DNA from: Vogesella indigofera
GTDB taxonomy: Bacteria; Pseudomonadota; Gammaproteobacteria; Burkholderiales; Chromobacteriaceae
Reading direction: 5' to 3'
DNA: 64,000 nucleotides
Assembly: GCF_003633895.1 (NCBI RefSeq)
Contig: NZ_RBID01000011.1
Span: 558,001-622,000, forward strand
Each line of letters opens with the position of its first letter. Within the stretch, counting starts at the first letter, position 1. Below, piece after piece: positions 1-64,000 of this stretch. A program made the translations under genes and the position numbers. The notes under the pieces are model-generated. The model was not told where the DNA came from and searched no databases. It worked only from the letters and a program-made list of their open reading frames with translations.

Positions 1-353
1 CGGAAGACTACGTGCACCGTATCGGTCGTACCGGTCGTGCCGGCCGTAGCGGCGTGGCGATCACCATCGCCGAATCGCGCGAATTCCACCGCGTGCGCCG
101 TATCGAGCAGTACATCAAGCGTTCGCTGACCGAAGCCGTGATCCCAGGCCTGGAGCCGACCCGTCGTCCGCCAAAAGGCCGTCCGGCCGGTGCCCGCAAC
201 AACGGCCCGCGTCGTGGTAGCGGCGGTGGTTACGGTGATCGCAAGCCGGGTAGCGGTGGCGGTTACGCCGGTCGCAGCAGCAGCGGTCCACGCCGCAGCG
301 GCAGTGGTGGCGGCAGCAGCTACAGCGGTAGCCGTGCCCCACGCGCTGAATAA
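1..353 (+). CDS. DEAD-box ATP-dependent RNA helicase, C-terminal part (5' end outside window)
   Basis: The reading frame is open from the left edge (codons from base 3) for 116 residues. It begins inside the helicase C-terminal RecA lobe: the text VHRIGRTGRAGRSG is helicase motif VI, which contacts ATP and RNA. The remaining ~70 residues are a low-complexity Gly/Arg/Ser tail typical of RhlE-type DEAD-box proteins, where basic tails bind RNA. Such enzymes unwind short RNA duplexes in ribosome assembly and mRNA decay. The lobe that would separate RhlE from DeaD or SrmB is missing, so no symbol is given. Confidence 0.9.
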   Translation, partial: EDYVHRIGRTGRAGRSGVAITIAESREFHRVRRIEQYIKRSLTEAVIPGLEPTRRPPKGRPAGARNNGPRRGSGGGYGDRKPGSGGGYAGRSSSGPRRSGSGGGSSYSGSRAPRAE

Positions 354-362
354 GTCGACATG

Positions 363-395
363 AAAAATCCCCGATGCCTGCATCGGGGATTTTTT
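363..395. terminator. Bidirectional Rho-independent terminator
   Basis: A perfect stem of AATCCCCGATG paired with CATCGGGGATT around a short loop is flanked by an A-run on the left and a T-run on the right. It lies 10 bp after the helicase stop and faces the 3' end of the convergent diguanylate cyclase gene, so it can stop transcription in both directions. Confidence 0.85.
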
Positions 396-400
396 CGTTT

Positions 401-413
401 GCGGCCAACCTTG
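401..413 (+). repeat. DUS-like repeat, intergenic copy
   Basis: Exact GCGGCCAACCTTG preceded by T. It sits just outside the terminator in the gap between two convergent genes and is followed by another G (TTGG). Confidence 0.75.
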
Positions 414-438
414 GTCGCCCTGGACTGACGGTGTCGTC

Positions 439-2127
439 TCAGTGGTGCGCAGTGTGCGACTTGTCGGAGTACATCTTGCGGTCGGCGGCGCGCAGCAGCA
501 GTTCCGGCTCGTCGCCATCCTCCGGATACATTGCCACGCCGATGCTGGCGGAGACGCGATACAGCGCGCCCTCATCGCGCACCGGCCGGTCGATGGCCAT
601 CTCCACCTTGCGTGCCAGCGTCGCCAGGGTCAGCTCGTCGCTGACCTGCGGAATCAGCAGCACGAATTCGTCACCCCCGACCCGCGCCACGGTGTCGGAG
701 CGGCGCAGCAGGGCCATCAGCCGGTCGGCCACGGTTTGCAACACCTTGTCGCCGGCGGCATGACCGTAGCGGTCATTGACCTGCTTGAAGCGATCCAGAT
801 CGACGAACATCACCGCAAACTGCTGGTGCAGACGTTCCGCGCGGCGGATCTCCTGCCCCAGCCGGTCGAACAGCAGGGTGCGGTTGATGCAGCCGGTCAG
901 CGCATCGTGCGAGGCCTGATACTGGATCAGCTGTTGCGATTCCTTGGCGTCGGTGACATCCATCAGCACGCCAAACAGTAGCGGCTCGCCCTCGCGCTCC
1001 ACCACTTGCGCGCGCAGCGCCAGCCAGCCGTAGCCGCTGTCGCCGTGGCGCAGGCGCACTTCTACGGCCAGTGGCGTGCGCTGTTGCAGGCTGTGCTGCA
1101 GCGCATCGCGCCAGCGCTGGCGATCCTGCACCAGCATCCGGCGCTCCACCTCCACCAGCGGCAACAGCGGGCGCGGCTCGACGGCCAGCAGGCGGCAGGC
1201 CTCTTGCGACAGCGACACCTGTCCGTCCTGCGGTGCATAACTCCAGTGCCCCAAACGGGCCACCTGCCCCGCCAGTCGCAGCCAGCCCAGCTGTTCCTCC
1301 ATCGCCTGCTGGGTCTGCATCGCCTCGTCGGCGGCCAGCTTGCGCTCCACCACGACCGCCGTCCAGCGCGCCAGGTGCTGCACAAACTCGGTGTCGGCAC
1401 TGGAAAACGGTGCGCGCGGTGCGCCGGCGCAGAACGCCAGCGTGCCAAAGATGCGGCCCTGCACCAGCAGCGGTATGCCGATGTAGGCGCGGAAGCGGAA
1501 TTCGCGGTAACAGGCGCTGTCGGCCAGTGCTGTTTCCAGCACGTCGGGCAGGCATAGCAGCTGGCCGTTCTGCAACGTGCGTTCGCAATAGGTCAGGTCC
1601 AGCGGCAGGGACTTGCCGCGACTCAGATCATTGCCGGCGTGGCAGGCAATGATTTCCAGTTGCGTGGCCTTGCGCTGGGCGACAAAGGCGATTTCCATGC
1701 CCAGCGCCGCCGCGCCGGCGGCCAGTGCGCTGTCCAGCCGGTGCAGGCGGTCTTTCTCGCTGGAGGCAGCCAGATCGGAGAGAATTTGCAGATAGTGTTC
1801 GCGCTGACGGCGCTTCTGCTCCTGCTCGTGCCAGTCCTGCAGTGGCACCAGCCGGTAGGCGGTCAGCGTGTTTGCCTGCGGGCCGGGCAGCAGGCCGAAC
1901 AGGCGCGAGTCCAACTGGCAGGGCAGCATGTCTGCCGGCAGTGGCGCGCCCTGCCACTCGCCGGCCCGGGCAAGCGGTAGCGCCATGCCGACGCTGGCCG
2001 CCTCGCCCAGCAATTGCCCGGCCGCGGAATTGCAGGCGCGTAGCCGCTGTTGCGCATCGAGTACCAGCCAGGGCGCGGCCGCAGTGTGCAGTAGCGTCAG
2101 CAGGCCATCATCAAGCACGTTCTGCAT
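439..2127 (-). CDS. PAS-GAF-PAS-GGDEF diguanylate cyclase
   Basis: 562 residues with no membrane segment, so probably cytoplasmic. A short PAS-like region (~10-60) is followed by a charged linker, a GAF domain (~115-260), a second PAS with PAC-like tail (~285-395) and a C-terminal GGDEF domain (~400-558). The active-site signature is intact (RVGGDEFVLL), so c-di-GMP synthesis from two GTP is expected. An RRSD motif five residues before GGDEF matches the RxxD inhibitory site for product feedback. The signal sensed by the PAS/GAF domains is unknown. An 11-bp inverted repeat covers the start codon (separate entry). It is convergent with the helicase gene. Confidence 0.93.
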   Translation of the reverse strand: MQNVLDDGLLTLLHTAAAPWLVLDAQQRLRACNSAAGQLLGEAASVGMALPLARAGEWQGAPLPADMLPCQLDSRLFGLLPGPQANTLTAYRLVPLQDWHEQEQKRRQREHYLQILSDLAASSEKDRLHRLDSALAAGAAALGMEIAFVAQRKATQLEIIACHAGNDLSRGKSLPLDLTYCERTLQNGQLLCLPDVLETALADSACYREFRFRAYIGIPLLVQGRIFGTLAFCAGAPRAPFSSADTEFVQHLARWTAVVVERKLAADEAMQTQQAMEEQLGWLRLAGQVARLGHWSYAPQDGQVSLSQEACRLLAVEPRPLLPLVEVERRMLVQDRQRWRDALQHSLQQRTPLAVEVRLRHGDSGYGWLALRAQVVEREGEPLLFGVLMDVTDAKESQQLIQYQASHDALTGCINRTLLFDRLGQEIRRAERLHQQFAVMFVDLDRFKQVNDRYGHAAGDKVLQTVADRLMALLRRSDTVARVGGDEFVLLIPQVSDELTLATLARKVEMAIDRPVRDEGALYRVSASIGVAMYPEDGDEPELLLRAADRKMYSDKSHTAHH

Positions 2128-2168
2128 ATCCGTAACCCGAGAAAAAGTTTTGGCATATTACGGATATG
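2125..2168 (-). promoter_or_regulatory. Inverted repeat covering the diguanylate cyclase start codon
   Basis: CATATCCGTAA (2125-2135) and TTACGGATATG (2158-2168) are perfect 11-bp inverted arms 22 bp apart. On the minus strand the second arm of the transcript contains the ATG itself and the purine-rich bases before it. Either an operator or an mRNA hairpin hiding the start is possible; which one cannot be told from sequence. Confidence 0.5.
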
Positions 2169-2188
2169 TCATAGTGATAACAAGATTT

Positions 2189-2680
2189 CTATAGCAGCGG
2201 CTGTATCAGTCGTAACAATAGTGTTGCAAACAGCGCGGCGACGGCGTCGTCCAGCATTACGCCGAAGCCGCCGTGCACGTGGCGGTCCAGCCATCGGATC
2301 GGCCACGGCTTGACGATGTCGAACAGACGGAAGGCGGCAAAAGCCAGCAGCCACCACAGTGGCGTGGCCGGCACCAGCGCCAGCACCAGCAGCATCGCCA
2401 CGATCTCGTCCCACACGATATGACCGGAATCGGCGACACCCAGCGCGCGGCTGGTGACGTCGCACAACCAGATGCCGAGCAGGAACAGCGGCAGCGTCAG
2501 TAGTGCCAGCGCCCCGCCACTGACGCCCAGCCACAGCAATAGTGCGGCCAGCGGCAACGCCGCCAGTGTGCCCCAGGTGCCGGGCGCGGGTGTGATCAGG
2601 CCGCTGCCAAAGCCCAGTGCCAGGAAGTGCGCCGGGCGCGCCAGCAAAAAGGCGCGATCCGGTTTACGCGAAGTGGTCAT
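2189..2680 (-). CDS. pgpA: Phosphatidylglycerophosphatase A
   Basis: 163 residues, the usual PgpA size. The enzyme removes phosphate from phosphatidylglycerophosphate to give phosphatidylglycerol at the inner membrane. Several hydrophobic segments and the family motifs WDEIVAMLLVL and DDAVAAL are visible. Its ATG lies 17 bp inside the end of thiL, so translation is probably coupled; it is the last gene of the ribE-ribBX-ribH-nusB-thiL-pgpA run. The thiL-pgpA linkage is common in proteobacteria and supports the call. Confidence 0.95.
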   Translation of the reverse strand: MTTSRKPDRAFLLARPAHFLALGFGSGLITPAPGTWGTLAALPLAALLLWLGVSGGALALLTLPLFLLGIWLCDVTSRALGVADSGHIVWDEIVAMLLVLALVPATPLWWLLAFAAFRLFDIVKPWPIRWLDRHVHGGFGVMLDDAVAALFATLLLRLIQPLL

Positions 2681-3605
2681 AGCCCAGTCTTTCCAGTGTC
2701 ACGGCGGTGCCGTGACCATCCAGTAGCCGCAAACCCGGCTCGGTCACGATGCGGCCAACCTTGGTCACCGTCACGCCGGCCTGGCGTGCCGCAGCCTCGA
2801 CCTCGGCGGCCCGTGCCGGGCTGGCGGTGAAGCACAGCTCGTAGTCGTCACCACCGGCGGCAATGCAGGACAGCAGCTGTGCGCGGGCGCCGTGCAGGGC
2901 CGGATGGGTCGGCAAGGCGTCCAGCCAGACCTCGGCGCCGCAGGCGGAGCGATCGAGAATATGGTGCAGGTCGGCGGCAAAGCCGTCGGAAACATCCAGT
3001 GCCGCATGGGCGATGCCGAGCAAGGCCCGGCCCAGCGCCACCCGTGGCTGCGGCCATTCCAGCTGCCGGCGGCATTCGGGTGGCAGATCCAGGCTCAGGC
3101 GGCCGAGGCGCTGTTGCAGTGCGGCGGCCGCCAGTCCCAGTTCGCCGGACACCCAGATGTCGTCGCCAGCCTGTGCTGCATCGCGGCGCAGCGCCTGGCC
3201 TTGCGGCGTTTCGCCGAAGATGGTCACCGACAGCGTCAGCGGGCCGCGGGTGGTGTCGCCGCCGATGATACTGACGCCGTGCTCTGCGGCCAGCCCGAAA
3301 AAGCCGCGCGCGAAGGCTTCCACCCAGGCACCGTCCAGCTGCGGCAGTGCCAGCGCCAGCACCGCCCAGCGCGGCGTGGCGCCCATCGCCGCCATGTCGG
3401 ACAGGTTGACCGCCAGCGTCTTGTGGCCCAGCGCCTCGGGATCGACATCGGGGAAGAAGTGACGCCCGGCCACCAACATGTCCACCGACACGTGCAGGTC
3501 GTGGCCGGGGCTGGGGCGCACGATGGCGGCATCGTCGCCGACGCCGAGCACGGCATCCGGCGCGGCCTGGGTGAAGTGACGGCGGATCAGTTCGAATTCA
3601 TTCAT
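2664..3605 (-). CDS. thiL: Thiamine-monophosphate kinase
   Basis: 313 residues. ThiL phosphorylates thiamine monophosphate with ATP to give thiamine pyrophosphate. Family motifs are present in order: GVGDDAAIV near the N-terminus, IIGGDTTRGP (~115) for Mg-ATP binding, and DVSDGFAAD (~205). It follows nusB after a 56-bp gap that includes a small GC hairpin (CACCCGCC.../GGCGGGTG), and overlaps pgpA by 17 bp. A copy of the dispersed 13-bp repeat encodes the K-V-G-R stretch near the C-terminus (2751-2763). Confidence 0.96.
   Translation of the reverse strand: MNEFELIRRHFTQAAPDAVLGVGDDAAIVRPSPGHDLHVSVDMLVAGRHFFPDVDPEALGHKTLAVNLSDMAAMGATPRWAVLALALPQLDGAWVEAFARGFFGLAAEHGVSIIGGDTTRGPLTLSVTIFGETPQGQALRRDAAQAGDDIWVSGELGLAAAALQQRLGRLSLDLPPECRRQLEWPQPRVALGRALLGIAHAALDVSDGFAADLHHILDRSACGAEVWLDALPTHPALHGARAQLLSCIAAGGDDYELCFTASPARAAEVEAAARQAGVTVTKVGRIVTEPGLRLLDGHGTAVTLERLGYDHFA
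2751..2763 (+). repeat. DUS-like repeat inside thiL
   Basis: Exact GCGGCCAACCTTG preceded by T; read on the coding (minus) strand as AAG GTT GGC CGC, residues K-V-G-R. Confidence 0.7.
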
Positions 3606-3661
3606 GGCGTGACAAATAAAAACACCCGCCGTGGCGGGTGTGACATGGAAGCAAGCAGCGC

Positions 3662-4111
3662 TCAGGCACCCTGACGACGGCTGCGGATGGCCTGCACTTC
3701 ATCGGCGCGCACGTCGGCGGCAAACTTGTCCAGCACGCCATTGACGAACTTGTGGCCGTCGGTGCCGCCGAAGGTCTTGGCGATCTCGATGGCTTCGTTG
3801 ATGATCACCGGATACGGCGTTTGCGGGTGCGAGCACAGCTCGAAGGCGGCCATCAGCAGGATGGCGCGCTCGACCGGGCTGACTTCCTGTTCGTCGCGGT
3901 CGTAGTACGGCTGCAGGCGTTTGGACAGCTCGGTCACGTCGCGCAGTACGCCGAACAGGATTTCGCGGAACAGCGCTTCGTCGGCCTTGACGAAGTAATC
4001 ATTCTCGCGCAGGTGTTTTTCGATCAGCGACGCGGGACGGTCAGCATTCAGCTGCCACTCGTAAATGCCCTGGACAGCGTATTCGCGGGCACGGCGGCGT
4101 GCGGTTTTCAT
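3662..4111 (-). CDS. nusB: Transcription antitermination factor NusB
   Basis: 149 residues, normal NusB length. NusB with NusE (S10) binds boxA RNA and supports processive transcription of rRNA operons. The start RRRAREYAVQGIYEWQ and the central PVERAILLMAAFEL and VIINEAIEIAKTFGG motifs are diagnostic of the all-helical NusB fold. It sits between ribH (34 bp upstream) and thiL, the standard arrangement in beta- and gammaproteobacteria. Confidence 0.97.
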   Translation of the reverse strand: MKTARRRAREYAVQGIYEWQLNADRPASLIEKHLRENDYFVKADEALFREILFGVLRDVTELSKRLQPYYDRDEQEVSPVERAILLMAAFELCSHPQTPYPVIINEAIEIAKTFGGTDGHKFVNGVLDKFAADVRADEVQAIRSRRQGA

Positions 4112-4145
4112 GTACGGCTTCCTTTATTTAAAGAACAGGCGCGGC

Positions 4146-4613
4146 TCAGCCACGCAGGGTCTTGTGCAGATTGACCATTTCGACCGCCACCTGCGCGGCT
4201 TCACGCCCCTTCACCGACATGCGCACTTCGGCTTGCTCGTCGGTTTCGGTGGTCAGAATGGCATTGGCGATCGGGATGTCGAAATCGAGACCGACACGGG
4301 TGACGCCCGCGCCGGATTCGTTGGATACCAGCTCGAAGTGATAGGTCTCGCCGCGGATCACCGCGCCCAGTGCGATCAGCGCGTCAAAGCGGCCGGACTT
4401 GGCCATGGTTTGCAGCACCAGTGGTGCCTCCAGCGCCCCCGGCACCGTGGCCAGGGTGATGTCGGCGGGGTTCACGCCCAGTGCCACCAGCTCGGACAAG
4501 CACGCATCGCGCAGACCATGGCATACCACGTCGTTGAAACGGCCCATGACGACGCCGATTTTCAGGCCGTTGGCAGACAGGTCGGGGGCAATACGGTTTA
4601 CTTGGTCCAGCAT
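4146..4613 (-). CDS. ribH: 6,7-dimethyl-8-ribityllumazine synthase
   Basis: 155 residues from ATG 4613, chosen because an AAGGAG ribosome site lies 6 bp before it; an in-frame ATG at 4643 would add ten atypical residues. The enzyme joins 5-amino-6-ribitylamino-uracil and 3,4-dihydroxy-2-butanone 4-phosphate, the penultimate riboflavin step. Visible motifs are [22 protein letters not shown] and [14 protein letters not shown], the last carrying the conserved catalytic His. Flanked by ribBX upstream and nusB downstream on the same strand. Confidence 0.97.
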
Positions 4614-4658
4614 CCGGTTCTCCTTGCGGCGAAAGCCAATCACGAAAAGGGGCGTATT

Positions 4659-5774
4659 TTAATCCAAATCGACGTGCACGTGTTCAGGTTGGACAAAGCC
4701 GGTGACCTCCAGCCCGAAACCGGTCATCGACGGCAGGTTGATCGGCGAGGCCATCAGCTTCATCTTGCCCACGCCCAGCGCGCGCAGCATCTGCGCGCCG
4801 ATACCGAAGGTCTTGCTGTCCCAGCGCTGGCGGACGGTGCTCTCCGCCTGTTCCGGCAGTGCGCGCGCCAGGATGTCGGCGCCGGATTCCGGACGGTGCA
4901 GCAGGATCACCACGCCGCAGCCCTTTTCCGCGATTTCTTCCAGCGCGTTGGGGATGGTCCAGCTGTGCTGGCCGCCCATCGGGTCGAGCAGGTCCATCAC
5001 CGACAGCGGCTCGTGCACGCGCACCAGCGTTTCCCGGTCGGCGTGCGGTTGGCCGCAAACCAGCGCCAGGTGCGTTGCCTTGGTCAGCACGTCCTGGAAC
5101 ACGTGCAGCTGGAAGGCGCCGAACGGCGTTTCCGCCAGCCGCTGGCCGACTTCCTCGACAAAGCACTCGGTACGGCTGCGGTAGTGGATCAGGTCGGCGA
5201 TGGTGCCGACCTTGAGGCCGTGTTCCTTGGCGAATTCGAGCAGTTCCGGCAGACGCGCCATGGTGCCGTCGTCGTTCATGATCTCGCAGATCACCGACGC
5301 CGGTTCCAGTCCGGCCAGTCGTGACAGGTCGCAGCCGGCTTCGGTATGGCCGGCGCGCACCAGCACGCCGCCCTTTTGTGCCTTCAGCGGGAATACGTGG
5401 CCGGGCTGCACGATGTCGGTCGGCCGCGCATCGCGCGCCACCGCTACCAGTGTGGTGTGGGCGCGGTCGGCGGCGGAAATGCCGGTGGTGACGCCCTCGG
5501 CGGCCTCAATCGACACGGTGAAATTGGTGCCGAAACTGGTGCCGTTGTTGGTCGCCATCATCGGCAGGTTCAGCTGCTTGCAGCGCTCTTCGGTCAGCGT
5601 CAGGCAGATCAGGCCACGGCCGAACTTGGCCATGAAGTTGATCGCCTCCGGCGTCACGTGCTCGGCGGCCATCACCAGGTCGCCTTCGTTCTCGCGGTCT
5701 TCGGCGTCCATCAGGACCACCATCTTGCCGGCCTTGATGTCGGCGATAATTTCTTGAACCGGGGAAATGCTCAT
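4659..5774 (-). CDS. ribB: 3,4-dihydroxy-2-butanone-4-phosphate synthase fused to a degenerate GTP cyclohydrolase II domain (RibBX type)
   Basis: 371 residues from ATG 5774, preceded by GGGAG; an upstream in-frame ATG at 5828 adds 18 residues of no family likeness. The N-terminal half is intact RibB ([27 protein letters not shown]), which makes dihydroxybutanone phosphate from ribulose 5-phosphate. The C-terminal half aligns with RibA by order ([39 protein letters not shown]), but the three zinc-binding cysteines of the CxxxxxxxxxxCxC segment are absent and the RQEGRGIGL arginine loop is changed. This matches the described proteobacterial RibBX variant, so the second domain is probably not a cyclohydrolase. 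A separate RibA elsewhere is expected. Confidence 0.9.
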
Positions 5775-5869
5775 GCTGTGTTCTCCCGCACGCCCTGCGT
5801 GCCAGACTTGCTGCGTAACTGCATTCATGCGCGGGCGGTGTGCGTCCGCGCGCCTGTAATCTGTTTATT

Positions 5870-5887
5870 GCGGCCAACGTTGGCCGC
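5870..5887. repeat. Palindromic DUS-like repeat between ribE and ribBX
   Basis: GCGGCCAACGTTGGCCGC, an 18-bp perfect palindrome formed by two overlapping head-to-head copies of the G variant. It sits in the 119-bp intercistronic gap of the riboflavin operon, where RNA could fold it into a short stem, but there is no T-run. Confidence 0.7.
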
Positions 5888-5893
5888 AGCGCG

Positions 5894-6502
5894 TCATGCC
5901 CGCGCCGCCAGCACCCGTTCCACGGTGTCGACGATGGCCTGTGTCTGCGGGTCGATCTCGATGTTGACGATGTCGCCGGCCTGGCGCACGCCCATCAGCG
6001 TGCGCTGCAGCGTTTCCGGGATCAGGTGCACGCAGAAGGTGTCACCCGACACGTCGCCGATGGTCAAGCTGCAGCCGTCAATACCGATATAGCCCTTTTT
6101 CAGTACGTATTTGGTCAGCGCAGCCGGCAGGCGGAACCAGACGGTGCGGTTGTCCGGGCTGCTGATCACCTCGGTGACGGTGGCGGTGGCCATGATGTGG
6201 CCGGACATCGCGTGGCCGCCGATGTCGTCGCCAAAGCGCGCGGCGCGCTCGACGTTGACCAGGTCGCCGACCTGCAGCGTGCCGAGGTTGGTCAGGCGCA
6301 GGGTCTCCGCCATCAGGTCGAAACTGACTTCCTCGCCGTCGATGCGGGTCACCGTCAGACAGCAGCCGTTGTGCGCAACTGAGGCTCCGATCTGCAGGCC
6401 GGGCAGCAGCGCGGCCGGCAGTGCCAGCCGATGGCTGCGGAATGCGGTTTTTTCTTCGATGGCGACGATGCGCGCCATGCCTTGCACAATGCCAGTGAAC
6501 AT
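5894..6502 (-). CDS. ribE: Riboflavin synthase, alpha subunit
   Basis: 202 residues. It dismutates two 6,7-dimethyl-8-ribityllumazine molecules to riboflavin. It starts with the hallmark MFTGIVQGM and contains two similar beta-barrel halves; the repeated GxSxAxNGxCLTV-like segments read [13 protein letters not shown] (first) and [13 protein letters not shown] (second). It is the first gene of the operon that continues with ribBX and ribH. No FMN riboswitch is visible in the 170 bp before it. A TACAAT box (minus strand, 6537-6542) would start a ~28-nt leader. Confidence 0.96.
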
Positions 6503-6587
6503 GGTTTTGCCTTCATTTCAGGACAAACGATCATCGATTGTACCGCGTTGCAGCGCAAAATCCGACCTCGCTGCCAGCAAGGTTGGC

Positions 6588-6600
6588 CGCAGCGGCGTAT
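6588..6600 (-). repeat. DUS-like repeat in the ribE-prfC divergent gap
   Basis: Exact GCGGCCAACCTTG on the minus strand, preceded by T. It lies upstream of both divergent genes, 73 bp before the prfC start. Confidence 0.75.
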
Positions 6601-6672
6601 GCCGGCGCGCAAAAGCCGGCCAAAATCCAGTACAATCGCCTGTTTTTTCGAATCTTTGCCCTACTGGAAGCC

Positions 6673-8283
6673 ATGTCCGCCGAACTGATCCGCATTGCCG
6701 ATGAAGTTGCCCGTCGCCGCACCTTCGCCATCATCTCCCACCCCGACGCCGGTAAAACCACGCTGACCGAAAAACTGCTGCTGTTCTCTGGCGCGATCCA
6801 GATGGCCGGTACGGTGAAGGGCAAGAAAGGCGGCAAGTTCGCCACCTCCGACTGGATGGAAATTGAGAAGCAGCGCGGCATCTCGGTGGCGTCGTCGGTG
6901 ATGCAGTTCGACTATCGCGACCACACCGTCAACCTGCTGGACACCCCGGGTCACCAGGACTTCTCCGAAGACACCTACCGCGTGCTGACCGCTGTGGACA
7001 GCGCACTGATGGTGATCGACGCCGCCAAGGGCGTGGAAGAGCAGACTATCAAGCTGCTCAACGTCTGCCGCCTGCGCAACACCCCGATCGTCACCTTCAT
7101 GAACAAGTACGACCGTGAAGTGCGCGATTCGCTGGAGCTGCTGGACGAAGTCGAGAGCGTGCTGAAGATCCGCTGCGCGCCGATCACCTGGCCGATCGGC
7201 ATGGGCAAGGCTTTCCGCGGCGTGTACAGCCTGCTGTCCGACGAGGTGATCCTGTTCGAAGCCGGCAGCGAGAAGCTGATCAGCGACATCGAGATCATCA
7301 AGGGTATCGACAACCCGCGTCTGGACGAGCTGTTCCCGCTGGAAATGGAACAGCTGCGCATGGAGATCGAACTGGTCAAGGGCGCCTCCAACGAGTGGAA
7401 TCTGGACGAATTCCTCGCCGGCGAACTGACCCCGGTGTTCTTCGGCTCGGCGATCAACAACTTCGGCGTGCGCGAGATTCTGGACGCGCTGATCAACTGG
7501 GCGCCGGCGCCGCAGCTGCGTGACGCCACCGTGCGCGACGTGGCGCCGACCGAAGGCAAGTTCTCCGGCTTCGTGTTCAAGATCCAGGCCAATATGGACC
7601 CGAAACACCGCGACCGCATCGCCTTCCTGCGCGTGTGCTCCGGCCGCTTCGAACGCGGCATGAAGATGAAGCACCTGCGCCTGAACCGTGACATTGCCGC
7701 CAGCTCGGTGGTGACCTTCATGTCGCACGACCGCGAGATCGTGGAAGAGGCATTTGCCGGCGATATCATAGGCATCCCCAACCACGGCAACATCCAGATT
7801 GGCGACAGCTTCTCCTCCGGCGAAGAACTTACCTTTACCGGCATCCCGTTCTTTGCCCCGGAAATGTTCCGCAGCGTGCGCATCAAGAACCCGTTGAAGC
7901 TGAAGCAGCTGCAAAAAGGCCTGCAACAGCTGGGCGAAGAAGGTGCGGTGCAGGTGTTCAAGCCGCACAGCGGTGGCGACCTGATCCTCGGCGCGGTCGG
8001 CGTGCTGCAGTTTGAAGTGGTGGCCTCCCGCCTGGCGGCAGAATACGGTGTCGATGCCGTGTTCGAGTCGTCCAATATCTGGTCGGCGCGCTGGTTCAGC
8101 TGCGACAACCGCAAGAAGCTGGATGAATTCAGCGACGCGCTGGTGATGAACATCGCCACCGACGCCGGCGGCAACCTCGCCTATCTGGCGCCCAACCGCG
8201 TCAACCTGGCGCTGACGCAGGAACGCTGGCCGGACATTGTGTTCCACGAAACGCGTGAACACGCGGTGAAACTGAACGATTGA
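6673..8283 (+). CDS. prfC: Peptide chain release factor 3
   Basis: 536 residues from ATG 6673; a longer frame from 6538 encodes no family-like sequence. RF3 is a translational GTPase that recycles RF1/RF2 from the ribosome after termination. GTPase motifs: G1 HPDAGKTT, G2/switch with [12 protein letters not shown]3 DTPGHQDF, G4 NKYDRE. The C-terminal EF-G-like domains follow (ISSG-like [18 protein letters not shown]). A TACAAT hexamer at 6631-6636 may be the -10 box. Its stop codon overlaps the start of the MscS-type gene (TGATG). Confidence 0.96.
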
Positions 8284-9161
8284 TGACGGGGGATGCACTG
8301 ATGCCCGCCTGGCTCGTCTCGCTGTTCCACAGCTACGGTTCGGACTTCTTCCGCTCCGCGGTGCTGGTCGTGGTGCTGCTGCTGGTTTACGGCAGCATCG
8401 TACGCACCATTGCGGCCAACCCGCGTGTGCCGGTGGATACCCGCCGCCGCTGGATGATCAACATCCGCAACGCGCTGATCATCATCGGGCTGGCCGGCTT
8501 CGTCACCATCTGGGCACGCGAGCTGCAGACCATCGCGCTGTCGATGGTGGCGTTCACCGCGGCGCTGGTGGTGGCCACCAAGGAGCTGCTGATGTGCCTC
8601 GGCGGCGGGCTGGTGCGTTCGATGTCGGGCAGCTACGAGCTGGGCGACATCATCGAGATCGGCACCATCCGCGGCCGGGTGATGGACATCACGATGCTCA
8701 GCACCACCATCATCGAGATCGGCCCGCGCCATGATGCACACCAGGCCACTGGCCGCTCGCTGAACTTCCCCAACAGCCTGCTGCTGACGCAGGCGGTGGC
8801 GCGCGAGAACTTCACCGGCGACTACGTGATGCACATCATCACCATCCCGCTGCCGTACAGCGTGCGTCCGGCCAGGGCGGAACGCCTGTTGCAGGAGATC
8901 GCCAACGAGGCCTGCGCGCCGCATCTGGAAGGCGCCCGCCGCCATATGGCGATGCTGGAAAGCAAGCTGCTGATGGATACGCCGTCGGTGGAGCCGCGCA
9001 TTTCGCTGCAGCCGGCCAGCGAGAAGGAATACCGCCTGATCGCCCGCATCGCGCTGCCGCCGCGTGAACGACAGCGCATCGAGCAGGCGATCCTGCACCG
9101 CTTCATGTTCGAGTGTTTCCCGGAAACAGAACCGCACCCGGCGGCGCCCGCCGCGGACTGA
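8283..9161 (+). CDS. MscS-family mechanosensitive ion channel
   Basis: 292 residues if the overlapping TGATG start at 8283 is used; ATG 8301 behind GGGGG is an equally good start. Three hydrophobic segments lie at about 15-40, 60-80 and 85-105, followed by the MscS beta-domain (SGSYELGDIIEIG...GRVMDITMLSTTII) and a soluble alpha/beta tail. Family members open under membrane tension to release solutes. The Gly-rich pore helix is short and reads GGGLVRSMSG, so gating properties cannot be inferred. It lies between prfC and the TetR gene, both almost abutting. Confidence 0.88.
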   Translation: MTGDALMPAWLVSLFHSYGSDFFRSAVLVVVLLLVYGSIVRTIAANPRVPVDTRRRWMINIRNALIIIGLAGFVTIWARELQTIALSMVAFTAALVVATKELLMCLGGGLVRSMSGSYELGDIIEIGTIRGRVMDITMLSTTIIEIGPRHDAHQATGRSLNFPNSLLLTQAVARENFTGDYVMHIITIPLPYSVRPARAERLLQEIANEACAPHLEGARRHMAMLESKLLMDTPSVEPRISLQPASEKEYRLIARIALPPRERQRIEQAILHRFMFECFPETEPHPAAPAAD

Positions 9162-9163
9162 CC

Positions 9164-9811
9164 ATGCAAAAGACCCGCATCAAGACCTACGACCGCATCG
9201 TGCAGCAGAGCCTGACCCTGTTCAACGAGCACGGCGAGCGCAGCATCACCACCAACCACATCGCCGCCCATCTCGGCATCAGTCCCGGCAACCTGTACTA
9301 CCACTTCCGCAACAAGGAAGAGATCGTCTACCAGATCTTCCTGCTCTATCGCGGTTTCATCACCGAGCGGCTGGCTGTGCCGCAGGACCGGGCGATGGAC
9401 GTCACCGACCTGGTCAACTATCTGGATACCGCGTTCGAGGCGATGTGGCGCTTCCGCTTCATGTTCTACGATCTGCCGGGGCTGATGGCGCGCAACCCGC
9501 AGCTGCAGCGCGACTATCACCAGTTCGTCAACACCGAGCTGAAGGCGATTCTGGAGGGCCACTTCCGCGAGTTCATCCGCCTCGGCCTGCTGCAGATGGC
9601 GCTGGAAGACATCGAGGCGGTGTCGATCAATATCTGGCTGGTGGTGAAGTTCTGGTTTGCCTTCGAGCAGACCGCGCGCCCCAACGAGCCGATCAACGAG
9701 GCCTCCGGCCATCGCGGCGTGCGCCAGGTGCTGGCGCTGCTGAAGCCCTATGTCAGCCCGGAGTTCCTGCCCGCCTTCCAGCAACTGCTAGCACGCCACC
9801 TGCGCGACTGA
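9164..9811 (+). CDS. TetR-family transcriptional regulator
   Basis: 215 residues from ATG 9164, 2 bp after the channel stop; an in-frame ATG at 9113 would lie inside the channel gene. The N-terminal helix-turn-helix is typical of TetR (SLTLFNEHGERSITTNHIA / HLGISPGNLYYHFRNKEEI, residues ~12-55). The C-terminal ligand domain (FRFMFYDLPGLMARNPQL, NIWLVVKFWFAFEQT) resembles the TetR group with a DUF-type effector region often found near lipid genes; the ligand is unknown. Transcription probably ends at the inverted-repeat terminator 20 bp downstream. Confidence 0.9.
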   Translation: MQKTRIKTYDRIVQQSLTLFNEHGERSITTNHIAAHLGISPGNLYYHFRNKEEIVYQIFLLYRGFITERLAVPQDRAMDVTDLVNYLDTAFEAMWRFRFMFYDLPGLMARNPQLQRDYHQFVNTELKAILEGHFREFIRLGLLQMALEDIEAVSINIWLVVKFWFAFEQTARPNEPINEASGHRGVRQVLALLKPYVSPEFLPAFQQLLARHLRD

Positions 9812-9830
9812 ACGGCAAGCCGGCTCCGGC

Positions 9831-9880
9831 AAAACAATGCGGCCAACCTTGTGCAAGGTTGGCCGCATTGTTTTTTGATG
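9831..9880. terminator. Terminator built from an inverted pair of the dispersed repeat
   Basis: A 21-bp perfect stem (9831-9851 with 9854-9874) encloses two exact 13-mers in opposite orientation: GCGGCCAACCTTG at 9839-9851 and its complement at 9854-9866. It begins with AAAACAAT and is followed by a T-run to 9876. It lies between the convergent TetR and LacI-type genes, so it can terminate both. Confidence 0.85.
9839..9866. repeat. Inverted pair of DUS-like repeats
   Basis: Two exact copies head to head with only TG between them; both are preceded by T on their own strand (AATGCGG). The arrangement is identical to that at 51615-51642. Confidence 0.85.
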
Positions 9881-9892
9881 TGCCGAAGCGTG

Positions 9893-10873
9893 TTACTGCG
9901 TCAGGCTGCTGCCGCGCACCACCAGTTTGCCTTGCAGCACCACGATGCGCTGGCTGCGTTCCGGCTCGTCCAACCGCTCCAGCAGCATCGCCATCGCGGT
10001 GCGGCCGATTTCATTCACCGGCTGCTCCACCACGGTCAGGCCGTCGCCGAGCAGGTCGGTCCACACCTCGTTGTCGAAGCCGACCAGTGCCACGTCCTGC
10101 GGCCAGTGCAGGCCGGCGGACTTGATCGCGCGCACCGCGCCCAGTAGCAGCACGCCGTTGCTGACCAGTAGCGCCTGCGGTCGCGCCGGCTCGGCCAGCC
10201 ACTGCAGCACCGCCTGCTCCGCCGCCTCCACGCTCGGCGCCACGAAACGCGCCGGCGCGGCCAAGCCGGCCTGCTGCAACGCCTCGCTGAATCCGGCGTG
10301 ACGCTCCATGCCGGTGTTGCTGGTATTGCCGAACAGGCCGCCGATGTCGCGATAGCCCTGCTGCAGCAGGTGGCCGACCAGCTGTGCCGCGGCACGGCGG
10401 TTGTCCAGTACCACCGCATCGGTGGCGGCATCGGCGCTGACGCGGTCGATCATCACCACCGGGAAGCCGAGCGCCTGCGGATCGATGCTGGCCACCATCT
10501 GTCGCGTCGGCGCAAAGATCACGCCGGTGACGCGCTCTTCCTGCATCAGGCGCAGGTACATCGCTTCCTTGTCCGGATTTTCATCGGTGTTGCACAGGAT
10601 CACGCGCATGCCGTTGCGGTAGGCCTCGTCCTCCACCGCGCGGCTGACCGCGGTAAAAAACGGGTTGCGGATATCCGACACGATCAATCCTATAGTGTCG
10701 GTGTGCTGGGAGCGCAGCCGCCGCGCCGCCAGATTGGGGCGGTAGTCCAGCCTGGCCATCGCCGCCTCGACACGCTTGCGCACCTTGTCGCTGACCGGGC
10801 CATTGCACAACACCCTGGAGACGGTTGACGGGGAAACACCCGCCGCTGCTGCCACATCCTTGATCTTTGCCAC
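9893..10873 (-). CDS. LacI-family repressor, probable fructose operon regulator
   Basis: 326 residues. Helix-turn-helix and hinge at the N-terminus (IKDVAAAAGVSPSTVSRVL, YRPNLAARRL) followed by a periplasmic-binding-protein-like effector domain (TIGLIVSDIRNPFF, GVIFAPTRQM, ALVGFDNEVWTDLLGDGLT). It is divergent from fruB-fruK-fruA, the usual place of FruR in betaproteobacteria. Two ATCGATTTCA operator-like boxes occur in the 159-bp shared gap, one just before its own start and one over the fruB promoter. The effector is probably fructose 1-phosphate or a related sugar phosphate, by analogy. Confidence 0.88.
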   Translation of the reverse strand: MAKIKDVAAAAGVSPSTVSRVLCNGPVSDKVRKRVEAAMARLDYRPNLAARRLRSQHTDTIGLIVSDIRNPFFTAVSRAVEDEAYRNGMRVILCNTDENPDKEAMYLRLMQEERVTGVIFAPTRQMVASIDPQALGFPVVMIDRVSADAATDAVVLDNRRAAAQLVGHLLQQGYRDIGGLFGNTSNTGMERHAGFSEALQQAGLAAPARFVAPSVEAAEQAVLQWLAEPARPQALLVSNGVLLLGAVRAIKSAGLHWPQDVALVGFDNEVWTDLLGDGLTVVEQPVNEIGRTAMAMLLERLDEPERSQRIVVLQGKLVVRGSSLTQ

Positions 10874-10884
10874 TCGCCTGCTCC

Positions 10885-10896
10885 GGAATCGATTTC
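10885..10896. promoter_or_regulatory. Candidate LacI-type operator, repressor-gene side
   Basis: GGAATCGATTTC is a near-palindrome with the central CG typical of LacI-family sites. It shares the 10-mer ATCGATTTCA with the box at 10976-10987 and lies 12-23 bp before the repressor start, where binding would give autorepression. Confidence 0.5.
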
Positions 10897-10961
10897 ATCA
10901 GACCGTGGTTGGCCTGCCTGACAATTTTGTCGAAATGTTAACACCAATCGTGCAACAAATA

Positions 10962-10990
10962 TTGACACAAAAAGTGGTATCGATTTCAAT
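10962..10990 (+). promoter_or_regulatory. Candidate sigma70 promoter of the fru operon with overlapping operator
   Basis: A perfect -35 box TTGACA (10962-10967) is followed after 17 bp by TTCAAT (10985-10990), 4 of 6 to the -10 consensus. The second operator-like box GGTATCGATTTC (10976-10987) covers the spacer and -10, so the repressor would block RNA polymerase. Confidence 0.6.
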
Positions 10991-11032
10991 TGTAGTCAGC
11001 GATACAGAAAAACACACCGGAGACAGGATGCC

Positions 11033-13537
11033 ATGACCACCCAGATTATCCGCAACGAGCTGATCCAGCTTGGCGCCACCGTTAGCGAAAAAACCATTGC
11101 AATCAAGGCAGCAGGCGAATTGCTGGCCAAGGCCGGCCGTATCGCCCCCGCCTACATCGACAGCCTGCTGCGCCGCGAAACCGTTGCCAATACTTTTCTG
11201 GGTCATGGCGTCGCCATTCCTCACGGCATGATCGAAGACCGCCACCTGATCAACGAAACCGGCATCGCCATCCTGCAGGTGCCGGAGGGCGTGGAGTGGA
11301 ATCCGGGCCAGCGCGTGCACCTGGTGATCGCCATCGCCGCGCAATCCGACGAGCACATCGCGCTGCTGCGCCGGCTGACCCGCCTGCTGCAGGACGAGGC
11401 GCGCCTTGCCGAGCTGTTCACCACCGCCGACCCGTACGCACTGATCAGCGCGCTGGACGACAGCGCGGTGGCACCGGCCGCGCCGCAAACCGCCGCCAGC
11501 GACCTGAGCCTGAGCCTCAGCTGGCAGATGAACTATCCCAACGGCCTGCACGCGCGGCCGGCGCGGCTGTGGACCGAACAGGCGCGCCGCTTTGCCGCCA
11601 CGCTGCAGATCCGTAACGGCAACGAAGTGGCCGACGCCAAGAACCTGATCGGCCTGCTGCAGATCGGCGCCGAATTCGGCCACCAGCTGCATTTCTCCGC
11701 CGACGGCCCCGACGCCGCTGCGGCACTGGACGCGCTGCTGGCGGTCGCCAACCAGCTCACCGCGCAGGAAGTGGCCGACGCCGAAGCCGCGCGCAAGGCC
11801 GCCGCCAACGCCAAGCGCCAGCACTGGCAGGCGCCGGGCAAGATCCTGGCGCTGCGCGGCATCAGCGCCAGCCCAGGACTGGTGATCGGCCAGGCGCGGG
11901 TGATGAAGTCGCAGACGATCCAGGTGCCGGACATCCCGGCCACGCTGGGCTACGACGGCGACCTGTTGGAAAACGCGCTGCAGGCCACCCGCGAACAGCT
12001 GCAAACGTTGGCCGCGGATACCACCCGCCGCCTCGGCAAGACCGAGGGCAGCATTTTCCTGGCGCAGGCCGAACTGCTGTCCGACACCGACCTGATCACC
12101 CTCACCTGCCAGCTGATGGTGGAAGGCCACGGCGTGGCGTGGGCGTGGCACGAGGCGGTGCAACGCCTCGCCGACCGTCTGGCGGCGCTGGGCAACCCGC
12201 TACTGGCCGCCCGCGCCACCGATTTGCGTGACGTTGGCCGCCGCGTGCTGGCCCGGCTGGCACCGGACCTCCAGTTGCAGGATGGCGCCAAGACCCAGGG
12301 CCACAACGAAATCCTGATCGCCAACGATCTGGCCCCGTCCGACACCGCGACGCTGAATCCGCAGCAGACGCTGGCACTGGTCACCGCTCAGGGCGGCCCG
12401 ACCTCGCACACCGCCATCCTGGCGCGCACGCTGGATCTGCCGGCGGTGGTCGCCGCCGGTGCCGCGGTGCTGGACATCCAGGACGGCGCCACGCTGATCG
12501 TCGATGGCGACAGCGGCACCATCTATCTCAACGCCAGCGACGAGGACCTCGCCAGCGCGCAGCAGTGGCAGCAGGCGCAGCGCGACAAGCAGCAGCAGGC
12601 CGCCAGCGCCGCGCAGCAGCCGGCCGTCACCGCCGACGGCGCGCGCCAGATCGAGGTCGCGGCCAACGTCAACCGTCCGGAGCAGGTTGCCGCCGCGCTG
12701 CAGGCCGGGGCCGAGGGCGTCGGCCTGATGCGTACCGAATTCCTGTTCCTGGAGCGCGACGACGCGCCGGACGAGGAAGAACAGTACCAGACCTATCGCG
12801 GCATGCTCACGGCACTGGACGGCAAGCCGCTGGTGATCCGCACGCTGGACATCGGTGGCGACAAGCAGGTGCCTTACCTCAATCTGCCGCACGAGGAAAA
12901 CCCGTTCCTCGGCGTGCGCGGTGTGCGCCTGCTGTTGCGCCGTCCGGACCTGCTGCTGCCGCAACTGCGTGCGCTGTATCGCGCCGCCAGCCACGGCCCG
13001 CTGTCCATCATGTTCCCGATGGTCAGCACCCTGGCCGAGGTCAAGGCGCTGCGCGCGCAGTGCGAACAGGTGCGCGTGGCACTGAATGCGCCGGTGGTGC
13101 CGCTGGGCATCATGGTGGAAGTGCCGGCCGCCGCCACCATGGCCGACCGCCTCGCCGAGCATGTCGATTTCTTCTCGGTCGGCACCAACGACCTGACGCA
13201 GTACGTGCTGGCCATCGACCGCCAGCATCCGGAGCTGGCGGCGGAAGCCGACAGCCTGCACCCTGCGGTGTTGCGCCTGATCGCGCAGACCGTGGCCGGC
13301 GCCGATGCCCACGGCCGCTGGGTCGGCGTCTGCGGCGGCATGGCCGGCGATCCGTTGGGCGCGGCGATCCTCACCGGCCTCGGCGTGGCCGAGCTGTCGA
13401 TGAGCCCGCGCGACATTCCCGGCGCCAAGGCCAGCATCCGTGCGGCCAACCTTGCCGAGCTGCAGCAGCTGGCGCAGCGTGCCCTCAATTGCGACAGCGC
13501 CGCCGAAGTGCGCGCGCTGACCGGAGCCACAGCATGA
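11033..13537 (+). CDS. fruB: Fructose PTS multiphosphoryl transfer protein (EIIA-HPr-enzyme I)
   Basis: 834 residues combining the whole soluble phosphorelay for fructose. The EIIA-Fru domain (1-~145) has its phospho-His at 64 (GVAIPHG). The HPr/FPr domain (~160-245) has His173 (NGLHARPA). Enzyme I (~268-830) has His459 (GGPTSHTAILAR), the PEP-binding part GVGLMRTEFLFL and the C-terminal FSVGTNDLTQY. It therefore takes phosphate from PEP and hands it to FruA without separate PtsI/PtsH. Two copies of the dispersed repeat are inside the gene. Its stop overlaps the fruK start (ATGA). Confidence 0.95.
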   Translation: MTTQIIRNELIQLGATVSEKTIAIKAAGELLAKAGRIAPAYIDSLLRRETVANTFLGHGVAIPHGMIEDRHLINETGIAILQVPEGVEWNPGQRVHLVIAIAAQSDEHIALLRRLTRLLQDEARLAELFTTADPYALISALDDSAVAPAAPQTAASDLSLSLSWQMNYPNGLHARPARLWTEQARRFAATLQIRNGNEVADAKNLIGLLQIGAEFGHQLHFSADGPDAAAALDALLAVANQLTAQEVADAEAARKAAANAKRQHWQAPGKILALRGISASPGLVIGQARVMKSQTIQVPDIPATLGYDGDLLENALQATREQLQTLAADTTRRLGKTEGSIFLAQAELLSDTDLITLTCQLMVEGHGVAWAWHEAVQRLADRLAALGNPLLAARATDLRDVGRRVLARLAPDLQLQDGAKTQGHNEILIANDLAPSDTATLNPQQTLALVTAQGGPTSHTAILARTLDLPAVVAAGAAVLDIQDGATLIVDGDSGTIYLNASDEDLASAQQWQQAQRDKQQQAASAAQQPAVTADGARQIEVAANVNRPEQVAAALQAGAEGVGLMRTEFLFLERDDAPDEEEQYQTYRGMLTALDGKPLVIRTLDIGGDKQVPYLNLPHEENPFLGVRGVRLLLRRPDLLLPQLRALYRAASHGPLSIMFPMVSTLAEVKALRAQCEQVRVALNAPVVPLGIMVEVPAAATMADRLAEHVDFFSVGTNDLTQYVLAIDRQHPELAAEADSLHPAVLRLIAQTVAGADAHGRWVGVCGGMAGDPLGAAILTGLGVAELSMSPRDIPGAKASIRAANLAELQQLAQRALNCDSAAEVRALTGATA
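12004..12015 (-). repeat. DUS-like repeat (G variant) in fruB
   Basis: GCGGCCAACGTT on the minus strand; the coding strand reads ACG TTG GCC GCG, residues T-L-A-A. It is the only 12-bp match not preceded by T. Confidence 0.5.
13442..13454 (+). repeat. DUS-like repeat in fruB
   Basis: Exact GCGGCCAACCTTG preceded by T, read GCG GCC AAC CTT, residues A-A-N-L close to the enzyme I C-terminus. Confidence 0.7.
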
Positions 13538-14493
13538 GCGCAACGGTCATCACCGTGACACTGAACCCGGCCATCGACCAGACCGTGACGCTGGACGCGC
13601 TGCATCCCGGCGCGGTCAATCTCGCCACCGCGGTGCACGTCAACGCCGGCGGCAAGGGCGTCAATGTCGCCAGCTGTCTCGCCGACTGGGGCGTGCCGGT
13701 GATCGCCAGCGGCCTGCTCGGCCGCGACAACGCCGCGCCGTTCGAGAACCTGTTTGCCGACAAGGGCATCCGCGACGCCTTCATCCGCGTCGCCGGCAGC
13801 ACCCGCACCAATATCAAGCTGGTCGACCGCAGCACGCTGGACACCACCGACATCAACCTGCCGGGCATGAGCGCCAATGAGGAAGCGCTCGACCGCCTGC
13901 AGCTGTTGCTGGACGAGCAGGCCGACGCCGACCGTTACGTGGTGCTGGCCGGCAGCCTGCCCGCCGGCATCGGCGATGACAGCTGGGCGCAATTCTGCCG
14001 CCAGCTACGCAGCCTCGGCGCCCGCGTGCTGCTCGACAGCAGCGGCACCGCCTTGCAGCAGGCGCTGGCGCTGCCGGCCGCCGAGCTGCCGTGGCTGATC
14101 AAGCCCAATCAGCATGAACTGGAACAGTATCTTGGCCGCACGCTGGCCAGCCGCGACGAGCTGGTCGCCGCCGCCCGCGAGCTGCAACAGCGCGGCATCG
14201 CCGTGGTGGTGGTGTCGCTGGGCAGCGACGGCGCCCTGCTCTGCTGTAACGACGGCTGCTGGTTTGCCGAGCCGCTGACGCTCAGCGACATCCACAGCAG
14301 CGTTGGCGCCGGCGACGCGCTGGTCGCCGGGCTGGTGGCGGCGCTGAGCGCGCAGCTGGCGTGGCCAGAGGTGCTGCGCCTGGGCATGGCCTTTGCCGCC
14401 GCCAAGCTGGGGCAGTTCGGCCCCAACCTGCCGTCACGTCAGGCAGTCTGCCAGCTGGCGGAGCGTATCCAGATCGAGCGCATTACCGAGTAA
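13534..14493 (+). CDS. fruK: 1-phosphofructokinase
   Basis: 319 residues from ATG 13534, overlapping the fruB stop by 4 bp. PfkB-family kinase that converts the fructose 1-phosphate made by FruA/FruB to fructose 1,6-bisphosphate. Motifs: TLNPAIDQTV start typical of FruK/LacC, NAGGKGVNVASCLADWG (PfkB signature 1) and the C-terminal SSVGAGDALVAGLVAAL (anion hole and catalytic Asp). It sits between the phosphorelay gene and the permease in the canonical fruBKA order. Confidence 0.96.
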   Translation: MSATVITVTLNPAIDQTVTLDALHPGAVNLATAVHVNAGGKGVNVASCLADWGVPVIASGLLGRDNAAPFENLFADKGIRDAFIRVAGSTRTNIKLVDRSTLDTTDINLPGMSANEEALDRLQLLLDEQADADRYVVLAGSLPAGIGDDSWAQFCRQLRSLGARVLLDSSGTALQQALALPAAELPWLIKPNQHELEQYLGRTLASRDELVAAARELQQRGIAVVVVSLGSDGALLCCNDGCWFAEPLTLSDIHSSVGAGDALVAGLVAALSAQLAWPEVLRLGMAFAAAKLGQFGPNLPSRQAVCQLAERIQIERITE

Positions 14494-14546
14494 GCACCGC
14501 GTACGACACATAAGCCGATCCGGCACACACAAAGAGGAGATTCACC

Positions 14547-16247
14547 ATGTCCACCATTCTGGCCATTATCGCCTGCCCGCAGCGGGTAGCGCAGGGCCAA
14601 CTCGCCGCCGAAGCGCTACGCAAGGTCGCCACCCAAATCGGCCACCAGATCAGCATCGAAATCCGCAATGCGCAAGGGGTGCAGGGTCTGCTGGACGCCG
14701 GCCGCATCGCCAGCGCCGACGCGGTGGTCGTGATCGCCGAAGGCGACGCCGACCTGGCCCGCCTGGGCGGCAAGCCGGCCCATCACGCCACGCTGGAGGC
14801 GGTGCTGGCCGACGCCGGCGCGGTGATAGGCAAAGCGCTGGGCGCGCACGAGCCGGTCACCACACTGCGCATCGTCGCCATCACCTCGTGCCCGACCGGT
14901 ATCGCGCACACCTTCATGGCCGCCGAAGGCCTGACCCAGGGCGCGCAACAACTCGGCCACCAGATCAAGGTCGAGACCCAGGGCTCGGTCGGCTCGCAGA
15001 ACGCGCTCACCGCCAGCGACATCGCCGATGCCGACCTGGTGATCATCGCCGCCGACACCCAGGTCGACCTGTTGCGTTTCGACGGCAAGCGCGTGTTCAG
15101 CAGCGGCACCAAGGCCGCCATCAATGACGGCCAGGCGCTGATCAAGCGCGCCCAGGTCGAGGCCCGCGCGCATGCCGCCAACGGCAAGGCTGCCGCCAGC
15201 GCTGCGGCCAACGTTGCTACCACTTCGGAACGCAGCAGCGCCTACAAGCACCTGATGACCGGCGTGTCGTTCATGCTGCCCTTCGTGGTGACCGGCGGCC
15301 TGCTGATCGCGCTCGGCTTCGCGCTGGGCGGCATCTACGTCTACGAAGACGCGTTCAAGGGCACCCTCGGCTGGACGCTGTTCACCATCGGCGCCAAGGC
15401 CTCCTTCGCGCTGATGGTGCCGATCCTGGCCGGCTACATCGCCTACTCCATCGCCGACCGTCCCGGCATCGCACCGGGCATGGCCGGCGGCATGATCGCC
15501 AGCTCGATCGGCTCCGGCTTCCTCGGCGGCATCGTCGCCGGCTTCATCGCCGGTTACGCGGTGAAATACCTGAACGAGAAGATCCAGCTCGGCCGCAACT
15601 TCGACGGTCTGAAGCCGGTGCTGATCCTGCCGCTGCTGGGCACCACCATCGTCGGCCTGCTGATGTACTACGTGCTGGGCCAGCCGGTAGCGGTGGCGCT
15701 CAATATCGTTACCGAATGGCTGAAGGGCTTGCAGGGTTCCAGCGCGCTGGCGCTGGGCATGATCCTCGGCGGCATGATGGCGTTCGACATGGGCGGCCCG
15801 ATCAACAAGGCGGCCTACACCTTCTCCACCGGCCTGCTCGCCAGCCAGGTGTACGCACCGATGGCGGCGGTGATGGCCGCCGGCATGACGCCGCCACTGG
15901 GCATTGCGCTGGCCGCACTGCTGTTCAAGAACCGTTTCTCCGCCGACGAGCGTGAAGGCGCCAAGGCGGCCGGCGTGCTGGGCATCTCCTTCATCACCGA
16001 AGGCGCGATCCCGTTTGCCGCCAAGGACCCGTTGCGCGTGATCCCGGCGCTGGTGGCCGGTTCGGCACTGGCCGGCGCCATCTCGATGGCTGCCGGTTGC
16101 GAATTGCGCGTGCCGCACGGCGGCGTGTTCGTGCTGCCGATCCCCAATGCGGTGACCAACCTCGGCATGTATCTGGTGGCACTGGCGGCCGGTACCGCGC
16201 TGACCGCCGTGCTGCTGGGCGTACTGAAGAAGGCGCGCGCCGATTGA
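14547..16247 (+). CDS. fruA: Fructose-specific PTS permease, EIIB'-EIIB-EIIC
   Basis: 566 residues. An EIIB' domain (~1-95, Cys10 in IIACPQ) precedes the phosphorylated EIIB domain (~108-205, Cys115 in [10 protein letters not shown]). A flexible Ala-rich linker (~210-232) leads to the membrane EIIC domain with about eight hydrophobic segments (~238-560), including [11 protein letters not shown] and [13 protein letters not shown]. It imports fructose and phosphorylates it at C1. An AAGAGGAG ribosome site lies before the start. A copy of the dispersed repeat encodes part of the interdomain linker, where constraints are weak. Confidence 0.95.
15204..15216 (+). repeat. DUS-like repeat (G variant) in the fruA linker
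   Basis: GCGGCCAACGTTG preceded by T, read GCG GCC AAC GTT, residues A-A-N-V in the EIIB-EIIC linker. Confidence 0.6.
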
Positions 16248-16290
16248 GCACCTAGCTAACGATTACTCTCCCTTGCTTGCGTTTTGCAGC

Positions 16291-16328
16291 CGGGCTGACC
16301 GCCAAACGCGGTCAGCCCGTTATTTTAT
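16291..16328 (+). terminator. Terminator of the fru operon
   Basis: CGGGCTGACCGC pairs with GCGGTCAGCCCG around CAAAC, followed by TTATTTTATT. It lies 43 bp after the fruA stop. Confidence 0.8.
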
Positions 16329-16539
16329 TGGCTATGCTCCAGACAGAGACGACGGCAACGGCACGGCCGATGCGACAGAAAACTATGACCCGCCTGTTTA
16401 AGAACGCATAATTGGCACCATATGGCATGGATTACCATCCCAGATCCGGCTGCAGGCCGCCATGTCCCCGCCTGCAGCGGCCACCCACCACTGGTGCGCA
16501 CTATCCCGCGTGCCGCAGCCACGCCACAGGAGATCCTGC

Positions 16540-17262
16540 GTGAGTAACGACAGCCAAAAAAATGATGCCGTAACCCAGTACAAAGCGCCGGCATCGACCC
16601 GCATCCGCGAACGCATCCGCCAGTCGCGGCAGCGTTTTCACGCCAATGACAATATCGCCGCCTTCATCGAACCGGGCGAGATGGAAGAACTGCTGGACGA
16701 AGTGCAGGAAAAGATGAAAGCGGTGCTGGAAAGCCTGGTCATCGACACCGACAGCGATCACAACACCCAGGACACCGCGCGCCGCGTCGCCAAGATGTAC
16801 CTCAACGAAGTGTTCAAGGGCCGCTACATCACCGAACCGCCGGTCACCGAGTTTCCCAATGCCGAGCACCTCAACGAGCTGATGATCGTCGGCCCGATCA
16901 CCGTGCGCAGCGCCTGCTCGCACCACTTCTGCCCGATTCTCGGCAAGCTGTGGATCGGCGTGATGCCGAACGAACACTCCAACCTGATCGGCCTGTCCAA
17001 GTATGCGCGGCTGGCGGAATGGATCATGAGCCGCCCGCAGATCCAGGAGGAAGCCGTTATCCAGCTGGCCGATCTGCTACAAAACAAAATGAATCCGGAT
17101 GGTCTCGCCATCGTGATGGAAGCCGACCACTTCTGCATGAACTGGCGCGGCGTGAAGGACATGGAATCGAAGATGATCAACAGCGTGATGCGCGGCTCGT
17201 TCCTGAAGAACCCGGACCTGCGCCGCGAATTCCTGGCGCTGCTGCCCAACAAGAAAGCCTGA
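16540..17262 (+). CDS. folE: GTP cyclohydrolase I
   Basis: 240 residues from GTG 16540, chosen because AGGAG lies 8 bp before it; the in-frame ATG at 16462 has no ribosome site. FolE converts GTP to 7,8-dihydroneopterin triphosphate, the first step to folate. Conserved text: DTARRVAKMY, ITVRSACSHHFCPI with the zinc-binding Cys and His residues, GLSKYARL, and the C-terminal EADHFCMNWRGVKD. The ~50-residue N-terminal extension is charged and variable. It is followed after 10 bp by a BLUF-domain gene on the same strand. Confidence 0.93.
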   Translation: MSNDSQKNDAVTQYKAPASTRIRERIRQSRQRFHANDNIAAFIEPGEMEELLDEVQEKMKAVLESLVIDTDSDHNTQDTARRVAKMYLNEVFKGRYITEPPVTEFPNAEHLNELMIVGPITVRSACSHHFCPILGKLWIGVMPNEHSNLIGLSKYARLAEWIMSRPQIQEEAVIQLADLLQNKMNPDGLAIVMEADHFCMNWRGVKDMESKMINSVMRGSFLKNPDLRREFLALLPNKKA

Positions 17263-17272
17263 GGAAACTGTC

Positions 17273-17701
17273 ATGCTCGTTCGTCTGCTCTACGCCAGCC
17301 GCGCCGCCCAGCCCTACAGCGCGGAAGTGCTCGACAACATCCTGGCCCAGTCCCACAAGCACAATCCGGAGCGCGGCCTGACCGGCATCCTGTGCTACAG
17401 CGGCGACATCTTCATCCAGGTGCTGGAAGGCGGCCGCGCCGAGGTGTCCTCGCTGTACAACAGCATCGTGCGCGATCCGCGCCATCAGAATGTCGAGCTG
17501 CTGCACTTCGAGGAAATCCGCGAGCGCCGCTTCGCCAACTGGACCATGGGCCAGGTCAATCTGGCCAAGGTCAACCCGTCGCTGCTGCTGCGCTTTTCCG
17601 AGAAGCCGCTGCTGGATCCGTTCAGTGTGCGCGGCTCGGCGTCGATGGCGCTGCTGGAGGAGCTGATTGCCACCGCCGCCATTGTCGGACGCTGCCACTG
17701 A
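17273..17701 (+). CDS. Short BLUF-domain blue-light photoreceptor
   Basis: 142 residues, a BLUF domain with a short C-terminal cap and no output domain. BLUF proteins bind FAD and change hydrogen bonding around it in blue light. The key residues are in place: Tyr7 (LLYASRA), Asn31, Gln49 (IFIQVLEGG), Trp90 and Met92 (FANWTMG), matching Tyr21, Asn45, Gln63, Trp104 and Met106 of AppA. Being short, it must signal through a partner protein. It begins 10 bp after folE and ends just before a terminator, so the two are very likely co-transcribed. Confidence 0.9.
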   Translation: MLVRLLYASRAAQPYSAEVLDNILAQSHKHNPERGLTGILCYSGDIFIQVLEGGRAEVSSLYNSIVRDPRHQNVELLHFEEIRERRFANWTMGQVNLAKVNPSLLLRFSEKPLLDPFSVRGSASMALLEELIATAAIVGRCH

Positions 17702-17707
17702 GCGAAC

Positions 17708-17736
17708 AGGCCTGCCCATAGCGGCAGGCCTTTTTT
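17708..17736 (+). terminator. Terminator of folE-BLUF
   Basis: AGGCCTGCC pairs with GGCAGGCCT around CATAGC and is followed by six T residues; it begins 7 bp after the BLUF stop. Confidence 0.85.
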
Positions 17737-17769
17737 ATGCGCACTGGCAACAGTGCAGTGCAGCACCAA

Positions 17770-17798
17770 TTGCCAAAATTCTGTCAAACGTGTAATAC
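17770..17798 (+). promoter_or_regulatory. Possible promoter of the 56-residue gene
   Basis: TTGCCA (17770-17775) and TAATAC (17793-17798) are 17 bp apart; the second is preceded by TG. It is isolated from upstream transcription by the terminator before it. Confidence 0.35.
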
Positions 17799-17860
17799 AG
17801 TAGCAATGTGCAGCCGTTTTAATCGGTGGCACCGTCCAGTAGACAATTCGGAGAAATGCC

Positions 17861-18031
17861 ATGGCACGCTTTCATCCCAGATCCGATTTCGTACAGGTCC
17901 GCGCCGAAATGCGCAGCAATGAACTGACTGGCAAGCCGATGCCGCGCACCAGCCCCAGCGACATCCGCAATGCCAACGCCCGGCGCGAGATCGAACGCCG
18001 CCGCCTGGAGCGCGAGTCGCGCGAACAATAG
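17861..18031 (+). CDS. Small hypothetical protein, 56 residues
   Basis: ATG 17861 is preceded by GGAG at 8-bp spacing and the frame runs to TAG at 18029. The product begins MARFHPRSDFVQVRAE, has a Pro/Ser/Thr middle and ends in a very charged stretch (RREIERRRLERESREQ), likely a short helix. There is no signal peptide or membrane segment. A candidate promoter upstream and a strong terminator 9 bp downstream mark it as an independent transcription unit. I do not recognise the family and assign no function. Confidence 0.7.
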   Translation: MARFHPRSDFVQVRAEMRSNELTGKPMPRTSPSDIRNANARREIERRRLERESREQ

Positions 18032-18039
18032 CCGGCAAA

Positions 18040-18075
18040 AAGGCGCCTGAATTGATCAGGCGCCTTGTTTTTTTT
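18040..18075 (+). terminator. Terminator of the 56-residue gene
   Basis: AAGGCGCCTGA pairs with TCAGGCGCCTT around a 5-base loop and is followed by GTTTTTTTT. Confidence 0.88.
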
Positions 18076-18111
18076 GGATGTCGCCGAGGCGAAGCCGATC
18101 GTGAGCGGTTC

Positions 18112-18606
18112 TTAGCGGGTCTGGCGCCAGCCGTTGTACAGCGCCAGCAGCAAGGTCAGCAGCAGGAAGGCGCCGACCCAGAACGGCATCGACTGGCCGA
18201 GGAAAGTCCAGTCGATCTGCGCGCACTCGCCGCTACCCTTGAACACCTTTTCCAGCACCTGGGTCATCGGCAGCGTTTCCAGCATGAAATCCAGCCCCGG
18301 CCCGCACGCCGGCACCTGCTCCGGCGGCAGGTGCTGCAGGTATACCTGCCACGCCGACACGCTGCCCCCCGCCACCGCCGCCACGGCGATCAGCAGCGAG
18401 CACAGCTTTGCGGCCAACCTTTGCGGATTGAAGATGGCGGCCAGTAGCGCCAGGCTGCCGACGGCTATCACGCCGATGCGCTGAAAAATGCACAGCGGGC
18501 AAGGCTCCAGCTCCAGCACATACTGCGCGTACAGGGCATAGCCCATCGCGGCGGCACACATGACCGCAATCACGCCATACAGCTGGCGTCGCGTCAGAAA
18601 ACTCAT
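18112..18606 (-). CDS. dsbB: Disulfide bond formation protein B
   Basis: 164 residues from ATG 18606, 8 bp after AAGGGG; an in-frame ATG at 18630 is less likely. DsbB is an inner-membrane protein that reoxidises DsbA and passes electrons to ubiquinone. Four hydrophobic helices are visible. The first periplasmic loop carries the active-site pair ELEPCPLCIFQR; the second loop carries the partner cysteines in VPACGPGLDF and GECAQIDW. A repeat copy encodes R-L-A-A in the second helix region. Confidence 0.95.
   Translation of the reverse strand: MSFLTRRQLYGVIAVMCAAAMGYALYAQYVLELEPCPLCIFQRIGVIAVGSLALLAAIFNPQRLAAKLCSLLIAVAAVAGGSVSAWQVYLQHLPPEQVPACGPGLDFMLETLPMTQVLEKVFKGSGECAQIDWTFLGQSMPFWVGAFLLLTLLLALYNGWRQTR
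18410..18421 (+). repeat. DUS-like repeat in dsbB
   Basis: GCGGCCAACCTT preceded by T; the next base is T rather than G. The coding strand reads AGG TTG GCC GCA, residues R-L-A-A. Confidence 0.55.
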
Positions 18607-18663
18607 TGATGACCCCTTGGTAGTAACCATGCCGCCACGGCGGCGGCACGGGAGTGAATCGGA

Positions 18664-19806
18664 CTAGCGTCCGGACAAAAAATTCATGATCTCGTTTTTT
18701 TTGGCAAACGCATCCTTGTAGCCCAGCTCGACCAGCTCCTTGCCGTACGCCGGGTGGAACAGCAAATAGCTGGCCAGAGCCGAGCCGCGCTGGCGCATGG
18801 CGCCGGCACCGCGCAACAGGAAGCGCATCGTCGCCGGGAAACCGTCGAAATGGCGGTGGGCAATGCTGTCCAGCGACACGCTCGGCGAAATATTGAACAC
18901 CTCGACCCGTTTCAGCGCGGTGTTGTGGTTGCGGGTGTATTCGTCCAGCAGCGACACGGTGTGGTTGACGCGCGCCAGCCGTTCCATGTCCGCCGAGAGG
19001 CTGTCCATGAAGATGCTATCCAGCAGATGGCCGAAGATCTGCGCAAGGCTGGGCGCGGCCGCTTGCTGCGCATGCCGCCGTTCGGCGTGCCGCTCCTGGT
19101 GATTGACCAGATTGATCACGAACAGCCGTTCCGCACCGAGGTGCAGCGCCGGCGACAGCGGCGCCATCTGACGGATGGCGCCATCGCAATAGTGGCGGCC
19201 GTCCACGCGCGCGGAAGGGAAAATCAGCGGAATCGCCGAGGTCGCCATCAGGTGCTCGATGCTGAGGCGCTCACGTTGGCCGCAACGCTGGTGGCGATGC
19301 CACGGCTCGAACTGCTCGCTGCCCTCGAAAAAGCTTACCGACTGGCCGGTGGTGTAGCAGGACGCGGTCAGCGCCAGTGCGCGCAGCGCGCCGCTCTGAA
19401 TGGCGGTCTCGACGCCTTCCAGTTGCACCGTGCGCGTCAGGTAGTGGTATAGCGGACGGTTGTCGAGAAAGCTCGGCGGCGTGTGCACCAGCTTGCCGCC
19501 GGTCAGCAGCGAGCCGCCCCACTGCAGAAAGGCCTTGATGAAGTATGGCGCATCAACGCGATAGACATCCTCCACCCGCACCGATTGCCACATTTTTACC
19601 AGATGCGCGGTGGTGCGACGGAAATGCTGTGCGCCGGCGGCAAGGCCGACGGCATTGATGGCACCGGCAGAGGTGCCGCTGATCACCTGGAACGGGCTGG
19701 CCGCATGGCGCGGCAGCATGCGTGCCACCGCCATCAGCACCCCGACCTGATAGGCTGCCCGCGCGCCACCGCCGGCCAGCACCAGACCCACGACAGGTTT
19801 TGTCAT
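18664..19806 (-). CDS. Patatin-like phospholipase
   Basis: 380 residues. The patatin core runs from ~5 to ~230: the oxyanion-hole GGGARAAYQVG, the nucleophile Ser46 in GTSAG, and the catalytic Asp in DGAIRQMAPLSPA. These make a Ser-Asp dyad expected to hydrolyse acyl esters of phospholipids. No signal peptide, so cytoplasmic or membrane-associated. The ~150-residue tail resembles that of bacterial patatins annotated only as DUF-containing. No link to neighbouring dsbB or pmbA is evident; the substrate is unknown. Confidence 0.9.
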   Translation of the reverse strand: MTKPVVGLVLAGGGARAAYQVGVLMAVARMLPRHAASPFQVISGTSAGAINAVGLAAGAQHFRRTTAHLVKMWQSVRVEDVYRVDAPYFIKAFLQWGGSLLTGGKLVHTPPSFLDNRPLYHYLTRTVQLEGVETAIQSGALRALALTASCYTTGQSVSFFEGSEQFEPWHRHQRCGQRERLSIEHLMATSAIPLIFPSARVDGRHYCDGAIRQMAPLSPALHLGAERLFVINLVNHQERHAERRHAQQAAAPSLAQIFGHLLDSIFMDSLSADMERLARVNHTVSLLDEYTRNHNTALKRVEVFNISPSVSLDSIAHRHFDGFPATMRFLLRGAGAMRQRGSALASYLLFHPAYGKELVELGYKDAFAKKNEIMNFLSGR

Positions 19807-19901
19807 GTCCTGCCCCCTTGTCGAAACACGCCCGCTTGCGGGCGCCGGAACGGGTGCCGCGCCGGGCGTGGCACCATTGGATTGCGCTTGTTAGCTCGCG
19901 C

Positions 19902-21254
19902 TTAGGCCTCGCCGGCCACCATCATCGAAGACAGCAACACCGAACCCATATGACGGCTGCCGCGGCGGTCAATGTCGTCACCGATGGCGTCGATCTGCTT
20001 CAGCATGTCGCGCAGGTTGCCGGCGATGGTCAGCTCTTCCACCGGGTAGGCGATGACGCCGTTCTCGACCCAGAAGCCGCTGGCGCCGCGCGAATAGTCG
20101 CCGGTCACCATATTGATGCCCTGCCCCATTAGCTCGGTAACCAGCAGGCCGCTACCCATGCGCTGCAGCACTGCGTCCAGGCCGCCGGCCAGCGTCGGCT
20201 GCACCGTCAGGTTGTGCGGGCCGCCGGCATGGCCGGTGCTTTGCATGCCCAGCTTGCGCGCCGAGTAGCTGCCGAGGAAGTAGCCCTGCAGCACGCCGTT
20301 GTCCACCAGCCGGCGCTGGCGGGTGGCGACGCCCTCGTCATCGCAGCAGCCACTGGCCAGGCCACGCAGCACGAACGGGTCTTCGTCGATGGTGATGATG
20401 TCGGCGCAGACCTCGGTGCCGAGCGAATCGAGCAAAAAGCTGGACTTGCGGTACAGGCTGCCGCCGCTGACCGCTTGCACCAGGTGGCCGAGCAGCGAGC
20501 CGGCAATCGGCGCCTCGAATACCACCGGGTACTGCCCGGTCTTGATGCGGCGACCGTCGAGACGGCGCACGGTGCGCTCGCCGGCGATGCGGCCAACGTT
20601 GGCCGCAGACAGCAGGTCGTCGGAGCAGCGCGCGGCGCTGTACCAGTAGTCGCGCTGCATCGCGTCGGCGCTCTCGGCGATCACCGCCGCGGACAGGCTG
20701 TGGCGCGAGGTGGTCTGGCTGCCGATGAAACCGTGACTGTTGGCGTAGCAGTGGCGGGTGGCGTGGGTGGACACGGTGCCGCCTTCGGAATTGCGGATGC
20801 GGGCGTCCACCGCGCGCGCGGCAGCCTCACACTCGCGCGCCAGCTCGATCGCGGTTTCCACCGGCAGGTCCCACGGGTGGTACAGGTCCAGATCACGATC
20901 CTGCTCCGCCTTCAGCAACAGCGCCGGATCGGCCAGCCCGGCGCAATCGTCGGCGGCGGTATAGCGCGCAATGTTCAGTGCGGCATTGACGGTGTCCTGC
21001 AATGCGACGTCGGAAAAGTCGGAGGTGCTGGCGTGGCCTTTCTTCTGGCCCAGATATAGCGTGATCGAGACGCCCTTGTCGCGGTTGTACTCGATGGTCT
21101 CCACTTCCGCCAGTCGCACCGACACGCTGTGGCCGCAGCCTTCGGAAATGTCGGCTTCCGCGGCGGTGGCACCGCCGGCGCGCGCCAGCTCCAGTATCCG
21201 GCTGGCGATGGACTCCAGCTCGGGCGAGCTGTAGGAAAAAATCTGTTCTGACAT
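19902..21254 (-). CDS. pmbA: Metalloprotease-related protein PmbA (TldE)
   Basis: 450 residues from ATG 21254 behind AGAAGG; the ATG at 21269 contains that ribosome site. PmbA/TldE partners TldD in the TldD/E complex that degrades unfolded peptides and matures microcin and CcdA. As in TldE proteins generally, the HExxxH zinc motif of TldD is missing here. Characteristic text: GVSITLYLGQKKGHAST, SASxxD-like and the C-terminal GDYSRGASGFWVENG. It is divergent from darP, a pair conserved across proteobacteria. tldD is not in the window. Confidence 0.94.
   Translation of the reverse strand: MSEQIFSYSSPELESIASRILELARAGGATAAEADISEGCGHSVSVRLAEVETIEYNRDKGVSITLYLGQKKGHASTSDFSDVALQDTVNAALNIARYTAADDCAGLADPALLLKAEQDRDLDLYHPWDLPVETAIELARECEAAARAVDARIRNSEGGTVSTHATRHCYANSHGFIGSQTTSRHSLSAAVIAESADAMQRDYWYSAARCSDDLLSAANVGRIAGERTVRRLDGRRIKTGQYPVVFEAPIAGSLLGHLVQAVSGGSLYRKSSFLLDSLGTEVCADIITIDEDPFVLRGLASGCCDDEGVATRQRRLVDNGVLQGYFLGSYSARKLGMQSTGHAGGPHNLTVQPTLAGGLDAVLQRMGSGLLVTELMGQGINMVTGDYSRGASGFWVENGVIAYPVEELTIAGNLRDMLKQIDAIGDDIDRRGSRHMGSVLLSSMMVAGEA
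20589..20606. repeat. Palindromic DUS-like repeat inside pmbA
   Basis: GCGGCCAACGTTGGCCGC, preceded by T on both strands; on the coding strand it reads GCG GCC AAC GTT GGC CGC, residues A-A-N-V-G-R. Confidence 0.65.
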
Positions 21255-21364
21255 AGCAGCCTTCTTCATCTGTCAACGATAGCGCCACGGAAAGGCACGG
21301 TGATCGGCCGTGGCTTGTGCTTTTCCGGTATCATACCAGCTTGAAACCGTAACCAAGCCTTACC

Positions 21365-21922
21365 ATGCCTGAATACCATAATGATGGCGCTGATGCGCTA
21401 CCTGCCAGCAAATCGCAACGCAAACGCGACATGGATGCGCTGCAGGACATCGGCCGCGCACTGACCGAACTGCCGGCCGCCAAACTGAAGAAGATGAATC
21501 TCGACGACGGCCTGCTGGTCGCGCTGCTCGATTTCCAGAAAATCACCGCCAACGGCGCCAAGCGGCGCCAGCTGCAGTATATCGGCAAGCTGATGCGCGA
21601 TATCGATCCGGAGCCGATCGAACAGCAACTGGCCGCGTTGCGTGGCGACTCCAGCGCCCACACCCGCTGGCTGCACCTGCTGGAGCGCTGGCGCGAACGG
21701 CTGGTGGAAGACGACAGCCACGTGCAGCAGCTGATCAACGACTTCCCGCAGCTGGACGTGCAGCAGCTGCGTACCATGGTGCGCAATGCCCGCAAGGAGC
21801 GCGAGGAAAACAAGCCGCCGAAGGCCAACCGCCAGTTGTTCCAGCTGCTGAAAGAGCTGATTCCGGAACAGGGCAAGCCGGCCAATAGCGGCGACGAGCA
21901 AGACGACACGCAGGACGAGTGA
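21365..21922 (+). CDS. darP: Ribosome biogenesis protein DarP (YjgA, DUF615)
   Basis: 185 residues, all-helical and highly charged. YjgA/DarP binds the late 50S precursor and helps mature the peptidyl-transferase centre. Family text: SKSQRKRDMDALQDIGRAL, GLLVALLDFQKITANGAKRRQLQYIGKLMR. It is divergent from pmbA and overlaps mogA's ribosome site downstream, so darP-mogA-yheT-trpC look like one transcript. Confidence 0.93.
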   Translation: MPEYHNDGADALPASKSQRKRDMDALQDIGRALTELPAAKLKKMNLDDGLLVALLDFQKITANGAKRRQLQYIGKLMRDIDPEPIEQQLAALRGDSSAHTRWLHLLERWRERLVEDDSHVQQLINDFPQLDVQQLRTMVRNARKEREENKPPKANRQLFQLLKELIPEQGKPANSGDEQDDTQDE

Positions 21923-21924
21923 AC

Positions 21925-22503
21925 ATGAGCATCAAGATCGGTCTGGTTTCCATCTCTGATCGTGCCAGCCAGGGCATTTATGAAGACAAGGGCATTCCGG
22001 CGCTGCTGGACTGGCTGAGTCTGGCCATCGCCACGCCGTTCAGTACCGAAACCCGGCTGATCGCCGACGAGCAGGCGCTGATCGAAGCCACGCTACGCGA
22101 GCTGGTCGACGACGTGGGCTGCCACCTGGTGCTCACCACCGGCGGCACCGGCCCGGCGCCGCGCGATGTCACGCCGGAAGCAACACTGGCGGTCGCCGAC
22201 CGGGTGATGCCCGGCTTTGGCGAGCAGATGCGCCAGATCAGCCTGAAGTTCGTGCCGACCGCGATCCTGTCGCGGCAGGTGGGCGTGATCCGCAAGCAAA
22301 GCCTGATCCTGAACCTGCCCGGCCAGCCCAAGGCCATCCGCGAGACCCTGGAAGGCCTGCGCGACGGTGAGCAGGTGGTGGTGCCCGGCATCTTTGCCGC
22401 GGTGCCCTACTGCCTGGACCTGATCGGCGCGCCCTGGCTGGATACCCGCGAGGCCGTGGTCAAGGCCTTCCGCCCGAAATCCGCGGTCAAGCCCGGCGCA
22501 TGA
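21925..22503 (+). CDS. mogA: Molybdopterin adenylyltransferase
   Basis: 192 residues from ATG 21925. MogA adenylates molybdopterin before molybdenum insertion by MoeA. Motifs of the MogA/MoaB fold: IGLVSISDRASQGIYEDKG, VLTTGGTGPAPRDVTPEA, and the C-terminal LNLPGQPKAIRETL. It is separated by 27 kb from the other molybdenum-cofactor genes in this window and sits between darP and a YheT hydrolase gene, whose ATG overlaps its stop. Confidence 0.95.
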   Translation: MSIKIGLVSISDRASQGIYEDKGIPALLDWLSLAIATPFSTETRLIADEQALIEATLRELVDDVGCHLVLTTGGTGPAPRDVTPEATLAVADRVMPGFGEQMRQISLKFVPTAILSRQVGVIRKQSLILNLPGQPKAIRETLEGLRDGEQVVVPGIFAAVPYCLDLIGAPWLDTREAVVKAFRPKSAVKPGA

Positions 22504-23465
22504 GCTATTGCCCGCCGCGCTGGCTGCTCGGCAGTCACCTGCAGACCATCTGGCCGGCGTTGTTTCTCAAATCGCAACCACCGGCCTATCGCCGCGAAAT
22601 CTGGCCGACGCCGGACGGCGGCGAGATCGCCGTCGATTACGTCGATGGCAACGCCGGCGCCCCGCTGGTGGTGCTGTTCCACGGCCTCGAAGGCAGCAGC
22701 CACAGCCACTACGCCAGCGCGCTGATGCACGCGGTCAAGGCGCGCGGCTGGCGCGGCGTGGTGCCGCACTTTCGCGGCTGCGGCGGCCAGCCCAACCTGT
22801 TGCGCCGCGCCTACCACGCCGGCGACGCCGCCGAGATCGACTGGATACTGCAGCGTCTGGCGGCCAAGGACACAGTGCTGTTTGTCGCCGGCGTGTCGCT
22901 GGGCGGCAACATGCTGCTGCGTTACCTGGGCGAGCACGGCGCGCGCGCGCTACCACAGGCGGCGGCGGCGATCTCTGCACCGCTGGATCTGGCAGCGGCC
23001 AGCACCTGTCTCGATCGCGGCTTCGGGCGCCACGTCTACACCCGCATGTTCCTCAATACGCTGAAGCCGAAATCGCTGGCCCAGCTGGCACAGCACCCGG
23101 ACCTGTTCGACGGCGAGGCGGTGCGCAACAGCAAGACCTTTGTCGAGTTCGACAATCTGGTCACCGCGCCGCTGCACGGTTATCGCGACGTGCAGGACTA
23201 CTGGCGCCGCGCCAGCAGCAAACCGCTGCTGAAGGACATCGTGCGGCCAACCCTGGTACTGAATGCGCGCAACGATCCGTTTCTGCCGGTGTCGGCGCTG
23301 CCCGGCAACGGCGAGGTCAGCCCGGCGGTGACGCTGGAGCAGCCGGAACACGGCGGCCACGTCGGTTTCGTCAGTGGCCGCTTCCCCGGCCACCTGCGAT
23401 GGCTACCGCAACGGCTACTGACTTTTTTCGATCATCACCTGCCGGGCAATACCGGCACCGACTGA
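22500..23465 (+). CDS. YheT-type alpha/beta hydrolase
   Basis: 321 residues. The alpha/beta fold elements are LVVLFHGLEGSSHSHY (oxyanion region), the nucleophile elbow GVSLGGN (Ser in GxSxG), NARNDPFLP (acid) and EHGGHVGF (catalytic His). The family (UPF0017/YheT) includes esterases of unsettled substrate. The ATG overlaps the mogA stop (4 bp). At 23243 there is a one-mismatch copy of the dispersed repeat (GCGGCCAACCCTG), encoding R-P-T-L. Confidence 0.9.
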   Translation: MSYCPPRWLLGSHLQTIWPALFLKSQPPAYRREIWPTPDGGEIAVDYVDGNAGAPLVVLFHGLEGSSHSHYASALMHAVKARGWRGVVPHFRGCGGQPNLLRRAYHAGDAAEIDWILQRLAAKDTVLFVAGVSLGGNMLLRYLGEHGARALPQAAAAISAPLDLAAASTCLDRGFGRHVYTRMFLNTLKPKSLAQLAQHPDLFDGEAVRNSKTFVEFDNLVTAPLHGYRDVQDYWRRASSKPLLKDIVRPTLVLNARNDPFLPVSALPGNGEVSPAVTLEQPEHGGHVGFVSGRFPGHLRWLPQRLLTFFDHHLPGNTGTD

Positions 23466-23477
23466 AAGACAATCCGC

Positions 23478-24269
23478 ATGTCCGACATTCTCAACAAAAT
23501 CTGCGCCACCAAATTCGAGGAAGTGGCCGCCCGTTCGGCGCAGCAATCCTTGGCCACGGTACGCGCCGCCGCCGAAGCCAAACGCGGCGACCATCGCGAT
23601 TTCGTGGCTGCCATCCGTAGCAAGCACCAGCAGCAGCTGGCGGCGGTGATTGCCGAAGTGAAAAAGGCCAGCCCCAGCAAGGGCGTCATCCGTGCCGATT
23701 TCGATCCGGCCGCGATCGCCCGCAGCTACGAGGCGGCCGGCGCCGCCTGCCTGTCGGTGCTGACCGATGCGCCCTACTTCCAGGGACACGAGGACTACCT
23801 GATCGCCGCCCGCGCCGCCTGCAAGCTGCCGGTGCTGCGCAAGGATTTCATGGTCGATCCGTACCAGATCTACGAGGCACGCGCCATCGGTGCCGACTGC
23901 ATCCTGCTGATCGCGGCGGCGCTGAGCCTGTCGCAAATGCAGGATTTCGAGGCGCTGGCCCACGAGCTGGGCATGGCGGTGCTGGTGGAAGTGCACGACG
24001 CGGCGGAGCTGGAAGCGGCACTGCAGCTGAGCACGCCACTGGTGGGCGTGAACAACCGCAACCTGCGCACCTTCGAGGTCAATCTCGACACCACGCTGCA
24101 ATTGCTGCCGATGATAGGCAAGGACCGCATCGCCGTCACCGAGAGCGGCATCGTCACCCGTAACGACGTGCAGCGCATGCGCGACCACGACGTGCACACC
24201 TTCCTGGTCGGCGAAGCCTTCATGCGCGAAAGCGACCCCGGCGCCGCATTGCAACAGCTGTTTGCCTGA
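23478..24269 (+). CDS. trpC: Indole-3-glycerol-phosphate synthase
   Basis: 263 residues, monofunctional TrpC. It closes the pyrrole ring of CdRP to give indole-3-glycerol phosphate in tryptophan synthesis. Conserved TIM-barrel active-site text: [13 protein letters not shown] (catalytic Lys), [31 protein letters not shown]. It ends the darP-mogA-yheT-trpC run, and trpD, its usual neighbour, is absent here. A terminator follows 16 bp downstream. Confidence 0.96.
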
Positions 24270-24285
24270 GTCGCAGCACAATACC

Positions 24286-24316
24286 GAAAGCCGGCTCCGC
24301 GAGAGCCGGTTTTTTC
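24286..24316 (+). terminator. Terminator after trpC
   Basis: CCGGCTC (24291-24297) pairs with GAGCCGG (24303-24309), followed by six T residues. Confidence 0.8.
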
Positions 24317-24430
24317 ATGTCACCGATGGCCGCGCTCCCTGAGTGGCGTCAGAGCAGACCGCGACGAGTGCCGGATGCTCGGCCGGACGGCGCTGCTGTA
24401 TACGGCTGCATTGGTCGCATGCCATGACTT

Positions 24431-24448
24431 GCGGCCAACGTTGGCCGC
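24431..24448. repeat. Palindromic DUS-like repeat downstream of the first KfrA-like gene
   Basis: GCGGCCAACGTTGGCCGC in the gap between convergent trpC and the KfrA-like gene, 4 bp beyond the latter's stop. It is flanked by T and A on the plus strand and has no T-run, so it is not an obvious terminator. Confidence 0.7.
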
Positions 24449-24452
24449 AGAC

Positions 24453-25457
24453 TCATGAGCTGCCGGATGGCGCGGCGGTCTCGTCCGTGTCAGCTTGTGC
24501 CATGCCATCGGCCTCCATGTCCTCTGCCGCCCCGTCGCCTGTCGAGACCGCCGGTGCCGTGCTGACTTGCTGCAACAGCTGCCACACCTCCTCGCGGCGG
24601 CTGATCGCCTGCTCCAGGCGTTCGTTCAGCACCGCCAGTAAGCGCTCCTGCTCCACGATTCTTGCCTGCAATCCCGTCATGGCCTGCGCCTGTCGTGCGT
24701 TTTCCTGCTCCTGCTGCCGCAGGGTGCGACTGACGGCCAGCAGCTCGGCTCCGGTGCGGGCGCTGTCCTGATACACCCGTGTCAGCTCGTCCTGCTTGAC
24801 GATCAAGGTCTGGCCGAGGGTGCGCAGCTCGGCCTGCAGTTGCTGTACCTGCTGTTCGTGGCGGCGCTGCTCCTGATCCCGTTGCTCCTTTACCGACTGG
24901 CGATAGTGCTCCAGCGCCTCGCGTGCATGCTGGTGCTTTTCCTCCAGCGACGCGCGGTGCGCCTGATTCTCTGCCAGGCGCTCCTGCAGGCCGATGATCT
25001 GCTGTTGCTGCTGGCCATCGCGCAGTTGCGCCGCCTGCAGCGCCTGGCGGGTGGCAGCGTGCGCCTGCTGTTCGGTCGTCAGCGTCTGACTCACTTGCTG
25101 CAACTGTTGCTGGCTGTCCTGCGCTTCTGCGGTGATCTGCGCCAGCTGTTCGCGACACTGCGCCAGCTGAGCGGCCGACTCCGCCGCCATCACGGCAATG
25201 CGCTCATCGGCCTCTTCGTGCAGGCGGGCGGCTAGCCGGCCGACCAGCTCCTGGATTGCCTCGCTGACGGCGATCTTCGCGCCGCTGCCGGCGTCCTCTT
25301 CCTCTTCCAGCTCTTTCAGGTAGCGATGAATGGTGGTCTTGGAGCCGGTATTGCCGAGTTCGGCGCGGATGGCGTCAATCGACGGATTGCGTCCCTGTGC
25401 CAGCAGGTTGTCTCTGGCACGCAGGACTTCCGATTTGTAGATGCCGCTTCTGGCCAT
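24453..25457 (-). CDS. KfrA-like DNA-binding coiled-coil protein (copy 1)
   Basis: 334 residues. The N-terminal ~60 residues resemble the KfrA_N DNA-binding domain (IYKSEVLRARDNLLAQGRNPSIDAIRAELG, GSKTTIHRYLKEL), with a helix-turn-helix. Residues ~80-310 are Gln/Ala/Glu-rich heptads, an almost continuous coiled coil. KfrA on IncP and IncW plasmids is an autorepressor that also supports plasmid partitioning. Chromosomal relatives are common but poorly characterised. The AT-rich, palindrome-filled region upstream fits autoregulation. A second KfrA-like gene lies at 38471-39520. Confidence 0.82.
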   Translation of the reverse strand: MARSGIYKSEVLRARDNLLAQGRNPSIDAIRAELGNTGSKTTIHRYLKELEEEEDAGSGAKIAVSEAIQELVGRLAARLHEEADERIAVMAAESAAQLAQCREQLAQITAEAQDSQQQLQQVSQTLTTEQQAHAATRQALQAAQLRDGQQQQQIIGLQERLAENQAHRASLEEKHQHAREALEHYRQSVKEQRDQEQRRHEQQVQQLQAELRTLGQTLIVKQDELTRVYQDSARTGAELLAVSRTLRQQEQENARQAQAMTGLQARIVEQERLLAVLNERLEQAISRREEVWQLLQQVSTAPAVSTGDGAAEDMEADGMAQADTDETAAPSGSS

Positions 25458-25836
25458 GTTGTGCTCCGTTGAAATTTAATACGTATTACGTACCATGATA
25501 ATACATACCAATTAATAAATTGATACTTTCAATTTTGTAAAAATAAAAAGCGTGATAATCACGAATTATCACGCCTTTATGTTGCCGAATCGCCAGCATT
25601 AGCCAAACCACGTACGTTTCACTGCAAAACCGCTGTCACTGCCAAAATAGCCGCAAAAAATGCGTGACACGTCCGGCGGCAAAACGGGTCATCCATCTGC
25701 TCATTACCTCTGGCGGCCAACCCTTGCGCAGCCGCAACCGGCAGCGCTGCTATAATTCGCCGTCGGTCTCTATTGCCGCGCCAGCTACAGCCAACCCAGA
25801 TAGCACACCATCCGCACACCCCGAGCCCGTCGTCCC
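25458..25836. promoter_or_regulatory. 379-bp AT-rich divergent spacer with three palindromes
   Basis: No gene is seen in this stretch. The KfrA-proximal ~120 bp are strikingly AT-rich. They contain TACGTATTACGTA (25480-25492, two TACGTA palindromes), CAATT-AATA-AATTG (25509-25522) and a 10-bp inverted repeat GCGTGATAAT/ATTATCACGC (25550-25574). The last would act as a terminator for minus-strand transcription (followed there by CTTTTTATTTTT). These are candidate operators for KfrA-like autoregulation. The right half is of normal composition and carries the recombinase promoter. Confidence 0.5.
25748..25756 (+). promoter_or_regulatory. Extended -10 element before the recombinase gene
   Basis: TGCTATAAT is a perfect -10 hexamer with the TGn extension, 80 bp before the ATG. 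No good -35 box is seen at 16-18 bp, which extended -10 promoters tolerate. Confidence 0.45.
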
Positions 25837-26802
25837 ATGGAAAAAATCGCCCACTATCTCGCCGCCGCCACCCGCGACAACACGCGGCGCAGCTATGCGG
25901 CCGCCATTCGTCATTTCGAGGTGGAATGGGGTGGTTTTCTGCCGGCCACCGCCGACAGCATGGCGCGCTATCTCGCAGACCATGCCGAGACGCTATCGGT
26001 GAGCACGCTGAAGCAAAGGTTGGCCGCACTGGCGCAGTGGCACCAGCAACAGGGCTTTCCCGATCCGACCAAGGCGCCGGTGGTGCGCCAGGTATTGAAG
26101 GGCATCCGCGCGCTGCATCCGGCGCAGCAGAAACAGGCGCTGCCGCTGCAAATCCGGCAGCTGGAACAGCTGCTTGCCTGGCTGGATGGGGCAATCGAGT
26201 TGGCGATACAGCAGCAGGATCACGCCGCCCGCCTGCGCTGCCGCCGCGACAAGGCCTTGCTGCTGCTCGGTTTCTGGCGTGGTTTTCGTGGAGACGAATT
26301 GCTGCGACTGCAGATTGAAAACATCGCGCTTGTCGCCGGCGAAGGGATGAACTGCTATCTGGCGCAATCGAAGGGCGACCGCCAGCTGCAGGGGCGCGTG
26401 TTCCGGGTGCCACAGTTGTCGCGGCTATGCCCGGTCAGCGCCTACGGTGAGTGGCTGGCCGACAGCGGGCTACGCGAGGGCGCGGTGTTCCGCGGCATCA
26501 GCCGCTGGGGCGTGATCGGTGAGGACGGCCTGCACATCAACAGCCTGATTCCGCTGCTACGCCGCCTGTTTGCCGCCGCCGGGCTGGCGGAGGCGGCGCG
26601 TTTCAGCGGCCACTCCTTCCGCCGCGGCTTTGCCAACTGGGCCAGCGCCAACGGCTGGGATCTCAAGACGCTGATGGCCTACGTCGGCTGGAAGGACATC
26701 CAGTCGGCGATGCGCTATATCGACGCCGCCGATCCGTTTGCGCGGCAGCGCATCGAAAACAGCCTGCCGCCGGCGCCGGCCTTGCCGCCAGTGGCGGACT
26801 GA
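25837..26802 (+). CDS. Tyrosine recombinase / phage-type integrase
   Basis: 321 residues. An N-terminal SAM-like core-binding domain (~1-95) is followed by the catalytic domain. Catalytic residues: Arg in FWRGFRGDELLRL, His-x-x-Arg in GHSFRRGFANW, Trp in the usual His/Trp place (YVGWKDIQ) and the nucleophile Tyr in SAMRYID. It should cut and join DNA at specific sites. It stands alone: no excisionase, tRNA or flanking direct repeats were found, so it may be domesticated or a cryptic-element remnant. A copy of the dispersed repeat is in the coding sequence. A bidirectional terminator follows. Confidence 0.88.
   Translation: MEKIAHYLAAATRDNTRRSYAAAIRHFEVEWGGFLPATADSMARYLADHAETLSVSTLKQRLAALAQWHQQQGFPDPTKAPVVRQVLKGIRALHPAQQKQALPLQIRQLEQLLAWLDGAIELAIQQQDHAARLRCRRDKALLLLGFWRGFRGDELLRLQIENIALVAGEGMNCYLAQSKGDRQLQGRVFRVPQLSRLCPVSAYGEWLADSGLREGAVFRGISRWGVIGEDGLHINSLIPLLRRLFAAAGLAEAARFSGHSFRRGFANWASANGWDLKTLMAYVGWKDIQSAMRYIDAADPFARQRIENSLPPAPALPPVAD
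26016..26027 (-). repeat. DUS-like repeat in the recombinase gene
   Basis: GCGGCCAACCTT on the minus strand, preceded by T and followed by T instead of G; the coding strand reads AGG TTG GCC GCA, residues R-L-A-A. Confidence 0.55.
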
Positions 26803-26820
26803 GCCGGCGCGCGGGCAAGA

Positions 26821-26850
26821 AAAAAGCGGACACCGAGGTGTCCGCTTTTT
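26821..26850. terminator. Bidirectional terminator
   Basis: AAAAAGCGGACACC pairs with GGTGTCCGCTTTTT around GA. It separates the recombinase gene from the convergent ABC transporter operon and has A- and T-runs on both sides. Confidence 0.88.
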
Positions 26851-26869
26851 GCTGTGGCTGCCGTGTTGC

Positions 26870-27817
26870 TCAGCGCGATTTCACGAAGGGCACGCCGATC
26901 GCCTTCGGTGCCACCGCCTTACCCATGAAGCCGGCCAGCAGTACCACCGTCAACACGTACGGAATCGCCTGGATGAAGGCGTCCGGGATGCTGCCGATCA
27001 GCGGCAGCGCCGAGCCTTGCAGCCGGATCTGGATCGCGTCGGTAAAGGCGAACAGCAGGCAGCCGGAGACCGCCGCCCACGGGCGCCACTTGCCGAAGAT
27101 CAGCGCCGCCAGCGCGAGATAGCCCTTGCCGGCGGTCATGTCCTGGATGAAGGCGCCGGTCTGCGCCAGCACCAGATAGGCACCGGCCACGCCGCACAGG
27201 GCGCCGCTGATGCTCTGCGCCAGATAGCGCACCAGCTTGACGTTGATGCCGGCGGCGTCGGCGGCGTGCGGGTTTTCACCCACCGCGCGCAGGCGCAGGC
27301 CAAAGCGGCTCTTGTACACCACCCAGCTCACCACCACGATCACCAGCAAGGCCAGATAGACCAGGATGTTGTGACCGAACAGCGCCTTCAATGGCGCCGA
27401 GGTGGCAATGGCGTCAGCAAACGGCAGCTCGATGCTGCGAAAGCGCGCCGCGTCGTCCAGCGTCGGCGTGCGGCCACCCTGCTGGAACCAGGCCAGCGCC
27501 AGCACCGGCGTCAGGCCGGACACCATCATGTTGAGCGCGACACCGGAAATCAGCTGGTTGCCGTTGTAGCCGATCGACACGATGCCGTGCAGCAAGGCCA
27601 CCATCACCCCGGCGGCCATGCCAGCGGCAAGGCCGGCCCACGGCGACTGCATCATGTAGGCGACGCAGGCGGCGGCAAACGCGGCGGCCAGCATCTTACC
27701 TTCCAGCGCCAGATCGACGATGCCGGAGCGCTCGGAAAACAGGCCGGCCAGCGCCGCCAGTACCAGCGGGGTGGCGACGCGAATGGTGGCGTCCAGCACA
27801 CTGAAAAAGCTATCCAT
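26870..27817 (-). CDS. Nucleoside-type ABC transporter permease (second permease)
   Basis: 315 residues with about eight to nine hydrophobic segments. It belongs to the BPD_transp_2 family, as shown by LAALAGLFSERSGIVDLALEGKML near the N-terminus and RAVGENPHAADAAGINV. Relatives YufQ/NupQ import nucleosides with a BMP-type binding protein. It ends the four-gene unit bmp-ATPase-permease-permease and begins 12 bp after its partner. Confidence 0.92.
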   Translation of the reverse strand: MDSFFSVLDATIRVATPLVLAALAGLFSERSGIVDLALEGKMLAAAFAAACVAYMMQSPWAGLAAGMAAGVMVALLHGIVSIGYNGNQLISGVALNMMVSGLTPVLALAWFQQGGRTPTLDDAARFRSIELPFADAIATSAPLKALFGHNILVYLALLVIVVVSWVVYKSRFGLRLRAVGENPHAADAAGINVKLVRYLAQSISGALCGVAGAYLVLAQTGAFIQDMTAGKGYLALAALIFGKWRPWAAVSGCLLFAFTDAIQIRLQGSALPLIGSIPDAFIQAIPYVLTVVLLAGFMGKAVAPKAIGVPFVKSR

Positions 27818-27829
27818 GTCAGTGTCTCC

Positions 27830-28927
27830 TTATCGTTTCGTCATCTGTTTGAACGCCAGCGCCAGCGGGGTCTGGAACAGGTTTTCCAGCGCGCCGCAGA
27901 ACAGGATGATCAGGCCCTGGGTCAGGATGATCATCTCGTGGGTGATCGCCGGTTTCTCGAAGGACAGGTCCAGGCCGCCCTGGGTCAGCGCGCCGAACAG
28001 CAGCGCCGACAGCAGGATACCGAACGGGTGGTTGCGCCCCATCAGCGCCACCGCGATGCCGACAAAACCGATGCCGTTGGTGAACGCCAGGTTCATGCGG
28101 TGGGTGGAGCCGAGTAGCTCGTTGACCGCGGCGAGGCCAGCCAGTGCGCCGGAGAAGCACATCGCCACGATGATCACCTTGGACACCGGCATGCCGGCAT
28201 AGCGCGCCGCCTTCTCGTTGAGGCCGACGGTGCGCAGCGCATAGCCCCAGCGGCTGCGCCATACCATCAGGTAAAACACCACCAGCGAAATCAGCGCCAG
28301 GAAGAAGGTCGCGTTCAGCGGCGTCTGCGGCAATTCGATGCCAAGGTTGGCCGCAAGCTCGTGCAGCATCGGGATCCACGCCGATTCGGCGAACAGCCGC
28401 GTCGCCGGTGTCTGCGAGCCGGGCATGATCAGCTTGTCGACCAGCAGCCAGGTCATCAGTGCACTGGCGATGAAGTTGAACATGATGGTGGTGACCACGA
28501 TGTGGCTGCCACGCTTGGCCTGCAGGTAGCCGGGGATGAACGCCCACGCCGCGCCAAACACCATCGACGCCAGCAGCGCCAGCGGGATCACCACCCAGCC
28601 GGGCAGGAAATCCAGCCCCAGGCAGACCAGCGTCACGCCGAGGCCGGCGAGATACATCTGCCCCTCGCCGCCGATGTTGAACAGGCCGGCGTGGAACGCC
28701 GCCGCCACCGCCAGGCCGGTAAAGATGAAACTGGTGGTGTAGAACAGCGTATAGCCGATGCCTTCCGGATAGCCGAAGGCGCCGTTGATCATCAGTTGCA
28801 GACACTCGACCGGGTCTTCGCCGATCAGCGTAATCACCAGCCCGGACACCAACAGTGCCGCGAACAGGTTGAGTACCGGCATCAGCCACAAGGTGGCCCA
28901 GCGCGGCAGGTTACTTGGCTGGCTCAT
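27830..28927 (-). CDS. Nucleoside-type ABC transporter permease (first permease)
   Basis: 365 residues with about nine hydrophobic segments. Family text: GLAVAAAFHAGLFNIGGEGQMYL and RTVGLNEKAARYAGM, as in YufP/NupP permeases. Its ATG overlaps the stop of the ATPase gene by 4 bp. It should pair with the downstream permease as the membrane channel of a purine or nucleoside importer. One repeat copy is in the coding sequence (28342-28354). Confidence 0.92.
   Translation of the reverse strand: MSQPSNLPRWATLWLMPVLNLFAALLVSGLVITLIGEDPVECLQLMINGAFGYPEGIGYTLFYTTSFIFTGLAVAAAFHAGLFNIGGEGQMYLAGLGVTLVCLGLDFLPGWVVIPLALLASMVFGAAWAFIPGYLQAKRGSHIVVTTIMFNFIASALMTWLLVDKLIMPGSQTPATRLFAESAWIPMLHELAANLGIELPQTPLNATFFLALISLVVFYLMVWRSRWGYALRTVGLNEKAARYAGMPVSKVIIVAMCFSGALAGLAAVNELLGSTHRMNLAFTNGIGFVGIAVALMGRNHPFGILLSALLFGALTQGGLDLSFEKPAITHEMIILTQGLIILFCGALENLFQTPLALAFKQMTKR
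28342..28354 (-). repeat. DUS-like repeat in the first permease gene
   Basis: Exact GCGGCCAACCTTG on the coding strand, preceded by T, read GCG GCC AAC CTT, residues A-A-N-L. Confidence 0.7.
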
Positions 28928-30447
28928 TTATGCCCCCCCATCAACAGGCCCAGTTCGGTGGCCGTGGCTTGCGCCGCCGGCAGCTCGCCACTGACGCGAC
29001 CGGCGTTCATCACGATGATGCGGTCGCTGAGCGCCAGGATCTCGTCCAGTTCCACCGAAACCAGCAGCAGCGCCTTGCCGGCATTGCGCAGGGCCATGAG
29101 TCGTTTGTGTATGAATTCGATGGCGCCGATGTCGACGCCCCGTGTCGGCTGGCCGATCAGCATCAGCTGCGGGTCGCTGTCGATCTCGCGCGCCAGGATC
29201 ACCTTCTGCTGGTTGCCACCGGAAAACAGGCCGCTGCGGCGAAAGGCGTTGGCCGGGCGCACGTCGAACTCGCTGATGAAACGGCGGCAGCGCTCGATAA
29301 TGGCCTTGCGGTTGAACAGCAGGCCGCGCTGGATCGCTGGATCGTCGTGATAGCCGAGGATCGCGTTCTCAAAAGTGGAGAAGTCCTTGACCAGCCCTTC
29401 ACGCGAGCGGTCTTCCGGCACATGGGCGATGCCGAGGCGACGATAGGCGGCCGCCTTCGGCTCGCGCGTTGGCAGCGTGGTCAGCTCGGTGCCGTTGTAG
29501 CGTACCGAGCCGGCACTGGCCTCGCGCATGCCGGACAGGATTTCCAGCAGCTCGGACTGGCCGTTGCCGGAGACGCCGGCAATGCCGACGATCTCGCCCT
29601 CGCGCAGCTCGAAGCTGACGTCGTCCAGCAGCTTGACGCCGCGCGCGTCGGTCAGCGACAGGTTGCTCACCTGCAGCACCGTCTTGCCCGGCGTGGCCGG
29701 CGTCTTGTCCAGCTGCAGGTTGACCTTGCGGCCAACCATCAGGTCGGCGAGGTCTTCCTTGCCCACTTCGGCGGTGACGACATTGCCGACGATCTCGCCG
29801 GCGCGCATCACGGTGACAGCGTCGGTGATGTCCAGCACTTCGCGCAACTTGTGGGTGATCAGCAGCACCGTCTTGCCCTGCGCCTTGAGCAGACCGAGGA
29901 TGCGGAACAGGTCGTCCGCTTCTTGCGGCGTCAGCACCGCGGTCGGTTCGTCGAGGATCAGCACGTCGGCGCCGCGGTACAGCGCCTTGAGGATTTCCAC
30001 GCGCTGCTGCTCGCCCACGCCCAGCTCGCCGACGATGGCGTCCGGATCGACCTGCAGGCCGTAGTCGCGGTTCAGCGTGGCCAGGTGCGCGCGGGCGGCC
30101 AGCAGGCTCTGCTTCAGCGCCAGGCCCTGCTCGGCGCCGAGCACGATGTTTTCCAGCACGGTAAAGGTGTCCACCAGCATGAAGTGCTGATGGACCATGC
30201 CGATGCCGCGGGCGATGGCGTCGTGGCTGTTGCGGATGCGCACTTCCTGCCCATTCAGGCGGATGCTGCCGGAGTCGGCCTGGTAGTAGCCGTACAGGAT
30301 GCTCATCAGCGTCGACTTGCCGGCCCCGTTCTCGCCGATGATGCCGTGGATGCTGCCCTTGGCGACGGCGAAGGAGATGTTCTTGTTGGCGTGGACTTCG
30401 CCAAAATACTTGTTGACGCCAGTCAGCTCGATAGCGAGTTCGGCCAT
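28924..30447 (-). CDS. Nucleoside-type ABC transporter ATP-binding protein
   Basis: 507 residues with two ABC cassettes in tandem, as in sugar (RbsA/MglA) and nucleoside (YufO/NupO) importers. The first cassette has a Walker A GENGAGKST, the signature LGVGEQQRVEIL and the Walker B LILDEPTAV. The second has a degenerate Walker A (GVSGNGQSE) and the signature FSGGNQQKVILAREI. The co-encoded BMP-type binding protein points to nucleosides rather than sugars. It follows bmp after a 131-bp gap holding a large hairpin. Confidence 0.93.
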   Translation of the reverse strand: MAELAIELTGVNKYFGEVHANKNISFAVAKGSIHGIIGENGAGKSTLMSILYGYYQADSGSIRLNGQEVRIRNSHDAIARGIGMVHQHFMLVDTFTVLENIVLGAEQGLALKQSLLAARAHLATLNRDYGLQVDPDAIVGELGVGEQQRVEILKALYRGADVLILDEPTAVLTPQEADDLFRILGLLKAQGKTVLLITHKLREVLDITDAVTVMRAGEIVGNVVTAEVGKEDLADLMVGRKVNLQLDKTPATPGKTVLQVSNLSLTDARGVKLLDDVSFELREGEIVGIAGVSGNGQSELLEILSGMREASAGSVRYNGTELTTLPTREPKAAAYRRLGIAHVPEDRSREGLVKDFSTFENAILGYHDDPAIQRGLLFNRKAIIERCRRFISEFDVRPANAFRRSGLFSGGNQQKVILAREIDSDPQLMLIGQPTRGVDIGAIEFIHKRLMALRNAGKALLLVSVELDEILALSDRIIVMNAGRVSGELPAAQATATELGLLMGGHK

Positions 30448-30511
30448 ATTGATTCAGCTCTCGATCAACACTCATCCCGGCATGGCCTGCAAAACGGCAG
30501 CACACGAAAGA

Positions 30512-30542
30512 GCGCGGCAAGCAGGAAACCTGCTTGCCGCGC
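30512..30542 (-). promoter_or_regulatory. Large intercistronic hairpin after the binding-protein gene
   Basis: A perfect 14-bp stem (30512-30525 with 30529-30542, loop of three) lies between the binding-protein gene and the transporter genes. On the minus strand it is followed only by CTCTTT. This suggests an mRNA-stabilising or partial-termination stem that lets the binding protein be made in excess over the membrane parts. Confidence 0.6.
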
Positions 30543-30578
30543 GGGTCGTCCGGGATTCAGACGATTAATAACGAATGG

Positions 30579-31577
30579 TTACTGTACCGGGCAGCTGTTG
30601 CCAGCACGGTAGTCGACCACCTTGATCTTGCCGGCCACGATGTCTTTCTTGGCCTGGGTGATCTTGGCTTCCATGTCCTTGGAGATCAGCTTGCGGTTGT
30701 TGGCGTCCACCGCCCAATCCACGCCGCCTTCCTTCAGGCCCATAGTCACCAGACCCGGCTTCCAGCTGTTGTTCTTGCCGGACATCATGATGTCGTAAAC
30801 GGCATTGTCAACGCGCTTCAGCATCGAGGTCAGCACGAAGCCCGGGAACAGGTGGTTCTGGTTGGAATCCACACCGATACCCAGCTTGTTCTTGTCCTTG
30901 GCCGCCTGCAGCACGCCCATGCCGGTGCCGCCGGCGGCGTGGAAGACCACGTCGACGCCACGGTCAAACTGGCTGCGTGCCAGCTCGCCGCCACGGGCCG
31001 GATCGTTGAACGCCTGCGGCGTGGTGCCGGTCATGTTGGAGACCACTTCCACCTTCTTGTTGGCCGCCTTGGCGCCCTGGGTGTAGCCGCAACCGAAGGC
31101 ACGGATCAGCGGCACGTCCATGCCGCCGATGAAGCCGACCTTCTTCGACTTGGAGGCCATGCTGGCCGCCATGCCGACAAGGTAGGAGCCTTCCTGTTCC
31201 TTGAACACGATCGACTGCACGTTGGCGCCCTTGGCCACGTCGTCCACGATGGTGAACTTCACTTTCGGGAACTCGGCGGCAACGGTCTGCACCGCCTGGG
31301 TAAAGGAGAAACCCACGGCCACGATCAGGTCGACATTGCGACGCGCCAGGTTGCGCAGCACCTGTTCTTTTTGCGCTTCGTTGGCGATCTGGGCTTCGCG
31401 GTAGGCGATACCGGTGGCCTTCTTGAAGCGTTCGGCGCCGGTGTAGGCCGCTTCGTTGAAGCTCTTGTCAAACTTGCCGGCCTGGTCGTAAACCACGGCC
31501 GGTACAAATGCCCAGCTTGCGGATGCCGTCATCAGCATGACAGCAGCGGCAATACCCCGTTTTTTGGAAATTTGCAT
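30579..31577 (-). CDS. BMP-family periplasmic nucleoside-binding protein
   Basis: 332 residues with a Sec signal peptide (basic MQISKKRG, hydrophobic core to ~20, cleavage near ASASWA-F). There is no lipobox cysteine, so it is a soluble periplasmic protein rather than a lipoprotein like TmpC/PnrA. Bmp-family text: YDQAGKFDKSFNEAAYTGAERF, IVAVGFSFTQAVQTVA, and HAAGGTGMGVLQAA. It probably binds nucleosides for the importer encoded just downstream. Confidence 0.9.
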   Translation of the reverse strand: MQISKKRGIAAAVMLMTASASWAFVPAVVYDQAGKFDKSFNEAAYTGAERFKKATGIAYREAQIANEAQKEQVLRNLARRNVDLIVAVGFSFTQAVQTVAAEFPKVKFTIVDDVAKGANVQSIVFKEQEGSYLVGMAASMASKSKKVGFIGGMDVPLIRAFGCGYTQGAKAANKKVEVVSNMTGTTPQAFNDPARGGELARSQFDRGVDVVFHAAGGTGMGVLQAAKDKNKLGIGVDSNQNHLFPGFVLTSMLKRVDNAVYDIMMSGKNNSWKPGLVTMGLKEGGVDWAVDANNRKLISKDMEAKITQAKKDIVAGKIKVVDYRAGNSCPVQ

Positions 31578-31726
31578 GAGATGTTTCCCTCAATGTGCGT
31601 GTAGTTACAACGAACGGGTCATGGTAACCATAATTGGTTCGGCATGTGCGCGCCATTCGTTGTGCATGTCAGCGAGCGGAGGCGCCGGTGTCAGCCGGCC
31701 GCTGCCCGATTTGCGACAGGGGCGTG

Positions 31727-31732
31727 ATTATA
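31727..31732 (-). promoter_or_regulatory. Possible -10 box of the nucleoside transporter operon
   Basis: TATAAT on the minus strand, 150 bp before the binding-protein start. No convincing -35 box is at the expected distance. Confidence 0.35.
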
Positions 31733-31822
31733 AGCACAGTCACAAAAAGTTATTAGCAAAAAAACGGCCACTGCGGGCAGATTACGCGCAATGCGTAAAA
31801 CGGCGCGGCCGGCACGCCACAT

Positions 31823-32308
31823 TCACAACGCCAATTGCGCGCAAAGTGTAGACAGCGCGCTGCACACCGACTGCTGGCGGATGGCGGCACGATCACCGTC
31901 AAAGTGTTGCGTGTATGTCAGTGGCTGCGGCAGCGCCAGCCCGGCCAGCGCGAAACAGACAGTGCCGACCGGTTTGTCGGCGCTGCCGCCGTCGGGACCG
32001 GCGATGCCGCTGACCGCCAGCGCCCAGTGGCAATCGGCCAGCCGCAGCGCGCCGCTGGCCATCGCCGCCGCCACCGGCTCGCTGACCGCGCCGTGCTGCA
32101 GCAACAACTGCGGCGGCACTCCCAGCAGGCGCTGCTTGGCATCATTGCTGTAGCTGACGATGGCCATGTCGAACCAGCCGGAACTGCCGGCGATGGCGGT
32201 GATCGCCTGCGCGATGCCGCCGCCGGTGCAGGACTCGGCGGTGGTCACCTTTTCGTCGCGCGCCAGCAACAGCTCGCCAAGACGGGCCGCCAGCTGTAAT
32301 TCATCCAT
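31823..32308 (-). CDS. pncC: Nicotinamide-nucleotide amidohydrolase (CinA C-terminal type)
   Basis: 161 residues, the stand-alone CinA-C domain. PncC deamidates nicotinamide mononucleotide to nicotinate mononucleotide in NAD recycling. Motifs: KVTTAESCTGGGIAQAIT (catalytic Ser/Lys region), VSYSNDAKQRLLGV, AVSGIAGPDGGSADKPVGTV. Its start overlaps the pgi stop by 8 bp; with orn and pgi it forms a minus-strand unit. Confidence 0.94.
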   Translation of the reverse strand: MDELQLAARLGELLLARDEKVTTAESCTGGGIAQAITAIAGSSGWFDMAIVSYSNDAKQRLLGVPPQLLLQHGAVSEPVAAAMASGALRLADCHWALAVSGIAGPDGGSADKPVGTVCFALAGLALPQPLTYTQHFDGDRAAIRQQSVCSALSTLCAQLAL

Positions 32309-33980
32309 GAAAGCGCTCCTGGAAATGTCGCATCAGCCCGCTGGTGGAGGCGTCGTGGGGGGCAGAGGCCTTGCCGTCCATCTCCGCCAGCAGCTGTGCG
32401 GCCAACTGTTTGCCGTATTCCACGCCCCACTGGTCGAAGGAGTTGACCCCCCAGATCACGCCCTGCACAAACACCTTGTGCTCGTACAGCGCCAGCAGCA
32501 TGCCTAGTGTATAGGGGGTGAGCTGGTCCAGCGCCAGGGTGTTGGACGGCTGGTTGCCGGGAAACAGCTTCTGCGGCAGCAGCATGTCCAGCTCGTCGCC
32601 CGGCAGGTGGGCCAGCTCGCGCAGTACCTCGGCCTCGCTCTTGCCGCGCATCAGTGCCTCGGTCTGCGCCAGGCAGTTGGCAACCAGCACCCGATGCTGG
32701 TCGCCCTGCGGGTAGTGCGAATTCAGCGGCAGGATGAAGTCGCAAGGCACCAGGCGCGTACCCTGGTGCAACAGCTGGAAGAAGGCATGCTGACTGTTGA
32801 CGCCCTCCTCGCCCCAGATCACCGGCCCGGTGTCGAAATCCAGCCGCTCGCCGCAACGACCGACGCGCTTGCCGTTGGATTCCATGTCCAGCTGCTGCAG
32901 ATGCGCCGGCAGGCGGCGCAGGCCGTGGTCGTAGGGCATGATGGCGTGGGTATGCGCACCATAGAAGGTGTTGTACCAGATGCCGAGCAGCGCCAGCAGC
33001 ACCGGCATGTTGCGCGCGAAAGGCGCGCTGAAGAAGTGTTCGTCCATCGCCGCGCCGCCGGCCAGGAACTGGCGGAACTGCTCCGGCCCGATCGCCAGCA
33101 TCACCGGCAGCCCGATCGCCGACCACACCGAGTAGCGACCGCCGACCCAGTCCCAGAAGCCGAACATGTTGGCCGCATCGATGCCGAAGGCCTGCACCGC
33201 CGGACGGTTAGTCGAGATCGCCACGAAATGCCGCGCCACCGCCGCGTCACCGGCAGCGGCCACCAGCCAGCGGCGGGCGGCGTGGGCGTTGAGCAGCGTT
33301 TCCGGGGTGGTGAACGATTTGGAGGCGATGATGAACAGCGTGGTCGCCGGCTGGCACTGTTCCAGCGTTTGCGCCAGGTGCTGGCCGTCGACATTGGAGA
33401 CGAAGTGGACGTTCAGCCCCTGCTGGCAGTACGGGCGCAGCGCATCGTGCACCATCAGTGGGCCAAGGTCGGAGCCGCCGATGCCGATATTGACCACGTC
33501 GCGGATGGCCTGGCCGTCGTAGCCGCGCCAGACGCCGCCGCGCACCTGCTCGGCAAAGCGGCTGCACGCCGCCAGCACCTGCTGCACCTCATCCACCACG
33601 TTGACGCCGTCCAGCAGCACGCTGCTGCCGGCAGGCTGGCGCAGCGCGGTGTGCAGCACCGCACGGCCCTCGCTGACATTGATGCGCTCGCCGTCGCGCA
33701 TCCACTGCAGCCACTGCTTGAGGTTGGCCGCATCGGCCAGCTCCAGCAGCAGCTCCAGGGTGCGATCGGTGATGCGGTTCTTGGAGTAGTCCAGCAGCAG
33801 GCCGTCCAGCTCCAGCGAATAGCGGTGAAAGCGCTGCGCATCCTGCTCGAACAGCTCGCGCATGTGCACGTGACGGGTGGCGCGCTGGTGCTGGTGCAGG
33901 CGCGCCCATACCGGTGTGCTGTTGATCGCGGCATGGCGCTGGCGCGCCATCTGTTCGAGGAAACTGCTCATTCCGGCCAT
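32301..33980 (-). CDS. pgi: Glucose-6-phosphate isomerase
   Basis: 559 residues, usual Pgi length. It interconverts glucose 6-phosphate and fructose 6-phosphate in glycolysis and gluconeogenesis. Conserved text: NIGIGGSDLGPLMV, IIASKSFTTPETLLNA, GGRYSVWSAIGLP (active-site signature 1) and the C-terminal GVNSFDQWGVEYGKQL. Either ATG 33980 or ATG 33971 may be the start. It begins 4 bp after the orn stop. Confidence 0.97.
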   Translation of the reverse strand: MAGMSSFLEQMARQRHAAINSTPVWARLHQHQRATRHVHMRELFEQDAQRFHRYSLELDGLLLDYSKNRITDRTLELLLELADAANLKQWLQWMRDGERINVSEGRAVLHTALRQPAGSSVLLDGVNVVDEVQQVLAACSRFAEQVRGGVWRGYDGQAIRDVVNIGIGGSDLGPLMVHDALRPYCQQGLNVHFVSNVDGQHLAQTLEQCQPATTLFIIASKSFTTPETLLNAHAARRWLVAAAGDAAVARHFVAISTNRPAVQAFGIDAANMFGFWDWVGGRYSVWSAIGLPVMLAIGPEQFRQFLAGGAAMDEHFFSAPFARNMPVLLALLGIWYNTFYGAHTHAIMPYDHGLRRLPAHLQQLDMESNGKRVGRCGERLDFDTGPVIWGEEGVNSQHAFFQLLHQGTRLVPCDFILPLNSHYPQGDQHRVLVANCLAQTEALMRGKSEAEVLRELAHLPGDELDMLLPQKLFPGNQPSNTLALDQLTPYTLGMLLALYEHKVFVQGVIWGVNSFDQWGVEYGKQLAAQLLAEMDGKASAPHDASTSGLMRHFQERFHG

Positions 33981-33984
33981 CGCC

Positions 33985-34530
33985 TTACACTTTGAGGAAG
34001 TGTTCGCGGTAATAGCGCAGTTCCTCGATCGATTCGAGGATGTCCGCCAGCGCTTCGTGCTTGCCCTTCTTCACCACGCCCTTGGCGATGTCCGGGCGCC
34101 AGCGCTTGCACAGCTCTTTCAGCGTCGACACGTCGAGGTTGCGATAATGGAAGTAGCGCTCCAGCTCCGGCATCCAGCGTGCCATGAAGCGGCGATCCTG
34201 ACCGATGGAGTTGCCGCACATCGGCGACACGCCCTTGGCGATGTGTTCCTGCAGGAAGGCCAGCAGCTGCTGCTCGGCCTCGGCCTCGCTCAGCGTCGAC
34301 GCCTTGACGCGGGCGGTGAGCCCGGTCTTGCCGTGAGTATTGGTGTTCCACTCGTCCATTGCGGCCAACGTTTCGTCGCTCTGGTGCACGACCAGCACCG
34401 GCGATTCGGCGACCACGTTCAGCTGGCTGTCGGTGACCACCATCGCGATTTCGATGATGCGGTCGGTGTCTGGTTCCAGCCCGGTCATTTCCATGTCCAG
34501 CCAGATGAGATGCTTGGGATCTTGCGGCAT
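33985..34530 (-). CDS. orn: Oligoribonuclease
   Basis: 181 residues from ATG 34530; an in-frame ATG at 34560 adds ten atypical residues. Orn is a DEDDh 3'-5' exonuclease that degrades 2-5-nt RNAs, including pGpG from c-di-GMP turnover. Motifs: [18 protein letters not shown] (Exo I), [15 protein letters not shown] (Exo II), and [14 protein letters not shown] (Exo III His/Asp). It is divergent from the M48 peptidase gene. A repeat copy encodes T-L-A-A. Confidence 0.97.
34361..34372 (+). repeat. DUS-like repeat (G variant) in orn
   Basis: GCGGCCAACGTT preceded by TT and followed by TCGTC; the coding strand reads ACG TTG GCC GCA, residues T-L-A-A. The surrounding 19 bp recur exactly at 43007-43025. 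Confidence 0.5.
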
Positions 34531-34599
34531 AATGCTCGTCTCTAACGAAGATGCAGGCATTTTCCTTTAATAACCGCCCTTGGGCAAACCCGGCTCGCC

Positions 34600-35844
34600 A
34601 TGAATCTATTCACCTGGTCTTTCCTGCTCGCCGTGCTGCTGTCGCTGGCGCTGCGGCTCTACCTGTCGCAACGCCAGATCCGCCATGTGCAGCAGCATGC
34701 GGCCGAGGTGCCGGCCGCCTTCCGTGACCGCATCACGTTGCAGCAGCACCAGCTGGCCGCCGACTATTGCGTGGCGCGACAACGCCCCGGGCAGTGGCAG
34801 GCGGTTGCCGACAGCGCGCTGCTGCTGGCACTGACGCTGGGCGGCGGCCTGCAATGGTTGTGGCAGCTGCTGGCCGAGCGCGGTCTGGGTGGCGTGTGGC
34901 AGGGCGTGGCGCTGATCGGCGTGCTGGCGCTGCTCAGCAGCGTGCTCAGCCTGCCGTTCAGCCTGTATCGCACCTTCGTCACCGAGAAACGCTTCGGCTT
35001 CAACCGCACCAGCTGGCCGCTCTATGTCGCAGACATGGCCAAGGGCGGTGCGCTGGCCGCCATCGTCGGCGCGCCGCTGGTTACGCTGATCCTGTGGCTG
35101 CTGCACGCCGCCGGCGACTGGGCCTGGCTGTGGGTGTGGTGCAGCTGGACGCTGTTCAGCCTGGCGATGCTGTGGGCGTACCCGACGCTGATCGCGCCGC
35201 GTTTCAACCGTTTCACGCCGCTGGCCGATCCGGCGCTGCGCCAGCGCATCGACAACCTGCTGGCGCGCACCGGCTTTCACAGTGACGGCGTGTTCGTGAT
35301 GGACGGCTCGCGTCGCTCCAGCCACGGCAACGCCTACTTCACCGGTTTTGGCAAAACCAAGCGCATCGTGTTCTTCGACACCCTGCTCACCCAGCTGGAC
35401 GAGGGCGAGGTGGAGGCGGTGCTGGCGCACGAGCTGGGCCACTTCAAGCACGGCCACATCCGCCAGCGCATCGCCACCACCTTCTTGCTGTCCTTCCTCA
35501 GTCTGGCTTTGCTTGGTTGGCTGCTGACGCTGCCGGCGTTCTACAACGGCCTGGGCGTTGCCGATACCGCGCCAGCACTGGGGCTGGTGCTGTTCATGCT
35601 GGTGGCGCCGGCGTACACCTTCCCGCTGACGCCGCTGTTCAGCCAGCTGTCGCGGCGTCACGAATACCAGGCCGACGACTTCGCCGCCCGCCACAGCAGC
35701 GCCAGCGAACTGATCAGCGCGCTGGTCAAGCTGTACCGTGACAATGCCAGCACACTGACGCCAGACCCGCTACACTCGCGCTTTTACGATTCCCATCCAC
35801 CGGCGAGCCTGCGCATCGCCCACCTGGAAAGGCAAGCACAATGA
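34600..35844 (+). CDS. M48-family (Ste24-type) membrane metalloprotease
   Basis: 414 residues. An N-terminal M48_N-type membrane part with about five hydrophobic segments (first at ~3-20) precedes the catalytic zinc motif HELGH (in VLAHELGHFKHGH, ~275). EYQADDFAARHS carries the third zinc ligand Glu. The layout is that of CAAX-type Ste24 proteases, found in many proteobacteria for membrane-protein quality control; no prenylation substrate is expected. Its stop overlaps the phhB start by 4 bp, so the two are co-translated. Confidence 0.92.
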   Translation: MNLFTWSFLLAVLLSLALRLYLSQRQIRHVQQHAAEVPAAFRDRITLQQHQLAADYCVARQRPGQWQAVADSALLLALTLGGGLQWLWQLLAERGLGGVWQGVALIGVLALLSSVLSLPFSLYRTFVTEKRFGFNRTSWPLYVADMAKGGALAAIVGAPLVTLILWLLHAAGDWAWLWVWCSWTLFSLAMLWAYPTLIAPRFNRFTPLADPALRQRIDNLLARTGFHSDGVFVMDGSRRSSHGNAYFTGFGKTKRIVFFDTLLTQLDEGEVEAVLAHELGHFKHGHIRQRIATTFLLSFLSLALLGWLLTLPAFYNGLGVADTAPALGLVLFMLVAPAYTFPLTPLFSQLSRRHEYQADDFAARHSSASELISALVKLYRDNASTLTPDPLHSRFYDSHPPASLRIAHLERQAQ

Positions 35845-36167
35845 ATCTGCAACACATGCACTGCGAGGCCCAGCACGGCCTGCACTCCCTCAGCGAACAG
35901 ACCCGCGCCGAGCTGCTGGCCCACCTCGACGGCTGGGCGGTAGAGGGCATCGAACTGGTCAAGACCTTCCGCTTCGACGACTACTACCGCACCATGGCCT
36001 TCGTCAACGCGCTGGCCTTCATCGCCCACCAGCAGGATCACCATCCCGACCTGTCGGTACACTACAACCGCACCGTGGTCCGCTTCAGCACCCACGACGC
36101 CGGCGGCCTGACCCTCAACGATTTCATCTGTGCCGCCAAGACCGAAGCACTGGCGGCCGGCAAATGA
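35841..36167 (+). CDS. phhB: Pterin-4a-carbinolamine dehydratase
   Basis: 108 residues. The enzyme dehydrates 4a-hydroxytetrahydrobiopterin to regenerate the cofactor of phenylalanine hydroxylase. The active-site signature HQQDHHPDLSVHYNRTVV and the C-terminal GLTLNDF are intact. No phhA is adjacent; the gene is linked instead to the M48 protease and rsgA with 4-bp overlaps at both ends. Confidence 0.94.
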   Translation: MNLQHMHCEAQHGLHSLSEQTRAELLAHLDGWAVEGIELVKTFRFDDYYRTMAFVNALAFIAHQQDHHPDLSVHYNRTVVRFSTHDAGGLTLNDFICAAKTEALAAGK

Positions 36168-37030
36168 AGCAGCAAGGTCAGATCATCCGCAGTTACGGCC
36201 GCCGCTTCATCGTCGAGTGCGACGGCCAGCAATACGATTGCACCACCCGCGGCAAGCGCGTCGATTACGCCTGTGGCGATCACGTCGAACTGTCGATCAT
36301 CAACGGCGAACAGGCGGTGATCGAAAAGGCCTGCGAACGCAAGAGCCTGCTCTACCGCCAGGACGACTGGCGCACCAAGCTGATTGCGGCCAACGTCACG
36401 CGCATCGTGTTCGTCACCGCCGCGGTGCCCTCGCCCAACGAAGAGCTGCTCAACCGCTGCCTGCTGGCCGCCGAGGCCGCCGACATCGAGCCGATCATCC
36501 TCGTCAACAAGGGTGACCTGCCGGAAACTGCCGACTGGCTGGCCAAGCTGCAGCCGTACCGCGAACTGGGCTACACCCTGGTCACCGTCAGCGCCCTGCA
36601 CGACATCAACGAGCTGCTGCCGCTGGTCAAGGGCCAGACCTCGGTTTTTGTCGGACAGTCCGGCATGGGCAAGTCGACACTAACCAATGCACTACTCCCC
36701 GCCGCCGAGGCGCGCGTCGGCGATATTTCCATCGCGCTGGATGCCGGCCGCCACACCACCACCCATGCCGCGCTCTACCATCTGGACGAAGACAGCCACC
36801 TCATCGATTCGCCCGGCCTGCAGGAATTCGGCCTCAGCCACCTAGCAGCCACCGAGCTTGCCGGCCTGTTTCCGGAAATGCGCCCCTATATCGGCCACTG
36901 CCGTTTCCACAACTGCACCCACCGCGCCGAGCCAAACTGCGCGATCAAGGGCGCTTGTGATGAAGGCCGCATACGCCCGGCCCGACTGGCTTTGCTGCAG
37001 AAACTGACGAATCAGCTAGTTAATGCCTAA
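36164..37030 (+). CDS. rsgA: Small ribosomal subunit biogenesis GTPase RsgA
   Basis: 288 residues, circularly permuted GTPase. After an OB-fold N-terminus come G4 (VNKGDL), G1 (GQSGMGKST) and G3 (IDSPGLQEFG), in the G4-G1-G3 order that identifies RsgA/YjeQ. The C-terminal zinc finger (GHCRFHNCTHRAEPNCAI) binds 16S rRNA. It releases RbfA and checks late 30S assembly. It overlaps phhB by 4 bp. Confidence 0.97.
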   Translation: MKQQGQIIRSYGRRFIVECDGQQYDCTTRGKRVDYACGDHVELSIINGEQAVIEKACERKSLLYRQDDWRTKLIAANVTRIVFVTAAVPSPNEELLNRCLLAAEAADIEPIILVNKGDLPETADWLAKLQPYRELGYTLVTVSALHDINELLPLVKGQTSVFVGQSGMGKSTLTNALLPAAEARVGDISIALDAGRHTTTHAALYHLDEDSHLIDSPGLQEFGLSHLAATELAGLFPEMRPYIGHCRFHNCTHRAEPNCAIKGACDEGRIRPARLALLQKLTNQLVNA

Positions 37031-37057
37031 CGAATAAAATTTTCGCGTAACAAGCCG

Positions 37058-37100
37058 TTTACATTTTCTGATGATGACCCTAATCTGTCATGAAATGACA
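37058..37100 (+). promoter_or_regulatory. Candidate promoter and operator of phaB
   Basis: TTTACA (37058-37063) and TAATCT (37081-37086) are 17 bp apart. A perfect inverted repeat TGTCAT-GAA-ATGACA (37086-37100) covers the expected start site, as an operator would. A GGGGG/CCCCC stem follows in the leader (37105-37123). Confidence 0.5.
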
Positions 37101-37155
37101 ACAAGGGGGCGCTAGCATCCCCCTCATTCCGACAAAAAGACAAGGAGTCAGCATC

Positions 37156-37893
37156 ATGAGCAAGCGAATCGCGTTGGTTACCGGGGGTATGGGCGGTATT
37201 GGCACCGCCATCTGCAAGGCACTGGCCGACAGCGGCCACATCGTGGCCACCACCTACAGCAAGCCAGGCAAGGATCAGGCCTGGCTGGCGGACATGAAGG
37301 GCCAGGGTTACGACTTCCACGCTTTCCAGTGTGACGTCAGCGATTTTGATTCGTGCCAGCAGGCGGTTGCCGCCATCACCGAGCAGCTTGGCCCGGTGGA
37401 CGTGCTGGTCAACAACGCCGGCATCACCCGCGACGCCAGCTTCCGCAAGCTGGGCAAGGCCGATTGGGACGCGGTGATCAGCACCAACCTCGATTCCGTG
37501 TTCAATGTGTGCAAGCCGGTAGTGGAATCGATGCTGGAGCGCGGTTTCGGTCGCGTGATCAACATCTCGTCGATCAACGGCCAAAAAGGCCAGTTCGGCC
37601 AGACCAACTACTCCGCCGCCAAGGCCGGCATGCACGGCTTCACCATGGCGCTGGCACAGGAAGTGGCACGCAAGGGCGTGACCGTGAACACCATCAGCCC
37701 GGGCTACATCGGCACCGACATGGTGATGGCGGTACCGGAAGACGTGCGCAACAAGATCATCGCGCAGATCCCGGTCGGTCGTCTGGGCCAGCCGGAAGAA
37801 ATCGCCGGTCTGGTCAACTACCTGGCCTCCGATCTGGCCGGTTTCATGACCGGTGCCGACTTCGCCATCAACGGCGGTCAGCACATGATGTAA
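37156..37893 (+). CDS. phaB: Acetoacetyl-CoA reductase (PhaB-type short-chain dehydrogenase)
   Basis: 245 residues with AAGGAG before the ATG. NADPH-dependent SDR that reduces acetoacetyl-CoA to (R)-3-hydroxybutyryl-CoA for polyhydroxybutyrate. The Rossmann motif is TGGMGGIG; the catalytic tetrad is in NNAG, Ser of INISSING, and Tyr-Lys of YSAAK; PGYIGTDMV follows. The overall sequence is closest to PhaB rather than FabG, but a FabG role cannot be fully ruled out. phaC and phaA are not in this window. It has its own promoter-like region and a terminator. Confidence 0.88.
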   Translation: MSKRIALVTGGMGGIGTAICKALADSGHIVATTYSKPGKDQAWLADMKGQGYDFHAFQCDVSDFDSCQQAVAAITEQLGPVDVLVNNAGITRDASFRKLGKADWDAVISTNLDSVFNVCKPVVESMLERGFGRVINISSINGQKGQFGQTNYSAAKAGMHGFTMALAQEVARKGVTVNTISPGYIGTDMVMAVPEDVRNKIIAQIPVGRLGQPEEIAGLVNYLASDLAGFMTGADFAINGGQHMM

Positions 37894-37905
37894 GCGCGTC
37901 CGCCG

Positions 37906-37918
37906 CAAGGTTGGCCGC
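37906..37918 (-). repeat. DUS-like repeat after phaB
   Basis: Exact GCGGCCAACCTTG on the minus strand, preceded by T, between the phaB stop and its terminator. Confidence 0.75.
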
Positions 37919-37922
37919 ACGC

Positions 37923-37956
37923 AAAAAGCCGGGATGCATTCCCGGCTTTTTGCTAT
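37923..37956 (+). terminator. Terminator of phaB
   Basis: AAAAAGCCGGGA pairs with TCCCGGCTTTTT around TGCAT, ending in a T-run. Confidence 0.88.
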
Positions 37957-37992
37957 GCTGCGTTCCCCTTTTCACACTGATGGAGTCCTGCC

Positions 37993-38493
37993 ATGGCAGA
38001 ACAGCTGCTGATCGCCGAAGGCTCGCGCGAGGCGCAATACCAGGCCCTGTTACCGCAGGTGCTGGCACTGATCGAATCCGAGAGCGACATCGTCGCCGCC
38101 ATGGCCAACTGCAGCGCCGCGATCCAGCAGACCTTCAACTGGCTGTGGACCGGCTTTTATCTGGTCAAGGGCGAGCAGCTGGTGCTGGGGCCGTTCCAGG
38201 GTCCGATCGCCTGCACCCGTATCCCCAAGGGCCGTGGCGTGTGCGGCAGCGCCTGGGCACAGGCACGGACGCTGATCGTGCCGGACGTGGACGCCTTCCC
38301 CGGCCATATCGCCTGCTCGTCGGCGGCGCGCTCCGAGATCGTGCTGCCGGTGTGCGATGCCGCCGGTACGGTGGTGGCGGTGCTGGACATCGACGCCAGC
38401 GAACTGGCGCAGTTCAGCGAACTTGACCAGCGCTACCTGGCGCCGGTATGCGCGGCGCTGGGCAGGCTGTTCAACCCGCCAGCAAACGCCTGA
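37993..38493 (+). CDS. msrC: Free methionine-(R)-sulfoxide reductase (GAF-type)
   Basis: 166 residues, a single GAF domain. fRMsr reduces free Met-R-sulfoxide using thioredoxin. The redox cysteines are placed as in the family: IACTRIPKGRGVCGSAW and HIACSSAARSEIVLPV. Text such as FNWLWTGFYLV also matches. Its last 23 bp overlap the 3' end of the convergent KfrA-like gene, so neither transcript can end in the intervening space. Confidence 0.92.
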   Translation: MAEQLLIAEGSREAQYQALLPQVLALIESESDIVAAMANCSAAIQQTFNWLWTGFYLVKGEQLVLGPFQGPIACTRIPKGRGVCGSAWAQARTLIVPDVDAFPGHIACSSAARSEIVLPVCDAAGTVVAVLDIDASELAQFSELDQRYLAPVCAALGRLFNPPANA

Positions 38494-39520
38494 CCTGCTC
38501 CGCCAGCTGCGCCGCCGGCATCGCGGCCAGCTGCGCCTGCTCGGCCTGCAGCCACAGCAGCAGGTGCGGCAGGCGGTGCTGTTGCAGTAGCGCCTGCTCC
38601 TGCTGTAGTTGCTGCAGGGCGCTGCTGTGCTGCTGCTCGGTGGCGGCCAGCTCGGCGTGACGTTGCTGCCACTGCTGCCGCAGCGTGTCGCTGTCCGCCA
38701 GCTGCCCCTGCAGCGCCGCCAGTTCTGCGGCCAACCTGCCATTCTCCTGTGCCCGTTGCGCCAGCTGCTGCTGGCTGCTGTCGCGTAGTGCCGCCAGTTG
38801 CTGGGCCAGCTGTTGCCGTTCTGCCTGCCACTGTTGCTCGCGCTGGCGCAGCAGCGTGCGCTCGTCCTCTACCTGCTGGTACAGCTGGATGCGCATGCCT
38901 TCCAGCCGCTCGTAGGCCAGTGCCTCGCGCCGCTCGCCATCCTGCTGCAATTGCTGCAATTGCACCGCATGGCGCGCTTCCAGCGCCTCGACTCGCTGGT
39001 CGGCGGCCTGCTGGGTGGCGATGATCTGGCTGCGCGCCTGCTGCAATGCCGCCTCGCTGCTGATAGCGCGCGCCTCCTGCGCCGCCAGCGCCTGCTGTAA
39101 CTGCGCCAGGCTGGCCGCCAGCTGCTGCTGCGCCTGCTCGGCGCTGTCGCAGCGCTGGCTCAGCGCCAGTTGCTGCGCGCTGGCGGCGGCCAGTTCGCGC
39201 TGCGCCTGCGCCAGCTCGACGACCAATCGTGCCACTTCCTGTTGCGCTTCTTCGCGCAAGCCGGCCAGATTCTGCTCCGCCTCGCCGCAGGCCTGCTGCC
39301 AGACCTGGGCAAAGGCTTGCGCCAGCGCCGGCGACCACTCCGGGTGGCGGGCACTGGTCGCCATCTTGCCGAGGAATTCCTGCCGCCACTGACGCAGGGT
39401 GTTGTTGATGGTGGTGTTGGAGCCGGTGCCCAGCCGTGCGCGCACCTCCTGCACCGTCGGCCACACGCCGGCGCTGACCAGTTCCAGCGCCACATCGCGC
39501 ACTCGTGTATGAATATCCAT
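38471..39520 (-). CDS. KfrA-like DNA-binding coiled-coil protein (copy 2)
   Basis: 349 residues. The N-terminal KfrA_N-like DNA-binding part reads VRDVALELVSAGVWPTVQEVRARLG, GSNTTINNTLRQWRQEFLG. A Gln/Ala-rich coiled coil follows, from ~85 to ~335. The architecture matches the protein at 24453-25457 but the sequences are only distantly similar, so they are paralogues or separate acquisitions. KfrA-type coils are expected to oligomerise on DNA. It overlaps msrC by 23 bp at its 3' end. Confidence 0.8.
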   Translation of the reverse strand: MDIHTRVRDVALELVSAGVWPTVQEVRARLGTGSNTTINNTLRQWRQEFLGKMATSARHPEWSPALAQAFAQVWQQACGEAEQNLAGLREEAQQEVARLVVELAQAQRELAAASAQQLALSQRCDSAEQAQQQLAASLAQLQQALAAQEARAISSEAALQQARSQIIATQQAADQRVEALEARHAVQLQQLQQDGERREALAYERLEGMRIQLYQQVEDERTLLRQREQQWQAERQQLAQQLAALRDSSQQQLAQRAQENGRLAAELAALQGQLADSDTLRQQWQQRHAELAATEQQHSSALQQLQQEQALLQQHRLPHLLLWLQAEQAQLAAMPAAQLAEQVRRLLAG

Positions 39521-39588
39521 GCTTGTTTACCTGCTGGCTGTCTGCCTTGTTCTGCGTCGGCACAACACGCCGATTTCTGCAGCGGTGC

Positions 39589-41649
39589 TTATAACACTGC
39601 CAGCCCCACCGCGGCCAGTGCCGGCTCGCACGGCAACCACACGCTGAACACCGCGCCGCCCTGTGGCTGGTTAGCGGCTTCGATCACGCCGCCACTGCGC
39701 TCCGCCAGCCCCTGGCACACCCACAGTCCGAGGCCGGTGCCGTCGTGCTTGCTGGTGAAGAACGGATCGAACAGCCGCACCATGTCGGCCTCGGCGATGC
39801 CGCTGCCGTTGTCGGCCACGCTCAGGCGCAGGCCGGGGCGGCCGTCGCTGCCGGACGCGTCGTGCGCCGACAGCGTCAGCACCCCGCCCTGCGGCATCGC
39901 CTGGATCGCGTTCAGGATCAGGTTGATCAGGATCTGCTGCAGCTCGAAACGGTTGGTCAGCAGCGTGGCACGGCTGTGCCACTGTTTCACCACCGCGATA
40001 TTGCCGCGGTTCATCTGGTAGCCGACCAGCAACAGGCTGTCCTGGAACACCTCCGGCGGCTGCACCTGCTGCAGGTCGCCGGCGTATTCGCTCGGCCGCG
40101 CGTACTGCAGCAGCTTGGCCACGATCAGCTGGATGCGCTGTACCTGCTCGCGCATCAGGCGGATTTCCGGCAGCACCGGCGCCGCCGCCTCGCCGAGCAG
40201 CTCCTGCATCAGCTCCAGATTGCCCTGGATCACCGCCACCGGATTGTTGATCTCGTGTGCGGTGCCGGCCGCCAGCTGGCCGATGGCGGCCAGTTTTTCC
40301 GACTTGAACAGCTGCTGCTGCGCGCTGAGCAGGGTATGGTTGGCCGCCGCCAGCTCGCGCGTGCGCTCCGCCACCTTGTCGTCCAGCTCGCCGGCCCAGC
40401 GCAGCATCGCCTGGTTTTGCGACTCCAGCCGCGCCAGCAGCGCGTCGAAATGCGCGGCCAGCAGGGCCAGCTCGTCCTGCTGCGGCAAGGCGCCGACGCG
40501 GGCATCCAGCCGGCCGGCGGCCACCGCACTCATGGTCTGGCGCAGGCGCTCCACCGGGGCTATCACCGAGCGCGCAAAGCGCCAGCTCACCCACGTTGCC
40601 GCCGCCATGGTGATGGCGAACAGCACGAACAGCACCGCCAGCGCCATCCACTTGGCCAGCACGAACGGCTGCTCCAGAAAACCGACGTACAGCATGCCGA
40701 TACGTTGGCCGCGGCTGTCCAGCAGCGGCTGGTAGCCGGACACATACCAGTCGCCGATCACCCGCGCCCGGTTCAGCCACGCCTGACCGCGGCCCAGCAC
40801 CTGCTCCGATACTTCCTGCGACACGCGGCTGCCGATGGCGCGCCCGCCACGGGGGTAGGTCACCGTGGTGGCGATGCGGGTGTCGTCGAGGAACAATGTG
40901 GCCGAGCCGCGGCTGCGGATCGGCAACGAACCCTGCGGATACACCAGATGACGGATGCGGTCGATGAACTCGATGTTGCGGTTCAGCAGCACACCGCCAA
41001 CCAGCACCAGCGGCTGCCCCGGCACCTTGGCCGCGGCGTGCAGCAGCAGGCCGTTGTCACTGACGTTGCGCCGGCTCGGCCGCGCGCCGGGCGTCGCCAG
41101 CAATTCGATGTGCGAGCGCACCTGCAGCTGCGGCGACAACGCGGCCAGCTGCGCCGGGCTGAACACGTCCAGCGTGGCGCGCTGCGTGCCGCTGCTGGCG
41201 GCCAGCACCACCGCCGGCTGCGGGTAGCGCAGACCGTGGCTGGCCGGCAGCGACGCAGCCACCACCTGCTGGCGCGCGTCCAGCAACAGCAGATAGTCCA
41301 GCCCCAGGCTGCGCGCGCGTTCGCGCAACAGCGCGTCGGGCGAGCTTGCGCGCGGCTGGCGGCGGGTATCGGCCAAGGCTTCGGAACTGGCCAACGCCTC
41401 GATGCTGCGGCCAACGTCGCTCTGCACCCGCTCGAAATAGGTGGCCGCCACTGCCAGATCGCTGCGCACCTTGAAAACCAGCAGCTCCTCGAACGCCGCC
41501 CCGCCCCAGCCGGCCAGCAACAGCAGCAGCACCGGAAAACCGACTACCAGCGGCAGCAGCGCGAGGGTGACGAAGCGGGTGCGCACCGAACGGTTCAGCG
41601 GCTGCAGCAGGCGCCGCCACAGGCCGGCTACTCGCCCCAGGACAGGCAT
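39589..41649 (-). CDS. Membrane sensor histidine kinase
   Basis: 686 residues. TM1 is at ~25-48 and a large periplasmic Cache-like sensor lies at ~50-330. TM2 is at ~332-354, HAMP at ~356-408, and a coiled coil with the H-box His465 (AGTAHEINNPVAVIQGN) comes next. The HATPase domain has NxxxNA (ILNAIQAM), DNGSG and GTGLGLWVC. It overlaps the upstream sigma54 activator gene by 22 bp, so they form a two-component pair. Location opposite the formate dehydrogenase operon suggests control of formate or C1 metabolism, but the ligand is unknown. Confidence 0.92.
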   Translation of the reverse strand: MPVLGRVAGLWRRLLQPLNRSVRTRFVTLALLPLVVGFPVLLLLLAGWGGAAFEELLVFKVRSDLAVAATYFERVQSDVGRSIEALASSEALADTRRQPRASSPDALLRERARSLGLDYLLLLDARQQVVAASLPASHGLRYPQPAVVLAASSGTQRATLDVFSPAQLAALSPQLQVRSHIELLATPGARPSRRNVSDNGLLLHAAAKVPGQPLVLVGGVLLNRNIEFIDRIRHLVYPQGSLPIRSRGSATLFLDDTRIATTVTYPRGGRAIGSRVSQEVSEQVLGRGQAWLNRARVIGDWYVSGYQPLLDSRGQRIGMLYVGFLEQPFVLAKWMALAVLFVLFAITMAAATWVSWRFARSVIAPVERLRQTMSAVAAGRLDARVGALPQQDELALLAAHFDALLARLESQNQAMLRWAGELDDKVAERTRELAAANHTLLSAQQQLFKSEKLAAIGQLAAGTAHEINNPVAVIQGNLELMQELLGEAAAPVLPEIRLMREQVQRIQLIVAKLLQYARPSEYAGDLQQVQPPEVFQDSLLLVGYQMNRGNIAVVKQWHSRATLLTNRFELQQILINLILNAIQAMPQGGVLTLSAHDASGSDGRPGLRLSVADNGSGIAEADMVRLFDPFFTSKHDGTGLGLWVCQGLAERSGGVIEAANQPQGGAVFSVWLPCEPALAAVGLAVL

Positions 41650-43034
41650 TTGCGCTCCAGGGTCTTGCGGGAAATGCCGAGCCGGCGCGCCGCCTCCGAC
41701 TTGTTGCCGGCGCAGGCGGCCAGCACCGCGCGGATATGGCGGGTTTCGACCTGGCTCAGGCTTTCTTCCGCTGGCGCCGCCCCGGTCGCCAGCTCACCGA
41801 CGGCCGGCGGCAGTCGCGTCGCCGGCAGGTCCTGCGGCAGATAACCGAGAATCAGCGAGCGTTCGATCAGGTTTTTCAGCTCGCGCACATTGCCCGGCCA
41901 GTCGTAGGCGGCCATCGCCACCAGCAGCGCCGGCTCCACCTCCACCGGTGCCACCCCCAGCGTCGGGCTGAGCAGGTCCATGAAGTGCGCCACCAGCTCC
42001 GGCAAGTCCTCGGTGCGCTCGCGCAGCGGCGGCAGCGCCAGCTCCAGCACCTGCAAGCGGTAGTACAGGTCGGCACGGAAACGGCCGGCGGCGACCTCGT
42101 CCGCCAGCGGCTTGTTGCTGGCGGCAATCACCCGCACGTCGACCTTGATTTCCTGCTCCGAGCCGACCGGGCGGATGCTGCGTTCCTCCAGCACCCGCAG
42201 CAGCTTGGCCTGGATCGCCAGCGGCAGCTCGGCCACCTCGTCCAGGAACAGCGTGCCGCCGCGCGCGTAGTAGAACAGCCCGTCGCGGCTGGCGGCGGCG
42301 CCGGTATAGGCGCCCTTGAGGTGGCCGAACAGCTCGCTCTCGATCAGCTCCTGCGTGATCGCCGCGCAGTTGACCGGCACGAAGCTGGCGTTGGCGCGCG
42401 GGCTGAGCTGGTGCAGCGCGCGCGCCACCACCTCCTTGCCGGTGCCGGATTCGCCCTGGATCAGCACCGTCGACGGCATCGGCGCGAAGCGCTGCAACAG
42501 GCCGCGCAGCTCGGTGATCGCCGCCGAGTGCCCGATCAGGCCGTCGCGGCTGACCTTGCTGCGGCTGGCGTGCGACGCCACCTCGCGGCGCAGCACCCAG
42601 TTTTCCGCCTCCAGCCGCGCGCGTTCAAAGGCACGCCTGGCGGCGTTGATCAGCTGCGCCAGCGAGAACGGCTTGAGCAGGAAATCCGACGCGCCGGCAC
42701 GCAGCGCGTCGATGGCGGTTTCCACGTCGGCAAACGCGGTCATCAGGATCACTTCGCTGTTGACGCCGCGCTCGCGCAGCTGCTTCAGCCAGTTGACGCC
42801 GGAGACGCCCGGCAGCGAGATGTCGAGCACGATCAGGTCGAAGCGCTGCTGCGCTACCAGCGGCTCGGCCGCTTCCACGCTGCCGGCGGTGTGCACGCTG
42901 CCGCAGCGCGATTCCAGCGCCCGCTTGATGAAATTGACCATGCCCGGCTCGTCATCGACCACCAGCACGCTGTAGCTGTCCCATTGCTTGGCTGCCGCGT
43001 TTCCGCTTGCGGCCAACGTTTCGTCTTGCTGCAA
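41628..43034 (-). CDS. Sigma54-dependent response regulator (NtrC family)
   Basis: 468 residues from TTG 43034, chosen because AAGGGG lies 9 bp before it. ATG 43124 would add 30 residues unlike a receiver domain and has no ribosome site. The receiver domain (~20-135) has phospho-acceptor Asp71 (IVLDISLPG). The AAA+ domain has Walker A GESGTGKE, the sigma54-contact loop GAYTGA (consensus GAFTGA, with Tyr for Phe) and Walker B GGTLFLDEV. A Fis-type helix-turn-helix (NKSEAARRLGISRKTLERK) ends the protein. It should activate a -24/-12 promoter, and one lies at 43175-43190. Confidence 0.93.
   Translation of the reverse strand: MQQDETLAASGNAAAKQWDSYSVLVVDDEPGMVNFIKRALESRCGSVHTAGSVEAAEPLVAQQRFDLIVLDISLPGVSGVNWLKQLRERGVNSEVILMTAFADVETAIDALRAGASDFLLKPFSLAQLINAARRAFERARLEAENWVLRREVASHASRSKVSRDGLIGHSAAITELRGLLQRFAPMPSTVLIQGESGTGKEVVARALHQLSPRANASFVPVNCAAITQELIESELFGHLKGAYTGAAASRDGLFYYARGGTLFLDEVAELPLAIQAKLLRVLEERSIRPVGSEQEIKVDVRVIAASNKPLADEVAAGRFRADLYYRLQVLELALPPLRERTEDLPELVAHFMDLLSPTLGVAPVEVEPALLVAMAAYDWPGNVRELKNLIERSLILGYLPQDLPATRLPPAVGELATGAAPAEESLSQVETRHIRAVLAACAGNKSEAARRLGISRKTLERKCLSWGE
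43009..43020 (+). repeat. DUS-like repeat (G variant) at the start of the regulator gene
   Basis: GCGGCCAACGTT preceded by TT and followed by TCGTC; the coding strand reads ACG TTG GCC GCA, residues T-L-A-A, five codons after the proposed start. Confidence 0.5.
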
Positions 43035-43051
43035 AAGCTTGTTCCCCTTAT

Positions 43052-43097
43052 GGACAAATTGACCCAGCCCGCGCAGCGGCGTTGCGACTATTTGTCC
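43052..43097. promoter_or_regulatory. Candidate upstream activator site for the sigma54 regulator
   Basis: GGACAAAT (43052-43059) and ATTTGTCC (43090-43097) are inverted 8-mers 30 bp apart. They lie about 80-125 bp before the -24/-12 element of fdnG, the usual enhancer distance for NtrC-type activators, and in the regulator's own upstream region. Confidence 0.45.
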
Positions 43098-43174
43098 GTT
43101 CAAGCCGGGCTTGATTGCCGGCATTCATGGTGCAAGTGCTTGTTTGTGCTGGGTATTGGCAAAAACCCTACCAC

Positions 43175-43190
43175 GGGCACGGCAAATGCT
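43175..43190 (+). promoter_or_regulatory. Candidate sigma54 (-24/-12) promoter of the formate dehydrogenase operon
   Basis: GGGCACG-GCAA-ATGCT differs from the consensus TGGCACG-N4-TTGCT at two positions and keeps the invariant GG and GC with exact spacing. Transcription would start near 43201, giving a ~55-nt leader to fdnG. Confidence 0.6.
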
Positions 43191-43255
43191 ATGCCAAGGC
43201 TATTGCGCGGGCCCGCCCGCGTCAAACGCGACAACCCAAAAACAAGAGGAGAGCC

Positions 43256-46200
43256 ATGATGGAAGTGAACCGGCGGCAGTTCTTCAAACTGAGCGCGGCG
43301 CAGATCGGCACCGCCAGCCTGGTGGGGATGGGCTTCAGCCCGAGCCAGGCGCTGGCCGAGGTGCGCCAGTACAAGCTGATGGGCGCCAGGGAGACACGCA
43401 ACACCTGTACCTATTGCTCGGTCGGCTGCGGCGTGATCCTGTACAGCCTCGGCGATGGCGCCAGGAACGCCAAGTCGGAGATCTTCCACATCGAGGGCGA
43501 TCCGGATCACCCGGTCAGCCGCGGCTCGCTGTGCCCGAAAGGCGCCGGCCTGCTCGACTTCATCCACAGCCCGAAGCGGCTGCAATACCCGGAAGTGCGC
43601 GAGGCCGGCAGCAGCGAGTGGAAACGCATCGGCTGGCATGACGCCATCCACCGCATCGCCAAGCACATGAAAGCCGACCGCGACGCCAATATCGTCGAGA
43701 AAAACGCCGACGGCGTGCCGGTCAACCGCTGGCTGACGACCGCGATGCTGACCGCCTCCGCCGGCTCCAACGAGACCGGCATCATCACCCAGAAATTCCT
43801 GCGCAGCCTGGGCATCATCGCCACCGACGCGCAGGCGCGCGTCTGTCACGGGCCGACGGTGTCGGCGCTGGCCTCCACCTTTGGCCGCGGCGCGATGACC
43901 AACAGCTGGGTCGACATCAAGAACGCCGACTTCATCCTGGTGATGGGCGGCAACGCCGCCGAGGCGCACCCGGTCGGCTTCAAGTGGGCGATCGAGGCCA
44001 AGAAGACGCGCGGCACCAAGCTGATCGTGGTCGATCCGCGCTACAACCGCACCGCCGCGGTGTCCGACCTCTACCTGCCGATCCGCGCCGGCGCCGACAT
44101 TCCCTTCCTGGGCGGCGTGATCAACTGGCTGATCGCCAACGACAAGATCCACTGGGACTACGTGAAGGCCTACACCAACGCCAGCTTCATCGTCGGCGAC
44201 GGCTTTGCCTTCGAGGACGGCCTGTTCAGCGGCTACGACGAGGCCAAGGGCAAGTACGACCGCAGCAGCTGGAGCTACGCGCTGGACGAGGCCGGCAACG
44301 CCAAAACCGACCCCACGCTGCAACACCCGCGCTGCGTGTGGCAACTGATGAAGGCGCACTTCGCCCGCTACACGCCGGAAGTGGTCACCAACCTGTGTGG
44401 CACGCCGGTGGATGGTTTCCTCGAGGTGTGCAAGCAGCTGGGCGAGACCGCGCGACCGGACAAGGTGGGCACCATCCTGTACGCGCTGGGCTGGACGCAG
44501 CACACCGTCGGCGCGCAGAACATCCGCACCATGGCGATGATCCAGCTGCTGCTGGGCAATATGGGCATGCCCGGCGGCGGCGTGAACGCGCTGCGCGGCC
44601 ACTCCAACATCCAGGGGCTGTCCGACCTGGGCCTGCTGTCGACCAGCCTGCCCGGCTACCTGACGCTGCCCAACGAAAAAGACCATCCCGACTTCGCCAG
44701 CTATCTGGCCAAGACCACGCCCAAGCCGCTGCAGCCGGGACAGATGAACTACTGGGGCAACACGCCGAAGTTCTTCGTCAGCCTGATGAAGTGGCTGTGG
44801 GGCGACAACGCGCGCAAAGACAACGACTGGGGTTACCACTGGCTGCCGAAGTGGGACAAACTGTACGACGTGCTGCACATCGTCGAGCTGATGCACCAGG
44901 GCAAGATGAACGGCTTCATCGTGCAGGGCTTCAACCCGCTGGCGTCGTTCCCCGACGCCAACAAGGTCACCGAATCGTTCTCCAAGCTGAAATACATGGT
45001 GATCATCGACCCGATCGCCACCGAGACCTCCACCTTCTGGCAGAACCACGGCGACAGTCACGACGTCGATCCGGCCAAGATCCAGACCGAGGTGTTCCGC
45101 CTGCCGTCCACCTGCTTTGCCGAGGAAGACGGTGCCATCGTCAACTCCAGCCGCTGGCTGCAGTGGCACTGGAAAGGCGCCGATGCACCGGGCGAGGCCA
45201 AGGGCGACAACGAGATCATCGGCGAGCTGTTCACCGCGCTGCGCGAGCTGTACCGCAAGGACGGCGGCAAGGTGGCGGACCCGATCCTCAACGTGGCGTG
45301 GCACTACCGCGACCCGGCGGCACCGTCGCCGGAGGAGCTGGCAAAGGAAATGAACGGCAAGGCGCTGGCCGACCTGATGGACCCGGCCGACCCAAGCAAG
45401 GTGCTGGTGAAAAAGGGCGAGCAGATCCCCGGTTTTGCCGTACTGCAGGACGACGGCAGCACCAGCAGCGCCTGCTGGATCTTTGCCGGCTGCTGGACGC
45501 AGGCCGGTAACCAGATGGCGCGCCGCGACAACAGCGACAGCGGCCTGGGCAACACCCCCGGCTGGGCCTGGGCGTGGCCGGCCAACCGCCGCATCCTGTA
45601 CAACCGCGCCAGCTGCGACCCGGCCGGCCAGCCGTGGGACGCCAAGCGCAAGCTGATCGGCTGGAACGGCGAAAAATGGAGCGGCGCCGACATCCCCGAC
45701 TTCAAGGCCGATGCGGCGCCCGATAGCGGCATGAACCCGTTCATCATGAACCCGGAGGGTGTGGCGCGGCTATTCTGCACCGACAAGCTGGCCGACGGCC
45801 CGTTCCCCGAGCACTACGAGCCGATGGAAAGCCCGATCGGCACCAACCCGCTGCACCCGAAAGTGGTCAGCAGCCCGGCGGTGCGCATCTTCAAAACCGA
45901 CCGCGAGCGCCTGGGCACCCATCACGACTACCCGTACGTCGGCACTACCTATCGCCTGACCGAGCACTTCCAGTTCTGGACCAAGTCGGTGCTGCTCAAT
46001 GCCATCGCGCAGCCGGAGCAGTTTGTCGAGATCGGCACGGCGCTGGCCACGGAAAAAGGCATCGCCCAGGGCGATCTGGTCAAGGTCAGTTCCAAGCGCG
46101 GCTTCATCAAGGCCAAGGCGGTGGTCACCAAGCGGCTGATGGCGCTGCAGGTCAACGGCCAGACCGTGCACCAGATCGGCATTCCGCTGCACTGGGGCTG

Positions 46201-46315
46201 GGAGGGTGTGGCGCAGAAGGGCTATCTCACCAATGCGCTGCCGCCGGCGGTCGGCGACTGCAACACGCAGACGCCGGAATACAAGTCTTTCCTCGTCAAC
46301 CTGGAAAAAGCATAA
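43256..46315 (+). CDS. fdnG: Formate dehydrogenase N, catalytic alpha subunit (Cys form)
   Basis: 1019 residues from ATG 43256, with a second ATG directly after it; AGAGGAG precedes both. A twin-arginine signal (NRRQFFKLS) sends it folded to the periplasm. A [4Fe-4S] cluster is bound by CTYCSVGCGV...GSLCPKG. The Mo/W-bis-MGD site has Cys197 (ARVCHGPTV, codon TGT) where E. coli FdnG has selenocysteine, so no Sec machinery is needed. It oxidises formate to CO2 and passes electrons to FdnH and FdnI. The order fdnG-fdnH-fdnI-fdhD-fdhE is a complete synthesis unit. Confidence 0.96.
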   Translation: MMEVNRRQFFKLSAAQIGTASLVGMGFSPSQALAEVRQYKLMGARETRNTCTYCSVGCGVILYSLGDGARNAKSEIFHIEGDPDHPVSRGSLCPKGAGLLDFIHSPKRLQYPEVREAGSSEWKRIGWHDAIHRIAKHMKADRDANIVEKNADGVPVNRWLTTAMLTASAGSNETGIITQKFLRSLGIIATDAQARVCHGPTVSALASTFGRGAMTNSWVDIKNADFILVMGGNAAEAHPVGFKWAIEAKKTRGTKLIVVDPRYNRTAAVSDLYLPIRAGADIPFLGGVINWLIANDKIHWDYVKAYTNASFIVGDGFAFEDGLFSGYDEAKGKYDRSSWSYALDEAGNAKTDPTLQHPRCVWQLMKAHFARYTPEVVTNLCGTPVDGFLEVCKQLGETARPDKVGTILYALGWTQHTVGAQNIRTMAMIQLLLGNMGMPGGGVNALRGHSNIQGLSDLGLLSTSLPGYLTLPNEKDHPDFASYLAKTTPKPLQPGQMNYWGNTPKFFVSLMKWLWGDNARKDNDWGYHWLPKWDKLYDVLHIVELMHQGKMNGFIVQGFNPLASFPDANKVTESFSKLKYMVIIDPIATETSTFWQNHGDSHDVDPAKIQTEVFRLPSTCFAEEDGAIVNSSRWLQWHWKGADAPGEAKGDNEIIGELFTALRELYRKDGGKVADPILNVAWHYRDPAAPSPEELAKEMNGKALADLMDPADPSKVLVKKGEQIPGFAVLQDDGSTSSACWIFAGCWTQAGNQMARRDNSDSGLGNTPGWAWAWPANRRILYNRASCDPAGQPWDAKRKLIGWNGEKWSGADIPDFKADAAPDSGMNPFIMNPEGVARLFCTDKLADGPFPEHYEPMESPIGTNPLHPKVVSSPAVRIFKTDRERLGTHHDYPYVGTTYRLTEHFQFWTKSVLLNAIAQPEQFVEIGTALATEKGIAQGDLVKVSSKRGFIKAKAVVTKRLMALQVNGQTVHQIGIPLHWGWEGVAQKGYLTNALPPAVGDCNTQTPEYKSFLVNLEKA

Positions 46316-46327
46316 GGAGCGCCGGAC

Positions 46328-47227
46328 ATGGCATTGCAATCCCTGGACATTACCCGCCGCTCCGCCAGCCCCACGGCCAGCCCGCAAGCGCGCAAGACCA
46401 TTGAGATCGCCAAGCTGATCGACGTGTCCACCTGTATCGGCTGCAAGGCCTGTCAGGTGGCGTGCTCGGAGTGGAACGACATCCGCGAGGAAGTCGGCCA
46501 CAACATCGGCGTCTACGACAATCCGACCGACCTCTCCGCCGACGCGTGGACGGTGATGCGCTTCGCCGAGGAAGAGAGCAACGGCAAGCTGGAGTGGCTG
46601 ATCCGCAAGGACGGCTGCATGCACTGCGCCGACCCCGGCTGCCTGAAGGCCTGTCCGTCGCCGGGCGCCATCATCCAGTACAGCAACGGCATTGTCGATT
46701 TCCATCAGGAAAACTGCATCGGCTGCGGCTACTGCGTGTCCGGCTGCCCGTTCAACGTGCCGCGCATCAGCCAGAAGGACAACAAGGCCTACAAGTGCAC
46801 GCTGTGCTCGGACCGAGTTGCCGTCGGACAAGAGCCGGCCTGCGTCAAGACCTGCCCTACCGGCGCCATCCAGTTCGGTTCCAAGGAAGACATGAAGCAG
46901 GTCGCCGCCACGCGGGTCACCGATCTCAAGCAGCGCGGCTATGACAACGCCGGCCTGTACGACCCGCAGGGCGTCGGCGGCACCCACGTGATGTACGTGC
47001 TGCACCACGCCGACAAGCCGGAACAATACTCGGGCCTGCCGAAAGACCCGGCCATCAGCACCACGGTGCAGCTGTGGAAAGGCTGGCTCAAGCCGCTGGC
47101 CACCATCGGCATCGCCGCCGCCGGCCTGTTCGGTTTCTTCCACTACATCACCGTCGGCCCCAACCGTGCCGATGACGAGGACGACAGCGCGACCAACGTT
47201 GGCCGCAACGAGGAGGACAAGGCATGA
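46328..47227 (+). CDS. fdnH: Formate dehydrogenase N, iron-sulfur beta subunit
   Basis: 299 residues carrying four [4Fe-4S] clusters. Cysteine motifs: [45 protein letters not shown] and KCTLCSDRV...[11 protein letters not shown] single C-terminal hydrophobic helix ([18 protein letters not shown]) anchors it to the membrane. It relays electrons from FdnG to the cytochrome. Its last codons contain a copy of the dispersed repeat after the anchor helix, and the stop overlaps fdnI by 4 bp. Confidence 0.96.
47194..47206 (-). repeat. DUS-like repeat (G variant) at the end of fdnH
   Basis: GCGGCCAACGTTG on the minus strand, preceded by T; the coding strand reads AAC GTT GGC CGC, residues N-V-G-R in the variable tail. 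Confidence 0.6.
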
Positions 47228-47844
47228 AACCGCAACTGATCCAGCGCTACTCGGCGCCGGAACGCATCAACCACTGGATTGTGGCCGTCTGCTTCATCCT
47301 GCTGGCGCTGTCCGGACTGGCGTTTTTCTACCCGGCGTTTTTCTGGCTCACCGGCGTGTTCGGCACGCCGCAGCTGGCGCGCATCATCCACCCCTTTGTC
47401 GGCGTGCTGATGTTCGTCGCCTTTGCACGGCAGTTCTTCCGCTACTGGCACCACAACCTGCTGACGCGTGACGACATCCAGTGGATGAAGTCGGTGAAAA
47501 CGGTGATGCAGGGCCACGAAGTCGGCGACACCGGCAAGTACAACGGCGGCCAGAAAGGCATGTTCTGGATGATGTGCGCCTGCATGCTGGTGCTGCTGGT
47601 TTCCGGCATCATCGCCTGGCGCCCCTACTTCGCCATCCACCTGCCGATTCCGCTGATCCGCATCGCGCTGCTGGCGCACGCCTGCGCCGCCATCGCGCTG
47701 ATCGCCAGCATCATCGTGCACGTGTACGCCGCGTTCTGGGTGAAGGGCACCATCCGCGCGATGGTGGAAGGCGTGGTCACCCACGGCTGGGCGAAGAAGC
47801 ACCACCCGCGCTGGTATCGCGAAGTAACGGGCAAGCAGAAATGA
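47224..47844 (+). CDS. fdnI: Formate dehydrogenase N, cytochrome b556 gamma subunit
   Basis: 206 residues with four transmembrane helices. Haem-ligand histidines are expected among [27 protein letters not shown] and [11 protein letters not shown]. It takes electrons from FdnH to reduce quinone. The C-terminal [15 protein letters not shown] is typical of FdnI. Its stop overlaps the fdhD ATG (ATGA). Confidence 0.96.
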
Positions 47845-48710
47845 GCGGCCACTGCCCGTTGCCGCTGGCGGTCGATGCCCTGCCGGCCAGCCGCCGCCTG
47901 CCGGTGCTGCGGCTGGCCGGCGCGGCGGCCAAGCTTGCCGAGGACCAGCTGATCGAGGAAGTGCCGGTGGCGATGGTGTACAACGGCGTATCGCACGCGG
48001 TGCTGCTGGCCACACCCTGTGATCTGGCCGACTTCGCGCTCGGCTTTTCGCTGAGCGAGCACATCCTACACGCCCCCGGCGAGCTGTACGACTGCGAGAT
48101 CGTCGCCGGCGAGTACGGCGTCGAGCTGCGGCTGGAGATCGCCAGCGCCCGCTTTGCCGCGCTGAAGCAACGCCGGCGCAGCATGGCCGGCCGTACCGGC
48201 TGCGGCCTGTGCGGCGTCGACAGCCTGGACGCGGTGGCGCAGACCATCGCGCCGCTGCCGTTGCGGCCAACCTTGCATGCCGCCGCGGTCGCCCGCGCGG
48301 TGGCGGAGCTGCCGCACTGGCAGCCGTGGCACCACGCCACCGGCGCCGCCCACGGTGCCGCCTTCTGCAATGCCGACGGCGACATCCTGCTGGCGCGCGA
48401 GGACGTTGGCCGCCACAACGCGCTGGACAAGCTGATCGGCGCGCTGCGCCGCCAGCGGATCGATACCGGCGACGGCTTTGTGCTGGTTTCCAGTCGCGCC
48501 AGCTACGAGATGGTGCAAAAGACCGCCAGCGCCGGCATCGCCGCGCTGGTAGCGGTATCGGCGCCAACCGCCTACGCCGTGACGCTGGCCGAATCCTGCG
48601 GCCTGCTGCTGGCCGGCTTTGCCCGCCCCGGGCGGCTGGTGGCCTACAGCCAGCTGCCGCGCCTGATCTGCCCCGAATTGACGAGACCCCACCATGACCC
48701 AGTTTGTTGA
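47841..48710 (+). CDS. fdhD: Formate dehydrogenase sulfurtransferase FdhD
   Basis: 289 residues from ATG 47841, overlapping the fdnI stop; the open frame extends upstream to 47481 but lies inside fdnI. FdhD carries sulfur from IscS to the molybdenum cofactor for FdnG. The conserved cysteine pair is in GRTGCGLCGVDS, and AREDVGRHNALDKLIG is also diagnostic. A repeat copy encodes R-P-T-L. It overlaps fdhE by 17 bp. Confidence 0.95.
   Translation: MSGHCPLPLAVDALPASRRLPVLRLAGAAAKLAEDQLIEEVPVAMVYNGVSHAVLLATPCDLADFALGFSLSEHILHAPGELYDCEIVAGEYGVELRLEIASARFAALKQRRRSMAGRTGCGLCGVDSLDAVAQTIAPLPLRPTLHAAAVARAVAELPHWQPWHHATGAAHGAAFCNADGDILLAREDVGRHNALDKLIGALRRQRIDTGDGFVLVSSRASYEMVQKTASAGIAALVAVSAPTAYAVTLAESCGLLLAGFARPGRLVAYSQLPRLICPELTRPHHDPVC
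48263..48275 (+). repeat. DUS-like repeat in fdhD
   Basis: Exact GCGGCCAACCTTG preceded by T, read CGG CCA ACC TTG, residues R-P-T-L, a different frame from the copies in fruB and fruA. Confidence 0.7.
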
Positions 48711-49575
48711 TATCGCGGCCCCCGCCGCCACTCCCGCGCTGCGCCGGGCCGGCATGACCGTGTTCAGCCGCCGTGCCGAGCGTCTGCTCGCCCTCGCCGA
48801 TGGCCACCCGATGCGCGATTTCCTGCTGTTCTGTGCCGCCCTGGCGCGCGCCCAGCACGCCTGCCTGGCCACCCGAGTGGAGCACGCAGTGGCCGACAGT
48901 GCCAGCCTGCGCCAGCTGCTGACGCTGCTGCAGCGCCATCTTGATGTCGAGCTGCCACCCGACAGCCACAGCGCGCTGCTGTGCCTGCTGGCGCTGGACG
49001 ATGCCGCGCTGCAGGCGCTGGCCGACGCATTGCGCCACGGTCAGTACGACGCGCGCAGCCCGCTGGCCGCCGCCTGGCCCTTGCTCGGCGCCGCGCTGCA
49101 GGTGCAGGCCACCATCGTCGTGCGGCAGCAGGACATTGCCGCGCTGACTCCCGGCGAGACGGCGTGCTGCCCGGCCTGCGGCGGCCTGCCGGTGGCGTCC
49201 GTGCTGCGCCGTGGCGACAGCGGCCACGCCGTGCGCCACGTCTGCTGTTCGCTGTGTGCCAGCGAATGGCACGTCAGCCGCGTCAAGTGCGTCGTCTGCG
49301 GCAATACCCGCCAGCTGCAGTACCGCAGCCTCGCCGACCGTGACGCCGCCGCGCCGCAGCCGGACCGCAAGCAGCCGCACGCCCATCGCGGCACGCAGGA
49401 GCTGGAATGCTGCGACAGCTGCCACGGCGCGCTGAAGGTGGTGTCGCGCCTGCAGGATGGCAACGCCGATGCCTTTGCCGACGATGTCGCATCGCTGGCG
49501 CTGGACCTGCTCGCCGGTGACGCCGGCTATGGCCGCATCGGTTTCAATCCCTACTTCCTGCCGGCCCAGGACTGA
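48694..49575 (+). CDS. fdhE: Formate dehydrogenase accessory protein FdhE
   Basis: 293 residues. FdhE binds formate dehydrogenase and iron through paired CPxC-type motifs: CCPACGGLPVASV, CSLCASEWHVSRVKCVVCG and ECCDSCHGALK. It is needed for active enzyme in E. coli. The N-terminal half is helical and less conserved. It overlaps fdhD by 17 bp and closes the fdn operon. Confidence 0.93.
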   Translation: MTQFVDIAAPAATPALRRAGMTVFSRRAERLLALADGHPMRDFLLFCAALARAQHACLATRVEHAVADSASLRQLLTLLQRHLDVELPPDSHSALLCLLALDDAALQALADALRHGQYDARSPLAAAWPLLGAALQVQATIVVRQQDIAALTPGETACCPACGGLPVASVLRRGDSGHAVRHVCCSLCASEWHVSRVKCVVCGNTRQLQYRSLADRDAAAPQPDRKQPHAHRGTQELECCDSCHGALKVVSRLQDGNADAFADDVASLALDLLAGDAGYGRIGFNPYFLPAQD

Positions 49576-49623
49576 GCGGCGCCACCGCCGGCAAACACGC
49601 CGTTTCGCCACGCGCTGTAAGCT

Positions 49624-49659
49624 GCGGCGCCCTGCCACGACCAAGTGTCAGGGCGCCGC
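49624..49659 (+). terminator. Possible terminator of the fdn operon
   Basis: An 11-bp perfect stem GCGGCGCCCTG/CAGGGCGCCGC with a 14-base loop, 49 bp after fdhE. The following bases CCTAGTTCTT are only weakly T-rich. Confidence 0.4.
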
Positions 49660-49762
49660 CCTAGTTCTTACGATCTAGCCGCGATAATGCTTTGTGTGAC
49701 TGGCAGGCTGTTTGCTAGTGAGTAGAATGAGTCATACCCCCCACTTAACGGAAGGACGCCGC

Positions 49763-50737
49763 ATGTTGTCAGACCGTTTCGGCCGCACCATCGACTACCT
49801 GCGTATTTCAGTCACCGATCGCTGCGACCTGCGCTGTACCTATTGCATCCCCAAAGGCTTCAAGGGCTTTGAGGAACCGAGCAACTGGCTGACCTTCGAC
49901 GAGATCACCCGCGTGGTCGCCGCGTTCAGCCGCCTGGGCACCCGCCGCTTCCGCCTCACCGGCGGCGAGCCGCTGCTGCGCCGTAACCTGCCCGCGCTGG
50001 CCGCCAGCCTGTCGGCGCTGGAAGGCGTCGATGACCTGTCGCTGACCACCAACGCCACCCAGCTCAGCCTGCAGGCGCAGGCGCTGCGCGACGCCGGCGT
50101 CAACCGCATCAATGTCAGCCTCGATTCGCTGCGCGACGACTGCGTCAGCCGCATCACCGGCAGCGACTGCCTGGACAAGGTGCTCGGCGGTCTCGCCAGC
50201 GCCAGCCGGGCCGGTTTCGACAGCATCAAGATCAACATGGTACCGATGCAGGGCGTCAACGACGGCGACATCGAAGCCATGGTCGCGTTCTGCATCGAAC
50301 ACGGCTTCATCCTGCGCCTGATCGAGGCGATGCCGATGGGCAGCACCGGCCAGCACACCGCCGGCCTCGACCTGCAAAAGCTGCTGGCACAACTGCAGCC
50401 GCGCTTTGGCCTGCTGCCGTCGGACCAGCCGCTGGGCGGCGGCCCGGCCCGCTACTGGCGCACGCCGGACGGCCGCTTCACTCTCGGCCTGATCACCCCG
50501 ATCTCGCAGCACTTCTGTGCCAGCTGCAACCGCGTGCGACTGTCGGTGGATGGCACGCTGTACATGTGTCTGGGGCAGGAAGAACGCTTCGAACTGCGCC
50601 CGCTGCTGCGTGCCGGCTGTAGCGATGCCGAGCTGGAGGCCGCCATCCGCGACGCCATCGAGCTGAAGCCGGAAAAGCACGAATTTCTCGAACAACCGAC
50701 GCGCATCGTGCGCTTCATGTCGATGACCGGAGGCTGA
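49763..50737 (+). CDS. moaA: GTP 3',8-cyclase (molybdenum cofactor biosynthesis protein A)
   Basis: 324 residues from ATG 49763, placed 6 bp after GAAGGA; an in-frame ATG at 49712 lacks a ribosome site. This radical-SAM enzyme converts GTP to 3',8-cyclo-GTP, the first cofactor step. The SAM cluster is in CDLRCTYCIPKGF. A second [4Fe-4S] cluster lies near the C-terminus (CASCNRVRLSVDGTLYMC), and the protein ends in the functional GG. It opens the run moaA - carbonic anhydrase. Confidence 0.95.
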   Translation: MLSDRFGRTIDYLRISVTDRCDLRCTYCIPKGFKGFEEPSNWLTFDEITRVVAAFSRLGTRRFRLTGGEPLLRRNLPALAASLSALEGVDDLSLTTNATQLSLQAQALRDAGVNRINVSLDSLRDDCVSRITGSDCLDKVLGGLASASRAGFDSIKINMVPMQGVNDGDIEAMVAFCIEHGFILRLIEAMPMGSTGQHTAGLDLQKLLAQLQPRFGLLPSDQPLGGGPARYWRTPDGRFTLGLITPISQHFCASCNRVRLSVDGTLYMCLGQEERFELRPLLRAGCSDAELEAAIRDAIELKPEKHEFLEQPTRIVRFMSMTGG

Positions 50738-50738
50738 C

Positions 50739-51383
50739 ATGCCACTGGCCGACCCGCTGCTGGAAGGTTTCCGCCGTTTCCAGCAGCAGTATTTCTCCCC
50801 CGACAACGACCTGTTTGCCGCGCTGCGCCACGGCCAGCACCCGGTCACGCTGGTGATCGCCTGTTGCGATTCGCGCGTGCACCCGCCGGCGCTGATGGGC
50901 AGCCAGCCTGGCGAGATGTTCGTGATCCGCAACGTGGCCAACCTGGTGCCGCCCTGTTCGCCGGACAACCAGCACGCCAGCGTCGCCGCGGCGCTGGAAT
51001 TCGCGGTGCTCAACCTGCAGGTGGCACGCATCATCGTGATGGGCCATGCCGGTTGCGGGGGCATCCGTGCACTAATGCAGCGCAGCACGCCCCAGGACAG
51101 TGCATTGACGCGCTGGCTGGACATCGCCGCCCCGGCACGCGAGCTGGTCTACCGCCACCACGCGGCAGAGGACGAGGCCACCCGGCTGCGTCGTTGCGAG
51201 CAGGCCGGCATCCTGGTGTCACTCAACAACCTGCTGACCTACCCGTGGCTGGCCGACAAGGTGAAAGCCGGCGAAGTCGCCCTCGACGGCTGGTATTTCG
51301 ATCTTAACGACGGCACGCTGTGGGGGCTGGACGCACCGTCCAACCAGTTCGTGCCGCTGGTCTGCCCGCTCGGCCAGCAATAA
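50739..51383 (+). CDS. Beta-class carbonic anhydrase
   Basis: 214 residues. It interconverts CO2 and bicarbonate. The zinc ligands are in CCDSRVHP (Cys, with the catalytic Asp-Arg pair) and MGHAGCGGI (His and Cys). It begins 1 bp after the moaA stop, so it is co-expressed with cofactor synthesis. Supplying or removing the CO2 made by formate dehydrogenase is a plausible reason, though this is inference. No signal peptide, so cytoplasmic. Confidence 0.93.
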   Translation: MPLADPLLEGFRRFQQQYFSPDNDLFAALRHGQHPVTLVIACCDSRVHPPALMGSQPGEMFVIRNVANLVPPCSPDNQHASVAAALEFAVLNLQVARIIVMGHAGCGGIRALMQRSTPQDSALTRWLDIAAPARELVYRHHAAEDEATRLRRCEQAGILVSLNNLLTYPWLADKVKAGEVALDGWYFDLNDGTLWGLDAPSNQFVPLVCPLGQQ

Positions 51384-51403
51384 GCCCGTCCCTTGCATGC
51401 GAC

Positions 51404-51428
51404 ATGGCGCCCTGGTGGCGCCATATTT
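51404..51428 (+). terminator. Weak terminator-like hairpin after the carbonic anhydrase gene
   Basis: ATGGCGCC (51404-51411) pairs with GGCGCCAT (51417-51424), followed by ATTTG. The rest of the 295-bp gap to mobA shows only the repeat pair at 51611-51646. Confidence 0.4.
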
Positions 51429-51610
51429 GCGTCTGACGCAAGCCAGTCCGGTTTGAAAAAGGACACCCCGCTCGCCTCAGTCCCTGCCTTGATCGTCACG
51501 CGATGACGATCGCCGCGGCGCGGCACCCGAGGCGCGTCTGGCGCAACCGCGGCAGTGCGTCACCGCCAGCACCCTGTACCGGGACAAACGGCAAACCCAC
51601 GCGGGCAAAA

Positions 51611-51646
51611 CATTGCGGCCAACCTTGTGCAAGGTTGGCCGCAATG
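51611..51646. terminator. Terminator built from a second inverted pair of the dispersed repeat
   Basis: A 17-bp perfect stem (51611-51627 with 51630-51646) with TG between the arms. On the minus strand it is followed by TTTTGCC, so it most likely ends mobA transcription and may also serve the carbonic anhydrase gene from the other side. Confidence 0.7.
51615..51642. repeat. Inverted pair of DUS-like repeats
   Basis: Exact GCGGCCAACCTTG at 51615-51627 and its complement at 51630-51642, each preceded by TT on its own strand. The 28-bp core is identical to that at 9839-9866 although the flanks differ. Confidence 0.85.
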
Positions 51647-51678
51647 CGTGCCGGAACGGCTCGCGGGAGCGCGTCAGG

Positions 51679-52266
51679 CTACTGGCCGAGCTGAGCCAGC
51701 GACTGCGGATCGTTGAGATTGCTGAAGGCGCGGGTGTCGTCGAAATTGACGATGCGGCAATCCAGCAGCGCGAGAAAGCCACGCAGGCTGCGTCCGCCGC
51801 TGGCCAGATAGTCCGGCAGTCGTGCCAGCGCACTGCGGCGCAGCAGTGCACACACCGGCTGCGGCCCGTTGATGGTGTAGGGACAGCAGGCGTCGGCGCG
51901 ACGCTCTGCCTGCAGGATGGCCAGCTGTCGCGCCACCAGATCGGCCGGCAGCAAAGGCGCGTCGCACGGCACCAGCTGCACGTAGTCGATGCCGTCCGGC
52001 AGCTTGTCCGCCAGGCTGGCAACCCCGGCCAGCGGCCCCATGCCCTGCCATGCCGCCTCGTCGGCAAACACGGCGTGGCCACTGGTGGCGTAGTCGTCCA
52101 GATGGCGGTTGGCGCTGATCGCCAGCCAGCCGGCCTGTGGCGCCAGCCGTACCAGCACGTGGCGGTACAGAGCTTGGCCGCCCCACGGCAGCAAGCCCTT
52201 GTCCTGGCCCCCCATGCGCCGGCCTTCACCTCCGGCCAGCAGCAGCACTGCCACCTGTTCAGTCAT
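51679..52266 (-). CDS. mobA: Molybdenum cofactor guanylyltransferase
   Basis: 195 residues from ATG 52266; the frame extends to 52332 but that part lies inside moaE. MobA adds GMP from GTP to Mo-molybdopterin, giving the bis-MGD cofactor used by FdnG. The nucleotide loop is LLAGGEGRRMGGQDKGLL, and PCDAPLLPADL also matches. It overlaps the moaE stop by 8 bp and is the last gene of the unit mobB-moaD-moaE-mobA. Confidence 0.94.
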   Translation of the reverse strand: MTEQVAVLLLAGGEGRRMGGQDKGLLPWGGQALYRHVLVRLAPQAGWLAISANRHLDDYATSGHAVFADEAAWQGMGPLAGVASLADKLPDGIDYVQLVPCDAPLLPADLVARQLAILQAERRADACCPYTINGPQPVCALLRRSALARLPDYLASGGRSLRGFLALLDCRIVNFDDTRAFSNLNDPQSLAQLGQ

Positions 52267-52720
52267 GCCAGCGCCCGCATGCCGCATCGTCGCTGGCCTT
52301 GGCTTCGACCCAGCGGCTGCTGCCGTCGACAAAATCCTCGCGTTTCCAGAACGGGGCCTGTGTCTTCAGGTAGTCCATCAGGTATTCGGCGGCGGCAAAG
52401 GCGCCGGCACGGTGGCCGGCGGCGATGAGCACCAGCACGATGGGCTCGCCCGGCGCCAGCGCCCCGACGCGATGGATGACGCGACAGGCGCTCACTGGCC
52501 AGCGCGCGGCGGCCTGCTCGGCGATGCGGCGGATCTCAGCCTCGGTCACGCCGGGGTAGTGTTCGAGAAACAGCGCCGCCAGCGGCGTGGCTTCGTCGTG
52601 GGCGCGCACCATGCCCTGGAAGGCCACCAGCGCCCCGGCGTCGCCGGCGTGCGCGCGCAGCGCCAGCTCTTCGGCACCAAGGTCGAAGGCGGCGGTTTGT
52701 ACGGTGATGTCGCAGTACAT
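52259..52720 (-). CDS. moaE: Molybdopterin synthase, catalytic subunit
   Basis: 153 residues. MoaE with MoaD transfers two sulfurs to cPMP to form molybdopterin. Conserved text: LVAFQGMVRAHDE, LEHYPGVTEAEIRRI, VIHRVGALAPGEP, and the active-site Lys pair in LKTQAPFWKRE. It follows moaD after 1 bp. Confidence 0.95.
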   Translation of the reverse strand: MYCDITVQTAAFDLGAEELALRAHAGDAGALVAFQGMVRAHDEATPLAALFLEHYPGVTEAEIRRIAEQAAARWPVSACRVIHRVGALAPGEPIVLVLIAAGHRAGAFAAAEYLMDYLKTQAPFWKREDFVDGSSRWVEAKASDDAACGRWHD

Positions 52721-52721
52721 G

Positions 52722-52973
52722 TCAGCCCCCGGTCACGGGCGGCAGGATGCCGACTTCGGCACCGTCCGGGATCGCCGCGTCGCCGCGCACGATCTGCTGG
52801 TTGACCACCAGGCGGAACACCTTGCCCGGCGCCAACGCCAGCGCCCACTCCTCGCCGCGGCCGCGTAGCACGTCCAGCAAGGTGGCGGTGGTGCCGCCGT
52901 CCCAGGCCAGCGTTTCCGTGCTGCAGCCCAGCGTGTCCTTGAGGACACCAAAATACAGTAGCGTGATGCTCAT
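52722..52973 (-). CDS. moaD: Molybdopterin synthase, sulfur carrier subunit
   Basis: 83 residues from ATG 52973, which overlaps the mobB stop (ATGA). A ubiquitin-like fold ending in the essential diglycine (PPVTGG), which is activated to a thiocarboxylate. The open frame continues upstream through mobB in another phase and is not used. Confidence 0.95.
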
Positions 52974-53464
52974 GCAGAATCCTTCAGCCAGTTGGCAATA
53001 AAATCGGCAATCGCGGCGTGGTCGTCCAGCGGCAATTGCGGCAAATCGGTCGCGGCTGCGCAGTCGCTGGCCAGCGCGATCACGAACGGGTCGTCCGGGT
53101 ACAGCCACGGCTTGGCGCAGGCGCTACGGTGCACCTCGATGCGCGGCACCGGCAGCGTTTTCTGGCCCTCCAGCAGCACCAGGTCGACTGCGGCCAACCT
53201 TGACAGCTGCTGCTCCAGCGTCAGCGGCTGCGGCGTCTCGACAAACAGGCCGAAGCGGTAGGGCGACACCACCATCACCTCGTGCGCGCCACTGGCGCGG
53301 TGGCGCTGGCTGTCCTTGCCGGCCACGTCCAGTTCGATGTCGTGGTGACTGTGCTTGATCACCGACACCGTCAGTCCGCGCGCGGCCAGTAGCGGCAACA
53401 GCGCGCCGATCAGCGTGGTTTTGCCACTGCCGGACCAGCCGGCAATGCCCAGCACTTTTTGCAT
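52970..53464 (-). CDS. mobB: Molybdopterin-guanine dinucleotide biosynthesis adapter protein MobB
   Basis: 164 residues, GTP-binding P-loop protein with Walker [11 protein letters not shown], then [12 protein letters not shown] and the PRIEVHR motif. MobB binds MobA and improves guanylylation. It opens the minus-strand unit and is divergent from moaC. A repeat copy encodes R-L-A-A in its middle. Confidence 0.94.
53190..53202 (+). repeat. DUS-like repeat in mobB
   Basis: Exact GCGGCCAACCTTG preceded by T; the coding strand reads AGG TTG GCC GCA, residues R-L-A-A. Confidence 0.7.
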
Positions 53465-53532
53465 ACCCTCTCCCTTTGGTGGATTGTGGTCTACGCCATA
53501 CGGCGCTATCGTTCAACCAGACTCCACACTCG

Positions 53533-54048
53533 ATGATCCAGATGAATCCGCTTACCCATTTCAATGCCGCCGGCCAGGCCCACATGGTCGATGTCGGCGA
53601 CAAGCCGGAAACCCGCCGCGTGGCGGTGGCCACCGGCCACATCACCATGCTGCCGGCCACCTTTGCGCTGCTGCAGGGCGGCAATGCCAAGAAGGGCGAC
53701 GTCATCGGCATCGCCCGCCTGGCCGCCATCCAGGGCACCAAGCAAACCGCGAACCTGATCCCGCTGTGCCACCCGCTGGCGCTGACCCGCGTCAACGTCG
53801 ATTTTAGCGTGGATGAGGCGCTGTCGCGGGTACACATTTTCGTCACCAGCGAGACCGTGGGCCGTACCGGCGTGGAAATGGAAGCGCTCAGCGGCGTGAT
53901 GGCCGGCCTGCTCACCGTCTACGACATGCTGAAGGCGGTGGACCGCGGCATGCAGATCGACGGTGTGCGCCTGCTGGAAAAACAGGGCGGCAAGAGCGGC
54001 CACTGGCAAGCCGACAGCAACGATTCTGCGCTGCGCGACCAGTGCTGA
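53533..54048 (+). CDS. moaC: Cyclic pyranopterin monophosphate synthase
   Basis: 171 residues from ATG 53533, or 168 from ATG 53542; neither has a clear ribosome site. MoaC rearranges 3',8-cyclo-GTP from MoaA into cPMP. Family text: [30 protein letters not shown] and the C-terminal [21 protein letters not shown] without the longest stretch, plus KQGGKSGHW. It is divergent from mobB and followed after 23 bp by narX. Confidence 0.95.
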
Positions 54049-54071
54049 CCATACGCCGGACGACCTAAGCC

Positions 54072-55973
54072 ATGCCCCTGCCCGCCCCCCCCTCCGTGCG
54101 CAGCCTGTCCAGCAAGCTGCTGATCCTGACCATTGTCTGGCTGGTGCTGGCGATGACCTCCATCGGCTACACCCTGGTGCTGTCGTGGAAACTGGAAGGC
54201 GGCGCCGCCGCCATCAACGACGCCGGCAGCCTGCGCATGCGCAGCTACCGCGTCGCACTGCTGGTCAGCGAAGGCGCCGATCCGGCCCAGGTCCAGCAGG
54301 AAGCCGCCCAGTTCAGCGACACCATGGCACGACTGCGCAAGGGCGACCCGGCGCGGCCGCTATTCCTGCCCGACAATGTCGAAGTGCGCTCGCAGGCGGC
54401 GGAAATCGCCCGCTACTGGCAGCACGAGATGTTGCCGAAGCTGGAACAGGTACAGCTCGACCCGCGCCGCAATACCACCCGCGTCGACCTGGGCGCCTTC
54501 GTCAACCGCATCGACAAGCTGGTGCGGCTGGTGGAAGAAGACAACGCGCGTAATACCACGCTGCTGCGCTTCTTCCAGATGACGCTGATGGCGATGGCCA
54601 TCATCGGCGCCATCACCATGATGTACCTGATGTTCCTGCTGATCATCCGCCCGCTGAACGAGCTGGGCGAGGCCATCGTGCAGGTGCGCGACGGCGAGCT
54701 GGCGACCCGGGTGCCGGTGGTCGGCAACGACGAATTCGCCATTCTGTCCGCCGGCTTCAACCAGATGGCCGGCCGCCTGCAGGAGTTGTACGCGACGCTG
54801 GAAGACAAGGTGCGTGACAAGACACGCTCGCTGGACGAGAAAAACCGCCAGCTGACCACGCTGTACGGCGTCACCGCCTACCTGCACGAATCGCACGACC
54901 TCAACACCATGTGCAAGGGCTTTATCGAACGCCTGATCCAGCTGACCAATGCCGACGCCGCCAGCGTGCGCATCGTCGACAGCAAGCGCGGCAAGCTGGA
55001 GCCGGTGGCGCAGATCGGCCTGCCGGACGGCATGATCCACACCCACGACTGCGCCCACATCGACAGCTGCTACTGCGGCGCCGCCGTCGAGCAGCCCAGC
55101 TCGGTGATCCGCCTGTTCCGCGAGCTGCCGCAAAAGGAACAGAAACACTGCGAGCGCGCCGGCTTTCGCAGCGTGTCGATCTTCCACATTCGCGTCAACC
55201 AGCAGAACGTCGGCATCTTCACCCTCTATTTCCGTGACGACACCCGCCTCAGCGCGCAGGAACAGTTCCTGATCGAGACGCTGGGCAGCCACCTCGGCGT
55301 CGCCATCGAGAACCTGCGTCTCGCCGCCCGCGACCGCCAGTTTGCGGTCTCGGAAGAGCGCAACCTGATGGCGCAAGGCCTGCACGACAGCATCGCGCAG
55401 TCGCTGTCCTTCCTCAACCTGCAGGTGCAGATGCTGGAAAGCGCGCTCGGCGACACCCAGGACGAGCAGGCGCGCGAAAACCTGGCCTTCATCAAGACCG
55501 GGGTGCAGGAGTGCTACGAGGACGTGCGCGAGCTGTTGCTCAACTTCCGCACCCGCATCAGCAAGGAAGACTTCCCCGACGCGGTCAACACCCTGCTCAA
55601 GCGCTTCGAGCAGCAGGCGGGGGTGCTGACCCAGTACCAGCTGCGCGGCAACGGCCTGCCGCTGAACCCGGAACAGCAACTGCAGGTGATCTTCATCCTG
55701 CAGGAGGCACTGTCCAACGTGCGCAAGCACGCGCAGGCACACCGCGTCGACATCGACATCGACAACCACGACGACTTCGTGATGCGCATCAGCGACGACG
55801 GCTGCGGCTTTGACGCCGCGGTGCTGGCCGCGCGCCAGGCACGCCACGTCGGCATGTCCATCATGCAAGAGCGGGCATCACGCATCAACGCCCGTATCCA
55901 GATCGAAAACCGGGACGGCGGCGGCACCACCGTCACCCTCACCCTGCCGCACACAGAAAGACAAGCCGCATGA
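54072..55973 (+). CDS. narX: Nitrate/nitrite sensor histidine kinase NarX
   Basis: 633 residues. TM1 is at ~15-38, followed by a periplasmic P-box (INDAGSLRMRSYRVALL) that binds nitrate and nitrite. TM2 is at ~172-195 and is followed by HAMP. A GAF-like central part holds the Cys cluster THDCAHIDSCYCG typical of NarX. The HisKA_3 His438 is in GLHDSIAQSLSFLNLQVQ, and a HATPase domain ends the protein. It phosphorylates NarL, encoded directly downstream with a 4-bp overlap. No nitrate reductase genes are in the window. Confidence 0.94.
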   Translation: MPLPAPPSVRSLSSKLLILTIVWLVLAMTSIGYTLVLSWKLEGGAAAINDAGSLRMRSYRVALLVSEGADPAQVQQEAAQFSDTMARLRKGDPARPLFLPDNVEVRSQAAEIARYWQHEMLPKLEQVQLDPRRNTTRVDLGAFVNRIDKLVRLVEEDNARNTTLLRFFQMTLMAMAIIGAITMMYLMFLLIIRPLNELGEAIVQVRDGELATRVPVVGNDEFAILSAGFNQMAGRLQELYATLEDKVRDKTRSLDEKNRQLTTLYGVTAYLHESHDLNTMCKGFIERLIQLTNADAASVRIVDSKRGKLEPVAQIGLPDGMIHTHDCAHIDSCYCGAAVEQPSSVIRLFRELPQKEQKHCERAGFRSVSIFHIRVNQQNVGIFTLYFRDDTRLSAQEQFLIETLGSHLGVAIENLRLAARDRQFAVSEERNLMAQGLHDSIAQSLSFLNLQVQMLESALGDTQDEQARENLAFIKTGVQECYEDVRELLLNFRTRISKEDFPDAVNTLLKRFEQQAGVLTQYQLRGNGLPLNPEQQLQVIFILQEALSNVRKHAQAHRVDIDIDNHDDFVMRISDDGCGFDAAVLAARQARHVGMSIMQERASRINARIQIENRDGGGTTVTLTLPHTERQAA

Positions 55974-56623
55974 GTACTGCCATCCGTATCTTACTGGTCG
56001 ACGACCACACCCTGTTCCGTAGCGGCCTCAAGGCGCTGCTGCAGCGCCAGCCGGACTTCGAGGTCATCGGCGAGGCCGCCGACGGGCTGGAAGGCGTCAA
56101 GCAGGCCGAACTGCTCAAGCCCGACGTGGTGCTACTGGACCTGGACATGCCGGTGATGCACGGCCGCGACGCGCTGTCGCAGATCCTGGTCACCCAGCCG
56201 CAGCTGGCGGTGCTGATGCTGACCGTGTCCGAGGACGGCGAAGACCTCGCCGAGTGCATGAAGAGCGGTGCGCGCGGCTACCTGCTGAAGAACATCAATG
56301 CCGACTTCCTGCTCAGCAGCATCCGCCGCGCGGTGGACGGTGACAGCGTGCTGTCGCCGGAGATGACCGCCAAGCTGGTGGCGCGCCTGCGCGCACCGGT
56401 CGCCGAGCCGCGCAACCAGGAGCTGGACAGCCTGACGCCGCGCGAACGCGAAACGCTCAGCTACCTCGCCTCCGGCGCCAGCAACAAGGAAATCGCCCGC
56501 GCGCTGGATCTGGCGGAAAGTACCATCAAGGTGCACGTGCAGAACATCCTGCGCAAGCTGAGCCTGAGCAGCCGGGTGCAAGCGGCGGTGTACGCGGTGG
56601 AGCACGGCCTGGACAAGGCCTGA
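55970..56623 (+). CDS. narL: Nitrate/nitrite response regulator NarL
   Basis: 217 residues. Receiver domain with phospho-acceptor Asp57 (VVLLDLDMPVMHG) and conserved Lys in GYLLKNI. The LuxR-type helix-turn-helix (LTPRERETLSYLASGASNKEIARAL) follows. In enterics NarL activates nitrate respiration and fdnG; control of the fdn operon 10 kb away is plausible but not shown. A terminator-like hairpin follows. Confidence 0.94.
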   Translation: MSTAIRILLVDDHTLFRSGLKALLQRQPDFEVIGEAADGLEGVKQAELLKPDVVLLDLDMPVMHGRDALSQILVTQPQLAVLMLTVSEDGEDLAECMKSGARGYLLKNINADFLLSSIRRAVDGDSVLSPEMTAKLVARLRAPVAEPRNQELDSLTPRERETLSYLASGASNKEIARALDLAESTIKVHVQNILRKLSLSSRVQAAVYAVEHGLDKA

Positions 56624-56638
56624 GACGGCGCGTCATGA

Positions 56639-56664
56639 CAAGGGGCTTGCGTGGCCCCTTGTTT
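56639..56664 (+). terminator. Terminator-like hairpin after narL
   Basis: CAAGGGGC (56639-56646) pairs with GCCCCTTG (56654-56661), followed by TTTCG. Confidence 0.55.
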
Positions 56665-56672
56665 CGCGTTAA

Positions 56673-56695
56673 CGTTATCCCGTTTTTGAATAGCG
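56673..56695. promoter_or_regulatory. Possible ModE operator before modE
   Basis: CGTTAT-N11-ATAGCG resembles the E. coli modA site, which is CGTTAT-N12-ATAACG. It lies 11-34 bp before the modE start, where ModE would autoregulate the operon. One base less spacing makes this tentative. Confidence 0.3.
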
Positions 56696-56706
56696 AAAGA
56701 ATAGCG

Positions 56707-57462
56707 ATGAGTGAATTGCTGCACCCCTTCGCCGGCAAGGGCACCGGCCAGCGCATCGCGCTGCTGCGCGCCATCCGCGAGCACGGTTCGATCAGCGCCG
56801 CCGCGCGCCAGTGCCAGCTCAGCTACAAGGCGGCGTGGCAGCACATCGACAACATCAACAACCTCAGTCCGCAACCGCTGGTGGCACGGCTGACCGGCGG
56901 CAAGGGCGGCGGCGGCACACGGCTGACCGCGCTGGGCGAACAGCTGCTGGACGCGTGGGAGAAAACCGGCGTCGCGCTGCAGGCCGGATCCATGCAGGAG
57001 CGGCAGACGCTGGCGCTGCTGGGCCGGCTGGCGGTGCGCACCTCGGCGCGCAACCAGCTGGCTGGCGAAATCAGCCACATCCAGCGCGGTGCGGTCAACG
57101 ACACCATCACCCTGCGCCTGCCCGGCGGCAGCCAGCTGCAGGCACAGATCACCCGCGAAAGCTGCGACGAGCTGGCGCTGCACGAAGGCGGCCACGCCAT
57201 CGCGCTGATCAAGGCGTCGTGGATCACCCTGGCGCTGCCGCAGGCGGCGGCGCAGGTCGCCATCGCCAACCGCCTGCCGGGCAAGGTTGGCCGCATCACC
57301 GCCGGCCTAGTCAACAGCGAGGTGATCGTCACCCTGCCCGGCGGCTACAGCCTGTGCGCGATGGTGGACAACGACAGCCTGGCCAGCCTCGCCATCGCGG
57401 TGGACGACGCAGTGTGCGCACTCTTCTCGTCCCAGAGCGTGATCCTGGGCATTCTCGACTGA
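56707..57462 (+). CDS. modE: Molybdate-responsive transcriptional regulator ModE
   Basis: 251 residues from ATG 56707; the upstream frame from 56635 is not family-like. The N-terminal LysR-like winged helix (IREHGSISAAARQCQLSYKAAW, HIDNINN) binds DNA. Two Mop/TOBE halves (~120-185 and ~190-250) bind molybdate, each with the SARNQLxG-like and ITRESCDELALHEG motifs. It represses molybdate uptake when the oxyanion is plentiful. It heads the mod operon. A repeat copy encodes K-V-G-R at the start of the second Mop half. Confidence 0.95.
   Translation: MSELLHPFAGKGTGQRIALLRAIREHGSISAAARQCQLSYKAAWQHIDNINNLSPQPLVARLTGGKGGGGTRLTALGEQLLDAWEKTGVALQAGSMQERQTLALLGRLAVRTSARNQLAGEISHIQRGAVNDTITLRLPGGSQLQAQITRESCDELALHEGGHAIALIKASWITLALPQAAAQVAIANRLPGKVGRITAGLVNSEVIVTLPGGYSLCAMVDNDSLASLAIAVDDAVCALFSSQSVILGILD
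57282..57294 (-). repeat. DUS-like repeat in modE
   Basis: Exact GCGGCCAACCTTG on the minus strand, preceded by T; the coding strand reads AAG GTT GGC CGC, residues K-V-G-R, the same peptide as in thiL. Confidence 0.7.
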
Positions 57463-57473
57463 ACGGAAACCTG

Positions 57474-58220
57474 ATGAAACCTACCCTGCTGTGCAGTCTG
57501 CTGGCGCTGTGCGTCGCCTCTTTCGCCAACGCCGCGCCGGTACAGGTGGCGGTTGCGGCCAACGTGCAGTATGCGTTTGCCGACATCGCCGCCAGCTTCA
57601 GCCGCGATACCGGCATCGCGGTGCAACCGTCGTTCGCCTCCTCCGGCAAGTTCGCCACCCAGATCATGAACGGCGCGCCGTTCGAGCTGTTCCTGTCCGC
57701 CGACAACGAGTTCCCGCAAAAGCTGGCGCAGGCCGGCTTTACGCTGCAGACGCCAAAAAGCTACGCGCTGGGCGCGCTGGTGCTGTGGTCGAAAGACCCG
57801 CAATTCAAGCCACAACAGTGGCAGCAGTGGCTGGCGGCCAGCCGCGGCAAGATCGCCATCGCCAATCCGCGCACCGCGCCCTACGGCAGCGAGGCGCTGC
57901 GGGTGCTGGACTACTACCGGCTGAGCGCTAGCGTCACGCCGCGGCTGGTCAGCGGCGACAACATCGCGCAGGCGGCGCAGTTCGTCGACAGCGGTGCGGC
58001 CCAGGCCGGCTTTGTCGCCAAGGCGTTGGTGCTGGCGCCGCAGATGAAGGACGTGGGTCGCTGGGTCGACATCCCCGCCGCCAGCCACCAGCCCATCGTG
58101 CAGGACATGGTGCTGCTGAAGCCGGCGGCGGCCAATCCGGACGCCCGCAAGCTGTTCGACTACCTGTCCGGCCCGGCCGCGCGGCAGATCCTGCAACGCT
58201 ACGGCTACCGCCTGCCATGA
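57474..58220 (+). CDS. modA: Molybdate ABC transporter periplasmic binding protein
   Basis: 248 residues from ATG 57474, 11 bp after the modE stop. Sec signal peptide (MKPTLLCSLLALCVASFANA-A). ModA family text: VAVAANVQYAFADIAASF, PSFASSGKFATQI, LFLSADNEFPQKL and IANPRTAPYGSEAL. It binds molybdate and delivers it to ModB. A near-match of the dispersed repeat (GCGGCCAACGT) encodes A-A-N-V. It overlaps the next gene by 4 bp. Confidence 0.95.
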   Translation: MKPTLLCSLLALCVASFANAAPVQVAVAANVQYAFADIAASFSRDTGIAVQPSFASSGKFATQIMNGAPFELFLSADNEFPQKLAQAGFTLQTPKSYALGALVLWSKDPQFKPQQWQQWLAASRGKIAIANPRTAPYGSEALRVLDYYRLSASVTPRLVSGDNIAQAAQFVDSGAAQAGFVAKALVLAPQMKDVGRWVDIPAASHQPIVQDMVLLKPAAANPDARKLFDYLSGPAARQILQRYGYRLP

Positions 58221-58615
58221 ACCGGCTGCCGGCCACCATCCACGCGCGGCACAGCGCCGACGGCCTGCACCTGCTGGAGCTGACGCTGTGCGGCCAACCT
58301 TGCACCGCGTTTGCCAGTGCCGCGCTGCCGCCGTGGCAGGCCGGGCAAACGGTGGAGGTGCTGTTCCGCGAGCTGGACGTGGCGCTGTCCACCGCGGCCT
58401 GCCCGACGCTGAGCATCCGCAACAGCCTGCCGTGCCGCATCGTGGCCATCCGCCACGGCGCGCTGTTCAGCGATGTCACGCTGCACAGTGCCGGCGCCAC
58501 ACTGCACGCGGTGATTACCCGCCGCTCCTGCGACTCGCTGGCGCTGCATGAGGGCATGGCGGTGTACGCGCTGATCAAGTCCAATGCGCTGCAACTGCTG
58601 GAGCCGGCACCATGA
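58217..58615 (+). CDS. Stand-alone TOBE/Mop protein resembling the C-terminal domain of ModC
   Basis: 132 residues, no signal peptide. From ~45 to the end it matches, by motif order, the C-terminal TOBE part of E. coli ModC: VEVLFRELDVALS, SIRNSLPCRIVAI, and ITRRSCDSLALHEGMAVYALIK. Such domains bind molybdate. It is wedged between modA and modB with 4-bp overlaps at both ends, and the ModC here is shorter than usual (284 versus ~350 residues). The ModC regulatory domain thus seems to be encoded separately. An independent molbindin role is the alternative. Confidence 0.8.
   Translation: MNRLPATIHARHSADGLHLLELTLCGQPCTAFASAALPPWQAGQTVEVLFRELDVALSTAACPTLSIRNSLPCRIVAIRHGALFSDVTLHSAGATLHAVITRRSCDSLALHEGMAVYALIKSNALQLLEPAP
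58290..58302 (+). repeat. DUS-like repeat in the TOBE/Mop gene
   Basis: Exact GCGGCCAACCTTG preceded by T, read TGC GGC CAA CCT TGC, residues C-G-Q-P-C: the third plus-strand frame seen for this repeat. Confidence 0.7.
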
Positions 58616-59286
58616 GCGGACTCGACCTCGCCCCGCTGTGGCTGACCTTCCGCCTGGCCGCAACCACCACGCTGCTCCTGCTGCTGCTCGGTCTGCCGCT
58701 GGCGGCGTGGCTGGCGCACAGCCGCTCGCGGCTGCGGCCGCTGGTGGACACGCTGGTGGCGATGCCGCTGGTGCTGCCGCCGTCGGTGCTCGGCTTCTAC
58801 CTGTTGCTGGCACTGTCACCGGCCAATGCGCCCGGTGCCTGGCTGCGCGAGCTGTTCGGCGTCAACCTGGTGTTTTCCTTTGCCGGGCTGGTGATCGGCT
58901 CGGTGCTGTTCAGCCTGCCGTTCATGGTGCAGCCGGTGGCGGCGGCACTGAGCGGCTTGCCGCCCAGCCTGCGCGAGGCCGCCTGGACCATGGGCAAATC
59001 GCGGCTCTCCACCCTGCTGCGCGTCGAGCTGCCGTGCGTGCGGCCGGCGCTGGTGGCCGGCGTGGTGATGAGCTTTGCCCACACCGTTGGCGAATTCGGC
59101 CTGGTGCTGATGATAGGTGGCAACATCCCCGGCGTGACGCGGGTGGCGTCGATCGCGGTCTACAACGAGGTCGAGGCGCTGAACTACCCGGCCGCCCACG
59201 CCTACGCCGCCATCCTGTGCGCGTTCTCCTTTGCCGTGGTGTTGCTGGTCAACCTGTTGCGCCGCCGCGCGGAGCGTATCGCATGA
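58612..59286 (+). CDS. modB: Molybdate ABC transporter permease
   Basis: 224 residues with five transmembrane helices. The EAA loop that contacts ModC reads LREAAWTMGKSRLSTLLRV. VMSFAHTVGEFGLVLMIGGNIPG is characteristic of ModB/CysT permeases. It overlaps both neighbours by 4 bp, so modA-mop-modB-modC are translationally coupled. Confidence 0.95.
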   Translation: MSGLDLAPLWLTFRLAATTTLLLLLLGLPLAAWLAHSRSRLRPLVDTLVAMPLVLPPSVLGFYLLLALSPANAPGAWLRELFGVNLVFSFAGLVIGSVLFSLPFMVQPVAAALSGLPPSLREAAWTMGKSRLSTLLRVELPCVRPALVAGVVMSFAHTVGEFGLVLMIGGNIPGVTRVASIAVYNEVEALNYPAAHAYAAILCAFSFAVVLLVNLLRRRAERIA

Positions 59287-60137
59287 TCGAATTTTCGCTG
59301 CAAAAAACCCGCCACGGTGCCAACGGCCAGTTGCAGCTGGATGTCGCCGCCACGCTGGCCGCCGGCAGTTTTACCGTGCTCAGCGGCGCGTCCGGCGCCG
59401 GCAAGACCACGCTGCTGCGGCTGCTGGCCGGGCTGGAAGCGGCAGACAGCGGCTGGCTGCAGGTGAACGGCGCCGACTGGCTGCGCGGCGGCCACAGCCT
59501 GCCCGTGCAGCAGCGCCGCATCGGCATGGTGTTCCAGGATTACGCGCTGTTCCCGCACCTCAGCGTGGCCGACAACATCGCCTTTGGCGCCGCGCGCGGC
59601 GAGCGCGCCCTGGTGCAGGAGCTGCTGGAACTGTGCGGGCTGGCGGCGCTGGCGCGGCAGTACCCGGCGCAGTTGTCCGGCGGCCAGAAGCAGCGCGTGG
59701 CACTGGCGCGGGCGCTGGCGATGCGGCCAACCTTGCTGTTGCTGGACGAGCCGCTGTCGGCGCTGGATCACGGCCTGCGCCGCGAGCTGCAGCGGATGTT
59801 GCGTGACATGCACCAGCGCTTTGCGCTGACCACGGTGATGGTCAGCCACGATCTGGGCGAGATCTTCGCGGTGGCCGACCAGGTGCTGCAGCTGGAGCAC
59901 GGCCGCATCAGCGCGCAGGGCACGCCGGCGCAGGTGTTTCTGCAGACGCCGCGTGACAGCAGCCGCATCGCGCTGCACGGCGAGGTACTGGCCTGCCAGC
60001 CGGCCGACGTGATGTGGCGGGTGACGGTGCTGGTCGCCGGCGAGCTGGTGGAAGTACTGCTCAGCGCACAGGACGCCGCCACGCTGAGCGCGGGGCAACG
60101 CATCCGGCTGTCGGCCGGCGCGCTGCAACCGGGCTAG
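59283..60137 (+). CDS. modC: Molybdate ABC transporter ATP-binding protein
   Basis: 284 residues. Walker A GASGAGKTT, signature LSGGQKQRVALARAL, Walker B LLLLDEPLSALD and the switch His in VMVSHDLGEIF. After the ATPase (~225) only a ~60-residue TOBE-like tail remains (RIALHGEVLACQPADVMWRV). ModC of E. coli has about 350 residues with a longer regulatory domain. A repeat copy encodes R-P-T-L just before Walker B. No terminator was found in the 114 bp before sbp. Confidence 0.94.
   Translation: MIEFSLQKTRHGANGQLQLDVAATLAAGSFTVLSGASGAGKTTLLRLLAGLEAADSGWLQVNGADWLRGGHSLPVQQRRIGMVFQDYALFPHLSVADNIAFGAARGERALVQELLELCGLAALARQYPAQLSGGQKQRVALARALAMRPTLLLLDEPLSALDHGLRRELQRMLRDMHQRFALTTVMVSHDLGEIFAVADQVLQLEHGRISAQGTPAQVFLQTPRDSSRIALHGEVLACQPADVMWRVTVLVAGELVEVLLSAQDAATLSAGQRIRLSAGALQPG
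59723..59735 (+). repeat. DUS-like repeat in modC
   Basis: Exact GCGGCCAACCTTG preceded by T, read CGG CCA ACC TTG, residues R-P-T-L immediately before the Walker B strand. Confidence 0.7.
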
Positions 60138-60251
60138 CACGGGGCCGTTGATATCGCCAAACGCGATTAGCAATACAGATTTTCTTGGTTTGTTTGCATA
60201 AGGGCGCCCGCTACAGTGGTGCCATCACTGCACGCACACAAGGAAACCATC

Positions 60252-61250
60252 ATGTCGTTCTCGTCCCGCCAGATCATCGCCGCCCTGCTGCTGGGCAGCG
60301 CCAGCTTCGCCTACGCCGACGTCAGCCTGCTGAATGTGTCCTACGACCCGACGCGCGAGCTGTACCAGGATTTCAACACCGCCTTTGCCAAGCACTGGAA
60401 GGCCAAGACCGGCGAAACCGTCACCATCAAGCAGTCGCACGGCGGCTCCGGCAAGCAGGCGCGCGGCGTGATCGACGGCCTGGAAGCCGACGTGGTGACA
60501 CTGGCACTGGCCTATGACGTCGACGCGCTGCACACCGAGGCCAAGCTGATCCCGGCCAACTGGCAGAAACGCCTGCCGAACAACGCCGCGCCGTACACCT
60601 CCACCATCGTGTTCCTGGTGCGCAAGGGCAATCCGAAAGCGATCAAGGACTGGAACGACCTGACCCGCCCTGGCGTAGAAGTGGTGACGCCGAACCCGAA
60701 AACCTCCGGCGGCGCGCGCTGGAACTACCTGGCGGCCTGGGGCTACGCGCTGAAACAGCCGGGCGGCAACAACGCCAAGGCGCAGGACTTCGTGAAGAAG
60801 GTGTTCCAGAACGTGAAGGTGCTGGATTCCGGCGCCCGCGGCTCGCTGGTCAGCTTCACCCAGCGCGGCATCGGTGACGTGCTGCTGTCGTGGGAGAACG
60901 AAGCCTACCTCGCCACCAAGGAACTGGGCCCGGACAAGTTCGACATCGTGACCCCGTCGCTGTCCATCCTGGCCGAACCGCCGGTCAGCGTGGTGGACAA
61001 GGTGGTCGACAAGCGCGGCACGCGCAAGGTGGCCGAAGCCTATCTGCAATACCTGTACAGCCCGCAAGGCCAGGAACTGGCGGCGGCCAACTACTACCGT
61101 CCGCGTGACGCCAAGGTGGCCGCCAAGTACGCCGACAAGTTCAGCAAGGTGAAGCTGTTCACCATCGATCAGGTGTTCGGCGGCTGGACCCGCGCGCAGA
61201 AGACCCACTTCGCCGATGGAGCGATCTTTGACCAGATCATTGCCCGTTGA
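60252..61250 (+). CDS. sbp: Sulfate/thiosulfate-binding periplasmic protein
   Basis: 332 residues from ATG 60252 behind AGGAAA. Signal peptide ([20 protein letters not shown]). Sbp/CysP text: [53 protein letters not shown]. It binds sulfate or thiosulfate for the CysTWA importer. A TTTCTTGGTTTGTTTGCATAA stretch in the 114-bp leader region may hold CysB sites, but no clear promoter can be named. Its end overlaps the next reading frame by 35 bp. Confidence 0.95.
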
Positions 61251-61725
61251 GCCTGCTGCCACGCTGAGCACGCTGCTGGTGCTGGCCGACGCCCACGAGG
61301 CGGATGGCCACACCCTGCTGCGGCTCGGGCACCAGCAGAACGCGCTGTTGCTGGCGCGCGCAGCCGAGCTGGACGAGTGGCTGCACAGCCACGGCAAAAG
61401 CGTACTGCTGCTGGCCGCCGGCGAGCTGTGCCTGCCGGCGCTGGCGGTGCTGGCGCGCCATCCACAGCGCGCCCTCGGCGCCCTGCTGCTGTCCCCCAGC
61501 GGCGATCTGGCCGCCGCCGTGCCGCTGCCCTTCCCCAGCCTCACCGTCTGCCACCCGCCGCAGCCTCACTGGCCGCGGCTGACCAGCACCGTCGCCTTTG
61601 CCAGCCGCTGGGGCAGCCGACTGCACACCCTGCGTGGCGAAGGCGATGCCGCGCTCGGCGAATTGCGTCTGCTGCTGCAACAGCTGCGCCAGCAGGTGGA
61701 AGGTTGGCCGCAAGGCAACCTGTAG
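61216..61725 (+). CDS. RBBP9/YdeN-like alpha/beta hydrolase lacking the catalytic triad
   Basis: 169 residues if ATG 61216 (35 bp inside sbp) is used; TTG 61240 is another start. The layout follows RBBP9/YdeN hydrolases: a central helix ([20 protein letters not shown]), [38 protein letters not shown] and a C-terminal EGWPQG. The GHSLG-type nucleophile elbow reads LLAAGELCL, the acid position is Gln or Pro, and the GHIN histidine is lost (EGDAAL). It looks like a pseudo-enzyme co-expressed with sulfate uptake. Function unknown; the family call is by motif order only. Confidence 0.6.
61700..61711 (-). repeat. DUS-like repeat at the end of the RBBP9-like gene
   Basis: GCGGCCAACCTT on the minus strand, preceded by TT; the coding strand reads GGT TGG CCG CAA, residues G-W-P-Q, coinciding with the family's terminal motif. 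Confidence 0.5.
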
Positions 61726-61895
61726 TCCGCGCGCCGCCTGGCACCCGGCCGCTGGCGCGACCGTTTCGACTCTCCCCGATCTGCTTTTCCTGACGGCACG
61801 CGTACTGCGGCCGTTGTCCGGCTGGCCGCGGCCGCCGCTCGCCGGCTGAGGATTTACCCGCCCGCGCCCATCCCGTTCCCCCTGCCGGCTTTTTC

Positions 61896-61940
61896 GCTTA
61901 TTGAATAAGCAACGAAGAATTCCTTATTTTCGGAATAAGG
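61896..61940 (+). promoter_or_regulatory. Two related palindromes before cysT
   Basis: GCTTATT-G-AATAAGC (61896-61910) and CCTTATT-TTCGG-AATAAGG (61922-61940) share the arm CTTATT/AATAAG. They lie in the 291-bp gap between the RBBP9-like gene and cysT, in a locally AT-rich stretch. A sulfur regulator of the CysB type is the obvious candidate binder, by context only. The rest of the gap shows no gene. Confidence 0.5.
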
Positions 61941-62016
61941 CCGCCGGCAATATCCTGTTTGCAGTTATATAAAAACAGGATGCCGCGATGCCTACTACCC
62001 ATGACGGAGGTGCACC

Positions 62017-62856
62017 ATGACCAAAGCGCCGACCCTACCCCGCGTGTTACCCGGCTTCGGCCTGTCGCTGGGCTTCACCCTGACCTATCTGTCGCTGGTG
62101 GTGCTGATTCCGCTGGCGGCGGTGTTCATCCGCGCCAGCAGCCTGAGCCTGGAAGCGTTCTGGGACGCGGTGACCGCACCGCGGGTGCTGGCTTCCTACC
62201 AGCTCAGTTTCGGCATGGCGCTGCTGGCCGCCGCCATCAATACCGTGTTCGGCCTGCTGCTGGCTTGGTCGCTGGTGCGTTACCGCTTTCCCGGCAAGAA
62301 GCTGGTCGACGCGCTGGTGGACCTGCCATTTGCGCTGCCCACCGCGGTGGCCGGCATCGCGCTGACCGCGCTGTACGCCGGCAACGGCTGGCTGGGGCAA
62401 TACCTGGAGCCGCTGGGCATCAAGGTGGCGTTCGGCCCGCTGGGCGTGCTGGTGGCACTGGTATTCATCGGTCTGCCCTTCGTGGTACGCACGGTGCAGC
62501 CGGTGCTGGAAGACCTGGAAACCGAGCTGGAAGAAGCCGCCACCAGCCTTGGCGCGCATCGCTGGCAGACCTTCCGCCACGTGATCCTGCCGGTGCTGCA
62601 GCCGGCGCTGATGACCGGCTTCGCGCTGGCGTTTGCCCGTGCCGTCGGCGAGTACGGCTCGGTGATCTTCATCGCCGGCAATATCCCGATGGTGTCGGAA
62701 ATCACCCCGCTGATGATCATCAGCAAGCTGGAGCAGTACGACTACGCCGGCGCCACCGCCATTGCCAGCGTGATGCTGGTGGCGTCGTTCCTGTTGCTGC
62801 TGGCGATTAACGGTTTGCAGGCGTGGCAGGCACGCCGTAACGGGAGAAGCGAATAA
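62017..62856 (+). CDS. cysT: Sulfate ABC transporter permease CysT (CysU)
   Basis: 279 residues with GGAGG before the ATG. Six hydrophobic segments and the EAA loop ETELEEAATSLGAHRWQTF. Typical text: LVDALVDLPFALPTAVAGIAL, ARAVGEYGSVIFIAGNIP. It forms the sulfate channel with CysW. The stop overlaps the cysW start by one base (TAATG). Confidence 0.96.
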   Translation: MTKAPTLPRVLPGFGLSLGFTLTYLSLVVLIPLAAVFIRASSLSLEAFWDAVTAPRVLASYQLSFGMALLAAAINTVFGLLLAWSLVRYRFPGKKLVDALVDLPFALPTAVAGIALTALYAGNGWLGQYLEPLGIKVAFGPLGVLVALVFIGLPFVVRTVQPVLEDLETELEEAATSLGAHRWQTFRHVILPVLQPALMTGFALAFARAVGEYGSVIFIAGNIPMVSEITPLMIISKLEQYDYAGATAIASVMLVASFLLLLAINGLQAWQARRNGRSE

Positions 62857-63737
62857 TGGCCGCCATTACTGCCAATCTGTATGCCCAGCACGACCGCGCC
62901 GCGCTGCTGGAAAGCCGTCAGGCCACGCGCGAGGCGCGCTGGGTGAAGTACACCATCCTCGGCGTGGCGCTGACTTTCTTCGCCATCTTCCTGCTGCTAC
63001 CGCTGGCGGTGGTGTTTGCCGAGGCGCTGGCCAAGGGCTGGCACACCTATCTCGATGCGCTGGTGGAGCCGGACGCATTGTCGGCGGTGAAACTGACCCT
63101 GCTGGCGGCCGTGATCTCGGTGCCGCTGAACCTGGTGTTCGGCGTGGCGGCGGCGTGGGCGATCACCCGCTTCGATTTTCGCGGCAAGCAGCTGCTGATC
63201 ACGCTGATCGACCTGCCGTTTTCGGTGTCGCCGGTGGTGGCCGGCCTGATCTACGTGCTGGTCTTCAGCAGCCACGGCTGGATCGGCCCCTGGCTGCTGG
63301 AGCACGACATCAAGGTGATCTTCGCGGTGCCGGGCATCGTGCTGGCCACCGTGTTCGTCACCGTGCCCTTCGTGGCGCGCGAGCTGATTCCGCTGTTGCA
63401 GGCACAGGGCCGCGAGGAAGAAGAAGCCGCGGTGGTGCTGGGCGCACGCGGCTGGCAGGTGTTCTGGCACGTGACGCTACCCAATGTGCGCTGGGCGCTG
63501 CTGTACGGCGTGATCCTCAGCAATGCGCGAGCGATGGGCGAATTCGGCGCGGTGTCGGTGGTGTCCGGCCATATCCGCGGCGAAACCAACACCCTGCCGC
63601 TGCACGTGGAGATTCTCTACAACGAGTACCAGTTCGCCGCCGCCTTCGCCGTGGCCTCCCTGCTGGCGCTGCTGGCGCTGGTGACGCTGGCGGTGAAGAG
63701 CTGGATCGAATGGCGCGCCGCGCAGGCGCATGACTGA
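62856..63737 (+). CDS. cysW: Sulfate ABC transporter permease CysW
   Basis: 293 residues, six hydrophobic segments. EAA loop [19 protein letters not shown] and the typical [20 protein letters not shown]. The N-terminal ~35 residues are a charged cytoplasmic extension. Partner of CysT in sulfate uptake; followed by cysA after 77 bp. Confidence 0.96.
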
Positions 63738-63756
63738 TCGCGACAGGCTGGCCGTT

Positions 63757-63769
63757 GCGGCCAACCTTG
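63757..63769 (+). repeat. DUS-like repeat between cysW and cysA
   Basis: Exact GCGGCCAACCTTG preceded by TT. A small hairpin GGCCGCG-CATGA-CGCGGCC follows at 63784-63802, just before the cysA ribosome site. Confidence 0.75.
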
Positions 63770-63814
63770 CCCCAATTTGAACGGGCCGCGCATGACGCGG
63801 CCACGGAGAAAAAG

Positions 63815-64000
63815 ATGAGCATCCAGGTACAGAACATCCACAAGGCTTTCGGCGACTTTATCGCCCTCGACAACCTGACGCTGGACTTCCCCAGCGGCGA
63901 GCTGGTGGCGCTGCTCGGCCCGTCCGGCTGCGGCAAGACCACACTGCTGCGCGTGATCGCCGGGCTGGAGCAGGCCGACAGCGGCCGCGTGCTGCTGGAC
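63815..64000 (+). CDS. cysA: Sulfate ABC transporter ATP-binding protein CysA, N-terminal part
   Basis: 62 codons from ATG 63815, behind GGAGAAAAAG, run off the right edge. The text [20 protein letters not shown] and the Walker [13 protein letters not shown] mark the start of CysA, the ATPase driving CysTW. Signature and Walker B motifs lie outside the window. Confidence 0.92.

Follow-up and report, generated by a model that had tools for sequence, protein, structure and literature searches.

A dispersed repeat of Vogesella and its relatives as a putative ComP-dependent DNA uptake sequence with several dialects

The repeat dispersed through the window, by which we mean the whole 64,000-nucleotide stretch of Vogesella indigofera DNA analysed here (contig NZ_RBID01000011.1, positions 558,001 to 622,000), is very probably a DNA uptake sequence, that is, a self-DNA password for natural transformation, and its likely receptor is an orthologue of the type IV minor pilin ComP. 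On the best reading of the genomes the word represents a putative ComP-dependent, DUS-like family of dialects, in a group in which a 2013 dialect survey saw no obvious DUS. Because uptake is something that we infer, the support covers genomic behaviour and not measured function. ComP, borne on the pilus, would bind the word on extracellular double-stranded DNA, retraction of the pilus would carry word-bearing DNA across the outer membrane, with ComEA and ComEC finishing uptake, and recombination would then spread and preserve the word. An earlier note on this DNA had suggested such an uptake sequence from the window alone, and the genomic predictions of that proposal hold (abundance, strand evenness, lack of replichore bias, inverted pairs and conservation).

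All 16 exact, T-preceded copies of TGCGGCCAACCTTG reported in the earlier note are present in the window, compared to 0 expected, and the word was absent from 100/100 dinucleotide shuffles. The coordinates given there are right for all but two sites: the minus-strand copy placed at 6588 lies at 6578-6591, and the single G variant placed at 47194 lies at 47195. The G variant does occur as described, in three palindromes and five single sites, which yields 11 matches to GCGGCCAACGTT with each palindrome counted twice; GCGGCCAACCTT has 19 matches. The core 10-mer TGCGGCCAAC is found 41 times against 0.85 expected (order-4 Markov), and the natural unit is this 10-mer plus a less strict [C/G]T(T)(G) tail on its 3' side. 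The sites in the window are:

400..413, plus strand: exact TGCGGCCAACCTTG, retained in 4/4 aligned relatives
2750..2763, plus strand: exact TGCGGCCAACCTTG, retained in 4/4 aligned relatives
5048..5057, minus strand: core TGCGGCCAAC
5869..5888, unstranded: 20-bp palindrome TGCGGCCAACGTTGGCCGCA, two head-to-head cores
6578..6591, minus strand: exact TGCGGCCAACCTTG
8411..8420, plus strand: core TGCGGCCAAC
9838..9851, plus strand: exact TGCGGCCAACCTTG, left arm of inverted pair
9854..9867, minus strand: exact TGCGGCCAACCTTG, right arm; pair between convergent called genes, then T-rich stretch
13441..13454, plus strand: exact TGCGGCCAACCTTG
15203..15212, plus strand: core TGCGGCCAAC
18409..18418, plus strand: core TGCGGCCAAC
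19275..19284, minus strand: core TGCGGCCAAC
20588..20607, unstranded: 20-bp palindrome, two cores, within called CDS
23242..23251, plus strand: core TGCGGCCAAC
24430..24449, unstranded: 20-bp palindrome, two cores, between convergent called genes
26019..26028, minus strand: core TGCGGCCAAC
28342..28355, minus strand: exact TGCGGCCAACCTTG
29727..29736, plus strand: core TGCGGCCAAC, retained also in more distant G059
32397..32406, plus strand: core TGCGGCCAAC
33168..33177, minus strand: core TGCGGCCAAC
33723..33732, minus strand: core TGCGGCCAAC, retained also in more distant G059
34360..34369, plus strand: core TGCGGCCAAC
36385..36394, plus strand: core TGCGGCCAAC, retained also in more distant G059
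37906..37919, minus strand: exact TGCGGCCAACCTTG
38726..38735, plus strand: core TGCGGCCAAC
41406..41415, plus strand: core TGCGGCCAAC
43008..43017, plus strand: core TGCGGCCAAC
47198..47207, minus strand: core TGCGGCCAAC
48262..48275, plus strand: exact TGCGGCCAACCTTG
51614..51627, plus strand: exact TGCGGCCAACCTTG, left arm of inverted pair
51630..51643, minus strand: exact TGCGGCCAACCTTG, right arm; pair between convergent called genes
53189..53202, plus strand: exact TGCGGCCAACCTTG
57282..57295, minus strand: exact TGCGGCCAACCTTG
57554..57563, plus strand: core TGCGGCCAAC
58289..58302, plus strand: exact TGCGGCCAACCTTG
59722..59735, plus strand: exact TGCGGCCAACCTTG
61703..61712, minus strand: core TGCGGCCAAC
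63756..63769, plus strand: exact TGCGGCCAACCTTG

The Vogesella genome to which the window belongs has 709 copies of the 13-mer (344 forward, 365 reverse) and 0 copies of the backward control (the same pattern read backwards), matching the hundreds of copies, roughly even on both strands, that had been predicted for an uptake signal. The pattern KCGGCCAACCT has 1,244 copies, 622 on each strand, and its backward control again 0. An order-4 Markov model predicts 5.4 copies of the word where 236 are observed, while forms with one mismatch number 130 against 127.9 expected, no more than background, indicating sharp specificity. Information drops to background about 3 bases before and about 4 bases after an 8-base core, and in sampled DNA of this genome there is approximately one core per 2 kb. 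Sites of the window that fall in coding sequence are retained in four relatives at 26/29, 22/27, 18/21 and 21/23, compared to 0.51–0.63 for phase- and GC-matched controls in the same four relatives.

Counting in related Chromobacteriaceae, which the earlier note had proposed as a check, revealed enrichment of the word in 23 of 61 genomes of the family and in all 13 genomes of the genus Vogesella (207–709 copies of the 13-mer each). One core is common to the dialects, which are spelled TG-CGGCCAAC in Vogesella, CT-CGGCCAAC in genus g5 (Crenobacter luteus and one further genome) and TT-CGGCCAAC in Pseudogulbenkiania, Gulbenkiania and others; in Neisserial orientation these words read AGGTTGGCCGCA, AGGTTGGCCGAG and AGGTTGGCCGAA, respectively. 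Pseudogulbenkiania ferrooxidans 2002, which we take to be the same strain as Lutiella nitroferrum 2002, contains 689 copies of YKCGGCCAACC compared to 11 of the backward control. Enrichment was not found in any of 19 genomes of the Chromobacterium genus (g3) or in 9 of 10 of the Aquitalea genus (g2), and outside the family the 386 genomes of the order sample reach at most 37 copies of KCGGCCAACCT each.

All 23 word carriers encode a protein that matches a ComP-like profile, built from the globular domain of seven aligned carrier proteins, at 75 bits or more. When PDB was searched with this profile, three ComP entries came out on top (E 7e-20 to 1e-17; next 4e-8), and the WPxLP and RNTD motifs are kept in all 13 proteins of the Vogesella genus. 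ComP is not sufficient for the word, since 34 of the 38 non-carriers also have a match (9 in g2, all 19 in g3 and 6 in genus g8); the g8 matches are weak, and WPxLP is absent from three of the four g8 proteins inspected. Second pilins in the Aquitalea genus score 71–77 bits with the same profile, thus weak scores alone are no proof of ComP orthology; the best PDB match of one such second pilin is also ComP, though weak (8e-4). Two disulfides (beta1-DD and beta4-beta5) have been described as essential in ComP. The alignment of the seven proteins has just two invariant cysteines, a difference from the Neisseriaceae protein, and other residues occupy the beta1 cysteine position, so that one of the two disulfides may be missing. 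In Vogesella, comP is adjoined by a weakly GspH-like pilin gene. Matches to ComEA were found in 61/61 family genomes (59 above cut-off) and to ComEC in 59/61, the two without (G057 and G058) being word carriers, and the presence of these genes does not discriminate carriers from non-carriers among the 61.

The word has several features in common with the DUS of Neisseriaceae. It is about 10–12 bp long and present in hundreds to thousands of copies in both orientations; inverted pairs stand at gene ends; its dialects vary in a few bases next to a constant core; each carrier encodes a ComP-like pilin; and the TT dialect has a similar AG...GAA frame. It differs in lying in another GTDB family, in its core density in the window's genome and in that its role in uptake is putative. 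Uptake words of this kind are expected to be scarce in horizontally acquired DNA; two low-GC regions of one contig, picked post hoc by density, contain 5 sites (26.4 expected) and 0 sites (12.9 expected), and transposition genes were verified in only the second of these. All eight published DUS dialects keep CTG at +6 to +8, where all three dialects described here have CCG; these therefore lie outside the published set and are better regarded as a DUS-like dialect family. The repeat had been described in the earlier note as unlike DUS and lacking CTG; the reversed TT word AGGTTGGCCGAA agrees with AG-mucDUS and AG-simDUS at 9/12 bases (shuffle P 0.010, uncorrected, several words tried), a likeness that is only suggestive. 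On the same uncorrected basis, with several words tried, the Vogesella and g5 words are weakly similar to DUS (8/12 each; P 0.077 and 0.061), and the core 10-mers are no more DUS-like than shuffles (P 0.16–0.58). The Neisserial likeness of the TT form, the several dialects in the family and the ComP-like pilin in carriers had been missed in the earlier note.

The chances seem to us evenly balanced that the ComP-DUS system predates the divergence of Neisseriaceae from Chromobacteriaceae, disappeared or fell silent in Chromobacterium, most Aquitalea and Crenobacter caeni and intestini, and that its word and ComP drifted jointly, with CTG becoming CCG. In that case the family would provide a naturally occurring range of receptors paired with their words (GAA, GCA and GAG endings), with related non-carriers alongside. 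Two families of self-DNA uptake words are established in the portions of the literature consulted, namely Neisseriaceae DUS and Pasteurellaceae USS. The 2013 survey covered five genomes of this group, Lutiella nitroferrum 2002 among them, and reported that none had an obvious DUS, although its Table S1D (over-represented 10-mers) may list the word; it dated the system as younger than the divergence from C. violaceum, a species in which no ComP was detected by BLAST. If our interpretation is confirmed, the system either arose earlier or had two origins that both used this pilin, the CTG core regarded as invariant does vary, and organisms other than Neisseria become available for studying joint change of pilin and word. 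The hundreds of copies of a word spelled slightly differently between genera, and the ComP relative encoded beside them in these genomes, suggest that DNA uptake guarded by a password may have an older and more varied history than believed.

It is also possible, if somewhat doubtful, that the word is an uptake sequence that originated independently of the Neisserial DUS, with ComP or the neighbouring minor pilin convergently recruited; this departs from our preferred explanation only in origin and perhaps in receptor. The CCG in place of CTG, the shuffle-level similarity of the core 10-mers to DUS, the ComP-bearing non-carrier genera inside the family and the GspH-like gene beside comP would all fit, and the Vogesella 10-mer is about as close to the Haemophilus USS (7 matching bases, shuffle P 0.062) as to DUS. 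However, the receptor family is the same, and TTCGGCCAACCT matches AG-mucDUS and AG-simDUS in register at 9/12, which would be more consistent with common descent. The Haemophilus USS has TGCGG and CA in common with the Vogesella word, while the CT- and TT- dialects do not resemble it. Pasteurellaceae USS show the same genomic habits and dialect logic, but the core CGGCCAAC lacks GCGGT, given as the USS inner core in PMC12616744. The receptor proposed for the Pasteurellaceae system is ComN/PpdA.

A chromosome-maintenance site (Chi-like, KOPS-like or bound by a nucleoid protein) would likewise be genome-wide, conserved and sharply specific, but we consider this improbable. Chi and KOPS, which are also short, are strand-biased and oriented with replication, whereas the word occurs 173 times on leading and 175 times on lagging strands in sampled DNA of two genomes, placing it outside that class; the confinement to one replichore strand that the earlier note had named as contrary to an uptake role is thus not seen. 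The non-enriched Chromobacterium and Aquitalea genomes, the presence of at least three dialects within a single family and the gene-end inverted pairs also argue against maintenance.

A mobile palindromic repeat (REP or MITE), or merely a favoured terminator, could account for intergenic enrichment and numerous inverted pairs, but we regard either reading of the word as very unlikely. By crude gene calls, 7/16 exact copies in the window and 38/56 in 400 kb elsewhere on the contig are intergenic, in rough agreement with the half claimed earlier. Inverted pairs number 28 in 464 kb, of which 24 lie outside called genes (crude calls), in line with the gene-end position of such pairs in Neisseriaceae DUS; 14 of these 24 are between convergent and none between divergent genes (raw counts, without an orientation null). 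However, unpaired copies outnumber paired ones, information falls to background close to the core, coding copies are conserved, and of the 195 cores in 400 kb, 110 fall within called genes, using all six frames, which also sets the word apart from the intergenic palindromes of the REP/RAYT class. Read in frame, the word often encodes Ala-Ala-Asn.

Codon or composition bias, for which that reading and the GC-richness of the window's genome might be cited, is hardly credible given the excess over the Markov expectation, the empty backward control, the occupation of six frames and intergenic DNA, and a spelling that differs by genus.

The Vogesella word consists of TGCGGCCAAC and a softer tail, and k-mer statistics give 41 copies of this unit in the window compared to 0.85 expected; the 14-mer TGCGGCCAACCTTG occurs there 16 times and never in 100 dinucleotide shuffles. 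Over 464 kb (the window and 400 kb elsewhere on its contig) TGCGGCCAAC was observed 236 times against 5.4 expected. Genome-wide (3,618,773 bases in 20 contigs) there are 344 forward and 365 reverse copies of the 13-mer and none of its backward control (the same pattern read backwards), with KCGGCCAACCT present 622 times on each strand. The sites are neutral with respect to replication, 173 lying on the leading and 175 on the lagging strand, as assigned by GC-skew sign in sampled DNA of this genome and of the more distant Vogesella genome G059. Beyond the core, information reaches background level some 3 bases upstream and some 4 downstream, the first tail position being C or G in the window's strain (121 TGCGGCCAACCT, 71 TGCGGCCAACGT). 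Single-base changes in the GCGGCCAAC part of the 12-mer number 12 altogether, and for the 10-mer, forms with one mismatch do not rise above background (130 observed, 127.9 expected). A contrast with Kingella oralis, for which PMC3630211 gives one-mismatch words at +21%, was dropped, as that is a raw count and the raw 130 to 236 found here is itself background. As the earlier note had proposed, we are highly confident that the word behaves, so far as sequence can tell, like a DNA uptake sequence.

Site turnover was compared over orthologous stretches in four Vogesella relatives of 92–95% identity. Coding sites of the window were kept in 26/29, 22/27, 18/21 and 21/23 cases, compared to 0.59, 0.63, 0.52 and 0.51 for matched controls (10-mers from the vicinity with the same GC and codon phase), with binomial P values of 3e-4, 0.03, 0.0015 and 6e-5, although the four relatives are not independent. 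Non-coding sites were kept in 10/12, 11/12, 9/10 and 7/8 cases in the same relatives, these being raw fractions without a control. Seventeen of the 18 losses were single substitutions, and in G059 three of nine aligned sites were kept. By gene calls that are crude, being made without a standard gene finder (79% coding in 400 kb, which is too low in low-GC regions), 195 sites in 400 kb divide into 110 coding, 83 intergenic and 2 at an edge, the coding sites using all six frames with Ala-Ala-Asn commonest. Inverted pairs (gap of at most 20 bases) number 28 in 464 kb, including 4 within called genes; the neighbours of the other 24 are convergent in 14 cases, co-directed in 10 and divergent in none, raw tallies that carry no gene-orientation expectation.

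Among 61 Chromobacteriaceae genomes the 13-mer reaches 207–709 copies in all 13 Vogesella genomes and 0–6 in the other 48. Sister words around the core CGGCCAAC were found in samples of 60–100 kb per genus, beginning with CT in the Crenobacter luteus genus (g5) and with TT in genera g6, g7, g9 and g10; samples of that size from the Aquitalea (g2) and Chromobacterium (g3) genera, g4 and g8 held none. Over whole genomes YTCGGCCAACC occurs 126–1,068 times in ten (G010, G034–G038, G045–G048) and 4–21 times in the other 51, and carriers of the word make up 23 of the 61. The two-base prefix of CGGCCAAC was counted directly in nine carriers, a tally outside which G036, G047 and most other Vogesella genomes lie: it is TG at 236 sites in the window's genome and 112 in G059, CT at 43/52 sites in G034 and 5/8 in G035 (Crenobacter luteus), and predominantly TT in G037, G038, G045 and G048, with TT at 5/7 sites in G046 (P. 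ferrooxidans 2002). In G010, an Aquitalea MAG and the only g2 carrier, the YTCGGCCAACC matches are all TT among the matches listed. Exact 13-mer counts place Vogesella in two groups, 642–709 (the window's genome, G049, G051–G053) and 207–300 (the other eight), yet all six Vogesella genomes tested hold at least 948 KCGGCCAACCT; what follows CCT in the tail seems more variable in the low-count group.

Across 399 genomes of the order, KCGGCCAACCT occurs at most 37 times in 386 genomes of other families compared to 427–1,244 times in eight carriers, a search that, with this as its sole pattern, is blind to families with other words. One g3 and one g2 genome, sampled over 260 kb apiece, yielded no alternative word, and the top repeats of the g3 sample resemble a CRISPR array by eye. 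At least 120 stretches of a viral collection contain the 14-mer, but this collection is so large that chance matches are expected and the count is uninformative. A search of titles and abstract beginnings, with subscription papers and supplements outside its reach, found no publication reporting the word.

Genome handles were matched to named records through identical tmRNA neighbourhoods, 16S being unusable (33/61 genomes without a match). The tmRNA region of the window's genome is closest to those of V. alkaliphila (93.6%, 1,960 bases) and V. margarita (98.0%, 457), which identifies it as a Vogesella. YKCGGCCAACC is strongly enriched in 15 of 35 named genomes.

Named genomes and their YKCGGCCAACC counts
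Vogesella names: V. aquatica, G050; V. oryzae, G054; V. urethralis, G060; Beta proteobacterium L13, G055; MAGs, G057 and G058
Strong enrichment (566–1,589): six Vogesella species, Beta proteobacterium L13, two MAGs, Gulbenkiania mobilis, Crenobacter luteus
Strong enrichment, continued: Neisseriaceae bacterium JH1-16, an Aquitalea MAG, Pseudogulbenkiania subflava, P. ferrooxidans 2002
Weaker enrichment: Crenobacter oryzisoli, 328; one Pseudogulbenkiania MAG, 149
Low counts (the other 18, 11–64), including: seven Chromobacterium records (six species names), three Aquitalea species, Crenobacter caeni and intestini
Low counts, continued: two Craterilacuibacter, another Pseudogulbenkiania MAG

The four genomes named Pseudogulbenkiania hold 689, 566, 149 and 29 copies (stretches L242, L249, L259, L263), a spread that may reflect variable carriage, or a MAG that is misnamed or incomplete. 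Crenobacter caeni and intestini (G030, G031; L250, L262) have 64 and 54 copies compared to 13 and 16 of the backward control, and no clear ComP; they possibly retain a dwindling remnant of the word.

Contig 11 of the window's genome has a gene for a type IV pilin of 142 aa. PF16732 (ComP_DUS) was rejected as a carrier marker since it matches in all 61 genomes, and because it takes other pilins a profile of the ComP globular domain (A2) was built instead, from seven carrier homologues, with the N-terminal helix left out of the alignment; its scores are tilted in favour of carriers because only carriers went into it. Searched against PDB, A2 finds entries for ComP, the DUS-receptor minor pilin of Neisseria, first (2nba 7e-20, 2m3k 2e-18, 5hz7 1e-17), the next match being another pilin at 4e-8. 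Matches of at least 75 bits occur in 23/23 carriers, and in non-carriers A2 scores 120–128 bits in 9/9 g2 and 64–106 bits in 19/19 g3 genomes. Scores in g8 are 51–83 bits in 6/6 genomes (in G039 a TGA interrupts the matching frame), and in the four g4 genomes nothing exceeds 22 bits. Because g2 also has second pilins scoring as high as 77 bits, low-scoring proteins were read individually: WPxLP and RNTD are kept in 8/8 such Vogesella proteins, WPxLP is kept in all six g3 proteins read, and among the g8 proteins of G040, G041, G043 and G044, which cover four of the six weak g8 matches, it is found in G044 only. As single domains, the proteins of V. urethralis (G060) and G025 (Chromobacterium genus) have ComP as best PDB match at 3e-7 and 1e-6; so does a g2 second pilin, at only 8e-4.

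In the seven-protein alignment two cysteines are invariant, and the position of the beta1 cysteine of Neisserial ComP (disulfides as given in PMC12061091) is not cysteine. ComP of carriers differs from that of non-carriers, for example, at K and T in the alpha-beta loop and at D and G in N-T-D-x-G (24/30 sequences), a stretch missing from carrier G045; as the non-carriers come from two genera only, these residues may reflect pure descent. Net charge of ComP does not separate carriers from non-carriers, and support in the ComP tree is too weak to place G010, in which its own word AGGTTGGCCGAA lies once within comP (L128 1804–1815). Directly upstream of comP in five high-count Vogesella genomes is a weakly GspH-like pilin gene, whose product in the window's genome, the copy tested, scores under the Pfam cut-off. 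This pilin (L122 2080–2514) is shorter in the window's strain than in four relatives (L151, L152, L162, L164), where the missing stretch adjoins a QLLVSVP-like repeat. ComEA is present in 61/61 family genomes (59 over cut-off) and ComEC in 59/61, the misses being the carrier MAGs G057 and G058; both were rejected as carrier markers, being near-universal and uninformative. An uptake path via ComEA and ComEC is plausible on gene content.

Eight DUS dialects are described by Frye et al. 2013 (PMC3630211), each having CTG at positions +6 to +8 and A at +10; that study also lists five genomes of the present group as without obvious DUS, and has the system emerge later than the divergence from C. 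violaceum. Compared to the CTG core, the present words keep C at +6 and G at +8 but have C for T at +7. As the word falls outside the published CTG definition, we would class it as a new family of dialects of a putative ComP-associated uptake sequence, separate from the DUS dialects already described. In Neisserial orientation the words read AG-GTTGGCCGAA, AG-GTTGGCCGCA and AG-GTTGGCCGAG, with AG supplied by the soft tail. The TT word AGGTTGGCCGAA agrees with AG-mucDUS AGGTCGTCTGAA and AG-simDUS AGGCTGCCTGAA (both from PMC7371117) at 9/12 positions in register, and shuffled words reach 9 in 1.0% of 4,000 trials (seven dialects, offsets, strands); the Vogesella and g5 words reach 8/12 (7.7% and 6.1%), and 10-mers are not significant.

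This likeness fits a drifted DUS, while not in itself proving descent. We give about even chances to a history in which ComP-DUS would predate the split of Neisseriaceae and Chromobacteriaceae and was lost or fell silent in Chromobacterium, most Aquitalea and Crenobacter caeni and intestini, the word drifting from CTG to CCG along with ComP. Somewhat less probable, in our judgement, is that the uptake word arose independently of the Neisserial DUS. The likeness of the Vogesella word to the Haemophilus USS is about as good as its likeness to DUS (7 bases of the 10-mer match that USS, 6.2% for shuffled words), and we therefore weighted independent origin up and the ancient-DUS reading down.

Sites are sparse in two low-GC regions of contig 1: 5 compared to 26.4 expected at 42–88 kb, adjoining the tmRNA gene, and 0 compared to 12.9 at 370–392.5 kb. 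Both were picked, and their borders set, after the density had been seen, so their P values are no fair test. The second (L079 11632 to L080 11651) has genes for TniQ and a Mu/rve-type transposase, a DDE transposase lying close beyond its border, and looks like a Tn7-like element with cargo; beside TniQ and the Mu/rve-type transposase are an open frame of 2,563 codons and other large ones. The first (L063–L065), possibly an island at ssrA, encodes a KAP NTPase, a YqaJ-type recombinase and a large protein with autotransporter-type repeats. The middle of the tmRNA itself (contig 1, 88046–88410, L065) is by eye closer to that of G017, of the Chromobacterium genus, than to that of the same-genus G056, which suggests that the tmRNA body was exchanged.
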